Source: Owenia fusiformis (taxonomy: Eukaryota; Annelida; Polychaeta; Sabellida; Oweniidae). From it: a stretch of 64,000 nt of DNA. Of this stretch, positions 1 to 64,000 are shown piece by piece. Position 1 is the first letter of the stretch; every line of letters starts with the position of its first letter. The position numbers and the translations under genes were made by a program. The stretch covers positions 2,985,341-3,049,340 of the forward strand of contig CAIIXF020000008.1 of NCBI GenBank assembly GCA_903813345.2. Reading direction: 5' to 3'. The notes below the pieces were generated by a model. That model did no database searches, was not told where the DNA came from, and saw nothing but the letters and a program-made list of their open reading frames with translations.

Positions 1-27
1 CACATAAATGTTAGTGGAGAACCACAG
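1..27 (+). CDS. SCCPDH: SCCPDH exon end (or first unit of the donor array), encoding ...GEPQ
   Basis: Read in phase, the bases give HINVSGEPQ followed at once by a consensus donor (cag|gtaagg). The family has GEPQ immediately before FLE, and the next exon (631) begins FLEGMQ in phase 0, so the junction fits. Many units in the following array carry the same coding and donor sequence. It is therefore uncertain whether this is the true exon end or just the first visible array unit. Confidence 0.5.
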
Positions 28-350
28 GTAAGGAGCCCACCACATATACATAAGTGGAGAACCATAGGTAAGGAGCTCACCACATAGACATTAGGGGAGA
101 CAACAGGTAGAGCTAACCATATAGACACTAGTGGAGTGTCCTGGAGAACCAGAGGTAAGGAGCTCAATACATTACCATTAGTGGAGAACCACAGGAAGGA
201 GCTCACCACATAGAAATTAGTCGAGAACCACAGGTAAGGAGCTCAATTTATTAACATTAGTTGAGAACCACAGGTAAGGAGCTCAACGCATAAACATTCG
301 TGGGAACCACAGGTAAGGAGCTTGTCGCATAGACATTAGTGGAGAACAAT
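1..350 (+). repeat. Minisatellite of about 40 bp units carrying an SCCPDH exon end plus 5' splice site
   Basis: About nine imperfect units resemble cacatagacattagtgga + gaaccacag|gtaaggagct. The consensus reads (H)IDISGEPQ in phase up to a cag|gtaagg donor. Adjacent spacings measured near 228-305 are 40 and 39 bp. Some units have lost the donor (cacaggaagg near 190), others keep it. Reading through a donor in frame meets a TAG in the next 'cattag', so the intronic part is not coding. From about 350 to 630 the intron shows no further repeat. Confidence 0.85.
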
Positions 351-3300
351 TTGATTTCTTGTATATTCTTCAAGTTATTTATTAAGAAAATTTTCTGAAA
401 TTTATTCATGATATAAGCTTCCATGCTGACCTTCTCACGGGGGTAAAGCACACCCGATGATGCAATGAGCTTGCTCGGTGGTATCATGACTGTATAACGG
501 GACTTAATGTATAAGTGAGCTCGGCAGTAGGTTCAAATAACGCGGATCCTCAAAGCATGTGCTCATGGTATCATCGTGGCTTAACACCCGTGCTTCTGAT
601 ATTACACATGTATATCCTTCTTCATTTTAGTTCCTTGAGGGGATGCAGTTGAAGTTCAACCAGGCAGCCAAAGAGGCTGGTGTATTTGTTATTGGTGCAT
701 GTGGCTTTGACAGTATCCCTGCAGATATGGGCGCCATCTTTACAAGAGACCAGTTTGAAGGTGAATCTTTGAATAATATGATTGAATGTTTTACCATTAA
801 TTTTCATAAATATGCAATTAAATCAAATGGCTTCATTTAAGATAAGGGTCATTTGAATTGATTTGCTAAAATGATAAAGAAGTCAATCAAAAGAAATAAG
901 TCAAGAGAAAGAAGTCAGTTGTAATAGAAGTATTGTTTTTCAGGTGATCTTAATCATATAGAATCTTACCTTGCTATGAGGAGTGGACCCGAGGTAAGGT
1001 TGCATAATATTCAGTGATTCATACAAATTATTACAAAAATCATTGCATTAGTTCCATTGATATTAAAGGTTGTGTAGAATTCTTATCATATTATTTTGTA
1101 ATTAAAAGTGAACTTAAAGTTGCTAATAGTAATAATCAGACATTCTTTCAATAGTCAATGTTGGTATGTTGTAATGCACCATTCAAAAGTTTGTCAATTT
1201 CCCCACCCATGCCTGCTTGGGGGGGGTCTCACACAAACTTTTGAATGGTGCATAAGTAGTTGAGGCCAGCCATAAGAGATTAATATCACGTATCCTACCA
1301 CATATAAATATACTCTTTTACCTACTTATGATACTTATTTATATATTCCCTTCAAATCCAAGATTTCATATATTTAGATTAAGTCACATTGCTTCTCCCT
1401 CCCCCAGAAAGTTCACCCTACGTATGTAAGTGTTTGCATATTTGCTTCAGGGAGGTGGTGGGCATTATGCAACTTGGCAGTCTGCTATACATGGTTTCGC
1501 CAATGCCAGAGAGCTGATTAAGTTACGCAAACAAATGGCGCTTACTCCCCTACCCCGCAGTAAAGACAAGCCTCCTAAAAGGTCAGTGAACAAACTATAT
1601 TTATATATACCTGGCTGTAACTTCAACCCGTCTGCTGAATTGTCTTGATGAGGGGTGAGATCAAAAATCATTCATCAAAAGCATTAAATACATTACAAAT
1701 AGGCTATGTGCATACAGTAATAAATCTTTTGAATGAACTTGATATGTTGAGTTGACCCCAAGGAACCAAATCCATCACATGTATGTGTGTTCCTAATGAG
1801 CTATAAATGCTCAGGGTGAATTTTCCTTTGTTTGATATTTGGTCCTGTGTTTTAAGATAGGAACCTGCAATTTTTAGTGTTTTTAGCTTAGGATTCTGGA
1901 TTGTGCTTCACTTAATATTACTGCTTGTAATTGTCTTGTGTTTTTGGTCTGTTTTGTAATTGTCTTGTGTTTTTGATTGGGTGGTATGTAATGGTAGTGT
2001 GTGTGTGCCTGTGTGGGTAATGGGGGCCACTCATGATAATACATGAACTAGGAAAAACTGATTAGGTTCAGGCCCACTTCTGTATACTAGATAGGTATTT
2101 TTATTTCATTTTTGCATGGATGATAGTACATGTATAGTAGGGCAGCCATCTTCATCCTAGTTTATATCCTGTTAATATCCATTTAATGTAAATCCATCAT
2201 TTCCGTAGGTCAAGTATATGTCAGCTTTCCCCTCTCCCTGTTTCAACCTTTTGTGTTCTGATGTCATCCTTAGCACCATTTGCAGCACTCCCTAATCTCA
2301 TGGGCCTGGTATGATTGGGGTTTTCATGTCTCTTCTGCCTCTGTGTTGCAGGGAGGGGGGCTGAACTTTGCCACCTGGCAGTCTGCAATTTATGGGTTTG
2401 CTCACGCTAAAGAGCTTGTTGCTCTGAGGAAGCAGATGGCTTTGGCTCCCATTCCTAGAAGTCCCCATAAACCAACTAAAAGGTATAGCTTGACCTATCT
2501 AAAATGTCTGTAATGACAGGTTTTATAGCCATCTGTCTACAGTTGAGACAGGGATAGGAATCCATAGATTGTCACATGTATGTAAGGTATCATCCCTGGT
2601 TGTTGAGTAAAAATGTCCTCATCCAAATTGTTGATACATGATAAAACTTTGTAAAGTAGAATTTTTCCTGCTGTGTATTTTCTCTGCTAATTGGTGCCTC
2701 TAATTATAAGGACATGTTAAGCTTTACCTGGCTGTCACCTTTCCTTGCCTTACCTCATTGGTACATAGTAGTTAGAGAAGTTTCTCATTGAAGGAGATTG
2801 TGTGCCAAAGTTTAAACCTTCTGGTTGGCCTCATTCACATTAACATGATTAAACTTCATGGTAGGCTTATTGACTGTACTGGGGAACCACAGTCTGATAA
2901 ATGCAGCCACAACCTAATGTTTTGCCAATATTTCTGCCAGTCTGAACTTTGTTAAATACATACTTGAATGAAAATGAAATGTGTTGAATAAAAATAGATG
3001 GAATTAACTGCAACCAAACATATATACTGAAAATCTTTCCTCCACAACGCAAATACTTTCTTGTGAGAGTCCAGATAAAGTTTCAACATTATCCCTCTCA
3101 GGACTTCCAACCATTCCCAAGGCTTCACTACGGCACTTACCAGTCAGCTATATATGTGTTGGCTCATATGACGGAGGTAGGCAAACATTGGAAGACTCTA
3201 TATCCAACGCCTTTGCCTAAATCTAGTCATCCTCTGGTTAGAGGCATAGCGAAGTGAGTTCAAAACTTTTGAAAGAATCAATCAGTGGTGTTTTTCTGAA

Positions 3301-6300
3301 ACCAAAGCCAGTATTACCTTTTTTTCTCTCATTGGATATTATCAGTTATTAGGTCAAATTTCCTTCTATATTATGTCAACATGAATGTGTCATGCCATTT
3401 ACTTCTATATGAGGTCAACATGAATATGTCATATCATTTACTTCTATATGAGGTCAACATGATTGTGTCATGTCATTTACTTCTATATTATGTCAACATG
3501 AATGTGTCATGTCATTTCCTTCTTTACTCGGTCAACATGAATGTATCATGTCATTTCCTAAATTGGTCAACATGAATGTATCATTTCATTTCCTTCTATA
3601 TTAGGTCAACATTAATGTGTCATGTCATTTTCTTCTATATTAGGTCAACATGAATGTGTCATGTCATTTACTTCTATATGAGGTCAACATGAATGTGTCA
3701 TGTCATTTACTTCTATATTAGGGCAAAATGAATGTGTTACGTCATACTTCTATAAATTATTTCAACATATATGTGTCATGTCATTTCCTTCTATATAAGG
3801 TCAACATGAATGTGTCCTGTCATTTCCTTCTATATTAGGGCAAAATGAATATATTATGTCATTTACTTCTATATTAGGTCAACATGAATGTGTCATATCA
3901 TTTACTTCTATATGAGGTCAACATGAATATGTCATGTCATTTCCTTCTATATTAGGTCAACGTGAATGTATCATGACATTTCCTTCTATATTGTCATTTA
4001 ATTCTATATTATGTCAACATGAATGAATTATGTCACTTCATTCTACATATAGGTCAACATTACACTACAACAATGATGTTAATAGTTGGGCAGTACCATT
4101 CCCTGGTAGTGACCGTTCAGTGGTCAACAGAACACAGAGATTCAACTATGAAGTCAGAAATGAAAGACCTGTGAGTATTTCTTCAATAAAAGTGTGACTG
4201 CAATGTTATTTGATATATTGTTTTACATAAATTGCCAACTTCTTATTTTGTAACATTGATATTCAGGCTCTATTCACCTTGACATAAAAGAGATCTTGAC
4301 TCAACACATTTATCAATATTGCATATCATTACTCATTGTTTATCAATATTCATTGTATATCAGTACTCATTGTATATCAATATTCATTGTATATCAGTAC
4401 TCATTGTTTATCAATACTCATCTGCAACATTAATTTGTGCAAATAATGATTTCAACTCATTACTAAATGGATATCCCTCAAAATAATATGTTTAAAGTTT
4501 TTTGTTGTTATTTGTATCCAGTTGCAATACCAAGCTTACTTCCGTATGCCTGGACTACTGTTCACACTAGTCTTGATGTTCTTTGGTGCCATATTTGGAC
4601 TGTTGGCCAACTTCAGCTTTGGACGGAACTTACTAGAGAGGGTAAAGTGTTTGTTTTACACATAAGGGAGATAAGAACAATGTTAAATCTACTAAAAAAG
4701 TGTTCTAAAATTCTGCCTGAAGTTTGTACTGTGTGAGGCAAACTTTTTGAGATAATCTGAGTTATTGATCTGACATTTTCAGGGTTGAGAACAAGGAGAT
4801 TGTCTTTAAACAAGAATGTAAGAAATTGTTTTAGGTGGGGTCCCAATCTTTGTTTTGGAGCAAAGTGGGACATTTTACAATTCTAGGACCATTCTTGGGG
4901 GAATAATTGGAAGATACTATTTGTTTGAATCAAAATGTTGTATTTATACTGAGAAATAAATGCCTATAATCCAAACCATACCATACCTTGTTCTTTTAAT
5001 ACTTCACATTTCCTGTATGTAATAATTGGCACATATTTATATAATACTCAAGAATGTAATATTGTTCATCCCGTATCTTGTGATACATAATACTTCAAGA
5101 TAGTATAATATATATTTTAATTACCATTCAGTTCATATAATATCTCAATTGATATTTATATTTTGCATTATTTTATTTTAGTATCCAAGATTTTTTTCTG
5201 GTGGTGTATTCAGCCATGAAGGACCTACAAGAAAACAGGTATTTAACTAAATACTGAAAATTATGCTTTTTTATTAGAGGTGTCACAGATACCCGATTGT
5301 TTTCCGACCCGCGGAATTACGCTCTCGGAATGGAACATAGAACAAAACAACAAGAAAATCTTAAACCTTTCACAGCTGGTGGCCCTTAAATCGCAACAAA
5401 ACAACATTTTTATTTTAATATTTTGCACCAAGAGAAGTCCATTCTTTTCACTCCTTCTCATTGAAGAGGCTTTTTCTTCCAAATAAACCTAGAAAAAAGC
5501 ACAGTGTTCATCGTTCAATAGTTGACACTAGCAATTCTTCAGAATAGTTGTGGCATGTTAGATTCTGTTTGAAGAATTCTCTGTCTAATGTAAATTTAAT
5601 ATAGTGACAAATGTTTTATGATAAAGCCCTACAGTTATGATTTTTTTATGATTCTAATTAAATGTTTTTTTTCTATTAGATTGCAGGTTCATCGTTTAGT
5701 ATGACGTTCATAGGAGAGGGTTATTCCAAGAAGGTGGAAGATGCAAGTGAACAACATAGTGAAGCCCCAGATAGGAGGATCATTGCAAGAGTATCTGGCC
5801 CAGGTCAGTCATGTTATACGTGTATTGAAAATTCTTCAAGTCTTGCATCAAGTTTTTTTATTGTTATTGTTCCAAACACCTTGACTTTGAAAATGTAAAG
5901 TGGCGGGACAAGGGCCTCATATAAGACTACATGTACAGTAGAACCTGGGAACGAGGAATGCTCTTCAGACTGGCCAAAATTGTTTTTTTTGTAGACTGGT
6001 GTTCCCAATAGTGAGGGTCCATGTTTTGGGCCGATCCCAAAAACCAATTTGCCAAATAAGCATATAATTGTAGATGATGAATTAATACAATATTGCTTAG
6101 AGTCTATATTCAAGTTTCATCAACCCCATTTTGTAGAATTAACAATATGCAAATTTGGACCTTTTTTAAGATTTAAAGAGATATGGCTCAATATCACACA
6201 AATACATTTCTATTATCTCCTCAAATAGTTGTGTCTGTCCCTAGAATAACTCAACTTATCAGATGAGATCAGCTTTTGTTGAAAAAAAGCATGAGTGTCA

Positions 6301-9300
6301 ATTTGCAATTTATAACAAACAGATCAATTAAAAAAATAAGATAAGGGTAATAAACATTCATATTAATCTAAGGTTTTTAGAATCACATATTGGCTTAAGC
6401 CATTCGCACCTTTGAGAAACAATTAGATGTACCTGTACAGTGTAACTTATTTTCCATGTTCCTTGTGAACAGGTGAATTTTCAAAATTTGCCCAAAAGCA
6501 CCGTTCCCTGTCCCTAGTAGACAGATGTTCCATAAAGAGAGGGTCAGTTAACATGTAAGTTAATGGAAAAATATTTGGTTCTTTTGAAAACTGTTCCTTG
6601 TGGAGGGCTTTTCATTACAGAAATGCGTTCCATTAAACAGGTTTTACTGTATATAGTATATATTTGACTGAGTTTATCTGGCTGGTAGTGTTTAAAGACC
6701 AAGTTTTGATTCTTCTTGAATGAGACGATCTATTAATACCCACCATTGCTGAATAAGAACTATCAAATTGTTAAAGTGCACTATTGAACCGCCACAAAAA
6801 AATTTGATTCACTATAATCAATTCAACAGATAATTTGTAACTTGTTACATTATATGAGTAAAATTATTTATATTTCAAAATGTTTATATATTTTTTAGTA
6901 CATAATATTTTTGTATAAAAAAGGAGCAGGTTTTATTATTCTAAACAAACTAACTTAAACATACACCCTGTACAATACTAGAATCTAAGACTTTAGAGAT
7001 TCTTGTTGTTGATCTCTTTCAATTTTCATCAGACAGAAAATAAGAAAAACTGCACAAGAACATATTATTGTCATCAAAACAAAATACCATTTGGTACACA
7101 TTTCTCCATAACAGTCTTTTGATCCAGATGATGTGTAGGTGTCATAATTCGACGCAAAAAGAGTTTGAAATAAAACCATTCCTATTCCATAGCTAGCTGC
7201 AATGAGTCCAATGTTTTGTCCAAAGTGTTCCATACCATAATATCTTAAAACGATGACATTTGTTAGAGGAAATACGGAACCAAACAACAGAGAAAGTATT
7301 ACGGAGGAAAATATCAAACAAATCAAACTTTGATTATAAAATATGAGTGTAATTTGACTGATGATGAAGATAATACCAGGAAATAACAGAAAAGATCCCC
7401 TCAGAACATCTGGCCATTTCTGAATAATGAAATCTGACACTGTTCCACCAAGAAGTTGTCCCAATGACATACAAATTGAAATAACGACTGGGAAAGGTAA
7501 AGAATATGGATCAATCCTTGCTGATTTGACAACAATTGTGATATTATTTATTAATGTCCCACATGTACCAGCAAAAATTATGCAAATAATAAAAATGTAG
7601 TAAAATCCACTTGTTTTAATCATTTGCAAACAGTTCATCTCTGGTTGGGGTGATCTTGCTATTTTATCTGCAATAAGTGCCGTTGTATCGCTCATTTTTT
7701 GTTTATTTTCTTTCTCCCTTGGACCATTGCTTTTCTCATCTGTTGTTGCTCCATTTGCATCAATATCGCTTCTTCTTACTGGTGATAGTTCAGTTTCATC
7801 ACTTTCACTTGTCTCTTCTGGAGCTACTTTAAGCATCACAACACCATAGAGATTTATACAAGCTGATAGTACTGCTAGCATTATCATAAACTCTCCTAGC
7901 TTTTGATTCTCTGCATCTTCAATATGTCCTTGTACAAACAATCCCCTATAGATGGCACTAAATATTGCAGGACTAATCCCACGAAATGCACCAACAAGTC
8001 CTAGCACCTTACCCACATGTTTTCTGTCAAAGAGTTTGCAGCAGACCACCTTTGGTGCTATGACAAGAAACCTCAATCCAAATGACGCCAGAAAGTAAAA
8101 AGCACATAAAAGCCAGGACTTTGAACTAAAAAATAATCTAAACTCAGTTGCCATCAACATAAGCAAAAATCCCATGGTTGTTAGTATTAGTGAGACAGTA
8201 CATGCTATCCTTGGACCAAACCTGTCTACGATAACACCTGCTGGAAAAGACATGGGTATTCCCAAATCTCCTGCCGATGCTATATTGTCCAGTTCACTCT
8301 GAGTGAAGTTAAATGTCCGTTTCAGGGATATCGCATATATGTTAAATCCATACACGATTCCAGCTATAAGTGATCCTAGTATCCCTATGCTTAAACTAAC
8401 ATATTTTTGAAGTTGTTGACTTTTAAAATTCATTGTCTGTGTGTTCTGTCCTTGGGAGTTTATTGTTTTGTTCTTGGCCTATGTGTTGTCTCAAAAATAT
8501 TTGAATTTTAAAATGTTGAATTGCAAAACACAATAATATCAACTGTTCTGTAATCTAAATATATAAGGTGTCTCAGTACCTTCCTTATTACAAGTTTATT
8601 TTCTGCTTTATTTCTTGAAGATTACAGTAACAATGTGTTTCGTGTATGACATAGGCCCCTATCTCTAAGTTTGTAATTCAAAGTCTGTTCTACCTTTTAG
8701 TGTATCATTAAAGAACCTGCATACTTTGCTGGTACATAAAGAATATTTTACACCGTTTTTATGTCCCCACCACATAGTGTGGGGCCATATTGTCGGCCTA
8801 GGCGCATCCGACTGTCTGTCTGTCCATCCGTCTGTCCGTCCGTGCGTCCGTACGTACGTCCGGGAGTTTTCTCCAAATCCGCTACAGATATCACCATCAA
8901 ATTTTCAGGGATAACTTATGAGTGCCTATATATGTGGATGAAAAAAATTTAATTCGAAACCTACTTCCTGTCGGCCATTTTGAAGTCATATGCTAAAATC
9001 CTTGTCTGCAAACTTTAAGAAAAACTGCTTCACAGTTGCTTATAAAACTTTAACATCTTGTTCAGCTCACTTCATTCTAGATCTGATTAGGTTTTGGACC
9101 TGTTAGCTCAGTCATGTCAGCAATGTCTTAAGAAAAGTTAGCGCGCGATAATACTTTGTATCATATTGAATGGTGTTTTTGAGTTTTCATACTTTAACTA
9201 TTTAGTAGCTTTATAAATAATTTCAGATGTACTTTGTTGTAAAAGCCTATTTTATTGTTAACAGTAGTTATATGTGATAATTTTGTAAATAGAAATCAGC

Positions 9301-12300
9301 AAAAACTCATAAGGACTTTTTTATTGTCGGCCATTTTGGATTTTTCGGTCCTAAAATCTTGTCTGTGAAGTCTTGTCTGCGTGTTTTCAGGTGAACAGTT
9401 TGGTGGATCAATTTCAAATTTTCAGGGATGATTCTTAGTATAAAAATCTAGATCTCATTAGTTTTTTGGCATTCTGGGTAAATGTCAAGGCAGCCATTTT
9501 GGATTTTCCGTCCTAAAATCTTGTCTGTAAAGTCTTGTCTACGCATTTCCAGGTGAACCGTTCTGTAGATCAATTTCAAATTTTCAGGGATGATTCTTAG
9601 AATGAAAATCTAGATCTGATTAGTTTTTTGGTTTCTGGATAAATGTCAAGGCAGCCATTTTGGATTTTCCGTCTTAAAATCTTGCCTGTAAAGTCTTGTC
9701 TACGCGTTTTTAGGTGAACCGTTTGATAGATCAATTTCAAATTTTCAGGGATGATTCTTTGTATGAAAATCTACAACTGATTAGTTTTTTGCATTCTGCG
9801 TAAATGTTAAGGCAGCCATTTTGGATTTTCTGTCCTAAAATCTTGTCTGTAAAGTCTTGTCTACATGTTTAGATCGTTATTATCCACTAAAGTGTCATAT
9901 TCTAGTGATTTGTGGATATTGTTAGTTCCGTTCGTACTTTTGGCGTAATTCTCGAACTATTCTTAGTGCCATTCGTACTTTTGACATACAAGGTCAAAGG
10001 TCACTGTCGTAGTTTTCTGGTCTAAATTTCACCCTGTTTACTATGTTTTATCGTTAATCTAATAGGATATGCACCTAATACGTAAATTCAGCTCTCTATA
10101 GGCAGAGATCACGATAGTTGAAAAAACTTGTTAGCCATTGTGGCTAAATCTTCCAAAAAAAATTTCGCCAACCAAAATATGAATTAGCCATTTTGAAAAA
10201 CCGTAAAAAAGGGAACATTAAAAATGATGAAATGTCTGATGATGACAGTTTCACTTTCAGTTTCACTTTTCAAAATCATATTCAGAAATAAAAAAACGTC
10301 AATTAAAATTGAATGTAAAGCATCTGCCGCGAATGTGATCGGCATTTCACATAGTCTGCACGGTGTAATATCACCAATTCGTTAACCTTGTGATATCGGA
10401 GTCCCAAAATACTTCCAAACTGCCGACTTTTTCGACTTAGATGCCGGCTCGATTTTTCAATTTCTTTCCTACATCCGGCATACTGATAATGCACTCGATT
10501 TGCGAACGACGATGAAGAAATTTACGAACAAGCATTACCATCTACCTGAAATCGCGGGTCCGTTAATAACACTTTTCAATGCAAAGAAGTGTAAACTAGG
10601 TACGAGGTAAGTGAAAATATTTAATTTTTCAGAACGAAGTCGGAGGTGTTCCTCGCTATTTATACACGTTTTTATGCATTCTAGGGAAGGAATCTATGTA
10701 CCGATATTAACCCTTTCTGTCCCATGTCCCGAACCGAAGCACCAATATCGGGAAACCGTGACAACTCTAATTCGCCATAACTGCGAAATACCTTTACATA
10801 TTTTTCGCCACCTCTTTCGAAAATTCGCGATTGGCGAATGGCGAACGTCTACTGTGATCTCTGCTATAGGTAGTTTATTTAAACTTAAACAGATCGGTCC
10901 CGTATTGTCGGTCCGGTATTGTCGAAGTTATGGCCGTTTTTGTGGATTTACATAAGTTCGTAATTTATGTCGGTCGCTGCGCATGCGCAGAAGACAGGTA
11001 GCCATCTTATGTTTTTCGAGTAAATCATTCGTGATTTGCTCCGCTATCTTCACTCAAAATGTCGCTATTGTTGACCGTCGAGGTGTCTAAACTGTCTCAC
11101 GATTTACACCAGTAAGTCGTCCGTCCACATGAGGTGATTACAACAGGATTTGCACGAAGTCTGACCCCCAAATCAGGCTTGAAGTTTGAGGTTCACCCCT
11201 CTTTCCGTCTTAAAATCTTGCCTGTAAAGTCTTGTCTACGCGTTTTTAGGTGAACCGTTTGATAGATCAATTTCAAATTTTCAGGGATGATTCTTTGTAT
11301 GAAAATCTACAACTGATTAGTTTTTTGCATTCTGCGTAAATGTTAAGGCAGCCATTTTGGATTTTCTGTCCTAAAATCTTGTCTGTAAAGTCTTGTCTAC
11401 CCGTTTTCAAGTGAACCGTTTGGTAGATCAATTTCATATTTTTGTGATAACCCAACAGATTTACTTACTTGTTTGCTGATATTCAGTAATGTCAGTTAAT
11501 TGTCTCACCACTGTTGGGTTTCACTTAATGTTGTTTATATACTCACATACATGTTTAGATCGTTATTATCCACTAAAGTGTCATATTCTAGTGATTTGTG
11601 GATATTGTTAGTTCTGTTCGTACTTTTGGCGTAATTCTCGAACTATTCTTAGTGCCATTCGTACTTTTGACGTACAAGGTCAAAGGTCACTGTCGTAGTT
11701 TTCTGGTCTAAATTTCACCCTGTTTACTATGTTTTATCGTTAATCTAATAGGATATGCACCTAATACGTAAATTCAGCTCTCTATAGGTAGTTTATTTAA
11801 ACTTAGCAATCGGTCCCGTATTGTCGAAGTTATGGCCATTTTTGTGGATTTACATAAGTTCGTAATTTATGTCGGTCGCTGCGCATGCGCAGAAGACAGG
11901 TAGCCATCTTATGTTTTTCGAGTAAATCATTCGTGATTTGCTCCGCTATCTTCACTCAAAATGTCGCTATTGTTGACCGTCGAGGTGTCTAAACTGTCTC
12001 ACGATTTACACCAGTAAGTCGTCCGTCCACATGAGGTGATTACAACAGGATTTGCACGAAGTCTGACCCCCAAATCAGGCTTGAAGTTTGAGGTTCACCC
12101 CTCCCGCATCACTTTCAAATGTCAGCACGTCTGTCAAATGGCGAACTACATACCACCAACCACCAACCACTCATATGCTGATGCAAATACCTCATGTGGA
12201 TGGACACCCTACACCTCATTTCAAGCTTTAAGCACTCTATGTATCGAGTGTGACAAATTGGCAAGTATTACATTTAGATTTTGATTTGACTTGTTAATGT

Positions 12301-15300
12301 AAAAGCACATTGGAATTATTTGACCCATATTTGGTTTACATGGTTGATGATCAACATACCCAGTTTGATCATGTCAGTTTGCTTCATTGTTGTTGATCAA
12401 CATACCCAGTTTGATCATGTCAGTTTGCTTCATTGTTGTTGATCAACATACCCAGTTTGGTCATGTCAGTTTGCTTCATTGTTGTTGATCAACATACCCA
12501 GTTTGATCATGTCAGTTTGCTTCATTGTTGTTGATCAACATACCCAGTTTGGTCATGTCAGTTTGCTTCATTGTTGTTGATCAACATTCCCAGTTTGATC
12601 ATGTCAGTTTATCTCATTGTTGATGATCAATACCCAAATTGATCATGTTTTGGTACACTGCAAACTACCCTGTGCAGCTGTATGTTACGTAATGTCTCGC
12701 TTGTATGTAGTCGGCTTATGGAGTTCAAGTCTTACTGTTGGGCAACACTTAGTATCAGATAGATGATTGTAATGATTTAAACCCTGTTGGAACCCTGGTT
12801 TATGGTCTAGCCTGATACTAGTTTTGAACTTGAACTGTTCTATTGTTTATGGATGGTTGGAGTGTCGGTTTTATTGTATCGTTGCATTAAGGTCGTACTA
12901 TAATTTATATACTGTATGCATGTATGGCTTTCCCCAAAGCAACCCTAGGGAGATACAATTTGTTGCACCCAATATTACCAAAGGGAATACAAGTTGTTGC
13001 ACCCACCCTTATGTTGTGTCATGGAATATTATAAGTTGGTGATGTACTACCACCAACTTGAGTATACAGTTTCACTCATGTTCATGATTGATCACTTACT
13101 ACATAACATGCACCCACTTGTTACATAGCATGTATCCACATGATGTGTAATCGCACCCATATGTCATGTAGCACGCGTCGGCATGTTTCATAGCAGGCGC
13201 CCACTAGTTACGTGACATGTATATCCATGTCATGTGATTGCACCCACACGTTATATGACATTAATTTTCCTAGCATGTTACATAATGAGCAGTCATGTAT
13301 ACATTGTTATCACTAATTGGTATGTTGAATCAAATGTTGTACAAGTTATTGTTATAGTCATTATTTGGTATGTTTCAACCAAGCTTGTGAATACATAGTT
13401 TTACGTTGATATTTCTAGTTGGTCTTTTTGTCAGTGGTTGTAATTAGGTGCCCGTTGTTGTTGTTCTCATTGTCAAAGGTTGTTGCAAAGTCATGGTAAT
13501 ACATATTGCTATGTATGTTTATTTGGTCACCAGTTGTGTCACACACTCTCCCAGATGAAAGTATTGTATGTTATATGTTTAATGTAAGATTTATGAATAT
13601 GAGCTCAATAATGTGTAATTGCAGTATCAGCTTCTTGGTAATTATGTAATCTTACTTGAGTATGTATTTTACTTGATAGGAAATACTATGTATATTATCG
13701 TAACCACATTTCAGGGATCTTAGTTGCATAACGATCCACCTTTGTGCGTAATCCTTGAATATGGGTACCCGTTGCCATTGAGTAACGCTGCACCATATAT
13801 CATTCAGGTATCACAATATCAGAACTTTTATTCATATATATATATTTCCACACTATGTGTGTAATTGTCATAATTACTATACTCACTTTGTAATCACAAT
13901 GTAAATAAACCCATAATCATGTTTTCATTTATGTTTAAACTAAATCATCTGTTTTGTCAGTTGGGTGTATGTTTTATGTCGCAGTGCGACATATTCAGCC
14001 ATTTTGACATTCAATCAATCATGTCTGTAAAACCCCTGAGAGTGTATACAATCACAACACGGACCCGGTAATAATGTGACGATTCTTCCACTCACTCATC
14101 AACCCTTTAACGCTACCAATACCTTTTGTATTTACCATGCAGAGTGAGGGTCGTTACATTTTCAGGGATGATTCTTAGTATGAAAATCTACAAACAGATT
14201 AGTTTTTTGACATTCTGGGTAAATGTCAAGGCAGCCATTTTGGATTTTCCATCCTGAAATCTTGTCTGTAAAGTCTTGTTTACATGTTTTCTGGTTAACT
14301 GTGTGACGGATCAATTTAAAATTTTCAGGGGTGGTTCTTAGTATGAAAATCTAGAACTGACTAATTTTTGGGCATTCTGGGTAAATTATAAGGTGGCCAT
14401 TTTGGATTTTCCGTCCTCAAATTGTGTTGGTAAAGTCTTCATCTACTCATTTTCAGGATAACCATTTGACGGGATCACCCATTGGTGGGGACATTTTGTA
14501 CACATTTGTGTTCTTGTATTTATCTGTACAGGTAATTTTAATGTAAATTTTGCCATTGCACACAGAGGAAGTATCAAAGAATCCTGATGCCTTTAGAAAA
14601 TTAAAGTGCCGGCCTTCTTAAAAGAATTCAGGGTTCATGTCATGAAACACCATTCTGGGCATTTGAATTCAAGAAAATAGCAAAAATTGTGTTTTTTTTA
14701 TTTGTGCCTTAGAAAATCCCAAATCAGTAGAACATTTCAAATTACTGTAGTACTAGTGAAATGCTTCCTTAGAATGTTTCATCATCTGAAATCACTTAGA
14801 TTTACAAATTTTTGTTCGTTGGGATTTGCTTTTTCATTGAGTGTTTTCATAAAATAAGAGCAAAGTTTAAATTCTATAAGAATAATAGATAGAGAAAAGT
14901 TGAAAACATTGTGGCAATCCTTCTCACTTTATCTCTTCTTATTTCTTTTATGGTCTTTATTGTCAATAAATGAATGCCAACATATACATATAAAGCGTTT
15001 TTGCCTAAACATTTCCATATTCGAATGAGGATACAGCATATGAAGGTTATGAGGGTACAGCATCATACTGTAGTGTCAGATGTACAATATACATAGAAAG
15101 AAGCATGTCTTGGTTATTTCTTATCACTAATCCAGTTGAAACATCATACTGACGTATCAGATATTCAAGATATTTTCTATCATTTTCTATTCTTTGATAA
15201 TTATTACAATCTGAACTAATTTAAACATACACCCTGTACAATACTAGAATCTAAGACTTCAGAGATTCTTGTTGTTGATCTCTTTCAATTTTCATCAGAC

Positions 15301-18300
15301 AGAAAATAAGAAAAACTGCACAAGAACATATTATTGTCATCAAAACAAAATACCATTTGGTACACATTTCTCCATAACAGTCTTTTGATCCAGATGATGA
15401 GTAGGTGTCATAATTCAATGCGAAAATCGATTGAAATAAAACCATTCCCATTCCATGGCTAGCTACTATGAGTCCAATGTTTTGTCCAAAGTGTTCCATA
15501 CCATAATATCTTAAAATGATGACATTTATTAGAGGAAATACGGAACCAAAAAACAGAGAAAGTATTACGGTGGAAAATATCAAACAAATCAAATTTTGAT
15601 TATAAAATATGAGTGTAATTTGACTGATGATGAAGATAATACCAGGATATAACAGAAAAGATCCCCTCAGAACATCTGGCCATTTTTGAACAATGCAATC
15701 TGACACAGTTCCACCAAGAAGTTGTCCCAATGACATACAAATTGAAATAACGACTGGGAAAGATAAAGAATAGGGGTCAATCCTTGCCGATTTGACAACA
15801 ATTGTGATATTATTTATTAATGTCCCACATGTACCAGCAAAAATTATGCAAATAATAAAAATGTAGTAAAATCCACTTGTTTTAATCATTTGCAAACAGT
15901 TCATCTCTGGTTGGGGTGATCTTACTATTTTATCTGCAATAAGTGCCGTTGTATCGCTCATTTTTGGTTTATTTTCTTTCTCCCTTGGACTATTGCTTTT
16001 CTCATCTGTTGTTGCACCATTTGCATCAATATCGCTTTTTCTTACTGGTGATAGTTCAGTTTCAGTTTCATCACTTTCATTTGTCTCTTCTGGAGTTACT
16101 TTAAGCATCACAATACCATATAGATTTATACCAGCTGATAGTACTGCTAGCATTATCATAAACTCTCCTAGCTTTTGATTTTCTGCATCTTCAATATGTC
16201 CTTGTACAAACAATCCCCTATAGATGGCACTAAATGTTGCAGGACTTATACCGAAAAATGCTCCAACAAGTCCTAGCACCTTACCCACATGTTTTCTGTC
16301 AAAGAGTTTGCAGCAGACCACCTTTGGTGCTATGACAAGAAACCTCAATCCAAATGACGCCAGAAAGTAAAAAGCACATAAAAGCCAGGACTTTGAACTA
16401 AAGAATAATCTAAACTCAGTTGCCATCAACATAAGCAAAAATCCCATGGTTGTTAGCATTAGTGAGACAGTACATGCTATCCTTGGACCAAACCTGTCTA
16501 CGATAATACCTGCTGGAAAAGACATGGGTATTCCCAAATCTCCTGCCGATGCTATATTGTCCAGGTCACTCTGAGTGAAGTTAAATGTCCGCTTCAGGGA
16601 TATCGCATATATATTAAATCCATACACGATTCCAGCTATAAGTGATCCTAGTATCCCTATGCTTAAACTAACATATTTTTGAAGTTGTTGGCTTTTAAAA
16701 TTCATTGTCAGTGTGTTCTGTCCTTGGGAGTTTATTGTTTTGTTCTTGGCCTATGTGTTGTCTCAAAAATATTTGAATTTTAAAATGTTGAATTGCAAAA
16801 CACAATAATATCAACTGTTCTGTAATCTAAATATATAAGGTGTCTCAGTACCTTCCTTATTACAAGTTTATTTTCTGCTTTATTTCTTGAAGATTACAGT
16901 AACAATGTGTTTCATGTATGACATAGGCCCCTATCTCTAAGCTTGTAATTTAAAGTCTGTTCTACCTTTTAGTGTATCATTAAAGAACCTGCATACTTTG
17001 CTGGTACAGCAGTAAATAAAGAATATTTTACACCGTTTTTATGTCCCCACCACATAACATGGGGCCATATTGTCGGCCTAGGCGCGTCCGACTGTCTGTC
17101 CGTCCGTCCGGGACTTTTCTCCAAATCGCTACAGATATCACCTTCAAATTTTCAGGGATAACTTATGAGTGCCTATAGATGTGGATGAAAAAAAATTTAA
17201 CTCGAAACCTACTTCCTGTCGGCCATTTTGAAGTCAAATGCTAAAATCCTTGTCTGCAAACTTTAAGAAAAACTGCATCACAGTTGCTTTTAAAACTTTA
17301 ACATCTTGTTCAGATCACTTCGTTCTAGATCTGATTAGGTTTTGGACCTGTTACTGGCTCAGTCATGTCAGCCATTTTGAATGTCGTAAGAAAAGTTAGC
17401 GCGCGATAATACTTTGTATCATATATTGAATGGTGTTTTTGAGTTTTCATACTTTAACTATTTAGTAGCTTTATAAATAATTTCAGATGTACTTTGTTGG
17501 AAAAGCCTACTTTATTGTTAACAGTATGTGATAATTTTGTAAAAAGAAATCAGCAAAAACTCATAAGGACTTTTTTATTGTCGGCCATTTTGGATTTTTC
17601 GGTCCTAAAATCTTGTGTGTGAAGTCTTGTCTGCGCGTTTTCAGGTGGACCGTTTGGTGGATCAATTTCAAATTTTCAGGGATGATTCTTAGTATAAAAA
17701 TCTAGATCTCATTGTCTACTCATTTTCAGGATAACCATTTGGCGGGATCACCCATTGATGGGGACATTTTGTACACATTTGTGTTCTTGTATTTATCTGT
17801 TCAGGTAATTTTAATGTAAATTTTGCCATTGCACACAGAGGAAGTATCAAAGAATCCTGATGCCTTTAGAAAATTAATGTGCTGGCCTTCTTAAAAGAAT
17901 TCAGGGTTCAAATCATGAAACACCGTTCTGGGCATTTAAATTCAAGAAAATAGCAAAGATTTTTTTATTTTTTTTTATTTGTGCCTTAGAAAATCCCAAA
18001 TCAGTAGAACATTTCAAATTACTGTAGTACTAGTGAAATGCTTCCTTAGTATTTTTCATCCAAGATCACTTAGATTTACAAATTTTTGTAATAAGAGCAA
18101 AGTTTAAATGCTATAAGAATAGCTCAGACAAGTTGAAAACATTGTGTCAGGCTATCTCACTTTATCTCTTCTTATTTCTTTAATGGTCTTTATTGTCAAT
18201 AAATGAATGCCAAAATAGACATGTAAAGCGTCATATTCAAATGAGGATACAGCATATGAAGGTTATGAGGGTACAATGTCATATTGGAGTGTCATTTATT

Positions 18301-19776
18301 GTATGTAGAAAGTAGCACGTCTTGGTTCTTTCTTATCACTAATCCAGTTGGAGCATCATACTGACGTATCAGATATTCAAGAGATTTTCTATCATTTTCT
18401 ATTCTTTGATAATTCTTACAATCTGTTCACCATATGTCTATATTAAAGAGGCTCTATGCCATAGGATAACACAATCAAGACCCCTCTGGACTTTTTTGCA
18501 TATTGAGTTTCACCACATATATACCCATCTACTTACCAAAGAAGAAGTCCCAAATCCCCCTCTTTCAGTGTTAACTTTGCGATTGTGCTTGCCGATCTAA
18601 TTATTTTCAAAGAAATTAATTCAATCTGAAGTTTGAATATACAGGGAAAGTCCTCCTGTTATCTGATTGGTCGTTGAATTTGTTTATCATAAACCTGATT
18701 GGGCCTGGTTCAAGGCGCTTGTGTGACTCAATGGGGATTCCCCTCGCTAGCGGAGGAATCGATTGGAGTTTGGTTGTTCTGTTGATTATTTCCGATATTT
18801 CGGCAATAATATACCCAAAAGTTATTCTCAAGATATATCCATGGTATGTGAGATATTATATGAGCAATAACAATAGGACATCATTGATTGTCTGGGGGAG
18901 AAACCTATGGCATGATGCATCTTTAATGAAAATAGTAAGAGATCTTGCATAAAACAAGTGAACATTGTCCAAATTAAAGTGACGCCCGTCCCCACCTGAA
19001 TCTGCCATAGACTTTTGTATTTTAAGTTGTTCATGTGGATTCATTGTGTGTTTCAGAGGCTGGTTATGTTACAACACCCATTTGTATGATTCAAGCAGCC
19101 TTGGTTCTTCTACAAGAGAAGGATAACTTGCCAAAAAGGTAAGAACAATGGGATCTTGCATGTAAACCCTGCTATGATTAAGAACTCAGCAAATCAGTAT
19201 ATATTTTATTGTATATTTGTGTTATACTACAGTATTGTATTGTTGATTTAATTAAGTGAAATGTCAAACTAGATCAGACTATATTCCACGCAATATACTT
19301 GACTGTAAAATCACTCAATTTATGCTCCATCCGATTGTTTGTTTCAGTGGGGGCATTCAGTTGTTGAGTTGTTGTAACCATGGATAATAATGATGTCATA
19401 GTAAGAGGACAAACTACAAAGGAATTTACAAAGTTGTTGATTTTCTTTCTCAGAGATATTTATTTTTCTTTTTGACGTTTATTTATTTGAATTTTATTTC
19501 TGAAGAAGTAGGATGGACATCCTACGAAACGTCAAAAAGAAAAATAAATATCTCTGAGAAAGAAAATCAACAACTTTGTACATAACTACCAGAGAGATGA
19601 ACATTCATAGAATACAAAGGAATTGTTACCAAATTTCTGTTATTGACCTTTTGATTGTTTGTTTCAGTGGGGGTGTTCTTACACCAGGTGCTGTGTTTGC
19701 CAAGACAACTCTGATCAACAGACTCCAAGAGAACAATATGAAATTCACTGTGATGGTACAAGAGCCAAAGAAATAA
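1..19776 (+). CDS. SCCPDH: Saccharopine dehydrogenase-like oxidoreductase, split gene, 5' part outside window
   Basis: Coding exons read 631-760, 944-993, one of 1451-1581 / 2352-2482 / 3102-3253, 4053-4170, 4522-4641, 5182-5238, 5680-5803, 19057-19138 and 19668-19776. All are bounded by AG and GT. Their phases join exactly into 921 nt (306 codons plus stop) when the 131-nt third exon is used. Family hallmarks are GEPQ (unit at 1-27), GFDSIPADMG, SGPE, TWQSAI, RTQRF, a hydrophobic stretch, FFSGGVFSHEGPT, GYSKK, YVTTPICMIQAA and TPGAVFAKT near the C terminus. In vertebrates the family is about 430 residues, so roughly the first 120 lie left of the window. The catalytic role is poorly defined; lipid-droplet or membrane association is known for relatives. 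The eighth intron (5804-19056) hosts two antisense transporter genes. Confidence 0.9.
631..760 (+). CDS. SCCPDH: SCCPDH exon encoding FLEGMQLKF...GFDSIPADMG...
   Basis: The acceptor is ttcattttag at 621-630 and the donor is gtgaat from 761. The exon is 130 nt, entered in phase 0 and left in phase 1. It encodes GACGFDSIPADMGAIFTRDQ, the most recognisable signature of the family. Its first residues continue GEPQ from the preceding exon. Confidence 0.93.
944..993 (+). CDS. SCCPDH: SCCPDH exon, 50 nt, encoding GDLNHIESYLAMRSGPE
   Basis: This exon was found by phase. The acceptor is gtttttcag ending at 943 and the donor is gtaagg at 994. The single base left by the previous exon plus 'gt' gives Gly, then DLNHIESYLAMRSGPE. 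The SGPE ending matches the family just before the TWKSAI-type segment. Confidence 0.88.
1451..1581 (+). CDS. SCCPDH: SCCPDH alternative exon, copy 1 of 3
   Basis: The acceptor is ttgcttcag ending at 1450 and the donor is gtcagt at 1582. The exon is 131 nt, phase 0 in and phase 2 out. It encodes GGGGHYATWQSAIHGFANAR, then ELIKLRKQMALTPLPRSKDK and PPK, with Arg completed by the next exon. It corresponds to the family's TWKSAIYGF segment. Copy 2 at 2352 has identical length and phase, so including both would shift the frame, as expected for mutually exclusive exons. Confidence 0.88.
2352..2482 (+). CDS. SCCPDH: SCCPDH alternative exon, copy 2 of 3
   Basis: The acceptor is gtgttgcag and the donor is gtatag at 2483. 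It has the same 131-nt length and phase as copy 1. It encodes GGGLNFATWQSAIYGFAHAK, then ELVALRKQMALAPIPRSPHK. The protein matches copy 1 closely while the flanking introns do not resemble each other. That fits an old duplication kept by selection on coding sequence. Confidence 0.88.
3102..3253 (+). CDS. SCCPDH: SCCPDH alternative exon, copy 3 of 3, diverged
   Basis: The acceptor is atccctctcag ending at 3101 and the donor gtgagt at 3254 is near consensus. The exon is 152 nt, phase 0 in and phase 2 out, interchangeable with copies 1 and 2. It encodes DFQPFPRLHYGTYQSAIYVL, then AHMTEVGKHWKTLYPTPLPK. The YGTYQSAIY and P-x-P-L-P landmarks identify it, but the 'LRKQMAL' part of copies 1 and 2 is replaced. 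It could give a functionally different isoform. Use of the exon is inferred, not shown. Confidence 0.75.
3361..4052 (+). repeat. 39-bp minisatellite built from the SCCPDH 3' splice site of the next exon
   Basis: About 18 imperfect copies of a 39-bp unit run up to the real acceptor. The unit is ttctatattag|gtcaacat followed by gaatgtgtcatgtcatttac. The functional exon at 4053 begins ttctacatatag|gtcaacattac, so it is the last unit. Thirteen codons per unit keeps the frame, but in exon phase the repeated units read S-T-stop (tca aca tga). The apparent long open frame across 3381-3575 is only the period being divisible by three. Confidence 0.9.
4053..4170 (+). CDS. SCCPDH: SCCPDH exon encoding STLHYNND...WAVPFPGSD...RTQRF
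   Basis: The acceptor is ttctacatatag and the donor is gtgagt at 4171. The exon is 118 nt, phase 2 in and phase 0 out. The first G completes AGG (Arg) from alternative exon copies 1 and 2, or AAG (Lys) from copy 3. It encodes WAVPFPGSDRSVVNRTQRFN, matching the family's PFMGSD...VVRRTQRY segment. Confidence 0.9.
4310..4422 (+). repeat. Short intronic tandem repeat, about 17 bp unit
   Basis: Around seven copies of tatcaatattcattgta, alternating with a tatcagtactcattgta variant, lie in the intron after exon 4053-4170. No coding or splice signal is visible in the unit. Confidence 0.75.
4522..4641 (+). CDS. SCCPDH: SCCPDH exon with the hydrophobic segment
   Basis: The acceptor is ttgtatccag and the donor is gtaaag at 4642. 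It contains exactly 40 codons in phase 0. It encodes LQYQAYFRMPGLLFTLVLMF, then FGAIFGLLANFSFGRNLLER. The continuous hydrophobic stretch (GLLFTLVLMFFGAIFGLLA) corresponds to the membrane-associating segment of the family. Confidence 0.9.
5182..5238 (+). CDS. SCCPDH: SCCPDH microexon-like exon, 19 codons
   Basis: The acceptor is ttttattttag and the donor is gtattt at 5239. The 57 nt encode YPRFFSGGVFSHEGPTRKQ. This matches the family's P-x-FFS-x-G-x-FS-x-x-GPT-x-KQ block residue for residue at the key positions. Confidence 0.9.
5680..5803 (+). CDS. SCCPDH: SCCPDH exon encoding FTGxGYS-like block
   Basis: The acceptor is ttttctattag and the donor is gtcagt at 5804. The exon is 124 nt, phase 0 in and phase 1 out. 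It encodes IAGSSFSMTFIGEGYSKKVE...RRIIARVSGP. The next exon of matching phase is 13.2 kb away at 19057 (or 53675 in the duplicate). Confidence 0.9.
5804..6949. other. SCCPDH intron, unique-looking part
   Basis: This is AT-rich intron sequence. A 99-codon minus-strand open frame (5814-6113) overlaps the exon boundary and resembles nothing recognisable. I see no exon of the required phase here. Confidence 0.6.
6950..9459. repeat. Segmental duplication, copy 1, containing a transporter gene
   Basis: From taacttaaacatacaccctg to tctagatctcatt this block is closely similar to 15217-17713, including upstream and downstream noncoding DNA. The right part, from 'atgtccccaccacatag', carries a run of gtccg/gtctg repeats and 'ggccatttt' blocks typical of a dispersed invertebrate repeat. 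Confidence 0.9.
6985..8433 (-). CDS. Major facilitator superfamily transporter, nodulin-like/NFD4-like, copy 1
   Basis: A 482-codon intronless frame with about twelve hydrophobic segments, so a plasma- or organelle-membrane transporter. The N-terminal half has YGFNIYAISLKRTFNFTQSE and SAGDLGIP, resembling the nodulin-like MFS domain. GVIVDRFGPR (about 66-75) fits MFS motif A between segments 2 and 3. A polar, Glu/Lys-rich loop of about 60 residues (206-268) separates the two six-helix halves. The start Met is followed by MNFKSQQLQKYVS and helix 1. A possible AATAAA lies downstream (6932-6937, minus). The gene sits antisense inside an SCCPDH intron. An Arg (R151, GAFRGIS) in a predicted helix is Phe in copy 2, which could matter for function. 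The substrate is not predictable; monocarboxylate-like MFS proteins are the nearest general class. Confidence 0.85.
   Translation of the reverse strand: MNFKSQQLQKYVSLSIGILGSLIAGIVYGFNIYAISLKRTFNFTQSELDNIASAGDLGIPMSFPAGVIVDRFGPRIACTVSLILTTMGFLLMLMATEFRLFFSSKSWLLCAFYFLASFGLRFLVIAPKVVCCKLFDRKHVGKVLGLVGAFRGISPAIFSAIYRGLFVQGHIEDAENQKLGEFMIMLAVLSACINLYGVVMLKVAPEETSESDETELSPVRRSDIDANGATTDEKSNGPREKENKQKMSDTTALIADKIARSPQPEMNCLQMIKTSGFYYIFIICIIFAGTCGTLINNITIVVKSARIDPYSLPFPVVISICMSLGQLLGGTVSDFIIQKWPDVLRGSFLLFPGIIFIISQITLIFYNQSLICLIFSSVILSLLFGSVFPLTNVIVLRYYGMEHFGQNIGLIAASYGIGMVLFQTLFASNYDTYTSSGSKDCYGEMCTKWYFVLMTIICSCAVFLIFCLMKIERDQQQESLKS
9410..9863. repeat. 161-bp tandem repeat of a dispersed element
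   Basis: The block cagccattttggattttcc recurs at about 9491, 9652 and 9813, each followed by aaatcttgtctgtaaagtc and aatttcaaattttcaggga. Related units recur at 11205-11460 and 14160-14460. Confidence 0.85.
9667..11204. repeat. Local tandem duplication, copy 1 (carries a TIR insertion)
   Basis: 9667-9863 is nearly identical to 11205-11400, and 9865-11204 (minus the insertion at 10103-10863) matches 11549-12102. The unit contains 'gatcgttattatccactaaa' and ends near 'gaggttcacccctc'. Confidence 0.88.
10103..10863. mobile_element. Non-autonomous hAT-like element with confirmed empty site
   Basis: The ends cagagatcac and gtgatctctg are inverted and flanked by ctatagg on both sides. The tandem copy at about 11780 reads ctctataggtagttta with no insertion, which fixes both boundaries. 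CAGAG-type ends suit hAT; the visible target duplication is 7 bp, where hAT usually gives 8. The 761-bp body has no transposase. The 114-codon frame at 10611-10955 runs across the right end and is not a gene. Confidence 0.85.
11205..12102. repeat. Local tandem duplication, copy 2 (empty site; separate insertion at 11401-11548)
   Basis: It matches copy 1 but lacks the hAT-like element. It has about 148 bp not present in copy 1 between 'gtcttgtctac' and 'catgtttagatcg', including inverted stretches around aacccaacag and ctgttgggtt that suggest a small TIR insertion. Confidence 0.8.
12349..12650. repeat. 46-bp minisatellite
   Basis: About six and a half copies of a unit with gatcaacatacccagtttga + tcatgtcagtttgcttcatt. 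The spacing between successive gatcaacat starts at 12395 and 12441 is 46 bp. Units are nearly identical, so the array is young. Confidence 0.92.
12651..14160. other. Noncoding insertion-like block between repeats
   Basis: No gene is recognised. Around 13090-13265 there is a loose repetition of 'cacccac..gttacat..acatgtatccac'. At 14160 the sequence returns abruptly to the 161-bp dispersed repeat (ttttcagggatgattcttag), so the block may be an unclassified insertion. Confidence 0.5.
14438..15216. repeat. Tail block, copy 1 of 3
   Basis: From 'ctactcattttcaggataac' this block is similar to 17714-18430 and, from 'caaatcagtagaacatttc', to 51028-53500. In the other two copies it lies just upstream of an SCCPDH exon; here it lies upstream of transporter copy 2. 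It includes a possible AATAAA (minus strand, 14956-14961) for that gene. Confidence 0.8.
15217..17713. repeat. Segmental duplication, copy 2, containing a transporter gene
   Basis: Closely similar to 6950-9459 throughout, including the sequence 5' of the transporter start. Small differences such as a shorter gtccg run (17099-17110) distinguish it. The tandem 161-bp expansion present after copy 1 is absent here. Confidence 0.9.
15251..16705 (-). CDS. Major facilitator superfamily transporter, nodulin-like/NFD4-like, copy 2
   Basis: A 484-codon intact frame, roughly 94 percent identical to copy 1 by eye. It differs by a two-residue insertion (SDETETELSP against SDETELSP) and scattered, mostly conservative substitutions. 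Motif A reads GIIVDRFGPR. The residue that is Arg in copy 1 (GAFRGIS) is Phe here (GAFFGIS), as expected for a membrane helix, so copy 2 may be closer to the ancestral sequence. Both frames are open over more than 480 codons, which argues that both are or recently were functional. It is antisense to SCCPDH within the same intron. The duplicated upstream DNA probably gives both copies the same promoter. Confidence 0.85.
   Translation of the reverse strand: MNFKSQQLQKYVSLSIGILGSLIAGIVYGFNIYAISLKRTFNFTQSDLDNIASAGDLGIPMSFPAGIIVDRFGPRIACTVSLMLTTMGFLLMLMATEFRLFFSSKSWLLCAFYFLASFGLRFLVIAPKVVCCKLFDRKHVGKVLGLVGAFFGISPATFSAIYRGLFVQGHIEDAENQKLGEFMIMLAVLSAGINLYGIVMLKVTPEETNESDETETELSPVRKSDIDANGATTDEKSNSPREKENKPKMSDTTALIADKIVRSPQPEMNCLQMIKTSGFYYIFIICIIFAGTCGTLINNITIVVKSARIDPYSLSFPVVISICMSLGQLLGGTVSDCIVQKWPDVLRGSFLLYPGIIFIISQITLIFYNQNLICLIFSTVILSLFFGSVFPLINVIILRYYGMEHFGQNIGLIVASHGMGMVLFQSIFALNYDTYSSSGSKDCYGEMCTKWYFVLMTIICSCAVFLIFCLMKIERDQQQESLKS
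19057..19138 (+). CDS. SCCPDH: SCCPDH penultimate exon
   Basis: The acceptor is gtgtgtttcag and the donor is gtaaga at 19139. The exon is 82 nt, phase 1 in and phase 2 out. It encodes EAGYVTTPICMIQAALVLLQ then EKDNLPK(R), matching the family's EAGY-x-x-TPI block. Confidence 0.93.
19427..19580. repeat. Fold-back insertion with 54-bp perfect arms in the last SCCPDH intron
   Basis: The arm from tacaaagttgttgattttct to gacgttt at 19480 is exactly inverted at 19527-19580 (aaacgtc to ctttgta). It interrupts a unit of the acceptor repeat found at 53940-55942. The 46-nt loop contains ctgaaga, a small stem gtaggat/atcctac, and gaaac, resembling parts of a hammerhead core. Confidence 0.9.
19668..19776 (+). 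CDS. SCCPDH: SCCPDH terminal exon
   Basis: The acceptor is attgtttgtttcag and the exon ends at TAA (19774-19776). It encodes (S)GGVLTPGAVFAKTTLINRLQ, then ENNMKFTVMVQEPKK, matching the family's GGVFTPGAAF C terminus. A near-identical acceptor (gattgtttgtttcagtgggg) also occurs at about 19350, but what follows does not encode this end. Confidence 0.94.
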
Positions 19777-20672
19777 ACATCATATTGAAATGGACAATAC
19801 ATATACTACAGTAAAACCTGTGCAAGAAGAATACCCTTGGTTAAATGAGTTCCATCTAAGTGGTGTTCCTTTCGTAGATTCAAGAACATGGAATCCATGA
19901 GCACATGAGACTATGCAGATTTCCATCTAAAATGATGTTCAATGTTTAGAGGTGTTCCACTTGACAAGTTGTACTGTATATCTATAGTATCCAGGCTTTA
20001 AGTTTATATAGAAGTTGCATTCTGATATTATGAGCTGTTAAAACCACTCTTGTCATTATTGCCAATGAACTCAATTAGATTTTAATGATCATGACCTTCC
20101 GAATGTCTAAAACAAAGAAGAAGTTTAAAACATCAATCAATGCAACAAAAAATTCTATTTTGTCCTGGGAAAAGTTGTTTTATTGTCCTTTAAAGATTAT
20201 TGGTCTAAATCATTTGTTGTCCGGATATATGGACTGATTGATCTTTTCAGTCATAGCATTTCATTGTAAAACACTGGTTCATTGTGCAGGCTTTGTAGTT
20301 TACTCCAGACTGTATGCAAACAGTATAGTTATGTTTGGAGTGATTTTCTTTTCTCTTTTATGACTGGAATCACATGAACAAATGGATTTATATACTTATC
20401 ACATTGATACTGCCACATATACATAATCCCTCGTTTAATAATTGTGAGATTTTTGAGACATGGTTTTGAAGGAAAAAATATTAGTACATGTACTTAAATA
20501 TTGAATACTGTGGCGAGGAGAGTCTAACTGGTACAATTTACATTGTGACGACTGAAGCTTTTGACAAGAAATTGGGAAAGATTTTTTATATTCATTTTTA
20601 TGCATGTACTTCATAAATGGAAAAAGGTTGTTATGCATGGTATAAGAAAAAAACTAGTCTGAAGTAAAAAAT

Positions 20673-20678
20673 AATAAA
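20673..20678 (+). promoter_or_regulatory. Candidate polyadenylation signal for SCCPDH
   Basis: AATAAA lies about 900 nt after the stop, in sequence conserved in the duplicate (about 56950). Another AATAAA overlaps the stop codon (19772-19777). Which one is used cannot be told from sequence. Confidence 0.4.
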
Positions 20679-21699
20679 CATATTTTGTTTTACAATTTAT
20701 TATCATTCATGTTTTTCATATACATGTACGTATTCATATTTCATTATTAAAGTTTTCGATAAATATCTAGGATACACTATTACATATATTATTAGAGATC
20801 CACACTACTGTGGTATCTTTTTATAAATTTTCAGATAAAATCTGAACTTTATACGAGATAGGTATAAAATGGATTCATACTTCACGTGAAAGATTCATAT
20901 TTCCCGGGAATATGTTACTATACCTATTGTATTTTTATTCCTTAATGAGTTCAGTTCAGAGTGATCATGACAAATATATCACAAATGAACATAACATTAT
21001 GACAGCCTAAGCAGTTATCTTAATGCCATTTGAGCCATATATGTATAGTATTGTTCTTTTATCTCCCAAACATTTACATAATGATCTAATTTGGTTGGTA
21101 TTTGGTGTACAGCTGGAAAATATTTGAAATATGATTTTGTTTCTATTATATGACTTCGAATTCAATGAAATTCAATTGAAGTTCAATTCAATGGAATATG
21201 TATAACGGGGTATCACCAAAAGTGTAAGTTGTAACCTCTTAGAAGGGAAACTGCATTTATTTGGGATAAAGTAGAAAACAATTGTTCTTGTTATTTTCCA
21301 TAGGGAAAAATCATGCAATCTATTGTTTTCAGCTTAATTTTGGTCACCATTTTTGATATGTTTAAAACCCCTAAATGTGGATGAATTCTTCCTTCTAACA
21401 GACGCCTCAAAACCCAACATACTGATGCATTAAACATTGAAAAACAGGTTTGGAAAGGGGTGAAAATCATGACAACATTATAGAAAAGGCATTTTTGTGA
21501 CGTGCTTGCATCTTTCCTGTCAGGGTTCAAATTAATCAATAAGTACTTTTCCTTGAGATTTGCCATAACGTCCGTGGTTTTTCAGCTAAAAATAGATTGA
21601 AAATAGGTTGAGAGGGACCGAATTGCTCATTTTCTTGTAAAACGTTTCACCTGAAAATTGCCTCGCCAAAATTTTTAACTTGGTGCGGAAAATCACTTT

Positions 21700-22576
21700 T
21701 ATTATCCCACCAAATGAAGTTCAAGTGGGATATACGAAAGCCGTTCGTCCATCCATCAGTACGTTCGTCGGTTCCTGTGTCTGGGCGATAACTCAAATAC
21801 CGGTTGACGGATTTGGTTCAAAATTGTATAGACTTAGTTATGCTTTATGGTGATGGCACCTCTGTTCGAGATGGAATTTTCAATATGGCCGTTCAATTCA
21901 ATTCAAAGTGCTGCCATTTTTCGTGAAAAATTTAATCTTTGATTACTCAAATACTAGTTGTTTTTTATGATTTGTGCCTTTGAAAATCCCAAATCAGCAG
22001 AACATTTCAAATTGCATAGTGAAATGCCGCCTTAGAATTTTTCATCATCCGAAATCACTTACATTTACAAACATCGTGCTGAAGAGGGGATCTTCAAGAT
22101 GGCTGCTGGATTTCAAAATGGCGGGCATTTTTCGTGCAAAAATGTAATGGATTTGGTTCAAATACCTAGGAACACAGGAGCTTTGATCAAGAAGGAATTT
22201 TAAAGATGGCGGTTGAATTTCAAAATGGCCACAATTCTTGGTAACAGAATGTAATTTTTGAAAACTAAAATACCAGTTGATGGATTTGGTTCAAATTTTA
22301 TATGCTGATGCCTAAAGACATGGGAGCTCCACTCAAAAACATATCTAATGGCACCTGGATTTCAAAATGGCTTCCATTTTTGTAAAAAAACACAATCTTT
22401 GACACTCAAACTCAAATACCAGTTAACTTGTTGATAGATTGGTTCAAATTTTATATGCTGATTCCTAGGGCCGGGACAAAGGAACCTTGCTCAAGAAGAG
22501 ATTTTCAAGATGGCAGCTGAATTTTAAAATCTTTGATAACTCATATCTCATTGAACAGATGTGGTTCACATTTTTA
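21700..22576. repeat. Dispersed invertebrate repeat, degenerate tandem units
   Basis: It starts 'cccaccaaatgaagttcaag' with 'gttcgtccatccatcagtac'. Loose units follow, each containing 'ggttcaaattttatatgctg' and 'gaatttcaaaatggc'. The region 21426-21700 before it shows nothing recognisable. Confidence 0.7.
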
Positions 22577-23402
22577 TAACCCCCCCTATCACACCAAACT
22601 AGTTCTTACCCGTTTTTGCCAGTCCTACGAAAACGTCGTAAAACGGGCTCAATCTGGCTGTGGTCGGGAAATATGTCTGAAATAATTAGCTTCTTCGTTC
22701 TTAAACAGTCTCCAATACGTCCATCTCGTTTGCAGTTCGTTCAGGTCGCACCGCGTCGGTGTGCAACGTCGTAGAACGCGTCCCTTAGTCTAGAAGGTCA
22801 AGATGACCTGATAACAGAACGGTATGGTCGCCATCGAATTTTGAATCGATTCAACATTCTAAAATCACATTCCCTTCTGAGAACGTTCATAAAGTTCGTA
22901 AATAGACCTTAGAAAGTTGCAGCTACACAACGTACGTTCATTCCGTTCGCACACAGTTTAAAACCATTTTTGAAGAACGCAGTGGCAACTTGTTTGGTGT
23001 GATAGCTATATTTTTGCTAACTCGTTAACAAGCAGTGTTAAATACGTTCTTAATCAGTTTAAACCCGTTTGCAATTAGTTCTACCTCGTTCTCAACACGT
23101 CCTCAGACAGTTCAACTCGTTGTTAAAACGTCCCTAGTAAGGATTGAAGTACGACGGTTCCGTTCGTAGTACGTCCAGCTCGTCGTTAGTACGTTGTCAC
23201 TCGTTCTAATTGTAGAACGTGACGACCACGAGAACATTTTGAGCATTGTCTAAGTTCTAGAGGACCTACCCGTTCGAGTACGTTCGATGAAGTTTGTAAA
23301 TAGATCCCAAACGGTTCTTAGTAGGTCCAGTCCGTCCGTACACAGTTGAAGCCCGTTTTCTTAGAACGTAGTGAGAACTAGTTTGGTGTGATAGTAGGGT
23401 TA
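22577..23402. mobile_element. TIR element, non-autonomous, possibly TA-flanked
   Basis: ctatcacaccaaactagttct near 22586 is inverted at 23374-23394 (agaactagtttggtgtgatag). Similarity seems to extend outward to a TA on each side. An internal copy of the end (acttgtttggtgtgatagct) lies at about 22990. There is no coding capacity. The interior repeats cgtt, agtt and cgtc motifs at short regular intervals. Confidence 0.8.
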
Positions 23403-23589
23403 GATTAAATAAAGCCCTTATATTTTTAGAATGATATACAGAATATGTCTATTTAGTAATTAACCATAAAATGTTGTAAAAACGAGAGGATAAGCATTGC
23501 ATAAGTTTTAAATCGTATGCCCAAAAAAGAATTTGACAACATTCTTTATAGACTGTAAGCCATTCTGTAGAAGTGCTCTAGAAATGCAA

Positions 23590-26500
23590 CCTTCCTTACA
23601 TGAAAGGTTACACATTCCAACCTATTTCAAACCATCTGTATGATTATACTGGACACTTTCTGGGTAGTTGGACTTTCTATAGGGGTGGCAGACGGCCCTC
23701 AGACCAATTAATACCCCTACCCCCAAAAAACCATGGGGTACTTTAATACCACCCAATAAAAAGAATACTAATGCATGTCAGATATTCATTGTTTTATATT
23801 GGGTAGGGCATGTTATGGTTAATAAGTGCCAGAAATTTCCAATCTCTAACTTATATGGTTACCATAGAAACAGTATTTATACCTCAAATATTCTCAATTT
23901 GACCCCTCCCAAATGTGTCCCTTTGTTCTCTAAGTGAAATATTTCAAAATCTGTTTGGATTTTATGGCTGCTACTTTGTCAAAATTTGTAATATTATGTC
24001 TATATTAACACTAAAACACTTAAAAGTTGATATAATGATCCTATAAATCAATAATATTTATCAAATATAGTCACACATAGCTGCTTTCAGGGAAAAGTGG
24101 GCGTGGCACTTTTTGGTACTTGTGCGCTTGTTGCAGCATTAAATGAAAAATGCAGATTACACTAACAATAATTGACATTTAATTAGCATCTACTAATGTT
24201 GTGTAACATTGTAATACCCCGGTATGTTCATTATCATTATTAGACACTTTAAATATTTTATATAAGTGTTATCCTGACCCTTCCCTATCATAGGTCATCA
24301 ATGGTCAAATGAACTTTTAGTTTAAGTCTTATAGGGTCCTCGGTCTTTTAAGCCTGTCAAGAGTCAAGTCTTACTTATTCATTGACTTGTTCCTAGAATA
24401 TGAATGGATAAGTTCAAGTCATCTAGAGCTATTCAAGTCATCTATGCTTGTTCAACAATGTTCAATATTTAGAACCATTTTACCATGTTTACTGCAATTG
24501 AAAAGTAATGAACAGTTCAATCCTTTTGGTATGATATTTGATGCTAGTGTGAATTGCATAACATTTATGATTAAACTTAAATGAACTAATTTAACTCTGG
24601 CTATTAACCCTTCCCTAGTATCCTTCACATAACCTCTAAATCATCTTCATATCCTTGGCCTAAATGGGGAAGGAGGGAGGGGTTACAAATAGTGACCGAG
24701 GATAATTTGAATCAAAGCAAGAAGACGTAATACTCAAAACTAGAAAGATTGGAGACCATTTATACCCTTCCTAATATTTTGCCTAATACATAACACTAAA
24801 ATATATTTTGTCAGACACTTGCTGATTCTTTTATCAATACCTCAACATCAGGCAATGCATGATCTATCCAATGGATTAAAGATTATAATTGATTCTAATA
24901 TGGCAAAATTAATTTTTCATATGAATTGCATAGAGCATCATTTTGCAGTTATAATAAAATGCATTCATTCATTCATTGGCTCATAGTTAACAAAAAAGCT
25001 ATTCTCTGGAAGGTACAGTATAATTTCTATTAGTATTTAGCAAAATAATTGCAAGATAAACAATTTACACATGTTTCTGATATGGTGAAATTTCAATGAT
25101 TCCTTCAATAGTGGTTCGGTATATGTTTTTGAAATACTTCATATAATTCTTAAACAAATCGGTTTAGTGAATGAAATCAAAGTAGAAACATTTGTCCCAT
25201 ACTTGGATATGTTTCAGATATACATATAGCAGGTTTATAAATACTTATATTTTCATCAGCGGGCAGATATAGCTAATGTCCCTGCCTGAGAGGGCAGATA
25301 TATTACACCTGCCCACTAAGTCATAATGAGGGAAGTAGCATACTTAATACATATGTTAATAATCAATGATTCGAGAATATGTGGATGAATACTTAAAAAA
25401 CAGGAGAATCCTCCTAAGGCCAAGAAAACAAAATTAGTCATGAATACATTCATGTGGTTGTATTCTTTCTAACTCTGGCCAATTGAACAATGTGAACCAG
25501 ATAAGAAAGATTGATATGGGATAAACAGATAATCCTATAGTCAGTTCATGCTATTAGGATTATCCCTTGGCAAATATAATATATCTTCCCTCAGGACCTA
25601 AGGCCTTTGGCCAATAGAAAATATCTTCCCTCGGGACCTACGACCCTCGACCAGATATATTATATTGGCCTCGGGATAATTCCAATACCCTGAACCTCAT
25701 AGAGGATAATCTCTATTCGTCTTCATCAATTATTATTATACATATAAATCGGGATATAAATATAACCTAAAGTAAGAAATCACATTCTCTAACCAGTAAT
25801 ATTTAATTTTAAAATTGGTAAATGATGATTATGTCACAATAGAATTGATGACCATGATTTATTTGAGAATAAAACAGACGAAACAAAGGCTAACAAAAAT
25901 CTTTAAAAATTTGGGTAAAACATAAATATTTTAAAATTGCTTGTTTTTCATCATTATTACTTCGATCTCCAAACCCCAAAAATTGAGTGTTACAAATTGT
26001 TTCAAGTTAAAGTATGCCTAATTTCATGAGCAAACTAGTAATCTTGTTGGATATTTTTCCTCGACAATGCCTTATCTAATTCATCTATATACAAACTACT
26101 AGATTCCAAATGCTATTTTACAGGATGGGTGTTCATGAAAGTAACACTAAACATCAATTTTGTCATAAACTGAACAATGCAGCTAATTGATTCTCCCATC
26201 TAAGCAACAGAGCCTCTTTTAATATATTGTAATTTCAAAATTGCCTCTAATGAAGTTCTTCAATCAAATCTAAAATGGACACAACTGGTAATATCTTTAC
26301 ACCATATGAGTAGAATGTTTGTTTCTTTCAAATTCATGCTTTCGTTAGAAACATGGATATCACTAATTCATAGTTTTGATTCATATTTAAAATGGTGTGC
26401 ATTATATATGAGGTTTAATTAATGGGAAGTTTTTAATACAGGGATTAATACAATATATCTGAGGGAAATACAATATACCTCCCCGAGGGGTTGAGGGTAG

Positions 26501-28469
26501 AATATTGTATTTCCCAAGGGTTATATCTTGTACCCAAAATTATTTATCATATACTAATATACGAAAATATGAGAAATTGCACAGAATGAAATTCCTGCAG
26601 GGGATTACTGAGCGGGTGATAAACCTGGCGATACATAGAGATTATCCTATATGAGGTTCAGGATATTGGAACTATCCCGAAAGGGCGATTGTGACGGAGT
26701 GGGCAGATATACTATATCTGCCCGCTCGCAACAGAACGTAAAGCTATATCTTCCCGCTGATGAAAATATAAGTTTTTACAAACCTGCTTTATGTACCTGA
26801 AACACGACCAAGTATGGGATAAAGCAGGATATGCAGTACATGTATATCCCCACTCACCTAAGGTATCAATTATATTCATGCATTTAATTTACCTATAACA
26901 CTAAGTATAGGATAAATAACTTTTACTGACAAATTATATAAGTGCATGATTACATTAGTCACAACTACTCACTAAAAAGTTAACTTATTGCATGAAGAAA
27001 TGTAATTCTTCATGAAGATTTCAAATATGATATCACTTATTTGCCTGAATTTTGAATTTTTTTATGATGTAAAGCAAGATTATTTCTACTTGCATCTAAG
27101 TCTATTTCATTGTATAAGTCAACAATTAATAAAGGCAAATACATATCACTGGCTTCCCTGATTCATTTAGATTCCTTGCACTTTTAAAATCATCAATAAT
27201 TCATATAGGGTTGAACTATCAAATAATGAAAACATTGCAAATGATGTGATAGAAGTTTTTATACTATTTAGCTTGGAAATATTGCTGATTTGTTTTAATG
27301 TGATTTTAGGAGATTAAATGTTCTACTGAGGAACTTTGATTATGTTCAATTTTCTATGATCTTTAACTTTCTGAAAAAGGTCGTGCTAAATTCTCATTGA
27401 GACGATGTTAAAAATCTTAATGTTGACTTCCTAAATGTTGAATTCTTTTGATTGTCATGAATTTAAGGTTCACACAAAATCTGAAGATCATCTAGTTTCA
27501 AACACAATCTGAATCTCACTAAGTTTGATGCGAAAGCAGTTTTACTTTTAATCCAAAATAACAAATATGGTAAATTAATATGTGTCTATGGTAGATGCTA
27601 GCGTGTAGTCCAACCAGCAAAAGTGCTGCCATCTACCTATCCATTCATCAGTTTAGCACCTAATAAGGTCAGTACTCATGGTAAAGCTTTTGAACCTTGT
27701 CTATGGTAAAAATAAATCAAACAGAAATGTTAACTTGACACGATTGGTAATGCCCACCTTGAAGGGTGTAGGGATAAAGGGAAGGGTCAGGATAACACTT
27801 ACATAAAATATTTAAAGTGTCTAATAATGATAATGAACATATTACAATGTTACACAACATAAGTAGATGCTAATTAAATGTCAATTGTTGTTAGTATAAT
27901 ATGTATTTTTCATTTAATGCTGCAACAAGTACACACGTACCAAAAAGTGCCACGCCCACTTTTCCCTAAAAGCAGCTATGTGTGACTATATTTGATAAAT
28001 ATTATTGATTTATAGGATCATTATGAACACTTTTCAGTGTTTAAATGTTAAAATATACATATTGATACAATTTTTGACAAAGTAGCAGCCATAAAATCCA
28101 AACAGATTTGCAAATATTTCACTTTGTGAACAAAGGGACACATTTGGGAGGGGTTCAAATTGAGAATATTTCGAGATATAAATACTGTTTCTATGGTAAC
28201 CATATAAGTTAGAGATTGGAAATTGCTGGCACTAACTAACCATAACATGCCCTACCCAATATAAAACAATGAATATCTGACATGCATTAGTATTCTTTTT
28301 ATTGGGTGGTATTAAAGTACCCCCATGGTTTTTTGGGGGTAGGGGTATAAATTGGCCTGAGGGCCGTCTGCCACCCCTATAGAAAGTCCAACTACCCAGA
28401 AAGTGTCTAGTATCATCATACAGATGGTTTGAAATAGGTTGGAATGTGTAACCTTTCATGTAAGGAAGG
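23590..28469. mobile_element. 4.9-kb fold-back: long inverted repeat with about 700-bp arms
   Basis: 23590-24292 is inverted at 27775-28469 with high similarity (for example tgggtagttggactttctat and its complement). Further inside, gtcccatacttgg/ccaagtatggga, gcgggcagatata and ctgaacctcatagagg/tatgaggttcag recur inverted and in the expected order, with unequal spacing. The whole block is therefore an old palindrome with indels. No open frame of note is found. It may be a fold-back transposon or an inverted duplication. Confidence 0.85.
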
Positions 28470-28935
28470 AGTTACAATTATCAGAGTGGGCCGTAGTCTA
28501 TTAATAAAATAATAAAATGCTAATTTCTCAGAAACAAAGTTTATTATGATTCACAAATTCAGCTCCTAAAATGTTTTCAGTTCTCATCGTGATTCTCGTC
28601 ATTAATATAAACAAAACAAAACAGCGGTACGGTGATGGGGAATGTTTTCAAAATAAAGTTAGTACAAATTATCTTTCATTTTCAATTGAAAGAAAGAACA
28701 AATAGCTTCAAATGTGACATTGGAGTGAACGCTACAGAGAACCATGTAGCTGGCATACATCAAACTTTAGAATTTGCCTGACCCCATGCGTGATTAATAC
28801 ACGCATGGCAGCATGGGCGTAGCCAGGCATGAGGCTGGCGAGGTAATTGCCTCATCGAAATTTTACAGAAATAATAATTTCTCTCAGATGTTTTTTAACT
28901 TAAATGAAGTTTTTGATTTTGATAATAGCTCTATA

Positions 28936-30019
28936 CGAGGGGTGATCAATAAGTAATGGACGCTTTTTTACACAGATAAGTTTTATTGAGCAATACATTG
29001 ATTTTCCTACCAGTGATACATCATTCAATTATCTATCAATGCTGAGGATTTGAAGACAAAATATATAATACATGTTGATATATCTTTATTTCCGTGAAGG
29101 AGGTACAGGTACCCCGGGACCGACATTTACGTCACATATTCAGTTTTTAGCCAGTTTGGTAAATTTGAGTTAGATTTGAACTTTTTATATGCAAGAAGTG
29201 TTGTATTGTTTGAAATCTTTTGCCGACTGGTAACACATAAACAGAAAGTATTGTATGTAATGTCAGAGTGTTGTATGGAAAGGGTTTGCAGGTCAATTTG
29301 AGAAAGCATTGTGGAAGAAAGGGGTGGTGAGAGAAGGGAACACCCTACTCCATATGGACAATGCACCTGCCCACAGATCTCAAAATTTTCAGAAAACAAT
29401 ATTCCTTGACCTCAAAATTGAGCCCTTGGCCAATACACTATCCACATCTGCTCACATGTGACTTGTTTATTTCTATACTACTTATTTCTATAGAGAAAGG
29501 ATGCATGTTTATTAACATTGATTAAATAAAACAACCCATGCAACTGTATCTTGCTACCATGTCAGAGAATGGATTCAGCCTTGTCTCACAATCTTGAGTT
29601 AAGAGGATGAGGAATTGTGTACAAGTAGCACTTGATGGAACCTATTTAGAGGGCCCTGTGGAATGAATGCGGCATGAATACCACATAATGATGATAAAAT
29701 ATTCAAAATCAACTATGGCAAACCAAAATGGGGTAATCCATGACCATAATGGTTTGTTTTGTTCAGCCTGCATTCAACTGCATTGCATGTTAAGCAAGCT
29801 AAAATAGCTTCAGAATATGTGACGTAAATGTCGGTCCCGGGGTACCGGTACCTCCTTCACGGAAATGAGGATATATCAACATGTATTATATATTTTGTCT
29901 TCAAATCTTCAGAGTTGATAGATAATTGAATGATGAATCACTGGTAAGAAAATTGAAAGGATTGGTCTATAAAAACCATCTGTGTAAAAAAGCGTCCATT
30001 ACTTATTGATCACCCCTCG
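28936..30019. mobile_element. Mariner-like element with long TIRs and TA target site
   Basis: Inverted ends of about 220 bp begin cgaggggtgatcaataagta and are flanked by TA on both sides. The paralogous site at about 59320 (gctctataacaccctggtg) lacks the element, confirming both ends. A remnant of a mariner transposase lies inside. Confidence 0.92.
29261..29461 (+). pseudogene. Mariner transposase remnant around the second catalytic Asp
   Basis: The frame reads ...GFAGQFEKALWKKGVVREGN, then TLLHMDNAPAHRSQNFQ. HMDNAPAHRS is the conserved mariner-family block holding the second acidic residue. A stop (TAA) directly precedes the frame and a TGA ends it. The other catalytic blocks are not seen, so it is dead. 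Confidence 0.8.
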
Positions 30020-30674
30020 TAATACCCTGGTGCATAAAAACACGCCACGTCCTTCATGTCCTTTATTCGTGCTGTTCTTCAGCTATTGATTGTTATACTT
30101 TATTTCATTTAATATCACCGTCAATAGCACTGCCTGCGTCCAGGCCGCTCCAATGAATTATTTGTTTATTTATCATGATATACCATGTATACTGTCCATT
30201 CAAGGTAGTATGGAGTTGTGCCATTTTTGTATGATCTCGCATATAAATGTCAAAATGAAAGGAAAAAATAAGATTGAAAAATAAAAAATTGTCGTCTTAT
30301 CCTGAAATAAAGTCCGAGCTGTCACACGTGTCAGATTTATTAGAAAATAACCATGATCTGACATGGATTAACGAGAAAGCGAAAATATTGTCAAGTGTGA
30401 CAAATGGTGTCCATTTTAGTAACAACTTTATTGGTTTATTATAGTGCCATGGATTCATACATAAAGTTCTAAAATACATCTATAAAGACCTTGAGATGCC
30501 GTATACACGGTGGTATAAGTATTACTCTGTTACTAGACAGTTTGTTTTATGACATGTTTTTTGATTTCATTTAAATTTTTTTCATCATTTCTTAATAATA
30601 AAAAAATTATGCAGCTCTATAACGCCTATGGGCATATGTTGCGGTATAACATGTGTCTACAGTCTACATATAAT

Positions 30675-30990
30675 GTTAAAATCCCATAGCGACATGTCTC
30701 TATAAATAACGACATATCGCTATGTTAAAGTCCCAGAACAACATGTCTCTATAAATAACGACATGTCTCTATCTTAAAGTCCCAGAACGACATGTCTCTT
30801 TAAATAATTTTTAAGTCCCAGAACGACATGTCTCTAAAAATAACGACATGTCTCTATGTTAAAGTCCCAGAACGACATGTCTCTATAAATAACGACATGT
30901 CTCTACATGCATGTTGAAGTCCCAGAACGATATGTCTCTTTAAATAATGTTTAAGTCCCAGAAGGACTTTTCTCTATAAATAATAAATTG
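30675..30990. repeat. Minisatellite of 'acgacatgtctctataaata' units
   Basis: Units combine aaagtcccagaacgacatgt with ctctataaataacgacatg in varying order, so the array is a higher-order mix of about 25 and 50 bp periods. No gene in this stretch. Confidence 0.85.
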
Positions 30991-32054
30991 AGCTAGGTTT
31001 CCCGCTTATATGTTGTTGAATTAGTAGTAGGCTATATTGTCAGTAAACTATAATTCACTTGTAATGGCCTTTCCCAAGCCAACAACCTAACAGTCAACAA
31101 CCGCGATGTTTGTAATGAATGGGACTACAACGGCCCATAGTGATGACAGTCAATACCCCACTGTATACAGTGGTATTCAGGTATTGATTTGATATTGACT
31201 AAATAAAAAAGAAATGTAACTAAACAGTCACTTTCCTTATATACAAGGTACGTAGATCGATAGTGAGTAGGATGGTGAATTGTACATTGTAGCACCGGCA
31301 ATGCAGTGGCATTCTTTGCTGTTCACGACGGATAAATAAACTGGGAATATAGACAATTAAGCTTTAAATGTCAATCATTTAATGCTTCTCAGAGTCTTAC
31401 ATTTTCTCTCTTCCCAACGTATTATCAATTATAATACAAAAATGTGAGGTATTTTACAGGTAGAATATGAATTTCATTTTATGAAGAACCATGCAATACA
31501 TACAAACCCCCGGGATGTACACTGTACAGGTTGTCATACATAGTGTTTCCTCTCTTGTTCCTTAGATTCATTAATACGGTTTTATAGGCATCTCCCTCAT
31601 ACATATATTCGCAGGGTTCCGGCGAACCCCCCCCCCTGGCCAAAAATTCTTTCAAAATCATGCAGTTTTTCACCATTTTGAGCACTTCTCAAGTGATTTT
31701 AGCCATATTTGGGCCAAAATTGTCAAATGTGAACCCTCCCTGGAAATTTTTGAAAACTGACCCCCCCCCCTTGGCAAATCCTGGCTACGTGCCTGTATTC
31801 CTTACCAGTTTCATCTATTAAGAAGTACTACTTTTTTCTACATCAGTTAATAGACTAAAGTTGATTAACCGCTTGTTAAAAAAAAGAATGTTTGTTCTGC
31901 AGTACCGGAGTACATGGAGTACTATGGGTTGTTTACACTGTTTTTTGGTCAATATTTACACTTCAGCCTCGGTCATTCATCCAAACTCTGCAGACCCCTC
32001 ATACTTCTAACAAACACAAGGTAGTGAACTAAACAAATCTGGTTCTAATGGATA
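30991..32054. other. Intergenic, no recognised gene
   Basis: Contains C-rich runs at 31629 and 31762 beside 'ctggccaaaaattctttcaa' and 'ccttggcaaatcctggctac', which look like a degenerate dispersed repeat. The 68-codon frame at 31479-31685 (minus) is not supported by anything else. Confidence 0.5.
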
Positions 32055-33239
32055 TTATTCCATGATTTGTTTTAATTCTTTGACTATTTCAGATGCTTCC
32101 ATGGTCGCCCACACTTCCTGCCGAGGGTAATTGAGCCAGTATTTTGTCACTAAGTCCCTTTGAGTGTGACGCCCAGCACGTTCAAACCATCCCAACCGCC
32201 AAACTGTATCTATATCTGTTGGTATGGGACCAAAGGTGTCAGCATATTTGTCCCTAACAAAGAGAGCATTGTACCAGTCTACATCTATAAGAGTGTACCC
32301 CAGAGGGGCTAACAAGTCATGGTAGGCCCTGAGAGATGCACCATACAATATCTGTTTTTCCTTGGGTCGAGTTGCTAGTAATGTCCAAACAAAATCTGAA
32401 GAATAATTCATATGATAGTGGACGCTAGGAGGAAATACAGGATTGAATTCCAAATCGTATATATCTGCATAGACGCCAGCATCAAGAAATGCTTTAAGAA
32501 CATCCCAGTCATAGGAATCAATATCTACCTTCATATATCCGATTCTTTTTGGAATACTGTATTTTTGCGAAATATTGTGCACAGCTTGTGGAATCATAAT
32601 TTGATTTGTCTTGTTGATACGCCGACTGATATAGTCTTTGCCTAAGCGTCCATCCGATTGAAAACCTTTCCATCCAGCCCTAGCCATGAGTTCAGTGGCA
32701 TCAGATGCCCCAGCCGCACCTATATCCACACTGTATTTTTCAATAGCCAGAGGATATGCCATTTCAATGTATTTTACCAGATTTACACCAGATATATGAT
32801 TCGATAAAGATCCAGCGTGGCCTTCAAAATGTCTTATTGTTTGTCCGATAAGTTCTCCAGGATGGGTTATGTTTTTTTGACAGCCCAAATGTTGCCAAGC
32901 TGTCTTGGAGTGATCAAAAATATTATTCCAAGAACTTTTCTTTATATCCTTTTGAATTTCAAAACACTGGAACTGTTTATCTGCATCTGAGATTAGATCA
33001 AATTCTCTTTCTCTAGACCTATCCAGTTTATATTCGGGCAATGTTTTGGTATCACCGTAATTCCATGTGTTCCCGTGCATCATATCAATCATTATATATA
33101 ATCCAAGTATACTAATAACTCCGACCATTATGTACACAATAAATGACTTTTTCCGCATCATTTTGCTTATGACAGGAAATGGAAATAATGTCCATATAAT
33201 ATCCGTATATCGATTGCCTTGGTAGTTGGTAGCATGCAT
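32055..33239 (-). CDS. Membrane-anchored FkbM-like methyltransferase, intronless
   Basis: A 394-codon frame. Residues 32-53 (SFIVYIMVGVISILGLYIMI) form one hydrophobic segment after KMMRKK, giving a type II protein with a short cytoplasmic tail and a lumenal catalytic part. VDIGAAGAS (171-179) is a Gly-rich SAM-binding loop. KVDIDSYDWDVLKAFLDAG (237-255) and LEFNPVFPP (263-271) match the later strands of FkbM-type methyltransferases. The stem region before residue 130 has no clear domain. Met27 or Met28 could be the true start, since the first 26 residues precede the anchor and look like translated leader. No introns are seen, so it may be a retrocopy, although it is intact. Acceptor substrate unknown. 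Function is inferred from motifs only. Confidence 0.7.
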   Translation of the reverse strand: MHATNYQGNRYTDIIWTLFPFPVISKMMRKKSFIVYIMVGVISILGLYIMIDMMHGNTWNYGDTKTLPEYKLDRSREREFDLISDADKQFQCFEIQKDIKKSSWNNIFDHSKTAWQHLGCQKNITHPGELIGQTIRHFEGHAGSLSNHISGVNLVKYIEMAYPLAIEKYSVDIGAAGASDATELMARAGWKGFQSDGRLGKDYISRRINKTNQIMIPQAVHNISQKYSIPKRIGYMKVDIDSYDWDVLKAFLDAGVYADIYDLEFNPVFPPSVHYHMNYSSDFVWTLLATRPKEKQILYGASLRAYHDLLAPLGYTLIDVDWYNALFVRDKYADTFGPIPTDIDTVWRLGWFERAGRHTQRDLVTKYWLNYPRQEVWATMEASEIVKELKQIME

Positions 33240-36200
33240 CTATAAGGAGACCCCTTGGCTTCTTCAGATTTTAAAGATATGTGGCAGTTCAACGTCCGTG
33301 CCAATAATTTTCAATTTCACAACTTAAAGGGTGACGCATATCGTTTAGCAAATCGAACGCTCGTTTCTGGTGTTGCTCACCGTTTAGTATAAAAGGCCCG
33401 ATCCCGGAATAATACTCAAGGGTTCACAGGTTTGAGGTCGTTGTGTCAACACCTCTAACTGTTATATAGCATAAGTATATTATAGATCGTCACACATTTA
33501 TAAAAGGGTGATTTTTATTTTGACAAATCAATTCCACATTTATGGGCGAAGTTTCAGGATCATCTATTTGTGTATAATAAGGAAAAATTGGCATCTAAAT
33601 TTCCCCATAACGTAATAGCACACAGCTTGGCATATGAAATATCCTACAAATGAAACAAAGCAAGACAAACCGGTTTCTAATGCAAGGATTTATATTGGCT
33701 GTTGTACATGTATTCTTTGAACGCAATCACTCTTTGGATAACGTTTTCAAAATCATTATAAACGGATTACTTTATCTCAAAGACAATTTCAATAAACTGG
33801 ATTTTACAGAACTCCCCTTATTTCTTAAAAATGGACTGATCCAGTTGATTCGCCTAGAGCCGCCATATTGTTTTTATACGGGATGCTAATCGGAACCCTT
33901 TAAACATGTACATATTTACCTTATTTGCTCAATTTTTCTATTGTTACGTCTTTCAATTTATCATTCATATATCTCTGTATCTTCTTGTCAAACAACTCCT
34001 TTAATTCCCACTTATTTACGTACTGGTCAATTTTTTGTACAGGGGGTGCCGCTGGGACTCAAAATATCTACCCACATCTAGGGATTTTTCTCTAAAAATG
34101 GACCCACATCTAGTGTTTTTCTTTCAAAAATAGACCCACTTCAAGGTAATTTATAAAAAAAGACCCACTTCCGGCGATTTTTTCAAAAGCAGTACCCAGT
34201 TTTAGGATTTTTCAAAAAGTAGACCCTGTTCTAAGGATTTTTTCATCGAAATGTGACCCATATGTGTCCCCATATAGCCAATATATGGGAGTACCCCCCC
34301 CCCGGGTTCTGCTATAGAAGGTATTTTCTTTTCTCGCATATTTTTCTCTAACTTTCACTTGTTTTTCTATCTAATCCATCTATTGCCTAGTGTTTCTTAT
34401 AACTTTCAATTTGTACATCATTATTACCAAAGTTTCATATATTTTAATAAAGTAAATTGTGTAAATTTATGACATTTAAATCTCTCTTTTGTTGCAAATG
34501 TTTTACGTGACTTTTTGTCTGCTATTCTTTGTATTTTCAGTTTACGGGACCGGAGAAGTGCTTCCATTCTGTGACATTCAATGTCTTACATTTTTTTATT
34601 CCCAATTTCCCCAATCCATTTTAGAATGAGTATTAGCTTGCTTTACTCAATCTAATTCTCGCTTTGCGAGCTCATTCCCTTATTCCAGTTTTTAGAACGG
34701 GTATTGCTTGCTTTCCCCGAGTCTTTATGGCGTGCCTTGCAATGCCCATCCATATCACAATTTCTCTTTAACTTTGACATTCCCATTAACCTTTACCAGC
34801 AGTTTACGCACTGTTCCCGGGACCGTTCATTCTTCATAACCACTACTTTATTTCCATTCTAAACCCTTATGTTTCCCCAATAAATAAATATTAATTCCCC
34901 AACCTCCACCCCATTTCATAAGGTTTTTGCTTGCATCACCTTATGTTATTTGTGGATGTTTGCATGCATCATCCAACTTAATATAAATATATCTGAACGT
35001 AAGCTTGCTTCGTTCTTTGATTAAATTTTCACACGTCGCGAGCCACTAATCATGGCTAATTCATATAATCAATTTATCAAATTTTAATGATCATTAATCG
35101 CGATCTTAGTCCATGGTTAACTTATTAATAATTCAATCAAATATGATTAGTTCTAACCAATCATTTATTCCGAGTGTGACTCTGATCAGTGATTGTCATT
35201 GGTGACCATACAAGGGCCCGTGCACTCACCCATAGTAATGGCAACTATCATTTTACTTGATTCACAACTGGATCATAACTAGAAAACAGCAACCCCACGG
35301 AGTAGCAAATCCCAACGAACACTATACAAATCATGAATCTGTACAGTCACAATGTAATATTTACCATCTACTCGTCACTTCAATAAATATTTGAGATCAT
35401 TGTAGTATCATGTAACCATACTTTTCAAGATAACTCTAAGTAATGGCGAATTCCTGCTCTAGGCATCCATTTTGAATTTTCAGAGGCACAAATCAGAAAA
35501 ACAATGCCATAATTGTGATCTACTCTGAAATTCCTTCAATTTGAGTATAATATAGCCATACTTTTAAGAGATCAGAAAATAATTGTGAAATCCCACATTA
35601 CGCAGCCATTTTGAAATTTTTGAGGCCCGAATCAGAAAAACGATACAATATTTGCAATCTACTTTAAATTGCCTTTCATTTGAGTATAATAAAGCTATAT
35701 GCTTCAAAAATATCTCAAAATTAACGCAAAGTCCTATTTTCCCAACCCCCCATTCACGGCCCCTGGGCGTCAGGGTGAAAAACTCGGGATATATGTGAAA
35801 TAGATAGATGTTGTGAATATATTACCAACTTTTCAAATATCAATCTTTATTATTTTTGTTTAAAATGAAAAACATAAGATTTTTTGCAAAAAATTCCCGC
35901 CATTTTTAAACCGGCGGCCATCTTGAAAAAAAATTTTGCGTTAAACTATATACCAATATACATCTTTCCATCAAATATGAAGAAAATCTGTCGACTAGTA
36001 TTCGAGTTATCTTCCGGACAGACGGATGGACTGACTGACTGACGGACAGACGGACGGAGGGCTTCACTATGAATCCCTACTGAACTTCGTTCGTTAGGCA
36101 ATCATTACATGCTGTAACCAATTAAATTCTAAGGAATCACAATCATTGATACATACTACCTCTTCTGCACTTTAGACGCCTTCACACACTACCTACACTA

Positions 36201-38204
36201 GCTTTCCAACATTTATCTTTCTCCTTGTAGCCACAAATGCTACAGATATTTTCATTAGGAGGCCCGACATTTCATTAATATTATAAATTATTCCATTATA
36301 ATAATTAGTTTTCCTGGGATCGTATTGTCCCTCTTAAAATCGTATCCATTCAATAATTCGTATCGCCCCGGGGAGAAATAGTCTTGGAATCGTATTCACT
36401 CGAAAATCGAATTGATGAAAAAACAATCTTGGTAATCGTCCGTATTATAGGCCTTATCGTTAATCTACCGGGAACACTGTGCTTGGGAATACGGCACACA
36501 TGTTACTGCTTCTGTTATATCATTTCCCTCAGGGGATTGACAAGAAATGGTCAGACGCACTAAGCAGATCTAGACGGGGGCGTGGGGGTGCACGGCCACT
36601 CCCCCTAAAAAGTCCGAATTTTAACTGGAAATTTTTGAGACCCCCCCCCTATTCTTGCTATGGAATTGGTAAAAATGCACCAAATTTTTCGAAATTTTCT
36701 GGGGGTAGACCCCCCCTATTGTCGCGCTAGTTCGCGGCGCTCACTCATGCGGTTCGTTTCGCTCACATTTATTATCAACCCCCCCCCCCTTTACACAAAA
36801 TATCCTGGATCCTAGTGGCCGTCTTTTTATATATCTTTTCTTAATATTTCATTTACCATATTTCAAAACATATTTTGAAACATGTCATGAATGTTGACAA
36901 AACATGATCAGATTCTAATAGAAGTAGTAGAACACATACATCATTTTAAATGAGAATTGAACACATGAATTGAGAAAAACGGACTATTTTCTTCACTAAT
37001 AAGGAAATAGTGTCAGATATCGAGTACTGAACAATTAAAAAACAATAGGCCTACATAGAAAAACGTAAAGCATGGGTTTTGTTTTTCTAACCTATTTTAC
37101 TTTTGTCACCTGATATGTTTGCACAGTATCTTACATGGCTTAGGGATGTCGGAATTTAAGTTTAAGATTAGCGCTGAACTCACATTTTTTCACATGGTGC
37201 CTTTTTAGGTGGATCCCGGCTATGGAATTAATGGTTGAGAAATAGGGATCGAAACTAGCCATATATCATGTATATAATAGCTTTCTCCTGATGATCATTG
37301 TGAACTTTTGTGTTTTAAGGATTATGACGGAAGCTTTGCGGAATGATATTGACATGATTGACCATATATGGACTTTGAGATATTGTCTGTCCCACATTAT
37401 GTGAGACTGAATGCCCTATCTTGTATAAATATTGGAATAGTATCTACAACTATTTTTGATGTTATGAGTATTGGTTTATCAATTTATATTTTTTGTTTAA
37501 AATATATTGTTTATGTGGGGCCGGGAGGCATTAGACATTGTTTCTTTTCACGTTGGATTATGGTTTGGGATAGTTGGGAGTTTGTTTTCATAACGACTCA
37601 CTGGTGCGCACTTTTTCTTACTGTGTTCTGTACAATTTTTGGTCTTTCCTATTGGCATTTGTGCTTACATATTCCTTGAGTTTTTCATGCTCTTTCACCG
37701 TTGAATGAGATGTAAATGAAAAATATGCTTGTTCAGTTTTAATCCTTATTCTCTGTACTTTAAGACGATGTAACTTTTATTTAAATAAAAATGTAGATTT
37801 TATATGAATTCCACTTTTAATTAATAACTATGATGATCAGTTGTTACACGATTGTCCTCTTCACTTGAACTACACGATTCTATAAAAATGACCAACCACA
37901 AACATTTAAATAAAAAAAGTAATGGCCAATTAATTAATTTGTTTACTAGAATGTTAAGAGAAATAGAGAGAAAGTCTAACAAAAATAGAAAATACTCAGA
38001 GTGGGGTTTATTGCCATAGCTGGCTTGAGCTAGTAGCAGCATGGCCATTGTGATTAATGACTTAAATGAGTTTGACATTAATGTTGACTGGTTCTAAAGG
38101 ATTGGCAGTGACAATGAGTGATATACATTGTACTGACACGAGTAAAATTATTCTTTACACAGTGAAGCAACTGTTGTAACCTGTCATCATCACCGTGGCC
38201 CGCG
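33240..38204. other. Long noncoding stretch with degenerate repeats
   Basis: No gene is supported. At 34040-34310 there are about six loose units of 'gacccacttc..gatttttcaaaaa'. At 35440-36080 there are two copies of 'cagccatttt..aatcagaaaaac' followed by a gacggacagacggacgg run, a dispersed repeat. At 36300-36440 'cgtattc/aatcgtat' recurs. A TATAAAAGG at 33389-33397 points right but no gene follows. The 103-codon frame at 37368-37679 is hydrophobic and Cys/Phe-rich with no recognisable family. Confidence 0.55.
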
Positions 38205-38665
38205 CCGTGGAATAGCCTGACAACGGTAAAGTCAGATACCGTTGTCACAAATGGCGGGCATAACCGTCGTTTCAATTAGATTTTCATGAACTGTATGTTT
38301 AATTAATAGAGCACCTAGACTAAATTCCTTTGGATCAACAATCAATCAAAGTGTCTTAATACTCATTGTACAGTTTATAATGTTCTACCATCGAAATATA
38401 GTCTTTACCATATGCCGTTGCCTTTCTAAATTACTCAAATTCAGATTCCGTTGTCATTGACGATATCGAAGACGCTATATTGTGGTGATTCACGACACAA
38501 TTTGATCAAAATTAGGATTTCATATGAAACATCATGACACCATGCACAGAATTTGTGACGATAAAATCCCATGAAATGAGGACCAAGTGATTAAACAGTT
38601 GAAGCGACGGTTATGACCGCCATTTGTGACAACGGTATCTGACTGTAAAGTTGTCAGGCTATTCT
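38205..38665. mobile_element. Short element or inverted repeat with 70-bp arms
   Basis: aatagcctgacaac and gtcagataccgttgtcacaa at 38209-38250 recur inverted at 38605-38663, along with 'gcgggcataaccgtcg'. No coding frame. Consistent with a MITE; a target duplication was not found. Confidence 0.7.
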
Positions 38666-38800
38666 GGTGTGATTATAAAATTTAGTACTAGTACAAAGCA
38701 TCAACTTGATTGTACAGGTGTTTGACTAAAATTATCAGTCCATTTACACTTACCGGTCAAGTCAAGTAACTTAGTCAACATTCGATATTCGTATGTTCAT

Positions 38801-40058
38801 CAATACACGGTGCCCATGTCAAGCTGCGCGCCTACTTAGGCGCGCAGTTTGTTTCGATCACAAACTGCGTGCCTAAGAACATTGGATCATTTAAGTTGGA
38901 GTCTGTATTTTGAAACTTTATTTAAAAACATTTATCCTGCATTGTTTTCTTGTTCAATGCGTTCATTCTGTGGCGAATATACGAATCTTGCAAATACTAG
39001 CAAAAACGGTGTGCAAATGAATCTTAGTTTTAAAACATAAGCAGATTAATGGCATTTTCGTCACTGATTTAATGGGAATTTATACGTAAATCGATCTAGC
39101 ACTTTAAACATAAATGACAAATACTAAGACTCGTTTTATATTTAATTCCTAACACATTTATCATGTTTAATTCAAAATATTTCGAGATAAAACAGATAAT
39201 CAGGAGATTAAAAAGAAATAAACCACAAACTGCGCGCCTATTTTAGCCAGAAATTACAATCTGTGCGCATACACTATTAAAACTACATATTATCATTGGA
39301 ATTTCTACAGAGGTACGTGTAGGTGTTTTCGATGTAGCTTTGGAAATTTTGCTTTATCGTCAGATTTTATGAGATTTTCATATTGAAAGTCAAAATGTAT
39401 AATAGAAGTGACAATTAAGTTGGGAACGAAAAAAACATTTATTTTCAGATCACCATCTTGGTGGATGGACTCTCATAGTGTTTCAATTATGGAGTTCTAC
39501 TATTAGACACATATGTGCCTTGTATGGCGCTTATGTTTTCTAATAATACAAAACAAGCTTGGATAGGCAAGCAGTTTTTAAATATTAGGCACGCAGTTTG
39601 GGAAATACATGTGAATATAGGCGCGCAGTTTGACAAGAAAAATGTTTAAATCACGTTTATGGCGTATTATCGTTTTGAACACAAATTTTGCTGTTTTAAT
39701 CAGATGGAGTGATCCTATATATTCTAGCATACACAGACACAATGGCTGAATAAACGGCAAATGACGATAAAAAGACATAGATATAACTTTACACTGTAAA
39801 TTTTGAACACAGAAGTTACTTAAGACCCTTATATTGAGATAACTAGGTTTACATCGGGAAAAACATTGAGTACTATGAGTAAATTAAGTTCATCTTCACA
39901 GAATGGTACTATCTTTAGAACGAGACTAACCTTGTATTTTGGCTCTTTTTGGGAGTCGTGTCCTCCCCGTCTCACATTTTGAAATATGCGCGCAGTTTGT
40001 CAGAGTTTCAAATTGCGTGCCTAGTAGGCACGCTGCTTGACATGGGCATCGTGCAATA
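38801..40058. mobile_element. TIR element with repeated subterminal 'aaactgcgcgcct' motifs
   Basis: The end tgcccatgtcaagctgcgcg (38811) is inverted at 40029-40048. The motif caaactgcgcgcct or its complement occurs at least six times: near 38837-38875, 39230, 39590, 39620 and 39990-40030. Such arrays are usual for transposase binding near element ends. There is no transposase frame. Confidence 0.78.
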
Positions 40059-41697
40059 TTTACTAAGAATGGTGCCACAATTGAAGTAAACCTCTGTTTA
40101 ATTATTTTCAATATACTGTACCTATCAGCAAACGTGTAAATGTTAAAGGCCCCATGTAAAGTTTAAACCACTTTGGCTTATATTGTAGTCTTACCCAATG
40201 TTATCAAAGTGTGATATGTGAAACTTTTTTTTTAAATTTCAAAAAGTGGTTTTTGATAGACTTTTTGTTCCAAAATTTGTTAATTTATTTAAAACCAACT
40301 TTTAGAGGTCACTCATATCTTCTAATTAGCCACAATTCATACCAATGCATAGCATTCATCCTCCCATGTTTTTTGCCGAAAAATTAAGAAAATCGGTTGA
40401 TAAACAAGCGAGAAATGAACTTATCAGTTCATGAAAATGGTTCTGAGAAAAATGCATTTCAAAATTTTAATTCTCATAGAAACCAATGGTACAATGATAT
40501 CTAAAACATAATTTATTCTTCCTTTTAACCTGGTTAGACAATCAACATTGTTTTTTTTATGAAAATCTAGCATATTTAGAAAAGATTGACATCGAAAAAA
40601 AAAATTCAATTTTTTTTCAAAAAGTTTTTGTTACCTTAGTGACATCACTAATGTTTCAAAATATTTTTGATAAGCTAAAACATTGAAGTGGCCCATTAAA
40701 TATGACATTTTATTGTGTGTGTCTTTTGTTCAATCTTTGCATTGGTGTGAAAAAGATAATCTTTTTTGAAATGCATTAAGAAATATTTTATGATTAAGAA
40801 ATTTCAACTTATTTTGAAAAGTGGCGGGAAATTTGAATATTTGAGAAATGAAATGCTCACAACTTTTTTTCAAAAATTTTTTTTTGTTCAAAAATCTCTA
40901 AAATCACTTTTTAAGTCCTGACAAATAGTAAATGAATGATAAAAAAATATTTTCAAACTTTAGACGGGGACTTTAAATTTGATGTCCTGTTACATATTGG
41001 TGAAGCAATCTTGGGGATATGGCCTAAATTTCTAAATTTCCACTATGTCCCTGTATACCCCTACTTCAAAAGATGTATGTTATTTGTCATTTTTCATAAT
41101 GAATCAACCATAAATGTATTTTTTCTTGTTTACATACAGAATTAACTTTCTGTTTTCAAATATTGAAAGATGGTACTGCATTTATTTTTTCATGATATGG
41201 AGCAAACAAATGCGTGTCAATTTACACTGTAATATCCCACATACTTATATTTCAAGGTTAGTTTTGAAGAATAATCAAGAAAATCCATGTTTTCACATGA
41301 GTTCATCCTTGTCAAAGAACGTAAATGAGAATATGTGGTTTGAAAAACTAACAACATGTTTTAAGTTCTTACAATTCTTGGTTAAAACAAATATTTTGAA
41401 AGTTGTGATTTCGAATGTAATATCCAACTCAATGAAATTTGTTGATATTTGTGAATTTTTTCTATCGGAATGCACATTGCTGGATCACAGAACCTTGCCT
41501 TGTTCGAGATGCACGAAAAGTGTATTGTTAATACTTGACGTCGTTCTGATATTTGGATGTGATTGACGTTTTCGTTAATCTCCAACCACTGTAGCTTCCA
41601 ACTTAATTTTTGAAAGCCAAATATGATAGTCACGAATTGATATTTAAGTCACATGTTGATGCATACATCATGCGTGTACGTTATTATTATTATTATT
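40059..41697. other. AT-rich intergenic stretch, no recognised gene
   Basis: Open frames of 60-150 codons on both strands overlap one another and lack family motifs. The largest (41114-41566, plus) has overlapping minus-strand frames. I see nothing supportable here. Confidence 0.5.
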
Positions 41698-44022
41698 AGA
41701 CTCCAGATGAAAATCTGGAGTCTATTGCTTTTGCCAGTTTTCTTTATTATTATTAGACTCCAGATTGAAAATCTGGAGTCTATTGCTTTTGCCAGTTTTA
41801 TTATTATTATTATTATTCTTTCCGAACCAGTTTTCTCAGCAACTAGAAGACCTTACTCAAATCTACTTACAGGGTCAGTAAGGAGATGAGATCTAGTTTC
41901 TGGGAAATTAGGTTAAATTTTTATCTAGGTCAAAGGTCAAAATCTAGGTCAAATTTATAGTTTTCCTTATTTTTACGATTCTGACACTACACTTTAATAA
42001 TTTGCTTCAAAATTTTGTATACAGATAGCAAAGAGTGTGCTAATAGTGTTAGCCTTTTGCCGTCAGAAAGTATTTAGACCCACTTTTGAGATATGGTGTC
42101 CGAAAAGTAGGTCAAAATAAAGAGTTCTCCAAATTTAATGTATGAGTTATGAATTAAGAGTAGAATTTTCTCAGGAATCCGAATCTGCAAACCAAATTCC
42201 GATCCGGCTTTTGGTTCGGAAGTTATGGCGTTTTGAAAGCTCAAAAATCGCTAAATTTGGTGCCTATGTTAAGTCAATGGGAAAAAAGACTTTTTCGAAG
42301 TGTAAAATACAAGATATAGACTGAGTACAGCTTAATATAATGAATGCTTATAAAAGAAGGGAACCTCAAAAGCTACATAGCTTCAAAATTTGGACACCAA
42401 AATGCCTAGGTCAAAATCTAGGTCAAATTCATAGTTTTTCCTTATTTTAACGATTCTGACACTACACTTTAATAATTTACTTCAAAATTTTGTATACAGG
42501 TAGCAAAGAGTGTGCTAATAGTGTTAGCCTTTTGCCGTCAGAAAGTATTTTGACCCACTTTTGAGATATGGTGTCCGTAAAGTAGGTCAAAATAAAAAGT
42601 TCTCAAAATTTAACGTATGAGCTATGAATTAAGGGTAGAATTTTCTGAGGAATCTGAATCTGCAAACCAAATTTCGATCCGACTGCCGGTTTGGATGTTA
42701 TGGCGTTTTGAAATCTCAAAAATCGCTAAATTTGGTGCCCCATGTTAAGTCAACGGGAAAAAAGACTTTTTCGAAGTGTAAAGTACAAGATATAGACTGG
42801 GTACAGCTCAACATAATGAACTTTTGTAAAAGAAGGGGACCTCAAAAGCTACATAGCTTCAAAATTTGGACACAAAAATGCCTAGGTCAAAATCTACGTC
42901 AAATTCATAGTTTTTCCTTATTTTTATGATTCTGACACTACACTTTAATAATTTTCTTCAAAATTTTATATACAGGTAGCAAAGAGTGTGCTAATAGTGT
43001 AAGCCTTTTGCCGTCAGAGAGTATTTTGACCCACTTTTGAGATATGGTGTCCGAAAAGTAGGTCAAAATAAAAAGTTCTCCAAATTTAACATATGAGTTA
43101 TGAATTAAGAGTAGAATTTTCTCAGGAATCCGAATCTGTAAACCAAATTTCGATCCGACTTCCGATTCTAAAGTTATGGCGTGTCCGAAAAGTAGGTCAA
43201 AATAAAAATTCGCCAAATTTAACGTATGAGTTATGAATTAGGGGTAGAATTTTCTCAGGAATCCGAATCTGCAAACCAAATTTCAATCCGACTATCGGTT
43301 CCAAAGTCATGGCTCGAAAATCGCTAAATTTGGTGCCCCATGTTATGTCAATGAGAAAAAAGATTTTTTTGAAGTGTAAAATACAAGATATAGACTGAAT
43401 ACAGCTTAACATTCTGAAAGCCTATGAAAGAAGGGGACCCCGAAGCCTATCTAGCTTTAAAATTTGGACACCAAAATGCCTAGGTCAAAATCTAGGTCAA
43501 ATTCATAGTTTTTCCTTATTTTTGCGATTCTGACATTACACTTTAATGATTTACTTCGAAATTTTGTATACAGGTAGCAAAGAGTGTGCTTATAGTGTTA
43601 GCCTTTTGCCGTCACAAAGTATTTTGACCCACTTTTGAGATATGGTGTCCTAAAAATAGGTCAAAATAAAAAATTCTCAAAATATCCCTTATGAGTTATG
43701 AATTAAAGGTAAAATTTTCCCAGGAATCCGAATCTGCAAACCAAATTTCAATCCGACTTCCGGTCAAAAATTCCTACTTACCTACCTACCTACATACCTA
43801 CTTGGCTACCTACTTAGCTACCTACTTCTCAGCTACTTGGCTACCTACTCAGCTACTTACTCAGCTACCTACTCAGCTGCTTACTCAGCTACCTACTCAG
43901 CTACTTACTCAATTACTTAATCATCTACGTACTCAGCTTCCTACTCAGTTACTTACTCAGCTCTTTACTCAAGTAAATCAATCTGGAGTCTTAAATTGAA
44001 CTTGTTCAATTTACATGTCTAG
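41698..44022 (+). mobile_element. Helentron/HINE-like element A: terminal hairpins, 476-bp satellite core, 12-bp tail array
   Basis: The left end is a hairpin agactccagat/atctggagtct (present twice, 41698 and 41754). The core holds four copies of a roughly 476-bp unit; 'agcaaagagtgtgct' starts at about 42027, 42502, 42978 and 43576. A ctacttactcag array follows at 43775-43980. The right end is the hairpin ttaaattgaac/gttcaattta then catgtctagt. It sits in TTA repeats. The structure resembles bivalve pearl/HINE elements; that assignment is inference. Confidence 0.75.
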
Positions 44023-46251
44023 TTATTATTCTTCTTCCTCCTTCCCAGATTTCTCACCAACTAGAAGAGCTTACTTTAAGCTGCTTACATGATTAACTAG
44101 GGAATGTATCTGGGATGATGGGAAATTAGATCAAATTTTTATCTAGGTCAAAGGTCAAGAACTAGGTCAAATCCAGTACTTTGTCACTTTTTCCCATTAT
44201 CTCAGTCGTCCTTCAATATTTTTGATCCTGGTTTTTTTCATTGTGTTCCTCATAAAAAAGTAGAAAACCTAGGGTCGATTTAGTTTTTTGGTATCTCAAA
44301 CCGATTTCGAGATATCAGTGTCCGAAAACGAGGTCCAAAACAAATTTCACCGAATCCAATGTCGAGGATATCAGTCTTATAGGACATTTTGTCAGGATTC
44401 AGAATCTGAAAACCAAATTTCGATCTGACTTCCGGTTCAGAAGTTATGGCGTTTTGAAAATTCAAAAATCGCTAAATTTGGTGCCCCATGTTAATTCAAT
44501 GGGAAAAAATATTTTTTTGAAGTGTAAAATACGAGATATAGACTAAGCACAGCTAAACATAATGGAAGCCCATAAAAGAAAGGGACCACAAGACCTTCTT
44601 TTCATAAAAATTTGGACACCAAAATGCCTAGGTCAAAATCTAGGTCAAATTCAAAGTTTTAACTTATTTTTGCGATTCTGACACTACAGATTAATTATAT
44701 TCTTCGAAAATTTGTATACATGTAGCCAAGAGTGTGCTAATAGTGTTAGCTTTTTGCCGTCATAAAGTATTTTGACCCACTTTTGAGATATGGTGTCCGA
44801 AAAGTAGGTCAAACTAAAAAGTTCTCCAAATTTAACGTATGAGTTATGAATTAGGGGTAGAATTTTATCAGGAATCTGAATCTGCAAACCAAATTTTGAT
44901 TTGACCTCCTGTTCGGAAGTTATGACGTTTTGAAAGCTCAAAAATCGCTAAATTTGCTGCCCCATGTTATGTCAATGGGAAAAAAGATTTTTTTTACGTG
45001 TAAAATACGAGATATAAACTGAGTACAGCTTAATATAATGAAAGCCTATTAAAGAAGGGGACCTCGAAGGCTACTTAGCTTCAAAATTTGGACACCAAAA
45101 TCCCTAGGTTAAAATCTAGGTCAAATTCATAGTTTTTCCTTATTTTTGCGATTCTGACACTATATTCAAATGATTTGCTTTAAAATTTTGTATACAGGTA
45201 GCAAAGAGTATGCTCATAGTGTTAGCCTTTTGCCGTCAGAAAGTATTTTGACCCACTTTTGAGATATGGTGTCCGAAAAGTAGGTCAAAATAAAAACTAT
45301 CCAAATTTAATGTGTGAGTTATGAATTAAAGGTATAATTTTCTCAGGAATCCAAATCTGCAAACCAAATTTCGATCCGACTTCTTGTTCTGAAGTTATGG
45401 CGTTTTGAAATCTCAAAAATCGCTAAATTTGGTGCCCCATGTTAAAGCAGTGGGACCGAATAATTTTTTTGAAGTGTAAAAATACGAGATATAGAATGAG
45501 TACAGCTAAACATAATGAAAGCCCATAAAAGAAGGGGACCTCAAAAGCTACTTTCCTTCAAAATTTGGACACCAAAATACCTAGTTCAAAATCTAGGTCA
45601 AATTCTTAGTTTTTTCTTATTGTTGCAATTCGGACACTACACTTCAATGATATTCTTCGAAATTTTGTATACATGTAGCAAAGAGTGTGCTCATAACGTT
45701 AACTTGTTGCCGTCAAGAAGTGTTTTGACCCACTTTTGAGATATGGTGATCGAAATGTATGTCAAAATAAAAAGTTCTCCAAATTTAACGTATGAGTTAT
45801 GAATTAGGGGTAGAATTTCCTAAGGAATCCGGATCTGAAATTAAAATTGCAATCCGACCCCCGGCTAAGATTCTAAGCCATTTTGAAGTTTGAAATTCGC
45901 ACTTGCCAGTATTCACGATGCAGATTGATCAAATAAACTTTCAAAAATTCCTACATACCCTACTTTACCTCCCTACCTACTCAGCTACTTATTTGACTAC
46001 TTACTCAATTGCTTAATTAGTTATTACTTACTTAGCTACTTACTCAGCTACTAACTCAGGTACTTACTCAGCTACTTACTCAGCTACCTACTCAGCTTTT
46101 TACTCAGTTACTTACTCAGCTACTTACTCAACTACTACTAAGGTACTTACTCAGCTAATTACTCAGTTAATTACTCAGCTCTTTACTGATCTATCTAGGT
46201 AAAATAAATCTGGAGTCTTAAATTGAACTTGTTCAATTTCACAAATCTAGT
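44023..46251 (+). mobile_element. Same satellite-bearing element, copy B, directly abutting A
   Basis: Begins at 'cttcttcctccttcccagat' without the left hairpin, so it is 5'-truncated or a tandem dimer partner. The core has units with the same landmark at about 44724, 45200 and 45678. The ctacttactcag array is at 45955-46195, and the right hairpin ends in aatctagt. Open frames such as 43691-43999 are translations of the 12-bp arrays. Confidence 0.75.
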
Positions 46252-47398
46252 TATTATTATTATTATGTTTATTAATCCATCATTTTTGATGAGTACATTT
46301 TAGTTTAGTAACATATAATACATATGAAATTATCATTTTCATTTATACATTATATGATGTGAGATAAGATTTATAGTACAGATTAAAATTACATGTATAT
46401 TACTTTATATTAACTGTCGAATACATGCCGACTTACATTTATATAAATATCGTATCGGAATTGAGTATGATATTAGTCGAGGCTTAAACAAAGCAATAAA
46501 ATTACGTGAAATCTTTTGTGAAAATTCGAACGATTTTTCAAGAATCCTCCTTCAAAGTGTTACCACAGTGCTCCCCAGGAGTGGAAATTTCGTAAAAATA
46601 ATAGCGGGTTGTTGGAATTTTTGTTTGAGTTTATAGCTCAGCATCTATAAATTTAAAAATGTGTCGCCTCATTGAGAGGTACATGCAGATTTTGGCGATC
46701 TATCATTATAAAAGGCTAAATTTGGTGCAAAAACAGGAGTTGACACGCTTACATTTGGAATTGAAATTTCCTACATAATTGTCGACTCATGTTTAAAAGT
46801 CATGAAAACAAGGTTGAACACAAAACAATGACCTAGTTACTGTCCATTTAGCATGGGATCACTAAGGGAAATATTATTAATGACTTAAATCGTTAACGGT
46901 TAAGTTGTATTCCATGAAACTTATCAATTTAAAAATGCAAAATGTTCAATTTTGTTTTTCAATTATAAAAATGGCACCTGTAGAGAACAACGTTTACAAA
47001 ATTATTTAAAACGGAGATATTTACTTATGTAACATTCGTTGGCATGTGTCAGGGAGTAAATAAGGAGAATATGCATTTGATTCTATATCTTGTTCCCAAA
47101 GGAGTTTGTTTCTTAGCTACTTTTATCATATCGAACTCAAATATTTCGAATGCTTATTTGAGAACGCTTTGTTGAGACTGGATTCGAGATGTACTCAAAA
47201 TTAATACGTTAAAATGTGTATTATCATCTTAATATCCACCTCACAAATTATTTTGGAAATTAAAGATGTACGATTTTTGAGATTTTTATTTTCGAATGTT
47301 GACTTAGTTACTCGACTTGACTGTTACATCAACTTACAGGTCAATAAATATATATCCAATATTATATTATATCCAATAAATCAAATAAATTATAATTT
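46252..47398. other. Intergenic, no recognised gene
   Basis: AT-rich sequence after a TTA microsatellite. I see no conserved frame. The 161-codon frame starting at 47214 runs into the TIR of the next element and owes its length to it. Confidence 0.5.
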
Positions 47399-47714
47399 CA
47401 CCCTGGGTATAGTCTGTCACGTGACTTCATGGATGACGTGTGCGCGAGTGATTCGCATTTTCTTTCGCTTGAGGTTTGTAATCACACTTTTTACATGTTT
47501 TAAGATTTTGTATCTCTGTGAAACTTGTCCCGTACCATCAATGTCTGAAGACGATCTAATTCACCAAATATCTCATCCAAGCGTGTCCCGGTTAAAGAGA
47601 AATTCGCACTTTTGTGTCTCGCAAAATGACGTGTGCGCGAGTAAATCGAATTTTACGAAGGATGGGTGCGCGAGTCTAACATATCTATATTCATTTTAAA
47701 CAATTCTGCAAGCT

Positions 47715-49587
47715 AGACACAATTCAATTCAATTCAATTCAATTTATTCCTTAATAATACAATAATACATGGTACATATAAAAGAATTAACAGGTGACAT
47801 CATTTCTGATGTTTATACCCGTACATGTAAAAGCATAATATTACAGATATTTAGAGTAAAAGTAAGGTCAAGGAATCAAACATATCAAGGTTGTGTTTTG
47901 TCTAAGGAAAAATCGAAGAGGGAGGGGGAGGTGCATCATAGATAAAAAGCTATCAAGTTTAGTGTCCAGTACCCAGGCTTGGAGTTATATCTGTATATAT
48001 TTCTATAAAGGAGATAGAGCATGAATAAGGAGGCTGCAGTACATAAATATAAAAAGAAGAAGATCATGCATACAACGCCAGAATATGTTTCTTATATTTA
48101 GACTTAAGACATTTACTTGACCTTGATGTTTTTATTTCTGATGGGAGGCTATTCCAAATAGATGGTCCAGAAAATGAAAGCATCTTTCTGCCAAAGGTTT
48201 CTGTTTTAAATTTAGGCAAGGCATAGTTATATTTACCTCTTGTATCATACTTATGTAGTTCATTATGTCTTGTAAATAAGTTGGGAAATATATCATGTAG
48301 GTTATTTTCATTGTTTTGCCACTTAAAGAAGAATTCTGCCACATTGACTTTAAATATATCAGAAATGGTGAGAATTCCTAATTCTTTAAATAATGGTGGA
48401 GTGTGATCTCTAAATCCACTCTGAGTAGCTAATCTTGCAAATTTCTTTTGTATTAAGTGAAGCGAATTAATTGAAGTGATATTAGCATTTCCCCAAATGA
48501 TATTGCTGTAAGTTAAATAAGAATGGATTAGAGAATGATATATAGTCATAAAGGTTTTCCTATCTAGTAAATGGTGAATCTTGTACAGAATGCCAACTAT
48601 CCTTGATATTTTCATTTTGACTTTACTAATATGTTCATTCCATGAAAGATGTTGGTCAATAACCAAACCAAGAAAATTAGTGTGTGTTACTCGTTCAATA
48701 ATTTTACCATCAATAAATATCTCTAAGTTCCTGGTATTTACCTTTTTCTGCTTTGAAGTAAATAATATGTACTTAGTTTTATTAATATTGAGTGACAGTT
48801 TATTGGCTATAAGCCAATCTCTGATACTATTTAATTCAGTATTCAATCTTTAATTTCATTAAGGTTTTTCCCACTGATTAAAATATTTGTATCATCAGCA
48901 AACAGAACAAAGAGAAGTGCTGGAGAGGTCAAGTAGATATCATTGATATAGAGTATAAAAAATAAGGGCCCTAAGACAGATCCCTGTGGAACACCACATT
49001 TGATAGTTTTGAAAGATGAAATTTTATCATTATATTTAGTACACTGGTTGCGATTTGTTAAATAACTAGAGACCCACCTTAGAACAGGTCCCCTAAAACC
49101 GTAAAATTCCAATTTCTGTAACAGTATGCTATGATCAATGGTATCAAATGCTTTTGAAAAATCTAGAAAAAGCCCAATGCTGAATTCATTGCTGTCAACA
49201 GATTTCTTAATTTTTTCTACAAATTGTAAAATTGCCATGTAAGTAGATCTTTTCTCTCTAAATCCATACTGATTCAAATACAAAATTCCAAATCTAATAA
49301 TAAAATTACTCATCCTTACATACATAAGTTTCTCAAGGATCTTTGAAAAGACAGGTAGAACTGATATAGGACGATAATTGGTAAATAGATTAAGTTCATC
49401 TTTTTTATGAATAGGGGTAACTATAGCAGTTTTTAGTTTATCTGGGAAAACACCCTGTAAGAGTGAGCTATTGAATATGTGTAGGAGAGGTTTTAGAAAA
49501 TTATTGCTGCATTGTTTAATAATATTAGGTTTTAAGTCATCTGCCCCAGCAGCTGAATCTTTTAGATTCAATTTTTGGTTCAAATTT
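47715..49587 (-). mobile_element. 5'-truncated LINE (jockey/CR1-like group)
   Basis: Inserted where the left TIR arm stops matching the right arm. The 3' end (low coordinate) finishes in a ttgaattgaattgaattg tail at 47721-47747. Only the reverse transcriptase and C-terminal part remain; the endonuclease is missing because the 5' end is truncated. Confidence 0.85.
48064..49583 (-). pseudogene. LINE reverse transcriptase, broken by a frameshift
   Basis: The upstream frame (49583-48843) has TPIHKKDELNLFTNYRPISV, LDFSKAFDTIDHSILL, GVPQGSVLGPLFFILYINDI and FADDTNI, i.e. RT blocks 2-5 with the FADD catalytic Asp pair. It stops at KNLNEIKD. The following frame (48846-48064) continues LNTELNSIRDWLIANKLSLN, NKTKYILF, LGLVIDQHLSWNEHI and a C-terminal GPSIWNSLPSEIK. 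The two are out of register by one base at 48843-48846, so a single-base loss is the simplest break. The N-terminal endonuclease is absent. Confidence 0.92.
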
Positions 49588-50743
49588 TAATTCACCTGCA
49601 ATGCCGGACAGCCCTACAAGCTATTTCAAAACATTTATTGTCATTAAACGTAGACATGTATGTGCCATACATGAAACATCTACAAAATAGCAAACTATTC
49701 TTTAACATACTACTTTAAAGGTGCAACAATTAGTGCAGAGGGGCCATTCAACGATCATGGACCAGTGTCAAAATATATTTAAGTTTGGATATTTCATCAA
49801 GACTAACATCTATTTTTATTATCCACAAAAAAAAACCACTAGATAAACATTATTTCAGCATATATTCCTCTTAAAACATGGTGGATCTTAAAAATATAAA
49901 AGCGGATTTCCCCTTTTTGAAGCTTTGAACTGAATTTACACTTCTTAATGCTGAAATTGATAGTTTATACATACATTTTAAGAAAATAGGTCTGTCAAAG
50001 AAGATGTTAAGCCAAATGTTGCCTTGATAGCTCATAAAAAGTTAAAATTTTCCTATTTTCTCTCTACAGGCCTTGTTGCCCCTTTAAGATGACAAAAACA
50101 AATGTCACGTGAGTTGTATTCTGCCTTAGCTTGCAGAATTGTCTCAAGTGAATAAAAATATTTTAGACTCGCGCACCCATCCTTCGTAAAATTCGATTTA
50201 CTCGCGCACACGTCATTTTGCGAGACACAAAAGTGCGAATTTCTCTTTAACCGGGACACGCTTGGATGAGATATTTGGTGAATTAGATCGTCTTCAGACA
50301 TTGATGGTACGGGACAAGTTTCACAGAGATACAAAATCTTAAAACATGTAAAAAGTGTGATTACAAACCTCAAGCGAAAGAAAATGCGAATCACTCGCGC
50401 ACACGTCATCCATGAAGTCACGTGACAGACTATACCCAGGGTGAATTTGTCTTCTCATCTTTAAATTCTTTAGACCCACCATAATCCACATGCAGCCTCA
50501 GTCACATTTGATCTATGTCTTGTCAACCAGACGGTGGCCTTGGTTTCCAAAAATAGAGAAATATCCAGAATAAAATATAGAGATGTACGCTGTAGACTTT
50601 CTATATCGATTTTGTGAAGCTACAGCCTCCGTAGAGCAAATCTGACCGAGGCTTAAATGCCATCCCAATGTATTTTACTTTCCCTTTAAATATAGATAAA
50701 TTAGATCATTAACTGTATGTCATACTCTACATACTTTTCTGAC

Positions 50744-51027
50744 AGTCTACATAATCATCATAGACCATTCAAACGCATGTCACAGCCTACATACTTCTTG
50801 TAGCATTAACATAGACCATTCAAAAGTATGACACAGTCTAATTACTTCATGTCACATTAATATAGACCATACAAGTGTATGTCAAAGTCTATATACTTCT
50901 TGTAGCATTAATATAGACCATACAAATGTATGTCAAAGTCTATATACTTCTTGTAGCATTAATATAGACCTTACAAATGTATGTCAAAGTCTATATACTT
51001 CTTGTTGCATTAATATAGACCATACAA
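50744..51027. repeat. Minisatellite, about 60-bp unit
   Basis: Five imperfect copies of tatagaccatacaaatgtat with gtcaaagtctatatacttct and tgtagcattaa. It ends exactly where the segmental duplication block I begins. The preceding 50449-50743 shows nothing recognisable. Confidence 0.85.
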
Positions 51028-51174
51028 ATCAGTAGAACATTTCAAATTACTGTAGTACTAGTGAAATGCTTCCTTAGAATTTTTCATCATCTGAAATCAC
51101 TTAGATTTACAAATTTTTGTTCGTTGGGATTTGCTTCTTCATTGAGTGTTTTTATAAATGAAAGCAAAGTTTAA

Positions 51175-51822
51175 CCCTAGAAGCCCTAAGGTAAAAATAG
51201 TCACACGAACACCTAAGGGGGGGGGGTCAAAAGGGCACCCCCCTTGTAAAATTTCTATTAGTAGAGCTAGGATGTTCAAACTTTTTCCACATATACTTCA
51301 TTCAATTATCTACAACTTGGTATAAAAGTTTTAACAACTACGATGATGTGAGATTGCGTAATTTTATTCTTAAGACAACACGTATGGTAGAATTAGTGCT
51401 AGCTTTTTTCTGATTTTGTCTATTGGAGCCGATGATTACATCATAATTAATAAATAACAAATTAGTAAAGCTAGGATGTTCAAACTTTTACCAAAATATA
51501 CTTCATTCAATTATCCACAACTTGGTGTAATAACTTTAACAACTATGATGATGGAAGATTGAGTAATCTTATTCGAAAGATAAAACGTATGGTAGAAATA
51601 GTGCTTGCTTTTTCCGATTTTGTCTATTGCAGCTGATGATTACATCATAATAAATCAGTAACCCTATGTGCAATTCTGCTGATTTTTTCAGAAAACATGT
51701 CTTATATCTGTAGCTTCAGCTACTGAAAATTTGGAGACCCTACCAGATGCCAATAAAAAGTAATGGGGAAAAACTTAACAAGGGGGGTCATTTTGACCCC
51801 CCCCCCCTTAGGGCTTCTAGGG
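51175..51822. mobile_element. piggyBac-like MITE with TTAA target site
   Basis: Ends ccctagaagccctaagg and ccttagggcttctaggg are inverted and flanked by TTAA (51171-51174, 51823-51826). The paralogous sites at about 14868 and 18107 read gcaaagtttaaat without insertion. The interior is a direct duplication of about 200 bp (51256-51456 and 51464-51650). No transposase. Confidence 0.92.
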
Positions 51823-52016
51823 TTAAATGCTATTAGAATAGATCAGACAAGTTGAAAACATTGTGACAAGATTTCTCACTTTATCTCTTCTTATTTCTTT
51901 TATGGTCTTTATTGTCAATAAATGAATGCCAACATTTTGCTTAAACATTTCCATATTCAAATGAGGATACAGCATATGAAGGTTATGAGGGTACAGCATC
52001 ATACTGGTGTTTCATA

Positions 52017-53343
52017 CAAGGGCCGATCAAAAAGTTTCTTACCGTTGGCTCTCAATTTTACAATAAGAGGAGTTGGAAGCTCAAACTTTAGCATGAGACA
52101 GGATAGTCAGTTTGCTTGAAACTGCGATTTTCATGTAAATTGGTTTATTGGTAGTGACGCAGAGTCAATTCATATTTTCAATGACAAAGTAAGGTGGAGC
52201 AGCGTTTTATATAAAATATCTGCTGAGTTGTGGTTCTGGAAATTTACTGACATCGTTTAAAACCTCTCATACGAAGGCCTTAAAGATTCTCGCAATCTTT
52301 ATCCAATCAGCGTTTGCGAGTGTGTCGGCTCACGTATAAAAGGCGAATCCAACTCAAATCCATGCAGGGGTGTATGAGGTACTCGAATAGGAAAGAGCTC
52401 GTGAAATCTGAATTTATATGCACATGGTCAATGTTTACACATGTTTGGAGTTATTGAAGAAAATTTGATATGGGTGTGGTTCCGAATTTGAAGTCATTGC
52501 TGGAAAATATGATTTTAATACGTGAAATTATATCTATAAATACAGCACTAAAAATAACAGTACACATGAAGTACATGTATGATTGTGTTCAGAAATGTTT
52601 GAAACCCTTGCGGAAAATTATGTCTGCATTTGTCACCATTGCTCTTTCTTCCCGCATTCTAGTGCTGTTTGAATGAATATATTAATTAATGTATTTCTAA
52701 CTAAAATATATCACATTTTTTTATAAACCACAAACATTTAGATCATAAAAAAATTATTCAATACTTGAGCATGATGTGCAAGGGTTACTAAGTTGACACA
52801 GTAAATGACCACTGACCACCCCTCACTTTCATAGTGAAGTGACTAATTGGATTATGTTTACGTTTTAATGTGTTTTGGGTTCCTTGTTACAGCAAGGGGG
52901 GCCAGTAAAGTAGACTATCATGTTTGTATGGCAATTTTTGATCGAATATGTGAGACACTTTAAACATGTGTTTTTGGATCGAGTGGACAGATATAGGAAG
53001 TGCATTGCAACTATGGTTGGATATTTTGAATGAGAATGAATATTAGCAGAAAAACTAATTAAACTTGATTAAACTACAGTCTGTTGACAGATGACACTAC
53101 TTAGTTTTAGAAATTTCCAAAACTGCAGCTTAGCACATTTTTTTTATAAAAAACGCTGCTCCACCTTATTCAATCGTTCAAAATATGTATTGACTCTGTG
53201 TCACTACCAATGAACCAATTTAAATGAAACTCAGACAGTCTCAAGCCAACTTACTACCCTGTCTCATGTAAAAGTTTGAGCATCCAACTCCTCTTATTAT
53301 AAAATCTAGAGCCAACGGTAAGAAACTTTTTGATCGGCCCTTG
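52017..53343. mobile_element. Mariner-superfamily-like element with about 200-bp TIRs and TA target site
   Basis: Ends caagggccgatcaaaaagtt and its complement, flanked by TA. The ends share the gatcaa-aaagt pattern with the element at 28936, so they may be related. The interior holds only short frames (for example 52470-52676) with no transposase motif seen. Both flanks match the tail block at 15060 and 18290, where it is absent. Confidence 0.85.
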
Positions 53344-53674
53344 TATATACAATATATATTGTACATAGAAAGGAGCATGTCTTGGTTCTTTCTAATCACT
53401 AATCCATCTAGAGCATCATACTGAAGTATCAGATATTCAAGATATTTTATATCATTTTCTATTCATTGATAATTCTTACAATCTGTTCACCATATGTCTA
53501 TATTTATGAAAATAGTTAGAAATCTTGCATAAAATATGTGTACATTGTCCAAATTAACCAAATTGGCCTAAACTGAATGGGCCTTTTATTTTACGAGTGA
53601 CGCCCATCCCCACCTGAATCTGCCATAGACTATTGTATTTTAAGTTGTTCATGTGGATTCATTATGTATTTCAG

Positions 53675-53756
53675 AGGCTGTTTATGTGACAACACCCATT
53701 TGTATGATTCAAGCAGCTTTGGTTCTTCTTCAGGAGAAGGATAATTTGCCAAAAAG
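53675..53756 (+). CDS. Duplicate SCCPDH penultimate exon
   Basis: The acceptor is gtatttcag and the donor is gtaaga at 53757, with the same 82-nt length and phase as 19057-19138. It encodes EAVYVTTPICMIQAALVLLQ, with Gly to Val at the third residue compared with copy 1; other changes are silent. No upstream SCCPDH exons lie between 19776 and here. It is either an alternative 3' end for SCCPDH, or the remnant of a partly duplicated gene. Confidence 0.75.
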
Positions 53757-53939
53757 GTAAGAACGGATCTTGTAAACCCTGCTATGATTAACAACTCAGC
53801 AAATCAGTATATATTTTTTGTATATTTATGTTATACTACACGTACAGTATTTTATTGTTTTGTATTTAATCAAGTGAAATATCAAACTAGATCAGACTAT
53901 ATTCCACACAATATATAGTAAAATCACTCAATTTGTGCT

Positions 53940-55942
53940 CCATCTGATTGTTTGTTTCAATTGGGTGTTCAATTGTAACCATGGATATAATGATGTCATA
54001 GTTAGAGGACAAACAACAGGAATTGTTACGGAGTTTCTGTTTATGACCTTTTGATTGTTTGTTTCAGTGGGGTTGTTCAGTTGTAACCATGGATATAATG
54101 ATGTCATAGTTAAACGACAAATAACAGGAATTGTTACAAAGTTTCTGTTAATTACCTTTTGATTGTTTGTTTCAGTGAGGGCGTTTAGTTGATGTAACAA
54201 TGGATATCATGATGTCATTTTAAGAGGACAAACAACAGGAATTGTTACGAAGTTTCTGTTAATGAACTTTTGATTGTTTGTTTCAGCGAGGGCGTTTAAT
54301 TGATGTAACCATGGATATAATAATGTCATATTAAGAGGACAAACAACAGGAATTGTTACGAAGTTTCTGTTAATGACCTTTCGATTGTTTGTTTCAGTGA
54401 GGGCGTTTAATTGATGTAACGATGGATATAATGATGTCATATTAAGAGGACAAACAACAGGAATTGTTACAAGTTTCTGTTAATGACCTTTTGATTGTTT
54501 GTTTCAGTGAGGGCGTTTAATTGATGTAACAATGGATATAATGATGTCATATTAAGAGGACAAACAACAGGAATTGTTACGAAGTTTCTGTTAATGACCT
54601 TTCGATTGTTTGTTTAAGTGAGGGCGTTTAATTGATGTAACGATGGATATAATGATGTAATATTAAGAGGACAAACAACAGGAATTGTTACAAGTTTCTG
54701 TTAATGACCTTTTGAGTGTTTGTTTCAGTGAGGGCGTTTAATTGATGTAACAATGGATATCATGATGTCATTTTAAGAGGACAAACAACAGGAATTGTTA
54801 CAAAATTCTGTAAATGACCTTTTGATTGTTTGTTTCAGTGAGGGCGTTTAATTGATGTAACAATGGATATCATGATGTCATTTTAAGAGGACAAACAACA
54901 GGAATTGTTACAAGTTTCTGTTAATGAACTTTTGATTGTTTGTTTCAGTGAGGGCGTTTAATTGATATAACAATGGATATCATAATGTCATTTTAAGAGG
55001 ACAAATAACAGGAATTGTTACAAGTTTCTGTTTATGACCTTTTGATTATTTGTTTCAGTGAGGGTGTTTAATTGATGTAACCATGGATATAATGATAAAT
55101 ATTAAGAGGACAAACAACAGGAATTGTTACGAAGTTTCTGTTAATTACCTTTTGATTGTTTGTTTCAGTGAGGGTGTTTAATTGATGTAACCATGGATAT
55201 AATGATGTCATATTAAGAGGACAAAAAACAGGAATTGTTACAAGTTTCTGTTAATGACCTTTTGATTGTTTGTTTCAGTGAGGGCGTTTAATTGATGTAA
55301 CAATGGATATCATGATGTCATTTTAAGAGGACAAACAACAGGAATTGTTACGAAGTTTCTGTTAATGAACTTTTGATTGTTTGTTTCAGCGAGGGCGTTG
55401 AATTGATGTAACCATGGATATAATTATGTCATTTAAAGAGGACAAACAACAGGAATTGTTACGAAGTTTCTGTTAATGACCTTTTGATTGTTTGTTTCAG
55501 TGAGGGCGTTTAATTGATGTAACGATGGATATAATGATGTCATATTAAGAGGACAAACAACAGGAATTGTTACAAGTTTCTGTTAATGACCTTTTGATTA
55601 TTTGTTTCAGTAAGGGCGTTTAATTGATGTAACCATGGATATAATTATGTCATTTAAGAGAACAAACAACAGGAATTGTTACGAAGTTTCTGTTAATGAC
55701 CTTTTGATTGTTTGTTTCAGTGAGGGTGTTTAATTGATGTAACAATGGATATGATGATGTCATATTAAGAGGACAAACAACAGGAATTGTTACGAAGTGT
55801 CTGTTTATGACCTTTCGATTGTTTGTTTCAGTGAGGGCGTTTAATTGATGTAACAATGGATATAATGATGTCATATTAAGAGGACAAACAACAGGAATTG
55901 TTACAAAGTTTCTGTTAATAACCTTTCGATTGTTTGTTTCAG
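53940..55942. repeat. 110-bp minisatellite whose unit carries the terminal SCCPDH 3' splice site
   Basis: About 18 units, each with gaccttttgattgtttgttt + cag|tgagggcgtt then taattgatgtaac. The last unit leads directly into the real exon at 55943. Copy 1 of the gene has only two units. In the exon's phase each unit reads S-E-G-V-stop (TAA). Two units have lost the AG (tttcaattg near 53957; tttaagtg near 54613 keeps a shifted AG). The minus-strand frames running through this array are repeat translations. Confidence 0.93.
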
Positions 55943-56045
55943 TGGTCTTACACCAGGTGCTGTGTTTGCCAAGACAACTCTGATCAACAGACTCCAGGAG
56001 AACAATATGAAATTCACTGTGATGGTACAAGAGCCAAAGAAATAA
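55943..56045 (+). CDS. Duplicate SCCPDH terminal exon, 2 codons shorter
   Basis: The acceptor is the last unit of the 110-bp array. It encodes (S)GLTPGAVFAKTTLINRLQ and ENNMKFTVMVQEPKK then TAA. Six bases (Gly-Val of SGGVLTPG) are missing compared with 19668, leaving the frame intact. The remainder is almost identical, so the duplication is recent or the exon is constrained. Confidence 0.75.
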
Positions 56046-57523
56046 ACATCATATTGAAATGGACGATACATATACTACAGTAAAACCTGTGCAAGTGGAA
56101 TGCCCTTAGTTCCATCTAAGTGGTGTTCCATTCGTAAAGATTCAAGAACATGGAATCCATGGGCACATGGGACTATGGAGATTTCCATCTAAAATGGTGT
56201 TTAACGTTTAGAGGTTTTACACTTGACAAGTTGTACTGTATATCTATAGTATCCAGGCTTTAAGTTTGTATAGCAGTTGCATTCTGATATTATGAGCTGT
56301 TAAAACCACTTTTGTCATTATTGTCAATGAACTCAATCAGATTTTAATGATCATGACCTTCCGAATGTCTAGAAGTCTAGAAGTTAAAAACATCAATCAA
56401 TGCAACAAAAAAATTATATTTTGTCCTGGGAAAGGATGTTTTGTTGTCCTATGTCCTTTCAAAATTATTGGTCTAAATCATTTGTTGTCCTGCCAATTAA
56501 GGATATGTGGACTGATTGCTCTTTTCAGCCTAATAGCATTTCATTGTAAAACACTGGCTCATAGTGCAGGCTTTGTAGTTTACTCCAGACTGTATCCAAA
56601 GGTATAGTTATTTTTGGAGTGATTTTCTTTTCTCTTTTATGACTGGAAATAGAATCACATGAACAAATGGATTTATATGCTTATAACATTGATACTGCCA
56701 CATATACATAATCCCTCGTTTAATAACGAAGAAATTGAGAGATTTTTGAGACATGGTTTTGAGGGAAAAAAATAGTACTTAAATATTGAATACTGTGATT
56801 AGGGGAGTCAAACTGGTACACTTTAAATTTTGACGACTGAAGCTTTTGACAAGAAATTGGGAAAGATTTTTTATTTTCATTTTTATACATGTAATTCATA
56901 AATGAAAAAAATTGTTATGCATGGTATAAGAAAACTAGTCTGAAGTATAAAAAATAAACATATTTTGTTTTACGATTTAGTATCATTCATGTTTTTCATA
57001 TTCATGTACATACTCATATTTCATTATTAAAGTTTTGACATATATTATTAGAGATCTACACTATCTTTTTAAAAATTTTCAGAAAAAATCTGAACTTTAT
57101 ACGAGATAGTAATAAAATGAATTCATACTTCACGTGAAAGATTCATATTTCCTGGGAATATTAATCACGGGGTATCACCAAAAGTGTAAATTGTAACCTC
57201 TTAGAAGGGAAATGCATTTATTTGGGATAAAGTAGAAAGCAATTGTTCTTGTTATTTTCCATAGGGAAAATTCATGCAATCTATTGTTTTCAGCTTAATT
57301 TTGGTCACCACATTTGATATGTTTAAAACCCCTAAATGTGGATGAATTCTTCCTTCTAAGAGATGCCTCAAAATGCAACATACTTATGTTTTTGCAATCC
57401 CTTTAAGGTATCGTTTCTCAGTATTAAACTACAAAGTGTAGAAATTGCATGTTTCAGAATTTGACATATCTTTGAATGAAAGTCTATCTTAATGAATTAG
57501 GAACGAGGATTTGCCCCTAAAAA

Positions 57524-58506
57524 GGGTTTGTGTAAAAAACCGGGTGACCGCGTAACCGGGTGATCGGGTACTTAACGTTCCTAGCAGGGTTAGGATTTTT
57601 TTTATTTATAACCTTGGATCTGGATGATACATGTGCGTTATTTTCGACGTCACGTTTTGAGATTATTTCACATCGTAAGAACGTTGTGACAACGTTAACT
57701 TTTAACGTTAAAATAACATCGGTAATGAACCGATTTAGTGAGAACATATTGACGTCTTTGTAACGTTTCCTTAACTCACAAATATTTAGAAGCCATTTCC
57801 ACAATGTTGAAATTCAACCATCCATCGACTTTTTTCTGAATATTTAAATAACGTCAGATCAATACGGCCCATGAACGTCATTATTGACGTCACGTTTTGA
57901 GATTATTTCAAATCGAAAAAACTTTTCGACAACGTTAAATTTTAACGTTAACAATACGTCGGAAATGGACCGACTTAGTGAGAACACAAAGTTTTTGACA
58001 TGTTTTTTTCCACCAACAAATATTTTGATATTAAAAGCCTATTTTGACAACGTTGAATTTTTACGTTTGAGTTACGTCACATATGGACCAATGTAGTAAA
58101 AAATCAAACGTTCTTGTTTGTTATGTTTTCCACACTAACGAACTTTACGGACACGTTACAACAACGTTCTTTTTATACCATCAATAGATGTCTCATGTTT
58201 ACGTTGCCTCGATGTGTAAAGAACGAAAATGTGCAACGTCTTCTAGGAACTTATATGCTACTCATGAGCAATGTGACATGGACGTCACTATTTGCTGGAT
58301 CGATTATTTTAAAAAGTGCTCTGTCTCGTAAAGGGTAAAAATATCGAACAGCAGTGCACTCGGTAGGCTAAGTCTGTCAAGTCAATTCGCTACTATATAT
58401 CGGGGGAAATGTGGAACTTTGAAAGTTGGTAACCCTGCTAGGAACTTTAGGTACCCGGTCGACCGGGTACCCGGTTACCCGGTCACCCGGTTTTTTACAC
58501 AAACCC
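57524..58506. mobile_element. Mutator-like MITE with 9-bp target duplication
   Basis: Ends gggtttgtgtaaaaaaccgg and the complement are inverted over about 75 bp. CCCTAAAAA flanks both sides (57515-57523 and 58507-58515), as expected for Mutator-type insertion. The TIRs contain repeated 'accgggtgac/gtacccggtc' stretches. The interior repeats 'gacgtcacgttttgagatta' twice plus a degenerate third. No transposase. Confidence 0.82.
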
Positions 58507-59001
58507 CCCTAAAAAGCTCGTTTTGAGAAATATGCAGATACATGTATGTAAAGATTTGCCTTTTAAGTTAGCGATTACTCTTGATTTGGATTTCATTAAA
58601 CAAATGTTGTATTAACATGTATGTAAGGCCGGATTTTGACTTGAAAGTACACGTAGCTCTACCTCTGAGATAGAATTTGTGAAAAAACTATGCAAAGTCC
58701 AGTAGCTATTTTTGAATAACAAAATAACTATACTGTAATTCTGTAGAAATCAGTAGAACCTAAACAATAAGAAATCTGAAGATTATTGTGCAATAATACT
58801 GTATATAGAAAAGTATTTTCATATTGCACACGAATGACATTTATATATCTTGGATTGCCTGTGAATTAGCTTATAGAGTCTGCAACCTCTCAGTATCTTG
58901 ATGCTTCTCTGTCGACCTCAAATTCCCCCAGGATTGTTTGTTTTTTATTTGATTAGATACAATGGGAACAATAGATCTAGGAAAATACAGCATCCAATGT
59001 C
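58507..59001. other. Noncoding stretch between duplication blocks I and II
   Basis: No gene or clear repeat seen. It has no evident counterpart at the same position between 21425 and 28704, where other transposons lie. Confidence 0.5.
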
Positions 59002-59394
59002 AGCTTCAAATGTGACATTGAAGCGAACGCTAAATAGAACCATGTAGCTGGCATACATCAAACTTAAGAATTTGCCTGAAATATTGATAAATGCATGCAT
59101 GGGCGAAGCTAGGCATGAGGCTGGCGAGGCAATTGCCTCATCAAAATTTTACACAAATAATAATTTCTCTCAGATGTTTTTTTTAACTTAAATGAAGTTC
59201 AATGGTAGTTTCATTTAGCCTAAAGCCTCATCTATCTTTGCCTCGCCTTAGACCCAGACTACTCCCCTTTAAGAGTAGTCGAAAACGAGCAAAAGGTTTT
59301 TGATTTTGATAATAGCTCTATAACACCCTGGTGCATAAAAACACGCGACGTCCCTTATTCGTACTGTTCTTCAGCTATTGATTGTTATACTTTA

Positions 59395-61095
59395 CTGTAC
59401 TCCGGGTAAATTTCGACGCTATATTTAATTTCGCGGATTTGGGTTGATGACATTTCGCGGATTGCACAAATTGAATAATAACTAGACATGTAAATTGAAC
59501 AAGTTCAATTTAAGACTCCAGATTTCAAACTTTTCTTAAGCTGGGTCATCCAGAACTTGTAAGCTGAGTCATTCAGAATAAGCTGAGTCAGCTAGAATAT
59601 AGACATTTAGACAACTTTTAAGAAGGCTATCTTCGACTCTATTAGCTTAACATGGGGATATCATCATATCGACTTTTCGAGACTTCAAACCGCTATAACT
59701 ATCTAACCAGAAGTTAGATCGAAATTTGGTTTAAAGATTCTGATTCCTGAGAAAATTCTACCCTTAATTCATAACTCATACGTTAAATTTGGAGAATTTC
59801 TTATTTTGACCTACATGTCGGACACCATATCTCAAAAGTGGGTCAAAAAACTTTCTGACGGCAGAAGGCTAACACTATAAGCACACTCTTTGCTACCTGT
59901 ATACAAAATTTTGAAGCAAATCCTTAAAGTGTAATGTCAGAATCGCAAAAATAAGGAAAAACTATGAATTTGACCTAGATTTTGACCAAGGCATTTTTGC
60001 GTCCAAATTTTAAAGCTAGATAGCCTTCGAGGTCCCCTCCTTTTATAGGCTTTCAGAATATTAAGCTGTACTCAGTCTATATCTGGTATTTTACACTTCA
60101 AAAAATCCTTTTTCTCATTGACATAATATTGGGCACCAAATTTAGCGATTTTTGAGCTTTCAAAACGCAATAACTTTCGAACCGGAAGTCGGATCGAAAT
60201 TTGGTTTGCAGATTCGGATTCCTGACAAAATTCTACCCCTAATTCATAACTCATACGTTAAATTTGGAATTTTTTTATTTTGACCTACTTTTTGGACACG
60301 CCATAACTTCCGAACCGGAAGTCGGATCGAAATTTGATTTGCATTTAAGCATTCATTATGTTAAGCTGTACTCAGTCTATATCCTTTATTTTACACTTCG
60401 AAAAAGTCTTTTTTCCCATTGACTTAACATAGGCACCAAATTTAGCGATTTTTGAGCTTTCAAAACGCCATAACTTCCGAACCGGAAGTCCGATCCAAAT
60501 TTGGTTTGCAGATTCGGATTCCTGAGATCATTCTACACTTATTTCATAACTCACATGTTGAATTTGGAGAACTTTTTGTTCTGACCTACTTTCCGGACGC
60601 CATATCTCAAAATCGGTAAGAATAATCAAAATTCTGATGTCATATCTTTGATTCGCCTCTTTCTAAGCTACACGATGAAAAAAAGATGAAGGAGGTACGA
60701 AGAATATTGACGAAGATATGATGAAGAATGTTGAAAATGTAAGATTTGACCTAGTTCTTGACCTTTGACCTAGATAAAAATTTGACCTAATTTCCCAGAA
60801 AGCCGGATTCAATCTTTAGTTAACCATGTAAGTTGGATTAAGTAAAATGTTATAGTTGGAGAGAAAATCTGTTAGGAGGAAGAAAAAGAATAATAAAAAG
60901 AAAACAGGCAAAAACAATAGACTCCAGATTTCATCTGGAGTCTAATAATATTTTTTGAATGAAACATATCAAAAGTCCCGGGTCAAATTCCCGGGGATTT
61001 AAAAGACAAATTTCGCGACGATAAATGTTCGCGATTTTACTACATTCGCGAACAAAGCGAAATTAAATCGCACGCGAACAATACCCGGAGTACAG
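59395..61095. mobile_element. TA-flanked TIR element with a nested insertion
   Basis: Ends ctgtactccgggta and tacccggagtacag are inverted and flanked by TA. The empty paralogous site at about 30106 reads atactttatttcatt. Subterminal DNA repeats 'atttcgcgga' and 'ttcgcgaac'. A satellite-type element is nested inside. Confidence 0.88.
59481..60943 (-). mobile_element. Third copy of the satellite-bearing hairpin-ended element, nested
   Basis: In reverse orientation it starts agactccagatgaaatctgg (60943) and ends with the ttaaattgaac hairpin and catgtctagt (59481). It has about two and a half core units and only traces of the 12-bp array (agctgagtca near 59535). It is shorter than copies A and B. 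Confidence 0.8.
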
Positions 61096-61195
61096 TATTT
61101 CATTCTACCGGTCAAAACCCCTTTTGTCGAGACATGTGCAGTTGTAACGACCCTTGATAGCAAGTTGCTACTACAGTCCAGCTGTAGTGGCTTAA

Positions 61196-61267
61196 GCCTC
61201 TTTAGCTCAGTCGGTAGAGCATCAGACTTCGGAACCAAGGGTCCTAGGTTCGATTCCCATGCTTTCT
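61196..61267 (+). tRNA. tRNA-like sequence (tRNA-derived repeat or pseudogene)
   Basis: gcctctttagctcagtcggt and agagcatcagactt give a good D arm and A box. ggttcgattccc gives a B box at normal spacing. The anticodon arm (gacttcggaaccaaggg) and acceptor 3' half (atgctttc) do not pair properly, so it is probably a SINE head or a dead tRNA. Anticodon not assigned. Confidence 0.45.
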
Positions 61268-61489
61268 TTCAATTTCTTTATCTGGCTTGTTACACTATGC
61301 TCGTTAGTTCGTTAGTTAGTCATTCCCCTGGGGCGCCCTCGGGTCATTACACAGTGATTAGTTGAGCTAAGATTAGAGCACCAACGTATAGTTTAGTCAA
61401 ATTCCAATGCTTCAACGCACCATACATTATCGTAATAGTGATTTGATGACCGAAAATCCAGTCTTAAAAATGATGACATTCTCATATTC

Positions 61490-62300
61490 AAGAAACGCTC
61501 CGATCTGGTTAACACAGTGAACTGGAAACGCTCCGGTAGTCTAGATCAGTTTAAGAAATATATAGCTTGCCTTTTCTTTTCAGGAAGAGAAAGAAAAGAT
61601 CTATTATACCCCTTGGCATCAATAGAAGAAAGATTAATTCACATATAAATTTTCGTTTTTTCTATAGTTTTATGATTTAGCACATATGTAGGCTTAAATC
61701 AGCTAGTTGCACGTTTAGCACCACCAGGTTCACATGTTTCAATTTGCCTAACAAGTACAACACGTTTTTGAGAGATAGATTCGATTCGAAACTCTTCTCT
61801 AATAATCTGAAAATTATATCAAAACAAAATGGTAAGAGCGTTTCTAAAATTGTGTTCTAAATCCAGAAATCGACGGAGCGTTTCGAGGAAAACAAGCGAT
61901 TTCTCGAGAACAAGTAATGGATTTCGACTGGGATTTTAGGAAATGAGAATATACTAGTTTGTGATCTACTACTTTAACAGAAAGATTAACGTTTTCATAG
62001 AAATACTAGTTTAATTCGTAATTTGTGGTCAAATCGTCATCTTCAGATTCGTTCGATCATCACTACGGAGCTTTGATCAAGCAAATAACAGTTTACCACC
62101 AGAAGTTGAATAAATCAGATCTTTGCTCACGGTATTGTTCATCGAATGGTACATAATATTTCACCATAACATATGATATGTAAGAGAAACGAGAGGAACA
62201 ATACTTACGGTCATAGTGGAATCTTCATTAGCCGCCATTTTATTTCGCTCCGGAGCGTTTCCGCGTAAATGAAACGCTCCGTCGTGCATGTAGGAGCGTT
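61490..62300. mobile_element. Insertion with repeated 'gaaacgctccg' motifs in both orientations
   Basis: The motif gaaacgctcc or ggagcgttt occurs at about 61493, 61527, 61830, 61876, 62251, 62270 and 62291. The region is absent from the paralogous block at 30115-30120. Ends are not well defined and no coding frame is seen. Probably a non-autonomous element with subterminal binding motifs. Confidence 0.6.
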
Positions 62301-62483
62301 TGGGTTATACACCGTGATCACCGTCAATAGCACTGCCTGCGTCTAGGCCGCTCCAATTATTTGTTTATTTATCATGATATACCATGTTTACTGTCCATTC
62401 AAGGTGGTATGGAGTTGTGCCATTTTTGTATGATATCGCATATAAATGTCAAAATGAAAGGAAAAAATAAGATTCAGAAAATA

Positions 62484-63724
62484 CCATGTGCATTATGGCA
62501 AGTGATTTTAGATGGTCGTATCTTTCACCATGAGTACTTTCTGGGCATAAACACGGTGGTTTTTAATATGTTTTCTTTCAAGTGAAATACCCATGATGAT
62601 AAAAACACCAATTGAACAATTCGAAAAATTATGAATAGGGACCCCCATGTCAACGTTTTTGTTTTCAAAATATTGAACCTATTTACTCAAAAGAGGGCCA
62701 ATAACGCCTAGGCCCTGTACTATTGTATTGTATGACTTATTACTATTTCATAAGAAAACATGAAAAAAGGATCTTTTTCTGATTTTTATTGCATGAAGAT
62801 TATTCAACAAGGTGTCTAAACCATCTTCAAAAATAGAATGGTATTAAAAGTCTAGCTTTGAAGATATCAATTTTCGATGACCAAAATTATGCTGAAAACA
62901 ATGGATAGCACGAGTTTTCCCTATGGGAAAATAACATGGGATAAATAAAAAATAAAATAAAGAAAAAATATTCCATTGGAGGGATTTGAACCCAGATCTT
63001 TTGGAATAAAAGTCTGTTTGACCCCAAAGCTCTAACCACTACACCAAACTGCCAAAGCTCCCTGAGGAAGAAATTCTTTATCTATATAATCATGGACGAA
63101 AAAGTCTTATTTACATGCTTAAATTTCTTAAAAATGATCAGCATTACTACTAATAATAACATTTTGCATGTCTGAGTAAGTATTTTGATCTACATTTAGG
63201 ATAAATGTTGTTTTATTCAGTTTTCATTTTGGGTATGACTTCCTGTCAAAACAGTGTTAAAAATGCAGGGCTCAACAAAAATTTTCAATTAGAAAATGAT
63301 ATATATCCTTTGATCAGCTGTTTTGGCACCTGAACTCATCCTACTAGAAAGGTAAGAGCATTTTCTTGAGACATATGGCTCGAAATCTCACATTTCTCCT
63401 TCTAAGTCTTAGAAAGACACTTTAACTCATTTCAATACCCATCCCCTTTTCAGAAATTGTTAATATAGTGTAGAGGAGATTTTTAATATGTTTAAATTGA
63501 GAAAAACAAGATCCTCTAGAAAATGAGCCTAACATTTTTAAAAAGTGCCAAGGTGGGGTCCTAATCAATAACTTTCCAAAGAGTTAGATCGATATTTTAC
63601 TATCATGGGGACTTTACCTGAAAGAACACATATTGTTTTAATAAAAACAACTGTGTTGATGGCCAGAAAGTACTCATGGTGAAAGATATGACCATCTAAA
63701 ATCACTTGCCATATTGCACAGGGA
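62484..63724. mobile_element. TIR element containing a tRNA-like sequence
   Basis: tatggcaagtgattttagat then ggtc and tttcaccatgagtactttct (62493-62550) are inverted at 63660-63715. The paralogous block at about 30265 lacks it. There is no transposase frame. Confidence 0.82.
62971..63053 (-). tRNA. tRNA-like sequence with enlarged anticodon loop
   Basis: On the minus strand, ggcagtttggtgtagtggtt and agagc give the A box, and gggttcaaatccctcc gives the B box. A tttgg/ccaaa stem encloses about 19 nt instead of 7, which may be an intron or decay. The acceptor halves do not pair well. Probably a tRNA pseudogene captured in a transposon. Confidence 0.45.
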
Positions 63725-64000
63725 CCTTTGAAAAATTGTCGGTTTATCCTGAAATAAAGTCAGAGCTGTCAGCTTTATTAGAAAATAACCATGATCTGAC
63801 ATGGATTAACGAAAAAGCTAAAATATTGTCAATTGTGACAAATGTCCATTTTAGTAACAACTTTATTGGTTTATTGCAGTGCCGTGGGTTCATACATAAA
63901 ATACTAAAATACATTTATAAAGATGCCGGATAAGTATTACTCTGTTACTAGACAGTTTGTTTTATTACGACATGTTTTTTGATTTCATTTAAATTTATTT

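Follow-up and report, generated by a model that had tools for sequence, protein, structure and literature searches.

Minisatellites at exon-intron boundaries

The closest described relatives of the arrays reported here are the mirage minisatellites of amphioxus, tandem minisatellite-like repeats across an exon-intron boundary in Adh3 and in the globin genes BflGb6 and BflGb9 (PMC3087553). As the excerpted report has it, they occur at 5′ and 3′ boundaries, have units of 10-160 bp and vary in length between haplotypes; its data suggest that regular splicing is undisturbed, and the mirages were suggested to be one way in which introns are gained (PMC3087553). In the donor-site minisatellite of human IFI6 (6-16/G1P3), downstream repeat units act as used donors (PMC4526556). 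Human segmental duplications contain internal tandem repeats of minisatellite type at exon-intron boundaries, with units averaging about 30 bp; manual inspection left 27 intron modifications (PMC2812944). The tandem genomic duplication model of intron gain (Rogers; potato RdRp; the 24-bp AGGT repeats of fission yeast) is a fourth related system (PMC4974935).

The three arrays described below resemble the amphioxus mirages in that their tandem units lie across real exon-intron junctions, and the human segmental-duplication repeats are likewise minisatellites at such boundaries. However, the human cases are variable repeats of recent paralogs, in which exons are altered or new introns arise (PMC2812944). 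The intron-gain model shares with our arrays a segment with splice signals duplicated in tandem, sometimes in several copies, but it creates a new intron (PMC4974935), whereas here an existing intron is enlarged from its edge. The amphioxus report, in the part cited, names a few chordate genes (PMC3087553), while here the arrays occur in unrelated genes with a motif-controlled excess. The kind of array is already known from amphioxus; new here are its presence in unrelated genes, the probable protostome host and the excess over motif controls.

All three arrays lie in one SCCPDH-like gene

The window is the whole stretch of DNA that was analysed, 64,000 nucleotides long, and the host of all three arrays is one gene in it. 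The predicted protein carries a saccharopine dehydrogenase NADP-binding domain (Pfam PF03435, E 1.2e-18, residues 8-141), and we take the gene to be SCCPDH (saccharopine dehydrogenase-like oxidoreductase). An initial incomplete version of the protein had no match in Pfam, the SCCPDH-like protein had none in PDB, and none of the three proteins searched in NCBIfam, this one among them, had a match there. The window yielded no match with ARAGORN or with Rfam at gathering scores. The gene family assumed in the initial annotation gave way to a single gene: a tandem gene family was rejected, as the protein search recovered a single set of 5′ and middle exons, with the penultimate and last exons present three times, as copies A, B and C. 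The exons are as follows; negative positions lie in the neighbouring upstream stretch (L003), whose position 8000 equals 0, and a slash marks a splice junction.

-568..-488, upstream of the window: exon copied by array 1, encoding YRFFGEPVVRAAVENGAHHIDISGEPQ (...GEPQ) and ending CAG/GTAAGG
631..760, plus strand: first SCCPDH exon after array 1, FLEGMQLKFNQAAKEAG... (tblastn; edges by reading)
944..993, plus strand: SCCPDH exon DLNHIESYLAMRSGPE (tblastn; edges by reading)
1451..1581, plus strand: alternative exon f1, GGGHYATWQSAIHGF... (tblastn; edges by reading)
2352..2482, plus strand: alternative exon f2, GGGLNFATWQSAIYGF... (tblastn; edges by reading)
3102..3253, plus strand: alternative exon f3, DFQPFPRLHYGTYQSAIY... 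(tblastn; edges by reading)
4053..4170, plus strand: SCCPDH exon g, STLHYNNDVNSWAVPFPGSDRSVVNRTQRF..., acceptor source of array 2 (protein search; edges by reading)
4522..4641, plus strand: SCCPDH exon h (tblastn; edges by reading)
5182..5238, plus strand: SCCPDH exon i1, YPRFFSGGVFSHEGPTRKQ (located by reading)
5680..5803, plus strand: SCCPDH exon i2 (tblastn; edges by reading)
19057..19138, plus strand: penultimate exon, copy A (sequence, protein search)
19668..19776, plus strand: last exon, copy A, GGVLTPGAVFAKTTLINRLQENNMKFTVMVQEPKK then stop (sequence, protein search)
53675..53756, plus strand: penultimate exon, copy B (sequence, protein search)
55943..56045, plus strand: last exon, copy B, GLTPGAVFAKTTLINRLQENNMKFTVMVQEPKK then stop (sequence, protein search)

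Three alternative exons of the same phase precede array 2, and the three last-exon pairs lie around array 3; judging from this layout, the gene looks alternatively spliced beside two of the three arrays.

Each array repeats its own splice junction

Within the window, TRF reported arrays at 11-347 (period 40), 3358-4045 (period 39/57) and 53945-55944 (period 110/221), which we delimit as follows, together with the counterpart of array 3 in copy A.

1..347, plus strand: 3′ part of array 1, 40-bp units (TRF, sequence)
3358..4052, plus strand: array 2, 39-bp units with ...tatattag/gtcaacatgaa (TRF, own-junction alignment, unit conservation)
53945..55942, plus strand: array 3, 18 copies of a 110/111-bp unit (TRF, acceptor count)
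19333..19667, plus strand: copy A counterpart of array 3 (BLAST, sequence, acceptor count)

TRF on L003 plus the window places array 1 in full at -523 to 347 (22 units), with its onset about 0.5 kb upstream of the window, and its 40-bp unit joins 36 nt of exon end to a GTAA donor. In arrays 2 and 3 the acceptor is followed by about 8-11 nt similar to the beginning of the exon: the units of array 2 hold the acceptor and about 8 nt (gtcaacat) of the exon at 4053, and each unit of array 3 holds tttgtttcag/tgagggcgtt or a variant, copied from the last-exon acceptor. When the units were aligned with the 30 junctions placed in L003 and the window, every unit scored best at its own junction (array 1, 103 against 20 for the next best; array 2, 28 against 18; array 3, 59 and 54 at two copies of the last-exon acceptor against 24). 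In all three arrays the tandem unit thus takes in sequence from both sides of a real junction, the exon edge and the intron edge, and the initial proposal that they are built from the splice junctions of their own gene is borne out.

Counting the real one, the last-exon copies A, B and C have 2, 19 and 20 acceptor copies, so that repeat number differs between duplicates of the array 3 region (a comparison of duplicates, not of alleles). Copy A is in a low-copy state, with one additional acceptor copy, a foldback insertion and then the real acceptor. Copies B and C of array 3, about 43 kb apart, have several variant units in common order and differ by one unit; naive splitting gave 21 pieces for each and did not locate the additional one. 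This common order at a distance, together with the divergence of the units in arrays 1-3 (88-95% mean identity to consensus), makes it extremely improbable that the arrays reflect misassembly or polymorphism collapsed in the assembly, an explanation to which the near-identical units of the arrays at L005, L019 and L023 (TRF 99-100%) would otherwise lend some weight.

Use of the repeated splice sites

Of the leading eight exact CAGGTAAG matches in array 1, donor 1 alone preserves the reading frame, and donors 2-8 each lead to a premature stop; in IFI6, by contrast, downstream units are described as used (PMC4526556). Judged by these seven later donors, array 1 is not a functional multi-donor minisatellite of the IFI6 type. 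Because the exon-most copy is in frame and the later donors of array 1 give stops, we infer use of the exon-most site, with every additional copy removed as part of the intron.

The initial annotation had raised the possibility that selection favours the arrays. On such a reading, the repeated sites would make splicing more robust or regulate alternative splicing. The predicted alternative splicing beside two arrays and the use of IFI6 repeat units as donors (PMC4526556) are compatible with this idea. However, the GT/AG of the units in arrays 1-3 is conserved no better than the remaining unit positions (in array 2, AG 79% versus 88% mean), which, with the stops from donors 2-8, leaves selection on unit splice sites unsupported. 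Nor are unit lengths that are multiples of three clearly above one third (8/17 donor units), although we draw no conclusion from them because several periods were doubled by the method. Maintenance by selection is therefore quite improbable, and a mutational hot spot, by a presumed mechanism set out below, is favoured over it.

Chance coincidence within the window

L003 and the window (72 kb) hold 25 merged TRF arrays, three of which contain a junction. For the 24 arrays with units of at least 10 bp, 0.71 founding units are expected at junctions (P(>=3) = 0.035), and for the 12 with units of at least 25 bp, 0.62 (P = 0.026), with 18 bp, a minor TRF period, used for array 1; a block shuffle, in which whole arrays were slid, gave P = 0.38. 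The coincidence in the window alone is weak, and we rejected window-only significance as proof (seeding, P about 0.03; block shuffling, 0.38). The earlier judgment that three such arrays are hard to put down to chance is weak within the window and becomes stronger genome-wide.

These figures, and the richness of the region in tandem repeats, leave room for an explanation with no hot spot, under which minisatellites are born uniformly, those spanning junctions are tolerated because splicing removes the copies, and three in one gene reflect luck and a post hoc search. Mere tolerance, however, predicts a donor rate no higher than that of neutral DNA, and the genome-wide counts below run against it on two points, the excess of donor-motif arrays over two controls (P 4e-4) and their position beside Pfam exons compared with random sites that share the same 8-mer. 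We therefore consider this explanation unlikely.

Donor-motif arrays across the genome

The initial annotation had proposed a genome-wide scan, which was run here on motifs and samples. Three tandem copies of CAGGTAAG gave 285+98 matches against 62+3 for the reversed motif, while the single 8-mers are nearly equal in number (13,495 and 11,848, respectively). From C1 to C6:38.56 Mb there are at least 19 array loci of the donor motif, 19 of CAGHTAAG and 4 of GAATGGAC, to be set against 13,495, 38,314 and 11,848 sites in the whole genome. Tandem arrays per site are accordingly 3.07 times as frequent for CAGGTAAG as for the two control motifs (one-sided binomial P = 4.2e-4; at least 19 versus 23 loci, among the matches listed). 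The donor count is a lower bound, because donor matches were listed to C4:3.07 Mb and those with a base other than G after the first copy to C7:31.3 Mb; C2:379-382 kb was taken once among the donor loci, and the CAGHTAAG clusters at C1:22.30 and 22.32 Mb were counted as one locus.

A Pfam exon (E<=1e-3) adjoins the array start in 10/21 donor arrays, compared with 2/40 random CAGGTAAG sites and 0/11 control arrays (one-sided Fisher 1.7e-4 and 5.5e-3, respectively). The junction lies inside the array in nine of these ten, the array at L006 beginning 43 nt into the intron, and 9/21 against 2/40 still gives 5.8e-4. For the donor loci (21/21), the query was the longest ORF within 330 nt that ended at the first motif. 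Control arrays were searched on one side; an ORF was available in 6/11, and the 5/11 without an ORF of at least 22 aa were scored as misses. The random sites were 40 of the first 47 listed, the other 7 being omitted as close neighbours of one already chosen. All of them come from the opening 2 Mb of contig C1, and a few are near-copies of each other; they yielded 28 peptides, with 10 lacking an ORF and 2 duplicate ORFs scored as misses, and collapsing near-duplicates (36 sites) gave P 3.3e-4 and 1.1e-3. Weaker Pfam matches were left uncounted on both sides (donors L007, 0.01, and L010, 0.043; random sites L044, 0.048, L064, 0.018, and L069, 0.0072). A PDB search, which covered array exons and no random site, matched the exon at L011 to a KIAA0895-like protein (E 5e-7) and gave no match at E<=0.1 for those at L018, L021, L093 and L017. 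Thus the claim that junctions are prone to tandem expansion gains support from both comparisons, which suggests that exon edges are unusually prone to tandem duplication.

Over 14 of the 17 donor arrays whose unit lengths were considered above, the exon makes up a mean fraction of 0.73 of the unit (KS vs uniform P = 0.016), with basic periods entered by hand and L009, L010 and L017 left out for an unclear basic period. We regard this excess as only a hint, because acceptor units judged by eye do not have it.

Acceptor-motif arrays and unrelated genes

Arrays of the acceptor motif show the same anatomy, ending at Pfam exons (E<=1e-3) in 7/20 loci, with 7tm_3, SBF-like, SSF, HMA, zinc finger, septin and Cep192 families represented. 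The 20 loci were taken from 22 listed, leaving out C3:6.49 Mb (which is L011) and C3:27.34 Mb (part of a short satellite that has three copies); peptides were chosen by reading, with no random-site comparison, and 16/20 were searched (all except L078, L083, L088 and L094). Junction arrays therefore occur in several unrelated genes, at 10/21 donor-motif loci (nine with the junction inside) and 7/20 acceptor-motif loci. At L006 and L085 the array lies near an exon with the junction outside it; were closeness to exons a general trait of minisatellites, the excess would in part not be specific to junctions.

Proposed origin of the arrays

Taken together, we think it probable that the arrays are mirage minisatellites and that tandem duplication has a hot spot at junctions relative to motif-matched DNA elsewhere. 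A short segment across an exon-intron junction would be duplicated in tandem, and the junction copies would then multiply into the intron; the exon-most copy would retain the reading frame, the surplus copies would be spliced out with the intron, and their splice sites would drift along with the remainder of the unit. Such duplication would be harmless only at exon edges, because there the copies fall into the intron. As the cause of hot junctions we prefer breakage or slippage that occurs at exon edges and is linked to transcription or splicing; slippage, R-loops and repair, named in the initial annotation, are all candidate mechanisms. The wider claim, that junctions are a true hot spot through a transcription- or splicing-coupled DNA event, that mirages exist (by extrapolation) in hundreds of genes and that they form a pool of spare splice sites, is one that we put forward tentatively and lean slightly against. 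If true, mirages would be a general feature of certain invertebrate genomes and not a peculiarity of amphioxus, and would supply standing spare splice sites recruitable for new introns and alternative exons.

Mirages, reported gene by gene in a chordate in the cited part of the amphioxus work (PMC3087553), become countable genome-wide. They offer a natural system for how the spliceosome chooses one among 20 near-identical sites and for whether introns are gained through tandem duplication at junctions. Additionally, introns with mirage arrays can be misassembled or misannotated, which calls for care in annotation.

Phylogenetic position of the genome

A hemerythrin search of the genome gave no match. 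An FMRFamide precursor gene with about 20 FMRFG copies lies at C6:23.756 Mb (19 pattern matches versus 0 for the reversed pattern). FMRFamide precursors of this kind mark protostomes, and therefore the genome is most likely that of a protostome, not a cephalochordate.

Structure of the array-bearing gene

The array-bearing gene, which we take to be SCCPDH-like, reads on the forward strand of the window (G000:C8:2985341-3049340) in a genome of 498 Mb and 525 contigs, and its spliced protein contains the saccharopine dehydrogenase NADP-binding domain (PF03435, E = 1.2e-18). Its two first exons are located 5′ of the window, in the neighbouring stretch L003 (positions below 1 count L003 position 8000 as 0). 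A protein search located one copy of each 5′ and middle exon and three copies of the last two exons, all on contig C8.

1451-1581, 2352-2482, 3102-3253: three alternative exons, homologous to one another and of the same phase (131, 131 and 152 nt)
19057-19776 (copy A), 53675-56045 (copy B), C8:3082300-3085400 (L004, copy C, outside the window): triplicated last two exons with similar coding sequence, spanning about 80 kb

Because any two of the alternative exons together break the frame, they look mutually exclusive. The last exon starts with GGVLTP in copy A, GLTP in copy B and SLTP in copy C (the last from DNA reading), and alternative exons, two first exons and three last-exon pairs could make many isoforms possible.

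Arrays built from splice junctions

The initial annotation described three minisatellites on splice junctions of one gene, an observation that proved real according to TRF, the exon edges and the Pfam support of the gene. Array 1 is indeed built from a junction, but only its distal part had been seen, since TRF places it from -523 to 347. The exon YRFFGEPVVRAAVENGAHHIDISGEPQ ends at -488 with CAG|GTAAGG, and in the unit GGAGCTCACCACATAGACATTAGTGGAGAACCACAG|GTAA 36 nt come from the exon and 4 nt from the intron. The array holds 22 units with a mean identity to the consensus of 92%, the first being the real exon end, and divergence is somewhat higher in its later part. Splicing at donor 1 joins the next exon in frame, while donors 2 to 8, the remaining exact CAGGTAAG copies examined, each lead to a stop. 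Shortly 3′ of the array lies a short dispersed element (433-592) with at least 39 other matches of 91-96% identity on many contigs.

Array 2 consists of 19 units of 39 bp including the real junction (mean identity 88%), each with the acceptor-type sequence tatattag|gtcaacatgaa, and the real exon at 4053 starts gtcaacattac. The unit AG is kept in 79% of units, below the unit mean.

Array 3 carries 18 copies of a 110/111-bp unit ahead of the last exon at 55943. In copy A, whose last exon starts at 19668, the real acceptor and one extra copy are separated by a foldback insertion, and copy C has one unit more than copy B, so that copies A, B and C contain 2, 19 and 20 acceptor-like sequences, the real site counted. 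The 3′ flanks are 99.8% identical between B and C and 89% between A and B; B and C are 94% identical in their 5′ flanks. Judging from flank identities and copy counts, the first acceptor duplication seems older than the split of A from B/C, with the big expansion coming later. The foldback insertion (19436-19580) has, by reading, long inverted ends and sits within this low-copy version of array 3.

Chance and the genome-wide donor scan

The three arrays had been judged hard to put down to chance, for which the 72-kb region (L003 plus window; 25 merged TRF arrays, 30 junctions) alone makes a weak case. When each array is treated as one randomly placed founding unit, 0.62-0.71 founding units are expected at junctions (P = 0.026-0.035), and P is 0.38 when whole arrays are slid. 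One gene cannot settle the question of chance.

Across the genome, three exact copies of CAGGTAAG with gaps of 20-50 nt gave 285+98 matches versus 62+3 for the control, the motif backwards; as single 8-mers the two occur 13,495 and 11,848 times. Because matches within one array are not independent, loci were counted instead, and the stretch from C1 to C6:38.56 Mb held at least 19 donor loci, 19 loci of CAGHTAAG (38,314 sites genome-wide) and 4 of GAATGGAC. This motif-based form of the genome-wide scan proposed in the initial annotation bore out an excess of donor-motif arrays, 3.07 times both controls combined per site (P = 4.2e-4; donor count a lower bound). The longest donor array among the matches listed is a 4.3-kb array of 48-bp units (L007, G000:C1:53780640-53784944) at a plausible exon that lacks Pfam support at 1e-3.

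We compared the upstream flanks of 21 distinct donor loci (L005-L025, the window's own gene excluded), 11 control loci (L026-L036) and 40 random CAGGTAAG sites (L037-L076, all from the initial 2 Mb of C1), testing in each case the longest ORF that runs up to the first motif. At E ≤ 1e-3, Pfam supported an exon at 10 of the 21 donor arrays, at 2 of the 40 random sites and at none of the 11 control arrays, the control samples being modest (one-sided Fisher P = 1.7e-4 versus random sites, 5.5e-3 versus control arrays). P is 5.8e-4 without L006, whose array lies 43 nt into the intron, and 3.3e-4 with near-duplicate random sites counted once (1.1e-3 also without L006). A subjective reading by eye takes as exonic about 15 of the 21 arrays and some 10 of the 40 random sites (lenient Fisher P = 5.9e-4). 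Donor units tend to consist mostly of exon (mean fraction 0.73 in 14 arrays, KS P = 0.016).

Pfam matches at array-associated exons and random sites
Donor arrays: L005, NIF phosphatase; L006, tRNA-synt_2d; L009, M24 peptidase; L013, DHC_N1; L015, DAAF9_N; L019, EHMT Cys-rich region; L020, DNase II; L022, kringle; L024, SH2; L025, family named Il2rg by Pfam
Random sites: L038, Atrophin-1 (low-complexity stretch); L067, ERCC4
Acceptor arrays: L079, 7tm_3; L082, SBF-like; L086, SSF; L087, HMA; L089, zinc finger; L090, septin; L096, Cep192

At L011 (G000:C3:6491000-6492600), a 17-bp unit TTCAGGTAAGTTCATTT adjoins an exon that is KIAA0895-like in PDB (E = 5e-7). This unit combines acceptor-like and donor-like signals, and L011 was therefore found in both scans.

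Acceptor arrays

Triple TTTTCAGG gave 162+124 matches versus 43+12 reversed. No acceptor rate was drawn from this, as single copies of the motif already outnumber those of its reverse 2.4-fold (55,592 versus 23,493), in part owing to a dispersed 161-bp repeat. This 161/162-bp tandem unit (GCCATTTTGGATTTTCCGTCC...TTTTCAGG), which raises the TTTTCAGG count, occurs at -1476..-910 (L003), at 9330-9864 and elsewhere, e.g., at L078 and L080.

Seven of the 20 acceptor loci fetched end at Pfam-supported exons (E ≤ 1e-3, without a random-site control; peptides chosen by frame reading, hence non-blind). By inspection, the exon share of the unit is about 18 nt or more in L082, L086, L089 and L090 and a few nucleotides in L087 and L096. 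L088 and L093, with motifs presumably thioesterase-like and of alanyl-tRNA synthetase, respectively, look by eye like further cases; the L088 peptide is too short for a search and L093 reaches only E = 0.034. The remaining 11 of 20 showed no Pfam-supported exon at the array end; among the loci fetched, L091 looks coding by eye with no Pfam match and L085 is merely near a coding-looking stretch.

Selection and birth rate

The initial annotation also suggested that selection favours the arrays. Comparing unit GT/AG with all dinucleotide positions of the unit lent this no support: in arrays 1, 2, 3 and 3C (array 3 of copy C), 50%, 92%, 49% and 38% of positions match or exceed the GT/AG in conservation. 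Since the unit GT/AG shows no extra conservation, we read the repeated splice sites as passengers. Passengers should be no commoner at junctions than in other places, yet they are in excess, which points to a higher birth rate of arrays there. Exon-edge DNA may be what duplicates, and the junction would be the sole place where such copies are harmless; the mostly-exon donor units fit this.

Relation to known systems

The arrays are of the same kind as the amphioxus mirages, minisatellites spanning an exon-intron boundary. The excerpted text on these (PMC3087553) describes duplication of both kinds of boundary in globin genes and Adh3, with data suggesting undisturbed splicing and unstable length, and proposes a model of intron gain. 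Excerpts from other sources describe a donor-bearing minisatellite in human IFI6 (PMC4526556) and related intron-gain cases (PMC4974935, PMC2812944). In the open-licence literature, we found no report of a genome-wide mirage count or a protostome case, no paper with the phrase "mirage minisatellite," and the globin paper alone for mirage, amphioxus and exon-intron. The kind is already known; what is new is how widely it has spread here and that it occurs in excess.

Other features

6985-8478 and 15251-16750, - strand: two intronless MFS-transporter-like ORFs (497 and 499 aa; the first matches PF07690 with E = 8.8e-35)
41934-43313, 44386-45837, 59646-60627: related arrays with 476-bp units, the one at 59646-60627 inverted relative to the others
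48843-49586, - strand: reverse transcriptase ORF (RVT_1, E = 1e-28)
48064-48849: ORF neighbouring the reverse transcriptase ORF

The MFS-transporter-like ORFs lie inside an intron of the SCCPDH-like gene, within a 2.5-kb duplication of 94% identity, and 12-bp TACTTACTCAGC-type arrays accompany the 476-bp-unit arrays at 41934-43313 and 44386-45837. Elsewhere, a FMRFamide-precursor-like stretch (G000:C6:23756324-23757141) holds about 20 copies of FMRFG, and such a repeat precursor, a protostome marker, points to a protostome genome.
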